Of a DNA stretch of 33,438 bases, positions 1 to 33,438 are shown in pieces. Within the stretch, counting starts at the first letter, position 1, and every line of letters starts with the position of its first letter. The notes under the pieces are model-generated. The model saw only the letters and a program-made list of their open reading frames with translations. It did not search any database and was not told where the DNA came from. The position numbers were made by a program, and so were the translations under genes. Source of the stretch: Nitrospirae bacterium CG02_land_8_20_14_3_00_41_53 (lineage in GTDB: Bacteria; Nitrospirota; Thermodesulfovibrionia; Thermodesulfovibrionales; SM23-35); the NCBI GenBank assembly GCA_002780895.1, contig PEUB01000098.1, positions 1-33,438 on the forward strand, given 5' to 3'.

Positions 1-290
1 TTTAAAATATCATCTTGGGTTAGCTTTGCATCTTCTATACTTAGCTTTGCTGCTGCAAGACATAGTTGTGATGCTCGACTTAGTAAATTAAGTTTGTCTT
101 TTGGAATAAATTCTTCTGGCTTAAAATTCTTTACCTCACCGCCATTATGTGTGAAATGATTTGTGGTATCAAAAGATGATACATGGCTGATTCCTGATTT
201 GCCTTTCAAAAGGCTATCCCAGAATTCCTTCCAGCCAATACCGATGGAAGAGATAACGCCGAGACCTGTTATAACAACCCTCTTATTCAT
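1..290 (-). CDS. Beta-ketoacyl-ACP synthase (KAS I/II type), N-terminal part, cut by window edge
   Basis: Reading the minus strand from an ATG at 288-290 gives MNKRVVITGLGVISSIGIG, the classic N-terminus of FabF/FabB condensing enzymes, followed by an FWDSLLKGKSGI segment. About 96 residues are visible and the frame runs open off the left edge, so the catalytic Cys and His residues lie outside the window. The start overlaps the stop of the FabZ-like gene by 8 bases (ATGAATAA), which suggests translational coupling. It is the second ketosynthase of this locus and resembles the N-terminus of the one at 1574-2857. The enzyme would extend an acyl-ACP chain by decarboxylative condensation. The family assignment is secure; the substrate is unknown. 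Confidence 0.9.
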   Translation of the reverse strand, partial: MNKRVVITGLGVISSIGIGWKEFWDSLLKGKSGISHVSSFDTTNHFTHNGGEVKNFKPEEFIPKDKLNLLSRASQLCLAAAKLSIEDAKLTQDDIL

Positions 291-849
291 TTATCACACT
301 AAACACAAGTTCTGCCTCTGATATTTTTTTATCATCAACAAATGCCTCTGCTGATACAAAGGCGCCATTTGGTAAAGATTTGACATTAACAACCTTTATC
401 TTTAACTGGTCTCCGGGAACAACGGGATGGAAAAACCGTGCCTTGACAGACCCTAAGAAATAGATCGGATTTTTGTTATCTCCTTTTTTTTCATCTGAAA
501 ATCCCCCCTCGCCCCCCTTTTCCAAAGTGGGGGGTAATGTGTTGGACCCCTTTTCCAAAGTGGGGGGTAATGGGGTGGCACCTTTTCCAAAGTGGGGTGC
601 CTGGGATTCGGAAGGATTATTTTCAGCGGCAAAAAGGACTATGGCAGTTTGTGCCATTGCTTCTAAGATTGCAACGCCAGGCATAATAGCCTTTTCAGGA
701 AAATGACCGAGAAATAATATGTCGTTGCCTGAGATATTTTTTATTGAAATTGCATAGTTATCTGGTTCAACTTCAAGTACTTTATCAATCATGATAAATG
801 GAAATCTCTGAGGGATTAGCTTCTTTATCTCTTCAAAATCAAGTTGCAT
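283..849 (-). CDS. FabZ-like 3-hydroxyacyl-ACP dehydratase carrying an in-frame repeat insertion
   Basis: This is a hot-dog-fold dehydratase of the FabZ type: LIPQRFPFIMIDKV at the N-terminus, the catalytic His in LGHFPEKAIMPG, the catalytic Glu in ILEAMAQTA, and the C-terminal strand ARFFHPVVPGDQL. I start it at the ATG at 847-849, which has a GGAGG ribosome binding site 4 bases upstream, rather than at the ATG at 870. That gives 188 residues, about 40 more than usual for FabZ. The excess is a Pro/Gly-rich stretch with PHFGKG and two PPTLEKG units, encoded by a triple palindrome at 501-602 and placed between the central helix and the next strand. The gene sits between two ketosynthases, so it probably dehydrates the beta-hydroxyacyl product of that local pathway. 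A housekeeping fabZ role is less likely in this context but not excluded. Confidence 0.88.
   Translation of the reverse strand: MQLDFEEIKKLIPQRFPFIMIDKVLEVEPDNYAISIKNISGNDILFLGHFPEKAIMPGVAILEAMAQTAIVLFAAENNPSESQAPHFGKGATPLPPTLEKGSNTLPPTLEKGGEGGFSDEKKGDNKNPIYFLGSVKARFFHPVVPGDQLKIKVVNVKSLPNGAFVSAEAFVDDKKISEAELVFSVINE
501..602. repeat. Triple array of the CCCC/GGGG palindromic element inside the FabZ-like gene
   Basis: Three tandem units share the core CCTTTTCCAAAGTGGGG, centred near 522, 557 and 589 and spaced about 32-35 bases. Each unit is a hairpin with arms of the type CCCCxxTTT/AAAGxGGGG. The array is read in frame by the dehydratase gene on the minus strand and contains no stop codon. 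The middle and right copies are shortened, which looks like local duplication after a first insertion. Confidence 0.9.
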
Positions 850-903
850 ATATCCTCCCTTCGTTAACATTTTTTGTTGTTTTCACCTGAAAATACCTTT
901 ATA

Positions 904-978
904 ACACACCCCCAACCCCTCTTAATAGAGGGGAGTTCTGCGGTTTCCCCTCTAAAAAGAGGGGATTAAGGGGTGTGT
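904..978. repeat. Nested palindromic element between FabZ-like and DUF559 genes
   Basis: Two short hairpins lie inside a larger inverted repeat. The outer arms are ACACACCCC (904-912) and GGGGTGTGT (970-978). The inner hairpins are CCCCTCT/AGAGGGG at 916-933 and CCCCTCT/AGAGGGG at 947-964. The same arms recur at 19631-19687. The element could form a cruciform or an RNA clover and may also stop transcription, but no T-run follows it. Confidence 0.85.
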
Positions 979-1067
979 ATTTTCATTCCCCTTTGTGCCG
1001 ACTTGTCAGCATGTGTGTTTCATTTTAAGTAGGCAGGATTCTCTCCCTTACAAGGGTCAATACCTTC

Positions 1068-1102
1068 TTAATCCCCTCCTTTACAAGGAGGGGTAGGGGA
1101 GG
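1068..1102. repeat. Palindromic element copy at the 3' end of the DUF559 ORF
   Basis: The hairpin has arms CCCCTCCTT and AAGGAGGGG at 1073-1093, followed by the TAGGGGAGG tail typical of the family. It supplies the stop codon and last codons of the DUF559 ORF. Confidence 0.85.
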
Positions 1103-1427
1103 TTATTTGTTTAATTTTTTCTGCTATCTTAATCAATACCCCTTCTAAATTTTCATATATCTCCCTATTGGTAAATCTCAAAAACCGGATACCAAAGGTT
1201 TCAATCTGAGATTGTCTCTGCATATCAGATAACCGCCCCTTATTCCCCTCCTTACCAAGGAGGGGATGGGGAGGTAGATAGTGAGAATCTCCGTCAACCT
1301 CTAAAGCTAATTTCAACTCAGGGCAATAAAAATCTATCACAAAATGCTCGACGCTATATTGTCTTCTGAATTTATAGCCCTCTAACTGCTTGCCCTTTAA
1401 TCTATTCCATAGGATGACCTCAGCCAA
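1068..1427 (-). CDS. DUF559 endonuclease-like protein (possibly degraded), built around repeats
   Basis: The ORF encodes a DUF559-type domain related to very-short-patch/PD-(D/E)XK nucleases: ILWNRLKGKQLEGYKFRRQ, then HFVIDFYCPELKLALEVDGD with the acidic active-site residues, then IRFLRFTNREIYENLEGVL. The start used here is a TTG at 1425-1427. Family-like sequence (FNRTNLTTKRKTLRRNLPL) continues in frame upstream to about 1493, but no ATG, GTG or TTG opens it, so the true start may be lost or may be an ATT. One palindrome copy (1241-1276) is inserted in frame as PPHPLLGKEGNKGR right after the LEVDGDSHY segment, and another forms the last residues (SPTPPCKGGD). No obvious ribosome binding site is present. 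The fold is convincing; whether it is expressed is doubtful. Confidence 0.6.
   Translation of the reverse strand: MAEVILWNRLKGKQLEGYKFRRQYSVEHFVIDFYCPELKLALEVDGDSHYLPPHPLLGKEGNKGRLSDMQRQSQIETFGIRFLRFTNREIYENLEGVLIKIAEKIKQITSPTPPCKGGD
1241..1276. repeat. Palindromic element copy inside the DUF559 ORF
   Basis: Arms CCCCTCCTT and AAGGAGGGG flank a three-base loop at 1245-1265, followed by ATGGGGAGGT. It is translated in frame as a Pro/Gly/Lys stretch. Confidence 0.85.
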
Positions 1428-1497
1428 GGGTAGATTCCTTCTTAATGTCTTCCTTTTCGTTGTAAGGTTTGTTCTGTTAAATGCTTTTGTAATTAAA

Positions 1498-1530
1498 AAC
1501 CCCTCCTACCTCCCCTTGTTAAGGGGAGGA
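1498..1530. repeat. Palindromic element copy upstream of the DUF559 ORF
   Basis: Arms CTCCCCTT (1510-1517) and AAGGGGAG (1521-1528) are preceded by CCCCTCCTACC. With the copies at 1068 and 1241 this brackets the DUF559 ORF on both sides. Confidence 0.8.
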
Positions 1531-1573
1531 TAATAAGATGACAATTTAAATAATCGTTTGTTTATTTTCAACA

Positions 1574-2857
1574 TCATGTATCATACCTGCTAAGAACAAT
1601 AGCTGTATTTTGTCCATAGGGGTCGGATGAGATTACAAGCACATGATTTATGTTCTTCTGTATCGCTTTATTCGGGACATAATCAAGGTCGCATTCAGGG
1701 TCTTTTTCAATATAATTTACAGTCGGTGGGATGAATCCATTCTTTATGGCACCAACTGCTGCTGCTAATGATAAGGAACCTGAGGCAGAAAAAGATTCTC
1801 CTACCATTGATTTTATTGAACTCACAAGGATATTAAAAGCATGCGCTCCAAATATTTCTTTTATAACTCGCGTCTCCATCCTGTCAAGTCCTTTTGTCGA
1901 ATTAGCGCTGGCAGATATAAAGCCTATATCCTCTGGAGAAAGAGGTGCATCTTTTAATGCAATGGTAATTGCATTTTTTAACCCTGTTCCTGCATGTTTG
2001 AATCCATCATCACTCCATTTGACCCCTCTGTATCCCCCCTTACCAAGGGGGGAATTAAAGGGGAGTGATGCGTCAAAGGAATTTCCATAACCTTTAACTG
2101 TGGCAAGTATTTCTGCGCCTCTTTTTAAAGCATGCTCTAAGTCTTCAAGAACAAGAACTGCTGCACCTTCTGAAAGGATTATCCCATTCCTTCTTGCATC
2201 AAAAGGACAAGAGATTGGCTCCGAACCATCTATCCCTGACAGATATCCAAGGTTATGAAAGCCGAGGAAAGTCTCTTCGCAAAGTTCTTCCACCCCTCCG
2301 GCAAGAACAACATCTGCTCTGTTTAAGCGTATAAAGTCAGAAGCATAAATGACTGCATCAAGACTGGCACAGAACCCTGTTGATATAGTTGTATTGAAGC
2401 CCTTTATCTTGAAACGAATTGAGACCTGACTTGCAGGAGAGTTAATGACTGTATTTGGAAAATACGACGGGTTTACATATTTTGGACCTTCGATAAGGCC
2501 TTCACGGTCGAACTGTGAAATACTGTGAAGGCTTCCGAATGTCGTTCCAATGGAAATACCTATGGAATTAGTGTTCTCGTCAGTGATCTGAAGATTGGCA
2601 TCATCAATAGCAAGCTTGGCAGCAGAGCTTAACAATCTTGTACTTCGGTCAAGGGTACGAAGTCCTTTTTTGCCGAGAAATGAAACAGGGTCAAAATCGC
2701 TTATCTCCCCAGCAATATGGACTTTAAAGGAGGCTGTATCAAATAGGCTTATTGTTCTAAATCCTGTTTTCCCCTGGGATAATGCTTCCCAAAAATCCTT
2801 CCTGCCAATACCAACAGGAGAGAGAACACCTATGCCTGTGATAACAACTCTATCCAT
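1574..2857 (-). CDS. Beta-ketoacyl synthase family protein with altered catalytic histidines
   Basis: This 427-residue thiolase-fold condensing enzyme starts MDRVVITGIGVLSPVGIG. The nucleophile position is kept (C163 in STGFCASLDAV). The two usual histidines are not: the HGTST-like motif reads SANST (about 317-321), and the KSxxGH motif reads KSMVGES (about 349-355), with Glu in place of His. Loss of these residues is expected to impair normal decarboxylative condensation. It may be a chain-length-factor-like partner of the other ketosynthase or use different chemistry. Residues about 267-282 (NSPLGKGGYRGVKW) come from an in-frame repeat at 2024-2068. The ATG follows the stop of the PilZ-methyltransferase by one base, so the two are probably co-translated. 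Confidence 0.85.
   Translation of the reverse strand: MDRVVITGIGVLSPVGIGRKDFWEALSQGKTGFRTISLFDTASFKVHIAGEISDFDPVSFLGKKGLRTLDRSTRLLSSAAKLAIDDANLQITDENTNSIGISIGTTFGSLHSISQFDREGLIEGPKYVNPSYFPNTVINSPASQVSIRFKIKGFNTTISTGFCASLDAVIYASDFIRLNRADVVLAGGVEELCEETFLGFHNLGYLSGIDGSEPISCPFDARRNGIILSEGAAVLVLEDLEHALKRGAEILATVKGYGNSFDASLPFNSPLGKGGYRGVKWSDDGFKHAGTGLKNAITIALKDAPLSPEDIGFISASANSTKGLDRMETRVIKEIFGAHAFNILVSSIKSMVGESFSASGSLSLAAAVGAIKNGFIPPTVNYIEKDPECDLDYVPNKAIQKNINHVLVISSDPYGQNTAIVLSRYDT
2024..2068. repeat. Palindromic element copy inside the ketosynthase gene
   Basis: Arms CCCCCCTT and AAGGGGGG form a hairpin at 2034-2052, followed by AATTAAAGGGGAG. The gene reads through it in frame on the minus strand, in the loop between GYGNSFDAS and the SDDG segment. 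Confidence 0.85.
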
Positions 2858-2858
2858 A

Positions 2859-4139
2859 CTACTTTGTTATTACATAGAAAACTATGATCCCCGTATCTTC
2901 GCGCATTTCTCTTATTGCAGAAAAAGGTATTTTAGCCTCAGAAAAGATACCCATGAAGTCTTCTTCATATCTCTGTAAGAAACCATCCCAGTCAACAATC
3001 CAGTGGTAATCCTGATGTCTGTACCGGCTTGCATCCTTAAAGGAAGTAATTAATATGCCGCCAGGGTTAAGCATGTTATATAAGGCTTTGAAAAATTTTG
3101 CGAGAAAATCAGATTGGAGATAGTCAAAGAATCCAACACTGTATATGATGTCCTGCCTTCCAAACTCACTCATGTTAAGATCGTGGTCAAACATCCTTAT
3201 GGCATTATATTTGCGAAGATTAACCTGATTTGATGAGAGTGGTGAAATACTGGTATAGGATAAACGATTTGCTGCGAAAGAAAGGGCATCATTATCTAAA
3301 TCAATACAAGTAATTTTAGCGCCGGATTTTTCAATTACAGTGGCTAATTCAAAAACCTCACGGCATGAACCACATGCGATATTCAAGACAGAAGGTTTCT
3401 CTCTATTCAGTAATTCATCTCTTAGTATGTCCTCAAGTTTCTTGATCCTATTCCTTACGGCGGGCGCAAGATCTGAATTCAAGAGACACAAATCCAAATA
3501 GTATCCTATCCCTTCAGAGAGAGGTGTGTTTTTGTACACATGTTCCAGCGTTTTATAATCACCCTGATATCCCTGAGGCCATGTTCTTGTGCGGTTTATA
3601 CAATAGCTTTTGGATAGAATGGTATTTGTTTTTCCATGAAACCTTATCCGTGCATCCCTGATAATATCCTTGTCTTTTACTTCTCTTTCAAATTCTGCAC
3701 AGGCATCGAGTACATCAGAAATAGCCATTGTAACATCATGTAAAAGTTTGTCAGGATTTGCCTCAGGATTAGAACATCTTTTCTCTATTTCCTCAAGTCG
3801 TTTATTGAATAGTTCTGTTACATCATCGAGATGCTTGACATGTTTTTCATCTAACTTAATCCCAACCCTGTAATCATTATCAAGCTGTATGCACCACCTT
3901 ACAAAACCAGCCTTATCTTCTATTCCATCATTGAACCACAGCATATGACCCGGAGCCAAAGGATAGTCTGTCTGTATGCCTATCCCTTTTTCAGATATAT
4001 CAATTGCCTTGCCTTTTAGATTCAACCATTTCTGTTCCCTGGATTCACGAGAGCTTACAGAGAAGTCGATGATTTTAGAATAGGGTCTTCTTTCAAACTG
4101 TCTTGTCACCCCATTTGGGTTAGGTGATAAATTCTGCAT
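2859..4139 (-). CDS. PilZ domain fused to a SAM methyltransferase of the acyl methyl ester (PhcB-like) type
   Basis: The N-terminal ~110 residues form a PilZ c-di-GMP-binding domain with both signature parts: the arginine motif RQFERR (13-18) and DISEKG (47-52). A linker follows, then INRTRTWPQGYQGDYKTLEHVY (about 181-202), ending in APAVRNR. This segment recalls proteins annotated as 3-hydroxypalmitic acid methyl ester biosynthesis enzymes. A class I SAM-binding core follows, with motif I VLNIACGSCREVF (251-263) and the acidic loop CIDLDNDAL (278-286). The ribosome binding site AGGAGG lies just upstream of the ATG. It heads the ketosynthase/dehydratase locus. I infer an S-adenosylmethionine-dependent methyl transfer controlled by c-di-GMP, with an acyl chain as a plausible acceptor. 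The domain calls are strong; the substrate is inference. Confidence 0.78.
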   Translation of the reverse strand: MQNLSPNPNGVTRQFERRPYSKIIDFSVSSRESREQKWLNLKGKAIDISEKGIGIQTDYPLAPGHMLWFNDGIEDKAGFVRWCIQLDNDYRVGIKLDEKHVKHLDDVTELFNKRLEEIEKRCSNPEANPDKLLHDVTMAISDVLDACAEFEREVKDKDIIRDARIRFHGKTNTILSKSYCINRTRTWPQGYQGDYKTLEHVYKNTPLSEGIGYYLDLCLLNSDLAPAVRNRIKKLEDILRDELLNREKPSVLNIACGSCREVFELATVIEKSGAKITCIDLDNDALSFAANRLSYTSISPLSSNQVNLRKYNAIRMFDHDLNMSEFGRQDIIYSVGFFDYLQSDFLAKFFKALYNMLNPGGILITSFKDASRYRHQDYHWIVDWDGFLQRYEEDFMGIFSEAKIPFSAIREMREDTGIIVFYVITK

Positions 4140-4199
4140 AGTATCCTCCTTTTTTAGTTAGATTGTTTTTTAATATGTTCTCAGTAACAGAACCACTAT

Positions 4200-4889
4200 C
4201 TATCTTTTGTCTTTTAATGTTGCCTTACCTGCATATGAATGCCATTTCTGAAACAATTTCTCGAGCTTATCTTTGTAAGCCATTGAAAACAATATTATAA
4301 CAATTGCAATCCCTAAAAGAATAAATAGCCGATAATATTGATGGTGTCGTATGTATGAACCGCCAAGGGTTAAGAGGATAGTCCCAAAAAGCCTTCCGGT
4401 ACCGCCAATCACAAGGAATTCCGCTGTGGTAATGTGTCCAAGCCCAAGGATGTAACATAAGAGGTCCTTTGGAAATCCAGGTATAAGGAATAGTAGGAAG
4501 ACCAGGAATGCACCCTTAAGATGGAGGAGATAATCGAATCGGCTCATGGTTCTTTCGTCTACAAATTTTTCTACAAAGGGTCTTCCAAAGGCTCGTGAGA
4601 GAGCAAAGGCTATGTAAGAGCCTATTGTTAAACCAATGGTAGACAATAAAACACCAAGGTAAGGTCCATATAGAATGCCACCTAAAACCCCTGTAACCTC
4701 TCCCGGTATAGGAGTAATAACTACCTGGACAACCTGTAAAAGAATGAATCCTACAAATGCAGCAGGCCCAAGAGAATCAAGAAAGCATTTCAACCGTTCT
4801 TGTAATAATCGGCTTTCATGAACTGAAAGAGGGATTAAACCATATTCATAGGCCATTAATGCCAATCCAACTACTATGAGTAAGAGCAT
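4200..4889 (-). CDS. TVP38/TMEM64 (DedA-like, SNARE-associated) membrane protein
   Basis: This is an integral membrane protein of the VTT family. It has an N-terminal hydrophobic segment, then the conserved VITPIPGEVTGVLGG re-entrant motif with GPYLGVLLSTIGLTIGSYIAF, the second motif FLIPGFPKDLLCYILGLG, and GRLFGTILLTLGGSYI, and ends in a basic tail. The family is linked to lipid scrambling and membrane homeostasis. The first ATG (4887-4889) has no good ribosome binding site. An AAGGAG at 4936-4941 instead points to an ATA codon at 4926-4928, 13 codons upstream in frame, which would add APFKNKIWLRLL, a normal positive-inside start. The gene lies downstream of the slipin gene on the same strand. 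Confidence 0.82.
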   Translation of the reverse strand: MLLLIVVGLALMAYEYGLIPLSVHESRLLQERLKCFLDSLGPAAFVGFILLQVVQVVITPIPGEVTGVLGGILYGPYLGVLLSTIGLTIGSYIAFALSRAFGRPFVEKFVDERTMSRFDYLLHLKGAFLVFLLFLIPGFPKDLLCYILGLGHITTAEFLVIGGTGRLFGTILLTLGGSYIRHHQYYRLFILLGIAIVIILFSMAYKDKLEKLFQKWHSYAGKATLKDKR

Positions 4890-4972
4890 TAATAGCCTGA
4901 GCCATATCTTGTTCTTAAATGGTGCTATTGCCTATCTCCTTGTCACACGAGTTATAGATATAGGTCACAGGT

Positions 4973-5746
4973 CTATTTTGGTTTTTCCATTTTTTCAAGA
5001 AATGGTTTTATCAGATCTATCGGTACCGGGAATATTATTGTGGAGTTTTTCTCTGTAGCGATTTCCGTAAGTGTCTGGAGGAACCTGAGCTGGAGTGCAG
5101 ACGGTGCTGTTGCAATTATAGTTGCCGCATCTACAAGCTTCTGTGATGCCTGAAACTCTCCTTCAGCATGGATAATCTTTGCCCTTCTTTCACGCTCAGC
5201 CTCTGCCTGTTTTGCTATTGCCCTTTGCATTTCTATTGGCAGGTCAACATTCTTAACCTCGACTGTTGTTACCTTTATCCCCCATGGCTCTGTCTGAAAA
5301 TCAATTACCTTTTGAAGTTTAGCATTTACCTCTTCCCTTTTAGAAAGGAGGTCATCGAGCTGGCTCTGTCCGAGAATGCTCCTGAGCGTTGTCTGTGCGA
5401 TCATTGATGTTGCATATAAAAAATCCTCAACCTCTGTAATTGCCTTTATAGGTTCTATTACCCTGAAATAGATAACGGCATTAACCTTAACTGTTATATT
5501 GTCCTCTGTAATTACATCCTGAGCAGGAACGTCCATTGCGACAATACGAAGGCTGACCCTGACGAGCCTGTCAATTATCGGCCAGATTATGACAAGTCCA
5601 GGACCCTTTACAGGTATAACCCTTCCAAGCCTGAATACAACACCCCTCTCATATTCCCTTAATATCTTTATTGCACTCGAAAGGAAATATATGACAAGGA
5701 ATATTATTAAAAGAAAACCCATGAAAGACGTTGCAAATATTGGCAT
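4973..5746 (-). CDS. Slipin (SPFH/band 7 membrane protein)
   Basis: A single N-terminal membrane span (about residues 8-25) is followed by a stomatin/band 7 domain: [40 protein letters not shown], and the late [20 protein letters not shown]-type coiled coil (here [18 protein letters not shown]). The length of 257 residues is normal for slipins. The ATG has a strong AAGGAGG site 6 bases upstream. The NfeD protease gene lies immediately upstream on the same strand, matching the widespread nfeD-slipin pair studied in Pyrococcus horikoshii (PH1510-PH1511), where the protease cleaves the C-terminal part of the slipin. It probably forms membrane microdomain scaffolds. Confidence 0.93.
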
Positions 5747-5814
5747 ATAAACCTCCTTATAGCTTATACAAAATACATTATGTATGCATCACGCATCGTG
5801 TATCTGACATCAAA

Positions 5815-7152
5815 TTACTGATATCTTTTAACCTTTACCTTCAGTCCTGATACAGTCTCTACTATTATATTTTCCCCCTTTCCTATAGGCTCATCAGAAT
5901 ATGCTGCCCAGCGCTCACCATGTAATAATACCATACCTCCATCTTTTGTTATATCTGTATCTGCAATCCCTTTAGCTCCGATAAGTCCCTCTGAACCGGT
6001 GACAGGCTTTCTCTTATATGCCTTGAATGCAAGGCCGAATGTTACAGTAAAGAATAGGGCGGTTATAATGACAGCAGGGAGAATAATATAGAGCGAGAGC
6101 TTCATAAAAGGCGCCGGTGATTCAAAGAGCATCAGTGAGCCTATAATCATAGCAATTATTCCGCCAATCGTGAGCACTCCATGAGATACAATCTTTACCT
6201 CAAGAACGAAGAGGATGATGGCGAGGATAATTAATAAAAGTCCTGCATAATTTACAGGAAGTGTCTGGAATGCATAGAAGGCAAGTATGAGACAGATTCC
6301 ACCTATTACACCGGGGAAAAGCGCCCCAGGGTTTGTAAGTTCAAAAAATAGGCCGTAAAAACCAAGGAGCATAAGGATATAGGCGATATTTGGGTCGGAA
6401 ATGAGGTTGAGTATCTTATGCCTGATCCCTATTTCCTCTCTGGTGACATTTGCTTTTGCAGTCATCAGGATCTTTTGTCCCGTAATCGTCCGGACCTTTC
6501 TGCTGTCTATATCTGAGAGAAGGCTGTTCAGGTCTTTGCTAACGAGGTCTATAACCTTTTCCTTTAACGCCTCTTTCTCTGTCGCAGAGATACTCTTCCT
6601 GACCGCATCTTCAGCCCACTTTGCGTTTCTCCCGTTTCTCTCTGCAAGAGATTTTATATAAGCTGCTGCATCGTTGGTCGCCTTTTCAGCCATCACCTTA
6701 TCCATCTTTTCCCCAATGCCAACTGGATGGGCTGCCCCGATATTTGTACCAGGTGCCATTGCTGCGATATGGGCAGCCAAGGTTATAAATACACCCGCAG
6801 AGGCTGCCCTGCTGCCGCTTGGCGAAACATACACAACAACAGGTACTTCACTCCCTATGATATCTTTGACAATATTTCTCATGGATGTGTCCAACCCTCC
6901 CGGGGTATCGAGCTCAATTATGAGTGCCTCGGCTTTCTTCTCATTCGCCTTCTTAATACTCTTTCCAATATATTCTGCTGAAACCGGATTAATAACACCA
7001 TCTACAGTGATGACAATAACTTCTTTCCTAATTTCTTCAGCAAATCCCCCCTGCCCCCCTTTACTAAAGGGGGGTGAGGGGGGATTATTTTCAGAGAAGG
7101 CAGAAAAGGAAAAGAGGATTAGAAAAATTAGAAATATAGTCTTAATAAACAT
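5815..7152 (-). CDS. nfeD: NfeD-family membrane-bound serine protease (ClpP class)
   Basis: A signal peptide (MFIKTIFLIFLILFSFSAFS) is followed by a ClpP-like protease domain, a multi-span membrane region (about 255-375) and a C-terminal OB-fold NfeD domain. The Ser-Lys dyad is visible: S118 in SGSRAASAGVF and K167 in AAAYIKSLAERN, with the LDTPGGLD oxyanion region at 81-88. Directly after the signal peptide, residues about 22-38 (NNPPSPPFSKGGQGGF) come from a palindromic repeat, so the mature protein would begin with it. The gene is upstream of and co-directional with its usual partner, the slipin. Length is normal for the long NfeD1b type apart from the insert. Confidence 0.93.
   Translation of the reverse strand: MFIKTIFLIFLILFSFSAFSENNPPSPPFSKGGQGGFAEEIRKEVIVITVDGVINPVSAEYIGKSIKKANEKKAEALIIELDTPGGLDTSMRNIVKDIIGSEVPVVVYVSPSGSRAASAGVFITLAAHIAAMAPGTNIGAAHPVGIGEKMDKVMAEKATNDAAAYIKSLAERNGRNAKWAEDAVRKSISATEKEALKEKVIDLVSKDLNSLLSDIDSRKVRTITGQKILMTAKANVTREEIGIRHKILNLISDPNIAYILMLLGFYGLFFELTNPGALFPGVIGGICLILAFYAFQTLPVNYAGLLLIILAIILFVLEVKIVSHGVLTIGGIIAMIIGSLMLFESPAPFMKLSLYIILPAVIITALFFTVTFGLAFKAYKRKPVTGSEGLIGAKGIADTDITKDGGMVLLHGERWAAYSDEPIGKGENIIVETVSGLKVKVKRYQ
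7044..7092. repeat. Palindromic element copy at the signal-peptide junction of NfeD
   Basis: The core hairpin at 7054-7074 has arms CCCCCCTTT and AAAGGGGGG around a three-base loop. Flanks ATCCCCCCTG and TGAGGGGGGAT extend the symmetry. The element is read in frame on the minus strand. Confidence 0.92.
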
Positions 7153-7383
7153 GAATTTATTTTTTACAAAAAAGGATTTTACAAAAGGCTATACGTTCAT
7201 TGCACATATTTTGATAAGATTATAGACGTTAAGACAGTAAATTGCAATAAAGACAGTATGGAGTAGCGTAAAATATTGGTTGTGATTTTAAATGGACCTT
7301 ATGTTAATATTTATTAGATAATATTTACAGTATTTATTTAAGATTTCCCTCTTTCTTTTAGGAGAAAAAAGGAGGTATAGACA

Positions 7384-8349
7384 ATGGTTAATTTATTATG
7401 GCTACAAAGTGGTGGTTGCAACGGGGATACGATATCATTCCTTAACGCAGAGCAGCCACATGTACTTACCGCCCTGAAGATGCTTGATATAAATTTACTG
7501 TGGCATCCCTTTCTAAGTCTTGAAATAGGGGAAGATGTAGGGAAAATATTTGATAAATGTATTTCCAGAAAAACAAAACTTGATGTTTTAATAGTGGAAG
7601 GCGCTGTGATTTGCGGACCTGAAAATAGCGGGAAATTTTTTCTATTTAATGGTCGTCCGTTCAGGGAGTGGATAGAAAAGCTTGCTAAGGTTAGCCAGTA
7701 TACAATAGCAATTGGCACCTGTGCTGCCTTTGGCGGTATAGTAGCTGCCGGCGCTAATTTTATTGAGGCTACCGGTCTACAGTTCTTGAGGAAACAAAAA
7801 GGAGGGGCGCTGGGAAAGGATTACGTCTCGGGTTCAGGCCATCCGGTAGTCAACGTTCCTGGCTGTCCCTGTCATCCGGATTGGATAGTAGAGACGCTAA
7901 TGCGGTTAATAATGGGGAAATTAGGCGCCGGAGAATTGGATGAATTCAATCGTCCTAAGGCATTCTATAAAAAACTGGCCCATCATGGCTGTCCACGAAA
8001 TGAATTTTACGAATTTAAGGCTTCAGCCACTGAATATAGTCAACTGGGATGTCTTTTTGAATATCTGGGCTGTAAAGGAACATTATGTGAATCAGACTGT
8101 AATGAGCGTATGTGGCTGGGTCGTACAGGAAGTTGCACTCGAGCAGGTTTTCCATGTATTGCCTGTACCTCGCCGGATTTTCCAGATAGCTCTGTACCTT
8201 TCTTTGAGACCAGAAAGATAGGAGAGGTACCTGTTACATTGCCCCTTGATGTTCCTAAAGCCTGGTATGTGGGGATGGCCAGCTTAGCAAAACTTGCCAC
8301 TCCTGAGAGATTAAAGAAAAATGCAGTATCATTCAGAAGGGTAGATTAA
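7384..8349 (+). CDS. [NiFe] hydrogenase small subunit, cytosolic sensory/uptake (group 2-like)
   Basis: This 321-residue electron-transfer subunit starts directly with NLLWLQSGGCNGDTISFL and has no Tat signal, which places it in the cytoplasm as in group 2 (HupU/HoxB and cyanobacterial HupS) enzymes. Candidate cluster ligands are C12, C113 (GTCAAFGG), C161/C163 (PGCPCHPDW), H200/C203 (HHGCPRN), C223/C230, and C235, C239, C251, C258, C261. The second proximal-cluster Cys is replaced by Asp (C12-N-G-D15). A strong AGGAGG precedes the ATG. The large subunit follows after 10 bases and a PAS kinase comes next, so an H2-sensing role is likely. A catabolic uptake role remains possible. Confidence 0.92.
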   Translation: MVNLLWLQSGGCNGDTISFLNAEQPHVLTALKMLDINLLWHPFLSLEIGEDVGKIFDKCISRKTKLDVLIVEGAVICGPENSGKFFLFNGRPFREWIEKLAKVSQYTIAIGTCAAFGGIVAAGANFIEATGLQFLRKQKGGALGKDYVSGSGHPVVNVPGCPCHPDWIVETLMRLIMGKLGAGELDEFNRPKAFYKKLAHHGCPRNEFYEFKASATEYSQLGCLFEYLGCKGTLCESDCNERMWLGRTGSCTRAGFPCIACTSPDFPDSSVPFFETRKIGEVPVTLPLDVPKAWYVGMASLAKLATPERLKKNAVSFRRVD

Positions 8350-8359
8350 GGAGTTTAAG

Positions 8360-9823
8360 ATGTCTAAGACGATAAATATAAGTCCATTTAATAGAGTGGA
8401 AGGCGACCTGGAGATAACTATTGAGATTAAGGATGGAAAGGTGCAAAATGCCAGATCCAAGGGTGTGATGTTTAGAGGGTTTGAAATCTTGTTAAAGGGA
8501 AGAGATCCTATGGATGCCATAGTATTTACTCCAAGGATCTGTGGAATCTGTGGTGCATCACATGGAGTAGCAAGCTCGACAGCCATAAAGAATGCATGGA
8601 ACTCTGCGATGCCTGATAATGCATATAGGGTAAAAAATATTGTCATGGCAATCGAGATTCTTATGAGTCATATTACACATTTCTATATCTTATTTGCCCC
8701 TGATTTGACCAATAAAAAATATTCACCTCATCCAGACTATCCTGAGATTGTAAAGCGTTTTCTTCCTTTTAAGGGCGCATCTTATTTAAAGGCTCTTAAG
8801 GCTCGTTCAAGTATGTTAGAGCTTATGGGAGTATTTGCAGGCAAGTGGCCAAATACACTTATCTTCCAGCCGGGAGGAGTTACCTGCAGTATCAGTATTT
8901 CACGCCAAATTAAGGCCCTGGGACTATTGAGGGAGTTACAGGATTACATAGAAAAAAGTTTACTGGGTTGCGAGATTGATAGATGGCTGGAGAATAAGAG
9001 CTTAGCTGACCTGGAGAAGTGGTTGACAGAATCAAACCACCAGGACAGCGACATTGGGACTTATGTTAGGTATTCGAGAGAAATAGGATTGGATAAAATT
9101 GGTAAAGGTCCGGGTAAATTTCTGTCTTATGGAGCATATAAACTTCCTGAGGGAAAAAACTGGCTTTCCAGCGGGTACTATGACAGGGATTTTTACCCAT
9201 TTAACCAGGAGAAGATAACTGAATATATCAAGTATTCCTTCCTAAAAGGCTACAAGGGAGGACTACATCCTTCTGAAGGGATTACCGAACCTGATCCGGA
9301 TAAGGGAGGGGCTTACAGTTGGTCTAAATCTCCGCGCTATGATGACAACACAGTAGAGGTAGGGCCTCTGGCCAGGATGATACTGGATAAAGACCTCCTG
9401 ATCTATGATATATTTAGTAAAAGAGGTTCAAGCGTTTTCTTAAGGGCTTTGGCAAGGCTTCATGAGGCGGTGAGGTTGGCAAGACAGGTTGGAATCTGGA
9501 TAAGAGAGATAGACGCGTATAAGCCATTCCATAAAAAGCCTTTGGTGCATACAGAGGCAAAAGGAATAGGTCTTATTGAGGCGGCAAGAGGGGCGCTTGG
9601 TCACTGGATAGCCATTAAGGACGGTAAGATTGAAAGATATCAGGTAATAACCCCTACTGCATGGAACCTTTCTCCTAAGGATTTTTTTGATCAGCACGGG
9701 ACATGTGAGCAAGCCTTGAACGGGACTATAGTTGAGGATGAGGATAATCCGGTAGAGGTCGGGCATGTGATAAGATCCTTTGATCCCTGCCTTGTATGCA
9801 CTGTTCATACAATAAAGAGGTAG
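8360..9823 (+). CDS. [NiFe] hydrogenase large subunit lacking a maturation tail
   Basis: This is the catalytic subunit binding the Ni-Fe(CN)2CO centre. The N-terminal ligand motif is RICGICGASH (C61, C64) and the C-terminal motif is DPCLVCTVH (C477, C480, H483). Only four residues (TIKR) follow the last His. Ordinary NiFe hydrogenases carry about 15 or more residues here that an endopeptidase removes after nickel insertion, whereas H2-sensing enzymes (HoxC, HupV) are made without that tail. The gene starts after an AAGGAG site 10 bases downstream of the small subunit. No hyp maturation genes are in the window, so cofactor assembly must be encoded elsewhere. At 487 residues it is a typical group 2 length. 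Confidence 0.93.
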   Translation: MSKTINISPFNRVEGDLEITIEIKDGKVQNARSKGVMFRGFEILLKGRDPMDAIVFTPRICGICGASHGVASSTAIKNAWNSAMPDNAYRVKNIVMAIEILMSHITHFYILFAPDLTNKKYSPHPDYPEIVKRFLPFKGASYLKALKARSSMLELMGVFAGKWPNTLIFQPGGVTCSISISRQIKALGLLRELQDYIEKSLLGCEIDRWLENKSLADLEKWLTESNHQDSDIGTYVRYSREIGLDKIGKGPGKFLSYGAYKLPEGKNWLSSGYYDRDFYPFNQEKITEYIKYSFLKGYKGGLHPSEGITEPDPDKGGAYSWSKSPRYDDNTVEVGPLARMILDKDLLIYDIFSKRGSSVFLRALARLHEAVRLARQVGIWIREIDAYKPFHKKPLVHTEAKGIGLIEAARGALGHWIAIKDGKIERYQVITPTAWNLSPKDFFDQHGTCEQALNGTIVEDEDNPVEVGHVIRSFDPCLVCTVHTIKR

Positions 9824-9844
9824 GCATGATCACATGGTACGGAA

Positions 9845-11083
9845 ATGAATTTTCAGAGAAAGAATAAATGGGTATATGAGAATATTGTCAAAGGAATTGA
9901 CGAAGAGATTCTGCTTATCTCAAAAGATTACAAAATTGTCTGGGCAAGTCAAAAATCAATAGACATTTACGGACCTGAAATTATTAATAAGCGTTGTTAT
10001 TATGTAACACACGGTCTTGACTTTCCATGCCAGGGACCTTTTGATATATGTCCAATATATAATGTTTTAGCCACAGGAAAATCCAGTTCCGCAACCCACA
10101 TCCATTCCGGCATACATGATGGTAGTAGTCAACATCATGTATTAATTAATGTATATCCAATAAGAAACGGACATGATGAAATTACACGTTTTGTCCACAT
10201 TGCCAAAGATGTCACTGACAATGTAATCCACCGGCAGATGGAAGAGAAAATGTGGCAGGAAATCATACAAGCTATAGATCGAATTTATGCAGAGTTGGTG
10301 GATAACCAAATGAAGATAGAAAAGTCTAAAACAGAACTAGAGGGAAGGACAGCCGAGTTGGAAAGGAGCAGCTTAGAGTTAATAAAAACTCAGGAGCGCC
10401 TCATTCGGACTGAAAAATTGGCTGCCATAGGGCAGTTGGCTGCCGGTGTAGCTCATGAACTGAGGAATCCTTTAGGGGTAATTAAAAACTCAGCTTACTA
10501 TTTAAAAGAAGAGATCAGCAAAGGTGGTCTAATAGCAAAAGATCCGAGTATTTCTGAGTTTCTTGATATTATAGAGAATGAGATAAGTCTCTCTGCCAAG
10601 ATTATCAGAGACTTGCTGAACTTTTCTCTGACCTCAAAATTAGTGGTTAAGCCATATGATATAAATAAAATTATTAAATATGCCCTATCGGTTACCAAGA
10701 CACCGGAGAATATCAAAGTAGAGATGAATCTAAAACCTAACCTCAAGAAGGCTATGGTTGACCATTATCAAATAAGACAGGCCTTTAATAATCTGATCTT
10801 AAATGCCTGTCAATCCATGGAAGTGGGTGGAAGATTAACAATAACCAGCCGGGAGGATGAAAGGTTTATTGAGGTCGAATTTAAAGATACTGGTTGTGGA
10901 ATTAAAGAAGAAGACCAGAAGAAGATATTTGATCCACTTTTTACTACTAAGGCCAAGGGTATTGGATTAGGGCTGGCAGTTACCCATGGAATTATTGAGA
11001 GACATGAAGGACAAATAAAACTAAAAAGTGAGTTTGGAAAAGGCGCCACATTTGTTGTCAGGCTGCCTATGGCTGAAGGGTGA
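9845..11083 (+). CDS. PAS-domain sensor histidine kinase, probable partner of the H2-sensing hydrogenase
   Basis: An N-terminal PAS domain (about 10-125) is followed by a coiled coil (about 130-190), a HisKA domain with phospho-acceptor H204 (AAGVAHELRNPLG), and an HATPase_c domain with N box (FNNLILNACQS), G1 (DTGCGI) and G2 (GIGLGLAV). No membrane span is seen. The PAS domain holds a compact Cys/His set, C51-YYVTH56GLDFPC62-QGPFDIC69, which could bind a metal or Fe-S centre. The gene begins 21 bases after the hydrogenase large subunit, the order used by HupUV-HupT and HoxBC-HoxJ systems, where the hydrogenase controls autophosphorylation of the kinase. Role as an H2-signal transmitter is inferred from context. 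Confidence 0.88.
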   Translation: MNFQRKNKWVYENIVKGIDEEILLISKDYKIVWASQKSIDIYGPEIINKRCYYVTHGLDFPCQGPFDICPIYNVLATGKSSSATHIHSGIHDGSSQHHVLINVYPIRNGHDEITRFVHIAKDVTDNVIHRQMEEKMWQEIIQAIDRIYAELVDNQMKIEKSKTELEGRTAELERSSLELIKTQERLIRTEKLAAIGQLAAGVAHELRNPLGVIKNSAYYLKEEISKGGLIAKDPSISEFLDIIENEISLSAKIIRDLLNFSLTSKLVVKPYDINKIIKYALSVTKTPENIKVEMNLKPNLKKAMVDHYQIRQAFNNLILNACQSMEVGGRLTITSREDERFIEVEFKDTGCGIKEEDQKKIFDPLFTTKAKGIGLGLAVTHGIIERHEGQIKLKSEFGKGATFVVRLPMAEG

Positions 11084-11088
11084 GAGCG

Positions 11089-11151
11089 ATGAACGAAAAG
11101 ACATGCAAAAGATGTTGGACTGATATGGGAAAGAGGAAATATCATGAATAA
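11089..11151 (+). CDS. 20-residue micro-ORF with a CxxC motif between kinase and regulator
   Basis: The ORF reads MNEKTCKRCWTDMGKRKYHE. It starts 5 bases after the kinase stop and ends 8 bases into the start of the next gene (ATGAATAA overlap), so it bridges the only gap in the operon. The CKRC motif and C-terminal HE are notable for such a short peptide. A weak GAGAG site precedes it. It may be a coupling device or a remnant; no family is recognised. Confidence 0.3.
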   Translation: MNEKTCKRCWTDMGKRKYHE

Positions 11152-13080
11152 TAAAGTCGATGCTTTGACAAGCTCAATACCAAATATCCTGATTATTGAC
11201 GATGATAAAGGCATGTGCAAAACCCTTTCGCATATACTTGAACTGGATGGATACAGAATCTCAACAGCAATACTGCCAATGATGGAGCGGCCTTAATAAA
11301 AGGTGACTCATTTAATATAGCTATATTGGATATAAGACTTCCGGATATAGATGGGGTAGAACTATTGGAAATCATTAAAAAGACAGATCCGGATTTAAGC
11401 ATAATCATGATAACGGCTTATGCCAGCACAGAAAATGCTATTAAGGCATTGAACAGAGGTGTAGACGCCTTTGTTACCAAACCTTTTGACATAGAAGAAC
11501 TAAGGGCTTTAGTTAAAAAGTCTATAGACAAGCAGATGCTAACAAAAGAGAAGCAGAGATTGGGGAAGGAGTTAAAAGAGTCTCTGGAAAAATACAGGGA
11601 ACTATTTGAAAGTATAAATGATGCAGTAGCCGTATTTATGATCCCTGATGGTAAACTCAGCATTTATAATAAAAGATTTATCGGATTGTTTGGCTATTCC
11701 GAGCAGGAGTTGAAGGATAAAGGATTTTCAGATTTTGTCCATCCGGAAGATCTACCCGCGGCTATGAAACGGTTCGAGGAAAGAATAGCTGGGAAACCAG
11801 TAGGAGATATTTATGAGATTAAGGTTTTAAACAAAAAGGGAGAAGTATTTTTCCTCGAAGTTGGTGACCGCCCCTATTTTCAAAAAGGAAATATTTTTGG
11901 TGTTGAAGTCATCATGAGAGATGTCAGCGAAAGGAAAAAAATTGAGGAGCAGCTCATCCAATCCGAGAAGCTGAGAGTTATGGGTCAGATGGCTTCAGGG
12001 GTTGCACATGATTTCAACAACATCTTAGCCATCATCTTGGGTAATACAGAGTTACTTGCCAGGCAGGTGGATACATTAAATCCTGAACAGATAAAAAAAC
12101 AGCTCAAAGTAATCGAAACTGCTGCGTTAGATGCTGGTGAGGCTGTAAAACGTCTTCAGGAGTTTACCAGGATAAGGGTGGATAAAGCATTTTCAATAGT
12201 GGATATCAATGAGATCATTGTAGAAGTGAAAGAGATGTCCAAACCCCGCTGGAAAGATCAGGCCCAGGAAGTGGGCATTAATATCGAGTTAATATCCATA
12301 TTAGAAAAGGATTTGCCACATATTATGGGAAGCCCCTCAGAATTAAGGGAGGTCTTAACCAATATGATCTTCAACTCAATTGATGCCATGCCTGAAGGAG
12401 GTAAGATTACCATTGAGACAAGAGCCATTAATGAGGAAGTGCAGATACTTGTAACTGATACCGGAATAGGCATATCTAAAGAAGTGAAAAAAAAGATTTT
12501 TGATCCATTTTTTACTACTAAAGGTGCCATAAGCGATGGATTGGGATTGAGCATTGCCTATAGTATTATCACCAGACATGGGGGAACTATAGAGGTCGAG
12601 ACCAAAGAAGGAAAAGGCGCTGCCTTTATAATAAATTTACCTGTCCCGGCGGAACTCAAAGAAAAAGTGGGAAAGCATATTACGACCAGAGAGGTTAAGA
12701 CTGCCAATATCCTGGTGATAGATGACGAAGAAATGGTCCGGAATATTTTAGGGAGCTTGCTTATCCAGGGAGGGCATAATGTTTATAAGGCTTCTTCTGG
12801 AAAAGAAGGGTTGGATATTTTTGATAACGAGGCGATTGATCTGGTTTTTACTGATGTGGGCATGCCCGGGATGAGCGGCTGGAAGGTGGCTAAATCAATA
12901 AAGGCAAAAGATCCCAGTATACCTGTAGCCTTGATTACCGGCTGGGGTATCCAGATAGATGATGAAAAGATGAAAGAAAGCGGTGCAGATCTTATATTAA
13001 ATAAACCCTTTAAAATGAATCAGGTTTTAGATCTGGTTGCAGAGGCGATGGACATAAAGAAAAGATTAAGCTCAATTTGA
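11144..13080 (+). pseudogene. Hybrid response regulator / PAS histidine kinase / receiver, frameshifted in the first receiver
   Basis: From the ATG at 11144, translation gives a receiver start (IPNILIIDDDKGMCKTLSHILELDGYRISTA) and then shifts frame near 11266-11269 and hits TAATAA. In the other frame the receiver resumes at 11269 as NTANDGAALIKGDSFNIAIL, followed by DIRLPDIDG with the phospho-acceptor Asp and TKPFDIEEL. One missing base restores the whole domain. Downstream the frame is intact: a PAS domain (ELFESINDAVAVF to RDVSERKK), a HisKA with ASGVAHDFNNILA, an HATPase domain, and a C-terminal receiver (NILVIDDEE, FTDVGMPG, LNKPF). There is no DNA-binding domain, so output is by phosphorelay. 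It could be a real mutation, an assembly error or a recoding site. Without the shift, residual translation from 11326 would lack half a receiver. Confidence 0.85.
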
Positions 13081-13109
13081 CTTAAAGTCATCTGCTCAGA
13101 CTTAATCTT
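13062..13109. terminator. Possible bidirectional terminator between convergent genes
   Basis: Nine-base perfect arms AAGATTAAG (13062-13070) and CTTAATCTT (13101-13109) enclose a smaller palindrome, TGACTTAAAGTCA at 13078-13090. The structure spans the ends of the hybrid kinase and the deacetylase gene. The stems are AT-rich and no T-run is clear, so the call is weak. Confidence 0.25.
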
Positions 13110-14055
13110 CTAACATCTCTTCAATAGTAATCAATACCGATTCACTTAATGCATGAAGATTATACCCGCCTTCAAGGGCAAATATAAAAGGCAGAAACGT
13201 GTGAGGTGTGACAGGCGAACATTTAAGAATTCCTCTAACTATATTTTGTATTCCTTCATTTGTTACATTTATATCTGAAAGGGGGTCTTTTGAATGAATG
13301 TCATAGCCTGCAGAGATGAGGATTATATCAGGACTGAAGTTCCTGACAAGGCCTGGCATGATATCATGATAGGCAGAGAAGTAATCCTTATCTCCTGAGC
13401 CATACTGCATAGGGATATTATAAGTAAAGCCTTCTCCTTTGCCTTTTCCTCTTTCCGAATCTCTTCCTGTCCCGGGATAATGTGGATACTGATGTGTGCT
13501 GAAATAAAAAACCGCGTCATCTTCTTCGAATATGTGCTGGGTGCCGTTTCCATGATGGACATCAAAATCAATGATAAAGACCTTTTTATATCCAATCTTC
13601 TGTGCATATCTGGCGCCAACAGCAATATTATTGAATATGCAAAAGCCCATAGCCCTGTTTGCCTCAGCATGATGACCTGGCGGCCTTACATTGCAGAACG
13701 CCCTTTCTATCCCACCTTTTTTACATCTATCTATCGCTTCAATAACAGCGCCTGCGGCAAACATTGCTGCCTCAAACGAGTTATCCGAAATGTATGTGTC
13801 AGGGTCATAATAACCTTTAAAGGTCTTGACATTATCGAAATATTTTTTGGTGTGAACACTTAGTAGAACACTTAGTATATCATCTTCATCTGCGCGTCGA
13901 GGCTTTATATGTATTAGATTATTCCAGATATCTGAATTTTTTAGTGCATCTAATATTTTTATAAGCCTTTGGGGAGATTCTGGATGGCCAGCAGGCATTT
14001 CATGTTTGAGGAATATATCATCATAAACAAATCCGACTTTTTTCATATAGAACAT
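13102..14055 (-). CDS. Histone deacetylase-superfamily (AcuC/HDAC-like) deacetylase
   Basis: This 317-residue arginase-fold Zn deacetylase carries the full signature set: HPESPQRL near the start, VRPPGHHAE (124-131) with the paired catalytic histidines, DFDVHHGNGTQ (163-173) with Zn-binding Asp and His, STHQYPHYPGTG, SAGYDIHSKDPL with the third metal Asp, and LEGGYNL with the catalytic Tyr. Substrates of bacterial members include acetylated proteins such as acetyl-CoA synthetase, and acetylpolyamines. The ATG at 14055 has an AGG 8 bases upstream; the ATG at 14046 has none. It is convergent with the H2-sensor operon and stands alone on its strand before a repeat-rich gap. Confidence 0.92.
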   Translation of the reverse strand: MFYMKKVGFVYDDIFLKHEMPAGHPESPQRLIKILDALKNSDIWNNLIHIKPRRADEDDILSVLLSVHTKKYFDNVKTFKGYYDPDTYISDNSFEAAMFAAGAVIEAIDRCKKGGIERAFCNVRPPGHHAEANRAMGFCIFNNIAVGARYAQKIGYKKVFIIDFDVHHGNGTQHIFEEDDAVFYFSTHQYPHYPGTGRDSERGKGKGEGFTYNIPMQYGSGDKDYFSAYHDIMPGLVRNFSPDIILISAGYDIHSKDPLSDINVTNEGIQNIVRGILKCSPVTPHTFLPFIFALEGGYNLHALSESVLITIEEMLED

Positions 14056-14137
14056 TAGAACCTAATTTGAACGGGTTTTTTTATTTTTACCCTTATTATT
14101 TAAAGTACTATGAAAAATGTTAACCACCCACTAAGTG

Positions 14138-14201
14138 GTCATTCCCGCTTGTCGGGAATCCTTCTATAAACAAAGAAAGATTCCGGACAAGCCAGAATGA
14201 C
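14138..14201. repeat. Palindromic dispersed repeat, second family (GTCATTCCCG type)
   Basis: The left arm GTCATTCCCGCTTGTCGGGA (14138-14157) pairs with the right arm starting GATTCCGGACAAGCC and ending GAATGAC (14179-14201), with a 17-base AT-rich loop. Similar repeats are common in many environmental bacterial genomes as stand-alone intergenic palindromes. Confidence 0.85.
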
Positions 14202-14275
14202 AGAACAAGAATCGCTCGATTTAGGTAGAAATTAGTTTTCTTCAAATTCTTTTTTAAAAAATATGGACTCTGTTG

Positions 14276-14301
14276 CCCCTCTTTTTAAAAGAGGGGATAG
14301 G
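14276..14301. repeat. Palindromic CCCC/GGGG element copy
   Basis: Arms CCCCTCTTTT and AAAAGAGGGG meet at a single T (14276-14296), then ATAGGG. It lies downstream of the formate-tetrahydrofolate ligase gene. Confidence 0.85.
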
Positions 14302-14343
14302 GAGATTTTGTGAATAACAAATACATAATACATAATTATAAAA

Positions 14344-14384
14344 TTCCCCCTCACCCCCCTTTGCTAAAGGGGGGATTTGAGAGG
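14344..14384. repeat. Palindromic CCCC/GGGG element copy just after fhs
   Basis: Arms CCCCCCTTT and AAAGGGGGG flank GCT at 14354-14374, with ATTCCCCCTCA upstream and ATTTGAGAGG downstream. It ends about 10 bases from the fhs stop and could form a hairpin in the mRNA, without a T-run. Confidence 0.9.
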
Positions 14385-14393
14385 CTATCACTC

Positions 14394-16166
14394 TTAAAAC
14401 AAACCTTTCACTTTACCGGTTTTTACATCTACATCGACGCGCCGGTAAGCGGGGTCGGATGATGTCCCCGGCATGAGGCTGATATTCCCTGCTACAGGAC
14501 AGATAAACCTGGCTCCTCCATATATAAGAAAGTCGCGAATGCGAAGTGTCCAGCCGTTTGGCACACCCTTAATTGCAGGGTCATCAGAGAGAGAGAGATG
14601 GGTCTTTACCATCATTGTAGCATAATCTTTAAATTTTGGATCCTTCTCAAACTTCTCGGCCTTTGCTCCTGCCTCTCGGGAAGTGGTTACTCCATCAGCC
14701 CCGTAAACCTCCCTGGCGATGAGCTCGATACGTTTACGAAGAGGAGTATCCATATCATAAAGAAATTTAAAGTTTACCCTGTCATTACATGCATCCAGAA
14801 CTGCATCAGCCAGCTCAAGTGCACCTTCGCCTCCATACTGCCAGTGCTGTGATACAGCAACACGTGCACCGGCAGCCTCGCACATCTTCCTTGTCAGCTT
14901 AACCTCCTCCTCCGTATCATTGTGGAATCGGTTTATGCAGACAACAGGGTTTATACCTGCCTTCTTAACCGTATTTATATGATGTATTACATTTGTCATT
15001 CCATCTTCAAGCCATGCAAGATTTTCCTTAAAATATTCTTTTGGAATCGGTCTGCCTGGAACTACTGGTGGTGCACCAGCATTAACACCATGATGCTTCA
15101 ATGCCCTTATAGTAGCTGTAATCACCGAGACATTTGGAATGTTCCCTGAATAGCGACACTTTACATTCCAGAACTTCTCAAAACCTATATCAGCACCAAA
15201 ACCAGACTCAGTAATATGATAATCAGCTAACTTAAGACACATCTTGTCGGCCACGACAGATGACTGACCGACAGCAATATTGGCAAAAGGCCCTGCATGA
15301 ACAAAACAGGGCTGGCCCTCAATAGATTGAAGCAAATTGGGATTTATGGCATTACGCATCCATGCAGTCATAGCACCGGCAACCTCGAGGTCTTCTGTAG
15401 TTACAGGGTTACCCTGTTTGTCGTATGCTACGACAATACCACCTATCCTTTTTCTGAAATCTGCAAGATCACTGAAGATTGCGAGTATGGCCATAACCTC
15501 TGAAGAGACAGCTATACCGAATTTAGATTGCATCGTAAAGCCATCCATCTTGCCGCCTATACCGATGACGATGTTGCGAAGTGCCTGGGCACAAAAATCA
15601 ATAACCCAGCCCATTTCAACATTCCTGGGGTCTATATTAAGACGTTTCAGGTTTCTCTTCGATAGCTGTTCATCATTATAGTTAGACTCATGCTGCATCC
15701 TCGCAGTTAATGCAACCATAGCAAGATTATGTGCATTCATGACAGCGTTTATGTCACCTGTCAGTCCAAGTGAGAATTCTGTGAGGGGGATACACTGTGA
15801 TAAACCGCCTCCTGCTGCAGAACCTTTGATATTCATAGTTGGTCCACCCGAAGGTTGACGGATACATGCAGTGACTTTTTTACCGCGTTTACCCATTCCC
15901 TGAAGAAGTCCCATGGTTGTAGTGGATTTTCCCTCTCCGAGAGGGGTTGGAGTTATGGCTGTTACTTCAATGAATTTCCCATCAGGCCTATCCTTTAGCC
16001 TTTCTAAAACCTGTGCATAATCAACCTTTGCAATATAATGCCCGTAAGGCAGGAGTTCATCATTTTCGATACCTAATTCATCAGCTAATTGCTGAGATGT
16101 CTTCATCGTCTTTTCCGCTGCTTCTGCAATTTCCCAATCTGCATGTTTGGTTGGATCAATCGGCAT
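14394..16166 (-). CDS. fhs: Formate-tetrahydrofolate ligase
   Basis: This enzyme joins formate to tetrahydrofolate using ATP to give 10-formyl-THF, an early step of the methyl branch of the Wood-Ljungdahl pathway and a C1 donor route. The P-loop is TPLGEGKST (74-82), followed by [19 protein letters not shown] and [14 protein letters not shown], and the late segments [14 protein letters not shown] and [10 protein letters not shown]. At 590 residues it is slightly longer than the ~555-560 of well-studied enzymes. AGGAGG precedes the ATG. Formate dehydrogenase genes lie upstream on the same strand with one small gene between, so formate made or used by the dehydrogenase can be exchanged with the folate pool. 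Confidence 0.97.
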
Positions 16167-16189
16167 TTTAAAAATCCTCCTTTTAAAAA

Positions 16190-16277
16190 TAGTGTTAAGT
16201 GTAAGTGAAAGTGAAATTCCTGAAAATTCTTAATACATCAACTTAAACTTACACATACACTTACACTTTGCACTTAC
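16190..16277. repeat. Imperfect inverted repeat between the cNMP-domain gene and fhs
   Basis: The left part (about 16190-16215) reads AGTGTTAAGTGTAAGTGAAA and continues AGTG. The right part (about 16240-16277) has ACTTACACATACACTTACAC, TTTGCACTTAC. The two halves are near complements built from AAGTGTAAGTG units. It may be a hairpin in the intergenic RNA or a dispersed short repeat; function unknown. Confidence 0.5.
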
Positions 16278-16278
16278 C

Positions 16279-16728
16279 TTAATAGCTTATTAATGCACTG
16301 AGGAATTTATCGTTCATTCGCCTCAGGTTTTTACTCATTACTATTGCAATTTTCGTAATAATCTTACATGCAAGTTCGATATCTTCTTGCATTAATTTTT
16401 CAAAGTCTTCTTTTGAAATAAGAAAGAGTTCAGTATCTTCAGCCGCAACAGCACTTGCCTCATGTCGTCTTTTCTCAAGGATTGATAATTCACCGAAGAA
16501 ATGCCCTGGGGTCAGGGTAGCAATTGTCTGTCTCCAGCCGTCAGAGGTAATCTTGGAAATTTCAACCTTTCCTGAATGGACAAGATACAGCCCCTTTGTG
16601 TCATCTTTTTCCTTAAAAAGTTGATCCCCTTTTTTAAAGGTCATTTTTTTAACGATTTTAGACATCTTGTTAAGCTCTGCACTCTCCATGTCATGGAGTA
16701 AAACCTGTTGTTTTAATATTTTAGTCAT
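16279..16728 (-). CDS. Stand-alone cyclic nucleotide-binding domain protein
   Basis: The 149 residues form one cNMP-binding (Crp-type) beta-barrel: FKKGDQLFKEKDDTKGLYLVHSGKVEI, then the phosphate-binding cassette region GHFFGELSILEKRRHEASAVA. A C-terminal helix follows, and there is no helix-turn-helix, so it is not a Crp/Fnr transcription factor by itself. The GEL..RRxASAxA pattern is close to the consensus for cyclic nucleotide binding. It lies between the formate dehydrogenase operon and fhs and may tune one of these proteins by binding. The start has a GGAGG site (AAAAAGGAGGCGCT) upstream of the ATG. Confidence 0.85.
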   Translation of the reverse strand: MTKILKQQVLLHDMESAELNKMSKIVKKMTFKKGDQLFKEKDDTKGLYLVHSGKVEISKITSDGWRQTIATLTPGHFFGELSILEKRRHEASAVAAEDTELFLISKEDFEKLMQEDIELACKIITKIAIVMSKNLRRMNDKFLSALISY

Positions 16729-16785
16729 AGCGCCTCCTTTTTAGTTAAAATCAAGGTTCAGGTTAAGAAAACCTCAACCTTTAAT

Positions 16786-19605
16786 TCATATCTGGTGTAT
16801 TGGTTCTATTTTAACTGCACATACCTTTAACTCCGGTATCCTTGCGATAGGGTCCAGAACAGAACTGGTAAGCACATTTGCTGCCGCCTCCTTGAAGTGG
16901 AAAGGTATGAAGGTCATACCTTTTAACGGCCGTTCCGAAATTAACACCTTGATATCTATAGAGCCTCTCCTGGAAGATACCTTCACTGTATCCCCATCAT
17001 TTACTCCCAATTGCTTTGCATCATCGGGATGGATCTCGATATATGCCTCGGGTGATACTTTATTGATTGCATCAATCTTTCTCGTCATTGACCCTGTATG
17101 ATACTGAAAAAGCTGTCTTCCTGTCGATAGCAAAAATGGATACTCATTATCAGGTAATTCCTCTGATGGTCTATATCTGATGGTGCTGAATGCAGCCTTA
17201 CCTCTTGGGAACCCTCCTTTAAAGAGATAAAGAGTTCCTGGATGGTCGAGTGTTGGACAAGGCCACTGAAGACCTATCTTTTCTATCCTTCCGTAAGTTA
17301 TACCTGCTATCGCCGGCCATGCCTTCCCAGCTTCATGAAATACCTCTCCAATATAGTTATATCTCATCTTGTACCCGAATAGGTTTGCAAGTTCCATGAT
17401 TATCCATGAATCCTCTTTTGCCTCCCCTGGTGGTTCTACTGCCTTTCTGACCCTTTGAATCCTTCTTGCAGTATTTGTGAATGTACCGTCTTTCTCTGCA
17501 AAGCAGGCTGCAGGCAATACCACATCAGCAAGCTCTGCCGTCTCCGTCATAAATATATCCTGTACAACAAGGAAATCCAGTTTTCCAAGTGCCTTTATTG
17601 TATGGTTAACATCAGGGTCGCTCAAAACAGGGTTTTCACCCATTATGTATGATGCCTTCAGTTTTCCCTTAAAGGCTGCATTGATTATTTCCGTTGCCGT
17701 TAAACCGACCTTGTCAGAGAGCTTGACACCCCATGCCATTTCAAACTTTTGCTTGATACCCGGTATATTTACCTTTTGATAACCGGGATAGAAGTCAGGT
17801 ATGCAACCCATATCTGTTGCACCCTGAACATTGTTCTGTCCCCTGAGAGGGTTGACCCCTGTACTTTCTCTTCCGAGATTACCTGTCATCAATGCCAAGT
17901 TTGCTATTGCATAGACATTTTCTGTTCCATGAGAATGCTGGGTAATACCCATGGTGTAATAAATACCAGGCCGTACAGCATTTCCATAAAGAAGCGCTAC
18001 CTTTATAATATCTTCCTTTGGAACACCTGTAATCCTTTCACCTTCCTCTGGTGTGTATTCGGCGAGGGATTGCTTGAAGGATTCAAAGCCTTCTGTCCGT
18101 TCCTCTATGAATTTTTTATCTATTAAATCTTCTTTTACAATTACATGCATAATAGAGTTTAGAAGGGCAACGTCTGTGCCTGGCCTGTGCTGCAGCCATA
18201 TCTTGGCAAATCTTACAAGTTCAATCCTTCTTGGGTCAGCAATAATAAGTTCAGCTCCATTTTTAACAGCCTTCTTCATTTTTAGACCGATTATCGGGTG
18301 TGTCTCTGTTGTATTTGAACCGATGACAAAGATTACATCATGATTTTCAATCTCCGGGACGGAATTTGTCATGGCACCTGAACCAAAAACTGATGCAAGT
18401 CCAGCAAATGTTGAGCTATGGCAGTACCTTACACAATTGTCAACATTATTTGTGCCAATGACAGCACGCATAAATTTCTGGAAGAGATAATTTTCCTCAT
18501 TTGTGCATCTTGCTGATGAAAGTCCGCCAATCGAGTCCGCGCCGTATCTTTCTTTTATTTCTCCTAATCTTTTTGCAACAAAGTTTAATGCCTCTTCCCA
18601 TGAAACCTCCCTGAATAGTGAGGAGTGAGGAGTGAGGAGTGAGGAGTCTACCCCCCCATTCCCCCCTCTTTCAAATCCCCCCTCGCCCCCCTTTGCTAAA
18701 GGGGGGGTGGGGGGATTATTAGGGGGATTTGTCCACTGTCCACTGTCCGCTGAATGTTTTTTGGGAGCTGTTCTGATAAGAGGCTTTGTGAGCCTTTCAT
18801 CGCTATTTATGAATCCGTAACCAAATCTACCTTTCATACAAAGCCAGCCTTCGTTTATCGTATCTTTTTTTGAGGAGACACGGATAATTTCGTTCCGCCT
18901 TACATGGAGTGTAAGGTTGCAGCCGCACCCGCAGTATGGGCAAACAGTATCAACTTGCTCTATGTCTTTCTGCCTTCCTTTATGAGCCCACATCTTACCT
19001 GTCAATGCTCCTGTAGGGCAGACCGCAACACACTGGCCGCAGAACTCGCAATTGAGATCTTTTTCATAGGAAGCACATACCCTTGTATTAAATCCCTTAT
19101 AAGCAAAGTCAATTGCACCTACACCCTGAATCTCGTCACATACCCGCACACATTGCCCGCAGAGTATGCATTTTTCCATACTCCTTTCAACGAATGGATT
19201 TTCGTCCTTTTTAATAAAAGGTCTTTTTTCGCCGACGAATCTGTTCTCCCTAATATTGTAGAAATATGCAAGTTCCTGGAGTGTGCAATCACCTGCCCTT
19301 TCACACACCATACAGTCATTTGGATGGTCAGATAGGAGAAGTTCAAGGATTGTTTTCCTTAATTTTTCTAAATAAGGGCTTGTTGTTGTGACTATCATCC
19401 CTTCTTTTGCTATAGTTGTACAGGCAGTAGCAGGTCTTGCCATGCCCTGAACTTCTACTATACATAGTCTGCAGCCTCCGAATGGCGAAAGTTCGGGATG
19501 GTGGCATAGTGTAGGTATCGGGATGTCAAGTTTTTTTGCAGCATCGAGAACGGTTGACAGCTTCCTTACAGTAACTTTCATGCCATCTATTTTGAGTGTT
19601 ACCAT
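16786..19605 (-). CDS. fdhA: NAD-linked formate dehydrogenase catalytic subunit (molybdo/tungsto-pterin, Cys type)
   Basis: This 939-residue subunit has a NuoG-like N-terminal cluster region: [2Fe-2S] ligands C34, C45, C48, C62, a His-Cys3 cluster (H94, C98, C101, C107), and two [4Fe-4S] sets (C146, C149, C152, C156 and C186, C189, C192, C196). The molybdopterin oxidoreductase part follows, with CPYCGCGC (222-229), C256, and the metal ligand C395 in CVRYCHSS, a Cys and not selenocysteine. The C-terminal molybdopterin dinucleotide-binding domain ends the chain. Residues about 284-331 are an insertion made of three repeat types at 18617-18752, at a domain junction. The partner NuoF- and NuoE-like genes are just upstream, so electrons pass to NAD+ or, if the complex bifurcates, to NAD+ and ferredoxin. 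Confidence 0.93.
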   Translation of the reverse strand: MVTLKIDGMKVTVRKLSTVLDAAKKLDIPIPTLCHHPELSPFGGCRLCIVEVQGMARPATACTTIAKEGMIVTTTSPYLEKLRKTILELLLSDHPNDCMVCERAGDCTLQELAYFYNIRENRFVGEKRPFIKKDENPFVERSMEKCILCGQCVRVCDEIQGVGAIDFAYKGFNTRVCASYEKDLNCEFCGQCVAVCPTGALTGKMWAHKGRQKDIEQVDTVCPYCGCGCNLTLHVRRNEIIRVSSKKDTINEGWLCMKGRFGYGFINSDERLTKPLIRTAPKKHSADSGQWTNPPNNPPTPPLAKGGEGGFERGGNGGVDSSLLTPHSSLFREVSWEEALNFVAKRLGEIKERYGADSIGGLSSARCTNEENYLFQKFMRAVIGTNNVDNCVRYCHSSTFAGLASVFGSGAMTNSVPEIENHDVIFVIGSNTTETHPIIGLKMKKAVKNGAELIIADPRRIELVRFAKIWLQHRPGTDVALLNSIMHVIVKEDLIDKKFIEERTEGFESFKQSLAEYTPEEGERITGVPKEDIIKVALLYGNAVRPGIYYTMGITQHSHGTENVYAIANLALMTGNLGRESTGVNPLRGQNNVQGATDMGCIPDFYPGYQKVNIPGIKQKFEMAWGVKLSDKVGLTATEIINAAFKGKLKASYIMGENPVLSDPDVNHTIKALGKLDFLVVQDIFMTETAELADVVLPAACFAEKDGTFTNTARRIQRVRKAVEPPGEAKEDSWIIMELANLFGYKMRYNYIGEVFHEAGKAWPAIAGITYGRIEKIGLQWPCPTLDHPGTLYLFKGGFPRGKAAFSTIRYRPSEELPDNEYPFLLSTGRQLFQYHTGSMTRKIDAINKVSPEAYIEIHPDDAKQLGVNDGDTVKVSSRRGSIDIKVLISERPLKGMTFIPFHFKEAAANVLTSSVLDPIARIPELKVCAVKIEPIHQI
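18617..18647. repeat. Short tandem repeat, 4.4 copies of AGTGAGG
   Basis: A perfect 7-base unit (AGTGAGG) is repeated four times plus AGT, inside the fdhA insertion. On the coding strand it gives SSLLTPHSSL. Seven-base units like this shift frame with every copy gained or lost. Confidence 0.95.
18652..18728. repeat. Palindromic CCCC/GGGG element copy inside fdhA, with a partial neighbour
   Basis: The core hairpin is CCCCCCTTT-GCT-AAAGGGGGG at 18686-18706. To its left, 18652-18671 holds C-rich remnants of another copy. To its right is GTGGGGGGATTATTAGGGGG. It is read in frame as NPPTPPLAKGGEGGF on the minus strand. Confidence 0.9.
18731..18748. repeat. Short tandem repeat GTCCACT inside fdhA
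   Basis: GTCCACT occurs 2.6 times in a row. It forms the upstream border (on the coding strand) of the fdhA insertion and encodes part of SADSGQWT. Confidence 0.85.
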
Positions 19606-19620
19606 TTCATGTCCATAAAA

Positions 19621-19728
19621 TCTCCCCTAACCCCTCTTTACCAAAGAGGGGAAGGACACACCCCTTAATCCCCTCTTAATAGAGGGGAATCTCCCCCTTT
19701 GGAAAAGGGGGATGAAGGGGGATTTTTT
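19621..19728. repeat. Array of three palindromic elements between fdhA and the NuoF-like gene
   Basis: Hairpins lie at 19631-19651 (arms CCCCTCTTT/AAAGAGGGG), 19670-19687 (CCCCTCT/AGAGGGG) and 19693-19711 (CCCCCTTT/AAAGGGGG), with GACACACCCCTTAATC between the first two, as in the 904-978 element. This fills the 145-base gap inside an operon, so it could act as an RNA stabilising or attenuating structure separating the dehydrogenase genes. Confidence 0.9.
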
Positions 19729-19750
19729 AATAATAATTGTGCATTATGCA

Positions 19751-21529
19751 TTATATCTTCATTATCGCTTTAAACTTACATGCATAAAAACATGTCCCAC
19801 ATTTTACACACAAATTTGAGTCAATTCTGTGTGGTTTTTTCTTTATGCCCCGGATTGCATCGGCCGGGCACACTCTTTTGCAGGCGCCGCAGCCCTTGCA
19901 AACCTTTTCAAGAATAAAGTATTTTATTAAATCCTTACATACAGCAGCAGGACATTTTTTATCTATAATGTGTGCCTCATATTCGTTTCTGAAATATTTA
20001 ATAGTACTTAATACAGGGTTAGGTGCTGTCATACCCAGTCCACATAAAGAGGTTGCTTTTATATCCTCACTGAGTTCCTCGAGAAGTTCTATATCGCCTT
20101 TTTTACCTTTGCCTGAAGTAATCCTCTCCAATATTTCAAGCAGTCTCTTTGTGCCTATCCTGCATGGAGTACATTTGCCGCATGATTCTGCCTGGGTAAA
20201 TTCGAGGAAAAACTTTGCTGTATTGACCATACAGTCAGTCTCATCGAGTACGATCATGCCGCCTGAACCCATAATTGAGCCCGCCAGCGCAAGGGGCTCA
20301 TAATCTACTTCTATATCAAGAAACCCTGCAGGAATGCATCCTCCTGATGGACCTCCTGTCTGTACTGCCTTGAATTTCCTGTCACCTTCAATCCCGCCGC
20401 CGATGTCATAAATTATCTCCCTCAAAGAAATCCCCAGAGGCACTTCGATGAGACCCGCATTTTTCACTTTTCCCGTTAGTGCGAAGACTTTGGTTCCCCC
20501 ACTCCTTTCGGTCCCTAAGTTTCTGAACCAATCGGCACCTTTTAATATTATCTGAGGGACGTTCGCAAAGGTTTCGACATTGTTCAGAACTGTTGGTTTG
20601 TCCCATAATCCCTTAACAGCGGACCGCCATAGCTTTGGGGTTGGCATACCGCGTTTCCCTTCGATAGAACGCATCAGTGCTGTAGCTTCACCACAGACAA
20701 ATGCACCTGCACCCTGAAATATCTTGAGGTCAAAATTGCAACCTGTACCGAGGATGTTTTTACCGAGCAATCCTGCCTCATAACATTGGTCTATAGCCAA
20801 TTGAAGGCGCTTAACAGCTAATGGATATTCTGCCCTTACGTATATAAAGCCGTGTTGAGACATGGTCGCCTTTGCACATATAATCATACCCTCAATGATG
20901 GAGTGAGGATCTCCCTCCATTACAGACCTGTCCATGAAGGCTCCGGGATCGCCTTCGTCACCATTGCAGATGATATATTTCACCTCAGACTTGATTTTTA
21001 AGCTAAGTTCCCACTTGAGACCAGTAGGAAAACCTGCACCTCCTCTACCCCTCAATTTAGAGGCATTTACAACCTCGACTACCTTTTCAGGGCTCATCGA
21101 GGTGAGGGCCTTTTTTGCCGCCTCATACCCACCGGCCGCTATATAGGCATTAATATCTTCCGGATCTATCTCACCGCAGTGAGAGAGTACTACCTTTATC
21201 TGTTTTTTATGGAAGTTGCGGTATTCTTCTCCAACAGCCCATTCTGTAACAGGCTTACCTTCTACTAAATGTTCTTTGACAATCCTCGGAATCATATCTG
21301 GTTTTATATGCTCGTAGGTTGTTTTATTACCATTTATAATTACCTCAACAAGTACATCTTTTGCACAAAATCCAAGGCATCCCACTTGATGCAGTGAGCA
21401 CCGTTTTTCTATCATCGCTTTTTTACCTGTAGAGTTAATCTCCTTTTTGATTGCCTCAATAACATCAGCTCCACCTTTAGCAATCCCTCCTGGCCCCATG
21501 CAGACCTTTATCTTTATATCAGCCCTCAT
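19751..21529 (-). CDS. NuoF/HydB-like NADH-binding flavoprotein subunit with C-terminal ferredoxin domain
   Basis: Order of domains: a thioredoxin-like N-terminal region (1-100), the FMN/NAD(H)-binding core starting at LRGRGGAGFPTGLKWE, the SLBB segment, the N3-type [4Fe-4S] motif ESCGKCTPCRIGT, then two [4Fe-4S] ferredoxin motifs, CKGCGACKRVCP and CVKCGTCFYAC. At 592 residues it matches the long soluble form found in NAD-linked formate dehydrogenases and multimeric hydrogenases. In the N-terminal domain the expected C-x4-C is incomplete: C10 is followed by MGPGG, while C44, C51 and C55 are present, so the usual [2Fe-2S] cluster may be absent or rebuilt. It lies between the NuoE-like and fdhA genes and passes electrons to NAD+. 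Confidence 0.93.
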   Translation of the reverse strand: MRADIKIKVCMGPGGIAKGGADVIEAIKKEINSTGKKAMIEKRCSLHQVGCLGFCAKDVLVEVIINGNKTTYEHIKPDMIPRIVKEHLVEGKPVTEWAVGEEYRNFHKKQIKVVLSHCGEIDPEDINAYIAAGGYEAAKKALTSMSPEKVVEVVNASKLRGRGGAGFPTGLKWELSLKIKSEVKYIICNGDEGDPGAFMDRSVMEGDPHSIIEGMIICAKATMSQHGFIYVRAEYPLAVKRLQLAIDQCYEAGLLGKNILGTGCNFDLKIFQGAGAFVCGEATALMRSIEGKRGMPTPKLWRSAVKGLWDKPTVLNNVETFANVPQIILKGADWFRNLGTERSGGTKVFALTGKVKNAGLIEVPLGISLREIIYDIGGGIEGDRKFKAVQTGGPSGGCIPAGFLDIEVDYEPLALAGSIMGSGGMIVLDETDCMVNTAKFFLEFTQAESCGKCTPCRIGTKRLLEILERITSGKGKKGDIELLEELSEDIKATSLCGLGMTAPNPVLSTIKYFRNEYEAHIIDKKCPAAVCKDLIKYFILEKVCKGCGACKRVCPADAIRGIKKKPHRIDSNLCVKCGTCFYACKFKAIMKI

Positions 21530-21543
21530 TATTACTTATCTAC

Positions 21544-22005
21544 CTATCTTTTACCTTTCAATATCTTTATCTCTTTTATAAGTTTATCGGTTGTCATTTC
21601 ACCGTGAACCCTCTTGTTGATGATAACAACAGGGGCCATACTACATGTACCAACACAATTAACCTTTTCTGCAGTAAATCTGAGGTCATCTGTGGTATCC
21701 CCTCCAGGCGGAATCTCGAGTTCTATCAAAAGTCTATTTATAAGCCTTTCAGAACCATTGACATGGCAGGCTGTACCACGGCAGATTGTAATAATATTTT
21801 CGCCCCTCGGTTTTAAATGAAACTGGGAATAAAAGGTAATGATGCCGAACAAACGGCTTGCGGGAATATCAAGTTTTTTTGAAAGAAAATTTATTGCTTC
21901 TTCAGGAATATAACCAAGAATCTCTTGGACATCCTGCAGGGTGGATATTATATTACACTCGTCTTTTACATAGTTTTTAAGTATTTTCTCAAGTTTTTTT
22001 TCCAT
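21544..22005 (-). CDS. NuoE-like [2Fe-2S] thioredoxin-fold subunit
   Basis: This 153-residue NuoE/24-kDa subunit homologue has a helical N-terminus (ILGYIPEEAINFLSKKLDIP, then FYSQFHLKPRGE) and the four cluster ligands C75 and C80 (CRGTAC) and C117 and C121 (NCVGTC). It is the first gene of the formate dehydrogenase operon, 14 bases before the NuoF-like gene. In soluble NAD-linked dehydrogenases this subunit relays electrons near the flavin. Its leader region is shared with the divergent SurA-like gene. Confidence 0.95.
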   Translation of the reverse strand: MEKKLEKILKNYVKDECNIISTLQDVQEILGYIPEEAINFLSKKLDIPASRLFGIITFYSQFHLKPRGENIITICRGTACHVNGSERLINRLLIELEIPPGGDTTDDLRFTAEKVNCVGTCSMAPVVIINKRVHGEMTTDKLIKEIKILKGKR

Positions 22006-22074
22006 AATATTTATATTTTCCCCTCAGGGGGGTTTAAATATTTTAGGGATATCATATTAACATGAAAGGTACCA

Positions 22075-22122
22075 TGCTATCTACTAAATTTGTTGGGTTA
22101 AATATCATAGTGCTATCTATTA
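22075..22122. promoter_or_regulatory. Direct repeat in the divergent intergenic region, possible operator
   Basis: TGCTATCTACTA (22075-22086) and TGCTATCTATTA (22111-22122) repeat in the same direction 36 bases apart, each preceded within 30 bases by ATATCAT. They lie between the formate dehydrogenase operon and the SurA-like gene. The near-helical spacing (about 3.4 turns) is compatible with a regulator site; this is a guess from pattern alone. Confidence 0.3.
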
Positions 22123-22145
22123 TATATTATTTTTGTTTGTACATA

Positions 22146-22175
22146 TTGAGAAACAGATTGTGTATGTTTTATAAT
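22146..22175 (+). promoter_or_regulatory. Sigma70-type promoter for the surA-like/purN/rsmD/coaD cluster
   Basis: TTGAGA (22146-22151) and a perfect TATAAT (22170-22175) are 18 bases apart. The predicted start of transcription is about 20 bases before the ATG at 22203, leaving a very short leader. Confidence 0.6.
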
Positions 22176-22202
22176 TCGTTGTAAGATTAAAAAGATTTGA
22201 TT

Positions 22203-23165
22203 ATGCTCAGATTTAAATTAACTACCCTAATATTATTTATTCTTATCCTTATCCTGTCAGTTACATCTCATGCAGCTGTTCTCCTCGACCGTGTTGTTGC
22301 AGTGGTCAATAAGGAAGTCATAACATGGAGTGAGCTATATAAGATGATGGAAAATGAGGCAACAGATCAGGTTAAGTCATTAAAAGAAGAAGAACGGATG
22401 AAGATATTCAAAGATAGTGAGGCAGCTTTTCTTGAAAAACTTATTGATATAAGATTACAGATCCAGGAGGCAAAGAGGCTCGGTCTTGAAGTTACCTCCG
22501 AAGAAGTGACAGAGGCTGTAGAAAATATAAAAAAGAAATATTCATTAACTGATAATGCCTTAAAGGAGTCTCTTAAAAAGGAGAGTTTATCCTTTGAAGA
22601 GTATAAAAAAAGACTTAGTGAACAGATAATTATCAGCAAGGTTGTCAGCCAGCAGATAAGAAATAAGATTGTTGTATCTGAGGAAGAAGTGAAAAAATAC
22701 ATAGAAGCAAATAAAGATAGCTTTACTGATGGTGAGACATTTAAGTTAAGACAGATATTTTTGGGGAGACCAAAAGATGATGCTGATAAAAAGGTCGTGG
22801 AAGACAGGGCATCCTTAATCATTCAAAGATTGAAGGCAGGCGAGGATTTTTCTATACTCGCAGAAGAATATTCTGAGGATCCTTCAAGGAAGTTGGGCGG
22901 TGAACTTGGTTTTATAAAAAAGAGCCAAATGGCAAAAGAATTCGTTGATGCACTTAATTTAATGAAGGCAGGCGACCTCAGCAACCCGTTCTGGACAGAA
23001 AGGGGGCTTCATATTATAAAACTTGAAGAAAAGGTATCGGCACAAAGTATAGATGAAACAAGAGAATCTGTACTGAAACAATTAACCGAGAATCAGTTTT
23101 CAGAGAGATATAAAAGCTGGATTAAAGGCTTAAGAGAGAAAGCTTACATAGTAATAAGGCTATAA
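22203..23165 (+). CDS. SurA/PpiC-like periplasmic peptidyl-prolyl isomerase
   Basis: A signal peptide (MLRFKLTTLILFILILILSV to about residue 23, ending SHAA) is followed by a SurA_N chaperone domain (VVAVVNKEVITWSELYKM) and one parvulin domain (about 175-270: KLRQIFLG, AGEDFSILAEEYSEDPS, GGELGFI, GLHIIKLEEK). Standard SurA has two parvulin domains; this has one, as in many non-proteobacterial homologues. I prefer the ATG at 22203 over a TTG two codons upstream. It would assist outer-membrane protein folding. It heads a plus-strand run with purN, rsmD and coaD. Confidence 0.9.
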   Translation: MLRFKLTTLILFILILILSVTSHAAVLLDRVVAVVNKEVITWSELYKMMENEATDQVKSLKEEERMKIFKDSEAAFLEKLIDIRLQIQEAKRLGLEVTSEEVTEAVENIKKKYSLTDNALKESLKKESLSFEEYKKRLSEQIIISKVVSQQIRNKIVVSEEEVKKYIEANKDSFTDGETFKLRQIFLGRPKDDADKKVVEDRASLIIQRLKAGEDFSILAEEYSEDPSRKLGGELGFIKKSQMAKEFVDALNLMKAGDLSNPFWTERGLHIIKLEEKVSAQSIDETRESVLKQLTENQFSERYKSWIKGLREKAYIVIRL

Positions 23166-23180
23166 TTATTGGTAGATGTT

Positions 23181-23858
23181 ATGTCAAATCTAAAACTCGG
23201 TATACTCGCATCAGGGAGGGGTTCGAATTTTCAATCAATTATAGACGCAATCAGCTCCATGAGATTGAAGGCCGAGATAGCTGTTTTGATAACTGACAAC
23301 CCTTTAGCATTTGCTGTAGAGAGAGCAAAAAAACATGGCATTGAATATCTTGTAATTAGACCAAAGGAATTTGCCTCAAAGGATGATTTTTTTATAAAGA
23401 TTGCTGAGGAACTAAAAAAAAGGGATGTTGGATTAGTTGTTTTAGCTGGTTTTATGAGGATTGTGGGGAAACCATTGATTGATGCATTTCCCAACATGAT
23501 AATGAATATCCATCCTGCGCTCCTTCCTTCCTTTCCAGGATTACACGGCCAGAAGCAGGCCATTGAATACGGCGTGAAGATTTCCGGCTGTACTGTCCAT
23601 TTTGTGGAGGAAGGGATAGACACAGGACCTGTCATAATACAGGCAGCAGTACCAGTATTTCAAGATGATACAGAAGAGACCCTCTCTGAAAGAATTTTAA
23701 AATTAGAACATAGTATATATCCTGAGGCCATAAGGTTATTTTCAGAGGGCAGGATTGAGATTGAAGGGAAGAGGGTAAGGATAAAAGAATATGTCTCTTC
23801 GGATATCTCTATTGTCAACCCACCCATCCCCAAATCCTTGAACCCTTATATAGCTTAA
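23181..23858 (+). CDS. purN: Phosphoribosylglycinamide formyltransferase (10-formyl-THF dependent)
   Basis: PurN transfers the formyl group of 10-formyl-THF to GAR in purine synthesis. Visible motifs are ILASGRGSNFQSI (phosphate binding), the catalytic Asn and His in MNIHPALLPSFPG, and the Asp loop SGCTVHFVEEGIDTGPVI. The ATG at 23181 is used; a TTG four codons upstream also lies in frame. The C-terminal extension (SSDISIVNPPIPKSLNP) goes a little past the usual end. It consumes the product of the fhs ligase elsewhere in the window. Confidence 0.95.
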   Translation: MSNLKLGILASGRGSNFQSIIDAISSMRLKAEIAVLITDNPLAFAVERAKKHGIEYLVIRPKEFASKDDFFIKIAEELKKRDVGLVVLAGFMRIVGKPLIDAFPNMIMNIHPALLPSFPGLHGQKQAIEYGVKISGCTVHFVEEGIDTGPVIIQAAVPVFQDDTEETLSERILKLEHSIYPEAIRLFSEGRIEIEGKRVRIKEYVSSDISIVNPPIPKSLNPYIA

Positions 23859-23874
23859 TGTAATATATAGGTCA

Positions 23875-24456
23875 ATGAGGATTTCGGGTGGTATTGCTAA
23901 GGGAAGACGCACAGCTACAAAAGGGTTATTATCAAAGACATCGGACGGGGAAAAACTTAGACCAACTTCTTCCAAGGTTAGAGAAGCACTTTTTGACATA
24001 ATAAGGGATAGAATAGAAGAGGCAAGTTTTGTTGATCTTTATGCAGGTACAGGAACTGTAGGGTTTGAGGCACTATCAAGAGGTGCAAGCAGGGCTATAT
24101 TTGTGGAACCGAATGATTTAAGAGCTAGAACAATTAAGAAGAATTCTGATGAATTTGGATTTCGAGAAAAAGTACAGGTGGTTAAGAACAGGGCATACAA
24201 ATTCCTTGAAAAATCATATTCTGAAAAAGAGGGTTTTGATATTTTTTTTGTTGACCCACCATACCATTCTGAGGAGATAAAGAAAGTACTTCCAATGATT
24301 GGAGAAAAAGGACTTTTAAACAAAAGTGGTGTAGTAATAGTGGAGCACTTTTTTAAGAAAAAGATGCCTGAAATAACAGGTGAATTAAAGATATATAGAA
24401 GTTACAGGTATGGTGATACGATGCTGACATTTTACAGAAAGTCCGTCAACAAGTAA
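23875..24456 (+). CDS. rsmD: 16S rRNA (guanine966-N2)-methyltransferase
   Basis: Typical RsmD: MRISGGIAKGRR at the N-terminus, LRPTSSKVREALFDII, SAM-binding motif DLYAGTGTVGFEALSRGA, and the catalytic FVDPPY. The length of 193 residues is normal. It lies between purN and coaD; the rsmD-coaD pair is conserved in many bacteria. Confidence 0.95.
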   Translation: MRISGGIAKGRRTATKGLLSKTSDGEKLRPTSSKVREALFDIIRDRIEEASFVDLYAGTGTVGFEALSRGASRAIFVEPNDLRARTIKKNSDEFGFREKVQVVKNRAYKFLEKSYSEKEGFDIFFVDPPYHSEEIKKVLPMIGEKGLLNKSGVVIVEHFFKKKMPEITGELKIYRSYRYGDTMLTFYRKSVNK

Positions 24457-24473
24457 GACGGAAAGGTTGAGTT

Positions 24474-24977
24474 ATGAAAAAAATAGCAATCTATCCAGGT
24501 ACTTTTGACCCTATAACCAACGGACATCTCGATCTTGTCAAAAGGGGTCTAATGATATTCGATGAAGTAATAATTGCTGTGGCACCAAGTTATAGAAAAC
24601 AACCTCTTTTTACTCTTAAGGAGAGGTTAAAGATGATAAGATATGCACTTAAAAGGTTTAAACGGGTAAGGGTTGAATCATTTAACGGCCTGCTTATCGA
24701 ATATGTCAGGAAAAAGAAGGGGATTGCGATTCTTCGAGGTCTAAGGGCAGTCTCTGACTTTGAATATGAGCTCCAGATGGCTCACATGAACAGGAGGCTT
24801 GACACAAATATCGAGACAGTATTTATGATGCCGAGCGAGGAATACAGTTTCTTGACTTCAAGCATGGTAAAGGAAATAGCGTCCTATGGCGGCTCTGTTA
24901 AAGGTCTTGTTACTGACGATGTTGAAAACGCACTAAGGGAGAAGTTTAAGGTAATAGTAGAAGATATTGTGGAATGA
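24474..24977 (+). CDS. coaD: Phosphopantetheine adenylyltransferase
   Basis: The nucleotidyltransferase motif [14 protein letters not shown] (7-20) has the T/HxGH signature at 15-18, with the downstream [22 protein letters not shown] and the [18 protein letters not shown] segment. The enzyme makes dephospho-CoA from phosphopantetheine and ATP, the penultimate step of CoA synthesis. The 167-residue length is normal. It starts 17 bases after rsmD. Confidence 0.96.
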
Positions 24978-24993
24978 CTTAAGGAGAGATGAT

Positions 24994-26028
24994 ATGGCAC
25001 GTCATGATCTTTCTATTCCGTCTCATTTCAAACCAGATAAAGTTGGTGAGGTTTGGAAAGTTCCCTATCAGGAAAGGGCTGAGGAGGTCAGGAAGTGGGC
25101 GGAGAAACATAACATAATATCTGCTGCCAATGACGTATTCAAGGTCTGTTTAGTAGCCGTAGACATACAAAATACGTTTTGTATCCCTGGTTTTGAGTTA
25201 TATGTGGGCGGACGTTCAGGCACAGGAGCGATTGACGATAACAGAAGGCTGTGTGAATTCATTTACCGAAATCTTGATGTGATAACTCAGATTTGTCCAA
25301 CGATGGATACACACCAAGCAATGCAGATTTTTCATTCCATCTATTTGGTCAACGATAAGGGGGAACATCCGGCACCTTTCACGCTCATTTCCGAAGAAGA
25401 TGTTCAGAAAGGCGTTTGGAGATTTAACCCTTCGCTTTGTTATAGTTTTCAGATCAACGAGGAATACGGGCGGCGACACCTTCTGTACTATACGAAAAAA
25501 CTGAAGGAAGGTGGTAAATATGATCTTACCATATGGCCATATCATGCTATGTTAGGCGGTATCGGCCATGCCCTGGTTGCGTCTGTTGAGGAAGCGATCT
25601 TTTTCCATGGAATAGCCCGATATAGTCAGCCTGATTTTCATATCAAAGGAGACAAGCCATTTACTGAGCATTACTCTGTTCTTGGTCCAGAGGTATTAGA
25701 ATGCCCGGCGGGAGAGCCAATTGCCCAGAAGAACGACAAGTTTTTCCAGAAGCTTGTACAATTTGATGCTGTCATCATCGCCGGACAAGCCAAGAGTCAT
25801 TGTGTGGCATGGACAATCGACGACCTGTTAGAAGACATTCTTGCTCGGGATAGGCAGCTGGTAGAGAAAGTATATCTCCTAAAAGATTGTACATCTCCAG
25901 TCGTTGTACCTGGAGTCATAGATTATATGGATCAGGCTAACGCCGCATTCCGGAGATTTGCCGATGCCGGAATGCATGTGATCTGCTCTACTGATCCCAT
26001 CGAAAACTGGCCTGGCATCAAGTTGTGA
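24994..26028 (+). CDS. Long nicotinamidase/isochorismatase-like cysteine hydrolase
   Basis: This 344-residue protein is larger than the usual ~200 for this superfamily, with extra segments before and inside the core. Core features are the catalytic Asp in VAVDIQNTF (D57), a nicotinamidase-type metal set D105-x-H107-x6-H114 (MDTHQAMQIFH), WPYHAMLGGIGHALV, and the nucleophile Cys in AGQAKSHCVAWTIDDLLED. I start at the ATG at 24994 with AAGGAGA upstream rather than at the earlier ATG at 24967, which overlaps coaD. Deamidation of nicotinamide in NAD salvage is the most likely activity, given the metal ligands. Other cysteine hydrolases of the family cannot be excluded. Confidence 0.8.
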   Translation: MARHDLSIPSHFKPDKVGEVWKVPYQERAEEVRKWAEKHNIISAANDVFKVCLVAVDIQNTFCIPGFELYVGGRSGTGAIDDNRRLCEFIYRNLDVITQICPTMDTHQAMQIFHSIYLVNDKGEHPAPFTLISEEDVQKGVWRFNPSLCYSFQINEEYGRRHLLYYTKKLKEGGKYDLTIWPYHAMLGGIGHALVASVEEAIFFHGIARYSQPDFHIKGDKPFTEHYSVLGPEVLECPAGEPIAQKNDKFFQKLVQFDAVIIAGQAKSHCVAWTIDDLLEDILARDRQLVEKVYLLKDCTSPVVVPGVIDYMDQANAAFRRFADAGMHVICSTDPIENWPGIKL

Positions 26029-26053
26029 GGGATTAGAGGAACACATATTCTTA

Positions 26054-26081
26054 TTGACAGACAAAGTTTTTACGATACAAT
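26054..26081 (+). promoter_or_regulatory. Sigma70-type promoter of the rubrerythrin/flavodiiron operon
   Basis: A consensus TTGACA (26054-26059) and TACAAT (26076-26081) are 16 bases apart. The leader that follows carries two ribosome-binding-like sites, AAGGAGA near 26119 and AAGGAGG near 26132. Confidence 0.65.
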
Positions 26082-26144
26082 TTAATTAAAAGGTTCAAAA
26101 TAAAACAAACAATCAAAAAAGGAGAAATTAATAAGGAGGTAAAT

Positions 26145-26285
26145 ATGCAGCCATTTATATTCCAGACGTTTTTTATTATTTTATGGGGCATCCTTATTGT
26201 TTCTGGTGCTTCAGCTCAAGAATGTGTGGACTGCCATAAACAGATTATAAAGATATATAAAAGGAGACATGATGGATGCCATTAA
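26145..26285 (+). CDS. 46-residue exported peptide with one haem-binding CxxCH motif
   Basis: A strong AAGGAGG lies 6 bases before the ATG. The product is a signal peptide (MQPFIFQTFFIILWGILIVS to GASAQ) and a short tail, ECVDCHKQIIKIYKRRHDGC-H. CVDCH is a c-type haem site like the first motif of multihaem cytochromes, but the chain stops after 20 residues. It overlaps the start of the next gene by 17 bases. It may be a truncated cytochrome kept as a leader that couples translation to the rubrerythrin-like gene, or a genuine micro-cytochrome. Confidence 0.55.
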   Translation: MQPFIFQTFFIILWGILIVSGASAQECVDCHKQIIKIYKRRHDGCH

Positions 26286-26775
26286 AATAGCTATAAAGAC
26301 AGAGACTGATGCAATCGCCTTCTATAAGGAGGCCGCAGAAAAGACAAGACATCCGATCGGGAAAAAAATGTTCCTGTCAATCATGGAAGATGAAGAGGGA
26401 CATCTTGAAAACTTTGAGTGCATATTAGAGGGGCTCGATATAAAGGTACATGATCTTGCAAGACCAATGGAAAGGATGAAGAACGTCTTTGAAGAGAATA
26501 AGGATGCCTTGCTTGAAAAGATTGAGTCGACAACAGATGAAATGGAGGCTCTGAAGATTGCCATGCAGATGGAGAAGGACAGCATTGAGTTCTATAAGAA
26601 AGCAGTAAATGAGGTTCAAACTCCAAAGGAAAAAGCTCTCTTTGAGAAGCTTATCAAAGAGGAACAGCAGCACTATGACATATTTGCAAATACATACTTT
26701 TTCCTTTCAGACTCTGGAAGCTGGTTCATGTGGGAGGAGCACAGCATTGTAGATGGCGGGACTCCCTGGGCATGA
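26269..26775 (+). CDS. Rubrerythrin-like ferritin-fold diiron protein
   Basis: The 168 residues form a four-helix bundle with paired ExxH motifs: ETDAIAFYKEAAEKT with EDEEGHLENFE in the first half, and EKDSIEFYKKAV with KEEQQHYDIF in the second. The ending WFMWEEHSIVDGGTPWA is typical of this subfamily. No rubredoxin domain is present. It probably handles peroxide or O2 in the cytoplasm with reducing power from elsewhere. AAAAGGAGACATG precedes the start; two adjacent ATG codons occur and the first is used here. Confidence 0.9.
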   Translation: MMDAIKIAIKTETDAIAFYKEAAEKTRHPIGKKMFLSIMEDEEGHLENFECILEGLDIKVHDLARPMERMKNVFEENKDALLEKIESTTDEMEALKIAMQMEKDSIEFYKKAVNEVQTPKEKALFEKLIKEEQQHYDIFANTYFFLSDSGSWFMWEEHSIVDGGTPWA

Positions 26776-26841
26776 TATAAAAGTTCTGGGTTAATTTTAA
26801 AATTATATTAACCTAAATGTTACAAAAAAGACAGGGCAGAT

Positions 26842-27027
26842 GTGCTAAAAAAACCCGTCAAAGCGAAAGGAATTTATTATGATATACATGACTGCAAATC
26901 TCACGGTAAGTGTGTTTTGGATAGAGGCTGGCTGACCATGCAAAAGGTCTCTAAGGAGTCGCTGGACGGCCTTTTTCAGCACATCTGCCCTGTCAATAAT
27001 AGTACTTTTATACAACTGGTGGGTTAA
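26842..27027 (+). CDS. Unrecognised 61-residue Cys-containing protein
   Basis: It starts with GTG after a CAGGG site. The sequence has three cysteines, DCKSHGKC and HICPV, in an arrangement that could bind a metal or a small Fe-S cluster, with basic residues at the N-terminus (LKKPVKAKG). It lies between two oxygen-defence genes on the same strand with short gaps. I do not recognise the family. Confidence 0.6.
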   Translation: MLKKPVKAKGIYYDIHDCKSHGKCVLDRGWLTMQKVSKESLDGLFQHICPVNNSTFIQLVG

Positions 27028-27064
27028 GTATCAATAAATCATTATTAGAAAAGGAGACTTAAAA

Positions 27065-28249
27065 ATGGCTGCAAGAGAAATAAAAACCGGTATTTACTCA
27101 GTCGGTGCAATAGACTGGGATAGAAGATTATTTGATGAACTTATACCGCTTCCCGACGGAACAAGTTATAACTCCTATCTGATAAAAGGCAGTGAAAAAA
27201 CAACGTTGATAGATACTGTTGACCCAACAAAAGAATATGAACTTATAAGTAATCTTGGGAAACTTGGCATTAAGGTTATTGATTATGTTATTGCTAACCA
27301 CGCTGAGCAGGATCATTCAGGGTCAATACCGAAAATCCTGGAGCTTTATCCAGATGCTAAGGTTGTAACTAATCCAAAATGCAAAGACTTTCTCAAGGAT
27401 TTACTTTTAATCCCTGAGGACAAATTTATAACTATTAATGACAGGGAAACGGTTTCGCTGGGGAATAAAACACTGGAATTTATTTCAGCACCCTGGGTTC
27501 ACTGGCCTGAGACAATGTTTACTTTTCTGAAAGAGGATAAAATCTTATTCACCTGCGATTTTTTAGGTTCACATCTTGCAGCAAGCGAATTGTTTGTATC
27601 GGACGAGGCAAAAGTATATGAGTCAGCCAAGCGATACTATGCAGAGATTATGATGCCATTTAGAACGAGTATAAAGAAACATCTGGAAGTCATAAAGGGA
27701 TTAGAAGTCGAAATAATTGCGCCAAGCCATGGTTTAGTTTACCCAAGGCCTGAATTCATCCTGAATGCATACAAAGAATGGGTTTCAGATGAAGTAAAGA
27801 ATGAGGTAATTATCCCGTATATCTCAATGCATGGCAGTACGAAAAAAATGGTAGATTACCTTGTAGATGTTTTAATTGAAAGATGTATAAATGTAAAGCC
27901 ATTTAATTTGACTAAGACAGATATTGGAGAACTGGCAATTTCCCTTGTGGATGCTGCTACTATAATAATAGCTTCGCCTACTGTTCTCGCCGGTACACAT
28001 CCGTATGTTGCTCATGCGACTTTTCTTGTGAATGCACTGAGACCGAAATTGAGATTTGCATCTGTAATCGGTTCTTATGGCTGGGGTGGAAGAATGCTGG
28101 AGCAGATTAAAGGGATGTTGACAAATCTCAAGATAGATGTCATTGAACCAGTTATCATAAAAGGTTTCCCAAGAGGGGAAGCTTTAAAAGCACTGGATGA
28201 GTTAGCAGATAATATTTTGAAGAAGCATAAAGAATACAATATTACCTAA
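27065..28249 (+). CDS. Flavodiiron protein (O2/NO reductase)
   Basis: The N-terminal metallo-beta-lactamase diiron domain has HAEQDH (79-84), WVHWPET, CDFLGSH and APSHG ligands. A flavodoxin domain follows from about residue 255 (YISMHGSTKKMVDYLVD, then ASPTVLAGTHPYV and GSYGWGG). Length 394 is standard for the two-domain A-type. It reduces O2 to water or NO to N2O in anaerobes. AAAAGGAGAC precedes the ATG. Its place behind the rubrerythrin-like gene makes an oxygen-defence operon. Its stop codon overlaps that of the convergent peptidase. Confidence 0.96.
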   Translation: MAAREIKTGIYSVGAIDWDRRLFDELIPLPDGTSYNSYLIKGSEKTTLIDTVDPTKEYELISNLGKLGIKVIDYVIANHAEQDHSGSIPKILELYPDAKVVTNPKCKDFLKDLLLIPEDKFITINDRETVSLGNKTLEFISAPWVHWPETMFTFLKEDKILFTCDFLGSHLAASELFVSDEAKVYESAKRYYAEIMMPFRTSIKKHLEVIKGLEVEIIAPSHGLVYPRPEFILNAYKEWVSDEVKNEVIIPYISMHGSTKKMVDYLVDVLIERCINVKPFNLTKTDIGELAISLVDAATIIIASPTVLAGTHPYVAHATFLVNALRPKLRFASVIGSYGWGGRMLEQIKGMLTNLKIDVIEPVIIKGFPRGEALKALDELADNILKKHKEYNIT

Positions 28250-30039
28250 ATTTTGCCTAATTTTCCGGCTAATTTTGTGGTTTCCTGTAATAAGGTTTCT
28301 ACTTCATTAAGTCCTTTGTTCCAGAAACTTCTGTCTGTTATATCCACGCCGAGTTTTTTGAAAATATTTTTTGGAGAATCTGATAATCCGGCTGATAAAA
28401 ACTCTTTAACCTTTTCTATAAATTTCGGCTTGTCTTTAACAGAATTCTGAAGTGACTTAGATATCAACAGACCGCTTGCATATGAATAAACATAGAAGAA
28501 GCTTCGGATATGGCTCCAATATACCCACCAATTTTTTGAGCCGGCAGACTGTTCAACGGAATCTCCCATATACGACGACATGTGTTTCTGGAAAAGTCTT
28601 CCTATTTCTTCCTTTGATAAATAACCTTTTTGTCTGAATTCCTGATGAAGTTCCTGTTCAAATTTATAGCAAGCTACCTGCCTGAAAATAGTTGAAACGT
28701 CATCATTCAGTTTCATCACCATGATGGAAAGCCCTAACTCATCGTCAGCCTGCTTGAGTATTTCTTGAAGCACAAAATCTTCCATAAAGGTACTCGCAAC
28801 CTCGGCTGTGGATGTCGGTGTCCCAAAATTCAGGGCATTCTGTTTTTCCTTGATCAGCTCATTATTTATTCCATGTCCCAGTTCATGGGCTAAGGTCAGG
28901 ACATCACGGAGTTTTTCAGTATGGTTCAAAAGAATATAGGTCGGCTGTGAAATAAGGTGATGAGCACAAAATGCACCGCTTACCTTTCCTTTTCTCGGGT
29001 AAACATCAAACTGGTTATTTCCCATAAATCCGGTAAGAATATCAGCAAACTCATTGTCAAGATTTTTAAAGGCTTTATGAATGAGTTTAATAGATTCATT
29101 ATAGGGAAATTTTTTATTGATATTCCCATATTCCACATTCCTTTCATGGTATTTCAATATTTTGACTCTCATAAGCCTGGCCTTTAACCCATAATACCTT
29201 GAAGGAATATCGAACCTGCCAGAAACTGTTTTTATAAGGGCATCTACAATTTCACTGTCTATATCATCACTTATGTGTCTCGTAAGGTCTGGCCTTGATA
29301 CCTTGCGGAGCTCGTCATCTACCTTTTTGTTTGTTAGTACAGAATTAATTTCCGTCTCAGCAACTTCAGCGTTTTTGTCTAATATATCGTTGAATGCCTT
29401 TGCTGCTGAATCTCTCACCTTCTTATTTTTACTGTTCATCAGGCTAAGTATTTCTGAAAAAGTCTTAACACCTTTGCTGCCATCCTCCAGTATAATCTTT
29501 CTTTCTTCCTTTGCCAGAAAACCAGACGTCATCTTTACCCAGTTAGAATAGGAAGTTGATGTCTTGAGGTTCAAAATCTTTTCTTCAGGTTCACTGAGTA
29601 AATATCTGGATCCTGCAAATATGCGCTCCAGAAGATGCTTATAATCTTTCAGTCCAATGTATTCAAGAAATTTTGTTTGATATCTTTTGAGGATATTGGC
29701 TATTCGAAGGTGAAAAAACTGGATGTCATTTTCTATCCTTTTGCTGAAACTTTCAATCTTATTGAAATTAGCTTTAAGATTTGGGTCATTCTGATCCTGC
29801 ATGGTTCTGAGCCAGAAATAATATCCTTCGTTTCCGTCAGTGCCACATTCTCTTTTCCATATTTCATATTCATCCAACGCTTGCTTGAGTATCGCAGGGT
29901 CTTTGAGATAATCTTTACGGTCTTTCCACTTATTAATAAAGATATAGCTTTTTTGTTCGACTATCTTTCTTTTTTCTTTTATTCCCGGATCATCATCACT
30001 TTCAAGAAGCTGTTTAAGATTCCATATAATCTGTTTCAT
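28246..30039 (-). CDS. pepF: M3-family metallopeptidase (oligoendopeptidase F type)
   Basis: The zinc motif HELGH (in TLAHELGHGINN) and the downstream Glu helix (STAEVASTFMEDFVLQ) identify an M3 peptidase. The long helical N-terminal half is typical of PepF. Length 597 is normal. No signal peptide is seen, so it should act on cytoplasmic oligopeptides. It is convergent with the flavodiiron gene and the stop codons overlap by four bases. GGAATTTGG precedes the ATG, a weak ribosome binding site. Confidence 0.93.
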   Translation of the reverse strand: MKQIIWNLKQLLESDDDPGIKEKRKIVEQKSYIFINKWKDRKDYLKDPAILKQALDEYEIWKRECGTDGNEGYYFWLRTMQDQNDPNLKANFNKIESFSKRIENDIQFFHLRIANILKRYQTKFLEYIGLKDYKHLLERIFAGSRYLLSEPEEKILNLKTSTSYSNWVKMTSGFLAKEERKIILEDGSKGVKTFSEILSLMNSKNKKVRDSAAKAFNDILDKNAEVAETEINSVLTNKKVDDELRKVSRPDLTRHISDDIDSEIVDALIKTVSGRFDIPSRYYGLKARLMRVKILKYHERNVEYGNINKKFPYNESIKLIHKAFKNLDNEFADILTGFMGNNQFDVYPRKGKVSGAFCAHHLISQPTYILLNHTEKLRDVLTLAHELGHGINNELIKEKQNALNFGTPTSTAEVASTFMEDFVLQEILKQADDELGLSIMVMKLNDDVSTIFRQVACYKFEQELHQEFRQKGYLSKEEIGRLFQKHMSSYMGDSVEQSAGSKNWWVYWSHIRSFFYVYSYASGLLISKSLQNSVKDKPKFIEKVKEFLSAGLSDSPKNIFKKLGVDITDRSFWNKGLNEVETLLQETTKLAGKLGKI

Positions 30040-30207
30040 CCAAATTCCTTTCTAATTCCTTATCCATATTTTAATTTATCTCTTTACTTGCAAATACTGT
30101 CAGGTAATTATAAATTATAAGCATGGCAAAAGGTAAGAAATATTATTTATGTTGTGGCGAGGATGTTCCTTACAATATAGTAGTACGGAACGAGAGAAGG
30201 GAAAATT

Positions 30208-30642
30208 ATGAAATACCAAATAGGGAATACCGGACGGCTTATTGTAGCAAGATTTGAAGATAGAGAGGATGCACTTAAAAACATTACTGATATTGCAAAA
30301 AAGGAGAATATAAGAAGCGCGGTATTTTATCTCATAGGAGGTCTCAGGCAGGGTAGGGTTGTTGTTGGACCGGAAAAGGAAGAGCTGCCTCCAAAACCTG
30401 TATGGAGGGAGATAAAAGAGAGCCATGAGGTTTTGGGCATAGGCACCATATTCTGGCAGGAAGATGAGCCTAAGATTCATTTCCACGGGGCATTTGGGAA
30501 AAAGGATATGATAAAGGTTGGCTGCCTCAGGGAAACCTCTGAGACATTCCTTGTTCTCGAGGCTGTTATTATGGAGATAGAAGGAATTGATGCCAGAAGA
30601 GAGTTTGATCAGGCATCAGGGTTAACTCTTTTAAAGTTATAG
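30208..30642 (+). CDS. DUF296/PPC-domain protein
   Basis: The 144 residues match the plant-and-prokaryote-conserved (PPC, DUF296) domain: RFEDREDALKNITDIA, ENIRSAVFYLIGGLRQG, then HFHGAFGKKDMIKVGCL with His residues in the usual trimer metal position, and LVLEAVIMEIEG. The GAGAAGGGAAAATT before the ATG is the ribosome binding site. Bacterial members are trimeric and often lack known function; some are called DNA-binding by analogy only. It is divergent from the peptidase gene and I see no functional link to neighbours. Confidence 0.88.
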   Translation: MKYQIGNTGRLIVARFEDREDALKNITDIAKKENIRSAVFYLIGGLRQGRVVVGPEKEELPPKPVWREIKESHEVLGIGTIFWQEDEPKIHFHGAFGKKDMIKVGCLRETSETFLVLEAVIMEIEGIDARREFDQASGLTLLKL

Positions 30643-30667
30643 AGGAATAGCTTTGATGAAAAGGAAT

Positions 30668-31309
30668 TTAATCTTTTGTCTTTTGCTTTAAGAGTTCTAC
30701 TACCTCCTCGTCGCTTACCTGAGAAAAATCCTGATAATAGTTGCCTATAGCCATAAACCCAAAAGGTGTCTCGGTGCAGACCCATTCATCAACCATCTGC
30801 TTAATTCCTTCTTCTGCATCTTCTGATGAAACAGGCAGGGCAGCAACAAGCCTGACTATTTTTTCCTTTTTCAGAGTGGATATAGCAGCCTTTATAGTTG
30901 CGCCGGTTGCAACACCATCATCAACCAGTATAATGATCTTTCCATCAAGGGGAGGGATACCTTTTCCGCTGCGATAAAGGGTTATCCTTCTTGAGATCTC
31001 CTTCTTTTGTCTTAAAATTTCCTCTTCAATATAATCCTTAGAAACCTTGTAGGCTGAAATGATATCTTCATTTAATACAACAGCACCTGTCTCTGAGACT
31101 GCACCTATGGCAAGCTCAGGCTGACCTGGAAAACCGATTTTTCTGATTATTATTATGTCGAGAGGACAATTCAATGCCTTTGCGACTTCATAACCAATAA
31201 CAACCCCTCCTCTCGGAAGGGCAAGCACAAGCACATCTTCTCTGTCTTTGTATTCTGTCAATCTCGAAACAAGCTGTATCCCAGCGTCTTTTCTATCTTT
31301 ATAAATCAT
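30668..31309 (-). CDS. Phosphoribosyltransferase-family protein
   Basis: The PRPP-binding loop is IILVDDGVATGATIKAAI (about 125-142). The N-terminal part has VLALPRGGVVIGYEVAKAL and DIIIIRKIGFPGQPELAIGAV, as in the large group of bacterial PRTase-like proteins sometimes fused to hydrolases. The base substrate is not evident. It is convergent with the DUF296 gene and its ATG lies just before a repeat-containing intergenic region. Confidence 0.88.
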   Translation of the reverse strand: MIYKDRKDAGIQLVSRLTEYKDREDVLVLALPRGGVVIGYEVAKALNCPLDIIIIRKIGFPGQPELAIGAVSETGAVVLNEDIISAYKVSKDYIEEEILRQKKEISRRITLYRSGKGIPPLDGKIIILVDDGVATGATIKAAISTLKKEKIVRLVAALPVSSEDAEEGIKQMVDEWVCTETPFGFMAIGNYYQDFSQVSDEEVVELLKQKTKD

Positions 31310-31540
31310 GTTTCTTGCCTCATCCTTCTCACTGTATCTGATTAAAGCATATCTAAAAATAATTTACTTTGCAACTCCCTGTCAGGGATGTCAATTAATA
31401 ATATGTGCAAGTTGTATAGACATGGTTCGACAAGCTCACCATGACAGTCACCCTGAGCCTGTCGAAGGGTCACGCCGGTGGGTACGCATGCCCTGTGTCC
31501 ATCTTTTTATGCACTCCTTAAGTTATAATTTTCATTGACT
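31310..31540. other. Divergent intergenic region with one palindromic repeat
   Basis: Between the phosphoribosyltransferase and the L,D-transpeptidase lies a palindrome at 31424-31469 and a TATAAT at 31524-31529, which is too close to the ATG to be an obvious promoter element for a standard leader. The open frame across it encodes VRQAHHDSHPEPVEG, a translation of the repeat, not a gene. Confidence 0.6.
31424..31469. repeat. Palindromic dispersed repeat, third family (TTCGACAAGCTCA type)
   Basis: TTCGACAAGCTCACCATGAC (from 31426) pairs with the later CCCTGAGCCTGTCGAA (ending near 31467). This repeat type is frequent as an intergenic palindrome in environmental bacteria. Confidence 0.85.
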
Positions 31541-32398
31541 ATGAAGAACTTTTTCGTGCTGTTCCTTTTATTTATTTTTATTCCATCAGTCTCTGTGGCT
31601 GATATGATTATAGGTGGAGAGACTGTTTATGTTGTAGAAAAAGGCGATGGTCTCGTACTTATCGGTGCAAAATTGGGAGTCAACTGGAGAAACATAGTGA
31701 AGGAAAACAATCTTGATATTAAAAAACAATGCAGGATTGGGCAGACACTCAGGGTGAACACAAGAAAGATAGTTCCAAAAATAATACAAGACGGTATAGT
31801 AATAAACATCCCTGACAGGATGCTTTATTTTTTTAAAGAAGGCCGGCTTAAGACATCTTTTTCTGTAGGTCTTGGTATGACAAAATGGAAAACTCCTACA
31901 GGAAAATTTAAGGTTATAGGAAAGGAAAAAAATCCAACATGGTATGTACCAAAATCCATTCAGATAGAGATGGAGAGAAAGGGCCAGCCTGTTAAAACGG
32001 TTGTCCCGCCAGGTCCTGACAACCCTCTTGGAAGATATACGGTAAAAATTTCAATACCCGGGATTCTGATCCACGAAACCATATGGCCAACCACTGTTTA
32101 TCAGTTCAGAAGCCACGGCTGTATCAGGGTTCTGCCTGAACATATTGAAAAGTTCTTTGAAGAGGTTGAAATAAACACTCCTGTGGAGATAATATATAGC
32201 CCTGTCAAGGCCGCAGTCTCGGAAGAAGGAAGAGTATTCCTTGAGGCTCACAAAGATGTCTACGGAAACTTGAAAGACCTGAATGCTGAAGCGAGAGGAC
32301 TGATAGAAAAAGCAGGAGTTGTAGATAGAGTAAACTGGCTTAAGGTAGATATAATTCTTAAAGAAAAATCAGGCATTGCGGAGGATATTACATTATGA
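31541..32398 (+). CDS. LysM L,D-transpeptidase (YkuD)
   Basis: A signal peptide (MKNFFVLFLLFIFIPSVSVA) is followed by a LysM domain (about 25-75, VYVVEKGDGLVLIGAKLGVN), then a YkuD catalytic domain with IPDRMLYFFKEGRL, KTPTGKFKVI, ILIHETIWPTT and the nucleophile motif SHGCIRV. It cross-links peptidoglycan or attaches proteins to it in the periplasm. The ATG at 31541 is preferred over a TTG two codons upstream. The stop overlaps the next start (ATGA), so the two cell-wall genes are coupled. Confidence 0.93.
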   Translation: MKNFFVLFLLFIFIPSVSVADMIIGGETVYVVEKGDGLVLIGAKLGVNWRNIVKENNLDIKKQCRIGQTLRVNTRKIVPKIIQDGIVINIPDRMLYFFKEGRLKTSFSVGLGMTKWKTPTGKFKVIGKEKNPTWYVPKSIQIEMERKGQPVKTVVPPGPDNPLGRYTVKISIPGILIHETIWPTTVYQFRSHGCIRVLPEHIEKFFEEVEINTPVEIIYSPVKAAVSEEGRVFLEAHKDVYGNLKDLNAEARGLIEKAGVVDRVNWLKVDIILKEKSGIAEDITL

Positions 32399-32964
32399 TT
32401 TCAAGAAGGAATTTTTTAAAGGCCCTGATAGCCGGGACAGCATTTTATTCGTTTAGAAATGCTTTTGCATCAATAAGTAATCCCCCCTCACCCCACTTTA
32501 GCAAAGCGGGGAAGGGGGGATTTGAAGGTGAAAGAATACTCAAAATGTACAATATCCATACAGGCGAGAGCCTGAATATAAAGTATTATTCGTCAGGCAT
32601 CTACGACCGTGATGCCATTGATAATATAAACTATTTTTTAAGGTGTCATTATACTAATGAAGTAAAAGCCATGGATATAGGGGTTTTAGACCTGCTCTGC
32701 AATATAAAAGACATTGCAGGTAAAGATAGAGAAGTGCAAATAATATCAGGCTATCGCTCGCTCGCTTATAACGAATTTCTGATTAGTCAGGGTAGAAATG
32801 TCAGTAGAAACACTCTTCACCTGCAAGGACTTGCTATTGACTTCTCAATAGAAGGGGTCAGCAATAAAGGGCTTTCCCGTATAGCAAAATCATTTTCAGC
32901 AGGCGGGGTAGGGAAATATCCTGAATTTGTGCATATAGATGTCGGCCGCGTAAGATACTGGTAA
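32395..32964 (+). CDS. Tat-exported DUF882/M15-type peptidoglycan peptidase with repeat insert
   Basis: A twin-arginine signal (SRRNFLKALIAGTAFYSF) is followed by a DUF882 (MepK-like M15) domain: MYNIHTGESLNIKYY, VQIISGYRSLAYNEFL, the metal ligands in TLHLQGLAIDF (His and Asp) and FVHIDVG (His). Residues 29-44 (NPPSPHFSKAGKGGFE) come from a palindromic repeat inserted right after the signal peptide. Total length 189 includes that insert. It overlaps the L,D-transpeptidase by four bases and likely cleaves the 3-3 or 4-3 cross-links its partner makes. Confidence 0.9.
   Translation: MISRRNFLKALIAGTAFYSFRNAFASISNPPSPHFSKAGKGGFEGERILKMYNIHTGESLNIKYYSSGIYDRDAIDNINYFLRCHYTNEVKAMDIGVLDLLCNIKDIAGKDREVQIISGYRSLAYNEFLISQGRNVSRNTLHLQGLAIDFSIEGVSNKGLSRIAKSFSAGGVGKYPEFVHIDVGRVRYW
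32481..32522. repeat. Palindromic CCCC/GGGG element copy at the signal-peptide junction of the M15-type gene
   Basis: Arms CCCCACTTT and AAAGCGGGG (one mismatch) lie at 32491-32511, with TCCCCCCTCA before and AAGGGGGGATTTG after. It is read in frame on the plus strand, giving the same peptide pattern as in NfeD. Confidence 0.9.
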
Positions 32965-33204
32965 TTACCGATATTCAAAATAAGGATCAGAACTTACCTC
33001 TTTAATACTTTCACCTACAACTATTTATTTCTATCAAACCCATGAAATTGCTGATTTCCGGTTGAAGTGAGTATGTAACTGTTCCGTTGGAAAAGAAGCC
33101 TGAAAGGTTTGCGTATAAATCTTTTGCAACGTGTTAGCCGTCTGTTGCAGGCAGTTTTTAAAAGAACGCCCCCCCCTTAGATATTTAAAAAAACACGATG
33201 TTAT
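32965..33204. other. Gene-free stretch
   Basis: I see no coding region, RNA gene or clear promoter here. A run of eight C at about 33169-33176 is the only striking local feature. Confidence 0.5.
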
Positions 33205-33438
33205 CTATTTAAGAGGCATTGGTAACCCAAGTTTTTCTAAAGGAATATAATTAAAATAGTAGGAACAACGCACACTTATTATATAATCCAGCACATCCTT
33301 ATATCCCGTTTTTTTAAACCAATCACTTAAAAGATATATGTATTCAACTTCGATATTGGCACGTGAAAATAATTTCTGGTACTGCTTCTTTTTAAAATCA
33401 CAAGTTTGTAATTTTTCATCTACAGAACCGGCAACAAT
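33205..33438 (-). CDS. C-terminal 77 residues of an unrecognised protein, cut by window edge
   Basis: The minus strand is open from the right edge to a TAG at 33205-33207. It reads IVAGSVDEKLQTCDFKKKQY, then SRANIEVEYIYLLSDWFKKTGYKD and ends YIPLEKLGLPMPLK. The composition (Lys/Tyr-rich, evenly mixed) looks like real protein and the strand agrees with no overlapping ORF. The style recalls C-termini of some type II restriction enzymes, but I cannot name a family, and this is only an impression. Confidence 0.65.
   Translation of the reverse strand: MVAGSVDEKLQTCDFKKKQYQKLFSRANIEVEYIYLLSDWFKKTGYKDVLDYIISVRCSYYFNYIPLEKLGLPMPLK

Follow-up and report, generated by a model that had tools for sequence, protein, structure and literature searches.

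REP elements are short palindromes that also occur in pairs, and their RAYT partner gene is itself flanked by them. Rickettsia palindromic elements, whose sequence probably differs from that of the repeat described here, are palindromic repeats read in frame within proteins. A further described system is the triplex motif (TM) of E. coli, which forms a triplex in vitro and was described as always intergenic; Holder et al. reported no mobility gene near TMs (PMC4666352). Here we analyze a 33,438-nt stretch of DNA (the window) in which similar palindromes lie both between and within genes, among them a gene for a DUF559 nuclease. The reading we favor, at a probability of roughly two in three, is that DUF559 lying between two inverted copies of its own hairpin is a mobile unit, the lone hairpins being its non-autonomous derivatives.

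Hairpins of the window and the triplex rule

The sequence CCCCNCTTT occurred 18 times in the window vs. 1.63 expected. A search for hairpins with a stem of at least 8, at most 1 mismatch and a pyrimidine-rich 5′ arm returned 15, in agreement with the roughly fifteen copies counted in the preliminary description, while five mononucleotide-shuffled windows gave 0, 1, 0, 0 and 0. Across the 2.0-Mb genome, the CCCCNCTTTNNNAAAGNGGGG core (at most 1 mismatch) was present in 131 copies and its reversed control in none. A sample of this genome (21 stretches totaling 367,039 bases, namely the window and 20 stretches picked for holding copies) contained 97 hairpins, 90 of which had a mirror "third strand" vs. 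6.8 expected from shuffled flanks; the third-strand match was at least 85% for 13 of the 15 window hairpins. Inspected by eye, the window tags were G-rich mirrors, e.g. GGGGGGATT, GGGGAGGTT and GGGGTGTG, and none had GTAG or CGTC at the hairpin foot. The repeat fits the known G/C-rich intrastrand TM, and the short palindromes belong to a widespread DNA hairpin family. The features of the window are as follows (hairpin features are unstranded):

1068..1427, minus strand: DUF559 (PF04480) nuclease gene (Pfam E 2.6e-22; domain match 1113-1466)
1073..1104: 3′-flanking triplex motif of DUF559 (hairpin 1073-1093 and tag GGGGAGGTT; stem 9; third strand 1.0)
1498..1529: 5′-flanking triplex motif of DUF559 (hairpin 1509-1529, tag on the left; stem 9; third strand 1.0)
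1244..1276: triplex motif inside DUF559, in frame (stem 10; tag 1.0; peptide YLPPHPLLGKEGNKGR)
904..978: hairpin pair 916-933 and 946-965, REPIN-like, with outward-facing tags (0.875 and 0.889)
499..602: in-frame triplex motif (512-532) of the FabZ-like gene 283-870 (minus strand), with two further degenerate copies in tandem; a member of direct repeat family D6
2024..2068: in-frame hairpin (2033-2053) of the ketosynthase gene 1574-2857 (minus strand); tag match just 0.78
7043..7086: in-frame triplex motif with two tags (both 1.0), following the signal peptide of the NfeD gene 5815-7152 (minus strand)
14276..14307: intergenic triplex motif, tag 0.889
14342..14374: intergenic triplex motif, tag 0.889
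18663..18717: in-frame triplex motif (hairpin 18686-18706, both tags 1.0) of fdhA 16786-19605 (minus strand), next to a partial copy
19619..19727: intergenic hairpins 19631-19651, 19667-19690 and 19692-19712 (best tags 1.0, 0.6 and 1.0)
32479..32523: in-frame triplex motif (32491-32511) of the M15-type gene 32395-32964 (plus strand); tags 0.889

Hairpins inside genes

The preliminary description held that the palindrome is inserted in frame into at least six genes. The six it names are open through the repeat and match known families, and several have homologues without the insert. The FabZ-like insert corresponds to residues 88-131, where the solved FabZ 8ayd runs from 77 to 80; in the ketosynthase, 9s5h_C is gapped by 10 and 7 residues against the inserted stretch; and the FdhA insert spans residues 280-329, where 9wxb_B goes from 316 to 321. 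The 17 extra residues of NfeD are missing in 7/7 aligned orthologues, and the M15 segment is missing in 3/4, the fourth having an unrelated segment. The internal insert of DUF559 was judged only by eye against the family alignment. A CTGAA direct repeat flanks the 51-nt insert in NfeD alone, and was treated as possibly due to chance.

Within the genome sample, 61 of the 97 hairpins lay in ORFs of at least 100 aa, which make up 85.5% of the sampled bases; such a deficit is expected if most in-gene insertions are lost. The first arm base of these 61 hairpins fell in codon phases 0, 1 and 2 in 27, 14 and 20 cases, respectively. Phase use roughly followed the number of stop-free strand-copies (98, 70 and 123, respectively, out of 194 per phase; chi-square 3.4, 2 df, p about 0.19), as expected from stop avoidance. 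The data support a palindromic element that is dispersed, enters genes and persists where the frame survives. The single frame originally proposed is rejected, since all three phases are used, roughly as stops permit. A single orientation was not confirmed either, and means little in a palindrome. Nor does the element seem tuned as a linker in one frame, as C/G runs give Pro/Gly in all of them. What had been overlooked is the triplex-motif identity of the repeat and the presence, among the six "host genes", of its probable partner, DUF559.

Most DUF559 genes examined are bracketed by matching hairpins

The named loci are the 80 best of 561 matches obtained with an alignment of five relatives; three were dropped, one of their flanks falling short of the length that the script required. 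Hairpins with a stem of at least 8 within 150 nt were present on both sides at 60 of the 77 evaluable loci, on one side at 10 and on neither at 7 (including the valS case, L101), a proportion that may overstate the family since all five query relatives had a hairpin on at least one side. At the same loci, two-sided bracketing was seen for 32 of 11,375 random intervals and 4 of 244 other ORFs. The median distance from the matched domain was 46.5 nt for left-hand hairpins and 32 nt for right-hand ones.

Loci were assigned to 33 DUF559 matches from a family search of the window's genome and related ones. Using a stem of at least 7, 15 of the 26 standalone genes had hairpins on both sides, 9 on one side and 2 on neither (L030, at a contig end, and L033), vs. 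0/7 with any hairpin for long-ORF, Vsr-type or fragment matches. It should be noted that the hairpin finder retains the longest stem, so that some visible flanking hairpins (L016, L018) were scored as missing. Standalone DUF559 genes are thus associated with flanking hairpins in bacteria of many phyla, and the gene at 1068-1427 is probably the cognate partner of the hairpins that flank it.

Hairpins were more similar within a locus than between loci (0.75 vs. 0.61; maximum of 5,000 permutations 0.648). Furthermore, the hairpins of the closest DUF559 from another genome were more similar than those of same-genome paralogues in 18/20 cases (mean 0.84 vs. 0.65). DUF559 and hairpin similarity were correlated across 24 loci (Mantel r 0.34; 0/5,000 permutations as high), and weakly so in the named set (r 0.14; 10/2,000 permutations equally high). 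The TM type thus tracks the nuclease lineage and not the host.

The DUF559 protein and cassettes embedded in host genes

A model of another DUF559 family member matched 3hrl (E 8e-10), with Vsr at rank 9 (E 0.07); the catalytic domain of I-Bth0305I (3r3p) matched the DUF559 model with E 2e-4 and a TM-score of 0.75 by query. A profile comparison also pointed to this fold (E 0.00098), and E12, D41, H58 and D65 were invariant in 30 DUF559 sequences. DUF559 is accordingly predicted by modeling to have an EDxHD/Vsr-like catalytic fold. A PADLOC scan gave weak partial matches only; weak enterotoxin matches (E 0.056 or worse) were taken as chance. PD-(D/E)XK-type enzymes are not known to carry out strand transfer, which counts against mobilization by DUF559.

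Whole cassettes, i.e. the gene with its hairpins, also occur within host genes. Among 11 aligned ispE genes, four species have an in-frame cassette, a fifth has a diverged one, five lack it and one has a shortened footprint. The in-frame cassette in priA is missing in 6/6 aligned relatives, and further in-frame cassettes were found in hsdS, valS and methylase genes. The alignments covered ten of the ispE relatives and six of the priA relatives that had been matched. Of 23 long ORFs picked as likely hosts, 10 were scanned with Pfam and 7 of these with NCBIfam; some of the other long ORFs may be chance open frames in GC-rich genomes. The Pfam matches of the 10 host proteins included no splicing (Hint) domain, arguing against an intein.

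These data also bear on the possibility that DUF559 is a homing endonuclease that cuts pre-existing triplex hairpins, its gene being copied into them and so acquiring a hairpin on each side, while the hairpins spread by other means. Among solved structures from other families, the closest is that of a homing endonuclease domain, a DUF559 gene has already been assigned to the EDxHD family in PMC9403480, and hairpins do exist without DUF559. However, the cassette-free ispE and priA relatives have no hairpin at the insertion site, and the tracking of hairpin type with nuclease lineage would require the hairpins to spread or change together with the nuclease. We consider homing into pre-existing hairpins unlikely, and retain the hairpin-DUF559-hairpin unit as the probable mobile entity.

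Insertion signatures and empty sites

No constant target duplication was detected, either for cassettes (3.03 vs. 2.83 expected, a difference of about 2 sd; the highest of 3,000 permutations gave 3.19) or for lone hairpins (within about 1.2 sd of the null), ruling out target-site duplication of the classical IS/MITE kind as a general rule. By eye, G036 is an exception: two of its three cassette copies belong to a larger unit that has 8-bp duplications. Inverted matches between the outer 40 nt of the two cassette sides were longer than expected (6.3 vs. 5.1; maximum 5.6), which we read as second hairpins of pairs, as in priA, and not as classical terminal repeats.

No lone hairpin showed a clean empty site at the DNA level. 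A 20-kb comparison of two close species of Gastranaerophilales revealed no indel of at least 20 nt holding such a hairpin; in a third species, hairpin-bearing stretches were replaced and not cleanly empty. In E. coli, one degenerate hairpin marks the 3′ end of ycjD and an intact motif lies farther downstream, with none on the other side of the gene; the strain variants examined offered no clean empty site. DUF559 was present in 45 plasmid records, and the cassette region was common to all seven Azospirillum records covering the locus.

Instability of the DNA structure alone, through triplex-induced breaks and slippage, might also make and maintain hairpins, with DUF559 a repair nuclease nearby by chance. 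Some inverted-block breaks in a close relative do lie near hairpins, E. coli motif sites are reported as more variable in Holder 2015 (PMC4666352), and Caulobacter VsrA, a DUF559 protein, has been viewed as a mismatch-repair enzyme (PMC12907096). This explanation, which leaves the bracketing, the left-right matching and the co-lineage unaccounted for, seems to us very improbable.

Genome-wide dispersal

The motif CCCTCTCCCN2-6GGGAGAGGG was present in 2-230 copies (locus copies included) in 18/18 genomes with two-sided brackets, out of 26 searched, vs. 0 for the control. The genome of L136, bracketed on one side, had 42 generic hairpin copies; those of the unbracketed loci L160, L115, L119, L154, L158 and L101 had 17, 0, 0, 1, 2 and 13, respectively, and that of L112 (Serratia), with no hairpin at the locus, had 199. 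Counting against the favored reading, some genomes have many hairpins without DUF559 (35 in G016, which is 73% complete, and 20 in G029), and the window's own genome has no DUF559 carrying its commonest hairpin type.

The proximity of the hairpins to the gene ends could mean that they serve a DUF559 defense or repair gene as regulatory or terminator elements and are not transposition ends. We give this little credence, since similar hairpins are dispersed genome-wide and inside coding regions, the cassettes sit within host ORFs, and earlier work, as cited in PMC4666352, found no promoter or terminator activity.

Over 41 genomes, hairpin number correlated with DUF559 number (Spearman 0.64), which we do not take as proof because the number of Y1_Tnp genes, found in 33 of the 41, correlates as well (0.68). 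Mobilization by Y1 (RAYT/IS200-like) transposases, as for REP elements, is nonetheless very improbable, as 0/20 hand-chosen Y1_Tnp ORFs from the same genome set lay within 150 nt of such a hairpin, the flanked gene being DUF559, and G039 has 25 hairpins with no Y1_Tnp match.

A proposed route of insertion

We infer that DUF559 is the cause of movement and that the unit is copied into its new site. The EDxHD/Vsr-type nuclease would recognize its cognate hairpin where this is exposed in single-stranded or cruciform form, and would cut at the donor or at a target. Host repair would then copy in the hairpin or the full cassette, assisted by short C/G-tract homology and leaving no fixed target duplication; lone hairpins and hairpin pairs would be served in trans. 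Insertions within genes would persist only if they are divisible by three in length and free of in-frame stops, which may often be the case since C/G runs encode Pro/Gly whichever the frame. The outcome would be Pro/Gly/Lys linkers and, occasionally, an entire nuclease domain embedded in a host protein.

More broadly, we lean towards a previously unrecognized class of mobile element: a triplex-hairpin-bounded EDxHD/Vsr-type nuclease of many phyla, its non-autonomous hairpins being the orphan TM/PIT/boxC-type palindromes, and an in-frame invader of essential genes. If so, DUF559, which Pfam lists as of unknown function, would gain a role, and would be a natural case of a gene that inserts in frame into essential genes while lacking a splicing domain. 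A partner gene would also make the origin of the palindromes testable. The DUF559-hairpin association is new here, the triplex motif itself being previously known; in the open PMC literature, to which the search was confined, no report tying DUF559 to these repeats was found. The two papers there that mention both DUF559 and "palindrom-" concern, by title and abstract, CRISPR and type VI secretion in Aliivibrio, and NAD metabolism.

Comparison with known systems

REP/REPIN-RAYT systems share with the present one short palindromes, their pairing and a flanked partner gene; here, however, the partner is an EDxHD/Vsr-type nuclease and not a Y1 HUH transposase, and no GTAG/CGTC tag was seen. Rickettsia palindromic elements probably differ in sequence, and for the present hairpins a partner nuclease is proposed. 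At locus L191, inverted copies of a repeat of about 114 nt, possibly RIME1 of Sinorhizobium, lie on either side of DUF559 and contain hairpins of this type.

The EDxHD homing endonuclease I-Bth0305I shares the fold, the conserved E, D, H and D and an apparently mobile gene. DUF559, in contrast, is a single domain of about 110 aa without the extended DNA-binding regions described in PMC3943268, and is bounded by triplex hairpins, with no intron or intein seen. With TM/PIT/boxC, as characterized in PMC4666352, the hairpins share a G/C-rich stem, a 3-nt second loop, a mirror third strand, many copies and inverted pairs. The triplex is here predicted from sequence. The hairpins differ from that motif in also lying in frame within genes and in being tied to DUF559.

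The palindromes fit the triplex motif and are read in all three phases

The palindromes noticed in the window are real, and it is their interpretation that has altered: those lying in frame within genes are by-products of a family of triplex hairpins tied to the small nuclease gene DUF559 (PF04480) in many phyla. A simple rule recovered 15 hairpins in the 33 kb, in agreement with the approximately fifteen of the preliminary description (each of five shuffled windows gave none or one), and the commonest hairpin core had 131 copies in the 2.0-Mb genome of this organism vs. 0 for the control.

The stem is adjoined by a tag mirroring its purine arm, e.g. AAAGGGGGG, then TGA and GGGGGGATT. When G was scored against G, and A or T against A, a tag of 85% or better was present on at least one side of 90 of the 97 hairpins counted in a 367,039-base sample of this genome (6.8 expected from shuffled flanks), and on both sides of 51. 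This architecture is that of the G/C-rich intrastrand triplex motif, as set out in PMC4666352. According to that paper, no mobility-providing activities were found near the motif; its main text does not contain the words DUF559 or endonuclease.

Insertion in frame had been claimed for six genes. In FabZ, ketosynthase and FdhA, the repeat indeed forms an extra segment relative to solved structures; in NfeD, 17 residues located precisely at the repeat are missing from all seven aligned orthologues, and the M15 segment is missing from three of four. In DUF559, the internal copy was assessed by eye only. The idea that the element is specially tuned to one frame was not supported. Of the 97 sampled hairpins, 61 lie in ORFs (which cover 85.5% of the sampled bases), with some single ORFs carrying three, and all three codon phases are used (27, 14 and 20 copies in phases 0, 1 and 2, respectively). 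Since 98, 70 and 123 of 194 strand-copies are free of stops in these phases, no special tuning is needed to account for phase use. Pro and Gly are encoded by the C and G runs whatever the frame, and the commonest encoded peptides are PPxPPFxKGG, PPxPPLxKGG and PSLTLPPRGGGQGW.

Most standalone DUF559 genes examined lie between triplex motifs

Two features of the window concern us here:
1068-1427, minus strand: DUF559 gene, flanked by two triplex motifs, with a third motif internal
26830-26994, between ORFs: inverted repeat of 30 nt (copies 105 nt apart, complementarity 90%) with no relation to the triplex hairpins

Motifs of other types bracket the remaining three strong DUF559 genes of this genome (the right-hand hairpin of one is imperfect and was found by eye). 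A fifth, weak, Vsr-type match has no flanking motif. In this genome and its relatives from the same order, 33 of 55 listed matches were given loci. Motifs occurred on both sides of 15 of 26 standalone DUF559 genes, on one side of 9 and on neither side of 2; long-ORF, Vsr-type or fragment matches had a motif in 0 of 7 cases. Among 20 listed Y1 transposase ORFs of the order, used as a control, none had a triplex-type hairpin within 150 nt.

We extended the comparison to named species genomes in one scan, retaining the best 80 of 561 matches, of which 77 were evaluable. Hairpins lay within 150 nt on both sides of 60, on one side of 10 and on neither side of 7, compared to both sides of 32 of 11,375 random intervals from the same loci and 4 of 244 other ORFs. 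By record title, the two-sided loci include Pseudomonadota, Nitrospira, Chloroflexi, Rokuibacteriota, Omnitrophota, Nitrospinota, Gastranaerophilales and Aminicenantes.

Individual loci showed further peculiarities. Four DUF559 genes (L018, L055, L056 and L057) contain a hairpin at about the same point, after a conserved DF[Y/N]C motif, and in L055 and L056 the insert terminates the reading frame. A gene adjoining DUF559 in the window's genome (L016:1152-2357, contig C146), by eye encoding a CARF/CRISPR-associated-like protein, contains the in-frame hairpin peptide NNPPLDKGGNGG. On Sinorhizobium pSymB (L191), a repeat of about 114 nt containing triplex-type hairpins, putatively RIME1, lies inverted on both sides of DUF559 (1843-1956 and 2419-2532). 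In N. gonorrhoeae (L218), two hairpins with G-rich tags are present at distances of about 170 and 285 nt from one DUF559 domain end.

Within the window's order, hairpin type tracks nuclease lineage

Left and right hairpins of one locus are alike (similarity 0.75 vs. 0.61 expected over the 60 two-sided named loci; maximum of 5,000 permutations, 0.648). The gene-facing tag has a mirror fit of 0.772 vs. 0.709 for tags swapped among loci (maximum of 300 swaps, 0.733), and the outward side of the same loci a lower one, 0.54; outward-facing tags occur in a minority of loci, e.g. the ispE cassette (hairpin-DUF559-hairpin).

In the window's order, hairpin type tracks nuclease lineage rather than host: in 18 of 20 cases hairpins were more similar to those of the nearest DUF559 of another genome than to those of same-genome paralogues (means 0.84 vs. 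0.65), and nuclease and hairpin similarity were correlated (Mantel r 0.34, reached in 0 of 5,000 permutations). The correlation was weak in the named set (r 0.14, 10 of 2,000 permutations), where one hairpin type dominates.

Cassettes are found inside host genes

DUF559 is contained in 23 ORFs of 250 aa or more. Ten resembling host genes were chosen for a domain check, and all ten had a host domain outside DUF559; the hosts include PriA, ValS, HsdS, IspE and DNA methylases, with N-terminal fusions to RimM and MeaB. PriA and ValS were matched on each side of DUF559. Under the 150-nt bracketing rule, the valS locus (L101) lacks a hairpin. The clearest case is ispE, for which 11 of 21 matched genomes were aligned. 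The cassette is in frame in four species (ORFs of 423-480 aa), diverged at the same place in a fifth, absent from five others, and reduced in one more to a shortened in-frame footprint retaining one tag. Filled alleles are 450 nt longer than the shortest empty ones (543 vs. 93 nt between the same anchors). The priA cassette, flanked left and right by a hairpin pair, sits between two conserved protein parts and is absent from all six aligned relatives. Movement of the cassette is well supported by these two cases.

No constant target duplication was found for cassettes or lone hairpins (copies without DUF559), nor, for a lone hairpin, any site cleanly empty at the DNA level. In one relative (G036: L046, L049 and L050), three near-identical decayed DUF559 cassettes each lie, by eye, within a larger unit having inverted ends of about 25 nt (GGTTC[A/T]TC...); two of the three copies have an 8-bp target duplication. 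Cassettes can therefore travel on an ordinary transposon-like unit as well, here one that looks like a cassette-carrying MITE, probably of the ISL3 type. Between two close species (contig C31 of G075 vs. L219 of G050), blocks are inverted, with some breaks near triplex hairpins and another at other repeats, a pattern that would fit the published rearrangement link.

Dispersed copies

We counted CCCTCTCCCN2-6GGGAGAGGG in 26 of the genomes that carry named loci. The 18 with a two-sided locus hold 2-230 copies, counting any at the locus. There are 42 in the single genome whose locus is one-sided, and 17, 199, 0, 0, 1, 2 and 13 in the seven unbracketed ones; reversed sequence gave 0 in every genome. 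Dispersed copies therefore do not depend on the host genome having a bracketed DUF559 of its own. Across genomes, the number of hairpins is correlated with DUF559 (Spearman 0.64), but likewise with Y1 transposases (0.68). No DUF559 of the commonest hairpin type was found in the window's genome, and relatives have DUF559 genes with this or a close type (L028, L029 and L041); its hairpins may therefore be orphans, or the cognate gene may fall in an assembly gap. The most likely reading, to which we give a probability of about two in three, is that lone hairpins spread through the action of DUF559, as their association suggests.

The enzyme and its relation to known systems

In PMC9403480, a DUF559 gene is already assigned to the EDxHD family. 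The Caulobacter DUF559 protein VsrA is interpreted as a mismatch-repair nuclease in PMC12907096, and standalone DUF559 genes may therefore include domesticated members. In E. coli K-12, a degenerate hairpin lies at the 3' end of the DUF559 gene ycjD (L166:6213-6761), and an intact copy of the E. coli triplex motif follows some 150-200 nt downstream; there is none upstream. The locus has the look of a cassette that decayed or was domesticated.

E12, D41, E52, D54, H58 and D65 are conserved in a 30-member DUF559 alignment. The predicted fold (mean pLDDT 85.5) matched first 3hrl (NGO0050), the solved structure of a DUF559 relative from N. gonorrhoeae, with the homing endonuclease I-Bth0305I (catalytic domain) second, the same top two as with a sequence profile; Vsr ranked ninth in the structure search (E 0.07), behind some mitoribosomal proteins. 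We know of no kind of mobile element pairing a DUF559-type nuclease fold with triplex-hairpin ends; if classed with REP/RAYT, the element would be a variant with an unrelated enzyme.

Follow-up and report, generated by a model that had tools for sequence, protein, structure and literature searches.

In the group 2b HoxBC-HoxJ-HoxA system of Cupriavidus necator (Ralstonia eutropha), the C-terminal domain of HoxB has been described as responsible for the interaction with HoxJ (PMC8229454), its removal yields the RHstop heterodimer (PMC5665086), and H2 switches the phosphorylation of HoxJ off (PMC10073562). How a regulatory hydrogenase signals the binding of H2 to its kinase has been a standing question since HoxBC and HoxJ were described; the transmission routes mentioned are conformational, or pass through an unidentified cytoplasmic electron acceptor (PMC6978683, PMC5665086). 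A further group, 2c of HydDB, is designated 'diguanylate cyclase-linked, putative' (PMC5037454).

The stretch of DNA analysed here (the window, 33,438 nucleotides) is contig C66 of a Nitrospirota genome of 2.0 Mb in 159 contigs, and contains a related four-gene operon on the + strand. Its first gene encodes a [NiFe] hydrogenase small subunit (7384..8349, +, 321 aa; an ORF with Pfam PF01058 and PF14720), the N-terminus of which (MVNLLWLQSGGC) has no Tat leader, and the second encodes the large subunit (8360..9823, +, 487 aa; identified by PF00374 and trees), with intact CxxC pairs and the C-terminus DPCLVCTVH-TIKR. The preliminary description of a cytosolic hydrogenase that has no Tat signal, and the large subunit of which ends four residues past the last histidine, was thus borne out. 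After a gap of 21 bases follows the histidine kinase HK1 (9845..11083, +, 412 aa), with a Cys-rich PAS domain, an input helix, and HisKA and HATPase domains (Pfam, AlphaFold2), and finally the hybrid kinase HK2 (11144..13080, +; REC-PAS-HisKA-HATPase-REC), which contains a 1-base frameshift near 11267-11272. No DNA-binding regulator is present in the operon or adjoining it. Another member of the phylum, Nitrospirae RBG_13_39_12 (locus L018, large subunit 78% identical), has an equal four-gene operon with an intact hybrid kinase.

The operon is like that of C. necator in the clade of its large subunit, the HoxB-type tail of its small subunit, the HoxJ helix of its kinase, and the absence of both a Tat signal and a long C-terminal peptide. 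It differs in the proximal cluster (Asp, where HoxB has Cys), in two residues of the large subunit (His for Gln67 and Leu for Phe110 of HoxC), in having four residues (TIKR) after the last histidine where HoxC has none, and in the position of the helix, which precedes the PAS domain in HoxJ but follows it in HK1. An NtrC-type regulator, HoxA, lies beside HoxBC, whereas the Nitrospirota operon has none but possesses a second, hybrid kinase. The HupUV-HupT systems of Pseudomonadota likewise have the helix-bearing kinase directly beside the small and large subunits; the differences from HoxBC hold for them too, and the Nitrospirota operon adds the hybrid kinase.

Phylogenetic placement and residues of the hydrogenase

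The hydrogenase was classified by trees of our own, anchored by annotated plasmid loci rather than HydDB references, in which '2c-like' denotes the clade that holds GGDEF- and HD-GYP-linked loci and is matched to HydDB group 2c by gene linkage (PMC5037454). In the main maximum likelihood tree of 57 large subunits, the operon's protein, 18 relatives and five classical 2b proteins (HoxC plus four further sensor subunits from Pseudomonadota, of the HoxC/HupV type) form one clade of 24 rows (UFBoot 100, SH-aLRT 99), all 20 rows of the 2c-like clade stand together and separate (100/100), and the 2a rows fall outside both. A quick tree of 95 large subunits agrees, and a constraint joining the operon's group with the 2c-like clade was rejected (p-AU 0.023). 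The small subunits, with the tail removed, also set the operon's group apart from 2a and 2c-like proteins (96/87), but their tree alone did not unite this lineage with 2b. The operon's large subunit branches among proteins of phyla other than Pseudomonadota, so that it is an early relative of the Pseudomonadota 2b group rather than a member inside it.

The operon shares with 2c and 2c-like systems a cytosolic enzyme, linkage to kinases and receivers, and an Asp proximal ligand, but 2c-like hydrogenases form the separate clade, have an RAHY tail and another input helix, and many of them retain a C-terminal peptide. Membership of group 2c was not found: the enzyme lies outside that clade, there is no GGDEF domain in the operon, and there is no 2c helix in the host genome. 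Nor was membership of group 2a, the enzyme lying outside the 2a clade and having neither the long C-terminal peptide nor the adjacent maturation protease.

Sequence identity by itself might suggest that the enzyme is a catabolic uptake hydrogenase of the 2a kind, situated beside a two-component pair by chance: the closest solved structure by sequence, and the best solved relative of the small subunit, is Huc of Mycobacterium (group 2a), and the large subunit is 44% identical to a 2a protein versus 38% to HoxC. For grouping, this closeness to Huc is misleading. The large-subunit tree places the enzyme with HoxC and not inside the catabolic group; Huc has a proximal Asn, no kinase, and the tail VPxGxDxLxY; annotated 2a loci encode a long C-terminal peptide and an adjacent maturation protease, unlike the operon; and neither the HoxB-type tail nor a partner with the HoxJ-type helix was seen in 2a. 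An uptake function is accordingly regarded as highly improbable.

The host genome has one other [NiFe] hydrogenase that is exported by Tat, a group 1 enzyme (contig C72) that carries a C-terminal peptide and is adjoined by a small ORF resembling its maturation protease, unlike the operon's hydrogenase, which no such protease follows. Further distant relatives are found on contigs C2, C73 and C37, and HypD is present for maturation on C132. A scan of the host genome for -24/-12 promoters gave seven matches, none of them at the hydrogenase operons found; looser -24/-12-like matches occur near C72.

Judged by its sequence, the enzyme counts as a deep relative of group 2b, and at several positions its residues depart from those that define a regulatory hydrogenase. 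The proximal Fe-S cluster motif is CNGD (7417..7428, +), in which the second ligand is Asp for Cys, so that it lacks the four-Cys proximal cluster of group 2b; aligned motifs are CGGC in HoxB, CSGN in Huc and CDGD in HofK (solved structure 5aa5). Asp occupies this position in 15 of the 20 sensor-clade relatives outside classical 2b, and Cys in 5/5 of classical 2b. Over a wider range, Asp (in a few cases Ser or Glu) replaces the proximal Cys in almost every hydrogenase of the 2c-like clade and of the sensor clade outside Pseudomonadota, and Asn is the 2a residue. The Gln that replaces a second-shell His near the active site is a trait of regulatory hydrogenases (PMC5665086), but the position of HoxC Gln67 is His in the operon enzyme and in all but one of the 22 other readable clade members outside classical 2b (21/22 His; classical 2b, 5/5 Gln). 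Of the bulky gas-channel pair Ile62/Phe110, the Ile is kept and Leu stands for Phe.

The four residues TIKR (9809..9820, +) after the last histidine of the large subunit align with the start of the longer tails of relatives (TIRNGKKSTSFTLRTY in L020) and so are probably a stub left over from a processing peptide that has been lost. Relatives have 0, 4-6 or 15-24 residues after this histidine, and since four sensor-clade large subunits (L015-L017 and L020) still carry tails of 15-24 residues, the clade appears to have lost the peptide on more than one occasion. A short tail, which the preliminary description listed among the hallmarks of H2 sensors, is therefore a poor guide, ranging from 0 to 24 residues even among close relatives, and the other hallmarks listed (cytoplasmic location and a neighbouring kinase) are also found in the 2c-like clade. 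The H2-sensor reading itself is nevertheless supported by other features, namely the HoxC/HupV clade, the HoxJ-type helix of the kinase and the HoxB-type tail; in the form that the complex works like HoxBC-HoxJ it appears well supported.

The input helix of the kinase and the tail of the small subunit

A segment of about 50 aa in HK1 (10220..10369, +; MWQEIIQAIDRIYAELVDNQMKIEKSKTEL) is conserved across the partner kinases of sensor-clade hydrogenases. All of the partner kinases compared have in common MWxEIIxxMExxYAELxxxQxEIExKNxEL, and the helix is present in every available kinase beside a sensor-clade hydrogenase, HoxJ included; in a set of 50 distinct sequences, conservation is 100% for the central Tyr, 98% for a Glu and 85% for the Trp. 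A profile built from 14 partner kinases matches kinases outside its training set, including three further HoxJ/HupT-type proteins, with E values of about 1e-15 or better, and found no other match among 1169 ORFs of the loci (best other E = 0.1). The open-access papers searched gave no description of this helix, which may nevertheless have been described in the original work on binding by HoxJ and HupT.

The distribution of the helix follows that of the hydrogenase. In 396 Nitrospirota genomes there are four strong matches to the helix (74-79 bits), all others scoring at most about 22 bits, and a large-subunit profile finds eleven group-2 genes: the top four (690-834 bits) are exactly those followed immediately by a helix-bearing gene, those ranked fifth to seventh (565-578 bits, 2c-like) are exactly those with a 2c-type helix directly downstream, and the last four (450-460 bits; 2a by score and family) have neither type. 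Among 398 genomes of Pseudomonadota, 24 have one match each, in a count that starts from the helix-bearing genomes; in 21 of them the match adjoins genes for small and large subunits, and in the remaining three a related large subunit is encoded on the contig of the match, at a distance of about 9-18 kb. Twelve chosen genomes gave exactly one helix match per sensor-clade genome, and of the three 2c-like genomes among them two had no match; the third, Terasakiella, has a match on another contig, and a second group-2 large subunit elsewhere.

AlphaFold2 modelling of HK1 (mean pLDDT 73.6, pTM 0.49; the alignment row of HoxJ was left out of the run) places the segment within one continuous helix, residues 124-226, that extends from the exit of the PAS domain to the DHp phosphoacceptor helix. 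This continuity would suit a generic coiled coil for dimerisation or signalling that was inherited with the kinase and is no docking site. Such an explanation seems unlikely in view of the contrast in Nitrospirota between 74-79 bits in the linked kinases and 22 bits or less elsewhere; of the retention of the helix across differing PAS positions, receivers and kinase cores; and of the 2c-like clade, where another helix is conserved and in one case belongs to a GGDEF protein rather than a kinase. In one relative (L019, hydrogenase 74% identical) the PAS domain and helix persist although the kinase core to which they are joined differs greatly, and four helix-bearing kinases (L020, L023, L033 and L074) have no PAS domain, which shows that hydrogenase-linked sensor kinases do not all possess one.

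The C-terminal tail of the small subunit (LPLDVPKAWYVGMASLAKLATPERLKKNA; 8239..8346, +) carries a motif, LPLDVPKAWYV, as in the extension of HoxB reported to bind HoxJ; the PKAW tail falls within that segment (PMC8229454). The pattern LPxx[VM]PKAW[YF], followed by a conserved segment, is present in 24/24 sensor-clade small subunits (19 and the five classical 2b), and the tail pattern in 0/8 of 2a and 0/52 of 2c-like small subunits. Tail, helix and hydrogenase type co-occur strictly, and because tail and helix mark the same clade they suggest themselves as the two sides of a single contact. From this co-occurrence we infer a docking interface between them, and the conserved kinase helix together with the hydrogenase tail is probably the route by which the signal is passed in such sensors.

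An alternative route is suggested by the PAS domain of HK1 (9890..10249, +), which has three cysteines spaced C-x10-C-x6-C-P: the clusters of the small subunit might reduce a metal centre on this domain and switch the kinase by electron transfer. The identical spacing in ten hydrogenase-linked kinases of the clade (HK1, L018, L019, L021, L022, L024-L026, L028 and L043) fits this idea, and the Cys triad may be a metal or redox site; a PDB search with the domain returned no informative solved relative. Other kinases of the clade, with an ordinary PAS domain or none, still keep the helix, and a redox PAS domain therefore cannot be the general route. Electron transfer to the triad as the switch is accordingly given little credence, although for this subgroup the domain may provide an additional redox input.

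The hybrid kinase and possible outputs

The receiver domain of HK2 begins at ATG 11144 (MNNKVDALTSSIPNILIIDDDKG), preceded by a Shine-Dalgarno-like AAAGAGG. The preliminary description was right in placing a PAS kinase and a hybrid kinase after the hydrogenase, but started the latter at TTG 11326 (the '584-residue hybrid'); that start was rejected, as the receiver begins upstream. The frameshift near 11267-11272 splits the N-terminal receiver, with two stops at 11294-11299, and DNA alignment with the intact hybrid gene of L018 (648 aa, REC-PAS-HisKA-HATPase-REC) indicates that one base is missing. This may be either a mutation or an assembly error. Were the one-base deletion to signify decay, the pathway would be dead in this lineage; that seems improbable, given a single event in a fragmented assembly, an intact hydrogenase and HK1, and, in the rest of the hybrid gene, an open frame of 584 codons in which kinase and receiver domains can be recognised.

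A sensing complex of the HoxBC-HoxJ kind, with its tail docked on the helix of HK1 and phosphate exchanged with HK2 and/or an unlinked regulator, is the explanation in which we place considerable confidence. H2 would bind at the [NiFe] site of the cytoplasmic heterodimer; the PKAW tail of the small subunit would dock on the HK1 helix of about 50 aa; the state of the hydrogenase, redox or conformational, would be passed through this helix to the DHp helix, setting the kinase or phosphatase activity of HK1; and phosphate would then be exchanged between HK1 and one or both of two partners, the receiver at the N-terminus of HK2 and an unlinked response regulator. We infer H2 as the ligand, the order of the phosphorelay and its target; we know of no measured H2 response for a member of the clade outside Pseudomonadota. 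A phosphorelay to a target outside the operon, as the preliminary description proposed, is plausible.

Outputs vary within the clade: NtrC-type regulators (HoxA, L016), REC-GGDEF or GGDEF proteins (L033, L034), a REC-HD-GYP protein (L023), and hybrids of REC and kinase (the operon, L018, L016 and L030). The wiring that had been called unusual, two kinases and no DNA-binding regulator, holds for the operon and its nearest sister, but in view of relatives with NtrC-type, GGDEF or HD-GYP outputs it is one of several. The Aerophobetes locus (L016, 60% identical) includes an NtrC-type regulator, and the host genome has eight clear sigma-54 activators, two of them without receivers and one, on C141, cut by the contig end. 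A search among these for orphan regulators yielded a candidate outside target, a REC-NtrC protein with no neighbouring kinase (G000:C143:25934-27361, locus L211), but no clear target: the receiver-bearing NtrC-type proteins of the host are about equally similar to the Aerophobetes regulator (roughly 43-46%, the C143 protein only marginally best), and so none is singled out.

Convergent with the sensor operon, on the minus strand (13102-22005), lies a block of genes that were named by eye as acetoin/histone-deacetylase-like, formate-tetrahydrofolate ligase, a cNMP-binding protein and a three-gene NAD-linked formate dehydrogenase; in L018 the first three convergent places hold genes of matching length. 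A link between H2 sensing and formate or C1 metabolism is possible.

A second tail and helix, and significance

The partner kinases of most 2c-like loci (L036-L094) have an N-terminal helix of their own, ENxxLRxEIRVxRxAxEITAxLVVxQFExTE, which in one locus (L052:11466-13046) belongs instead to a GGDEF protein encoded immediately downstream of the hydrogenase, and the small-subunit tail of this clade is RAHY in 49 of 52 cases. Profile-profile comparison of the two helix types by hhalign found no homology (probability < 1%), and their visual resemblance is therefore not claimed as common descent. On balance it appears probable that sensory [NiFe] hydrogenases signal through matched modules, a tail of the small subunit and a portable partner helix of about 50 aa, in at least two versions: the PKAW tail with the W/Y helix in HoxBC-like systems, and the RAHY tail with the 'EIRVxRxAxEITAxLVVxQFE' helix in 2c-like systems.

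The pairing of tail and helix, which goes beyond what the preliminary description had claimed, is the most valuable outcome of this analysis, narrowing the question of signalling to two short elements, a helix and a tail, both of them open to mutation, swapping and cross-linking. If a portable docking helix is confirmed, it would be a direct handle for the engineering of H2 biosensors. The cytoplasmic hydrogenase of this Nitrospirota genome is most likely a sensor of H2 gas wired to two signalling kinases, and sensors like HoxBC would thereby extend well beyond Pseudomonadota, with members in Nitrospirota, Thermodesulfobacteriota, Planctomycetota, Aerophobetes and Latescibacterota. If the helix is indeed portable, kinases with or without a PAS domain, hybrid kinases and GGDEF proteins could all be placed under the control of H2.
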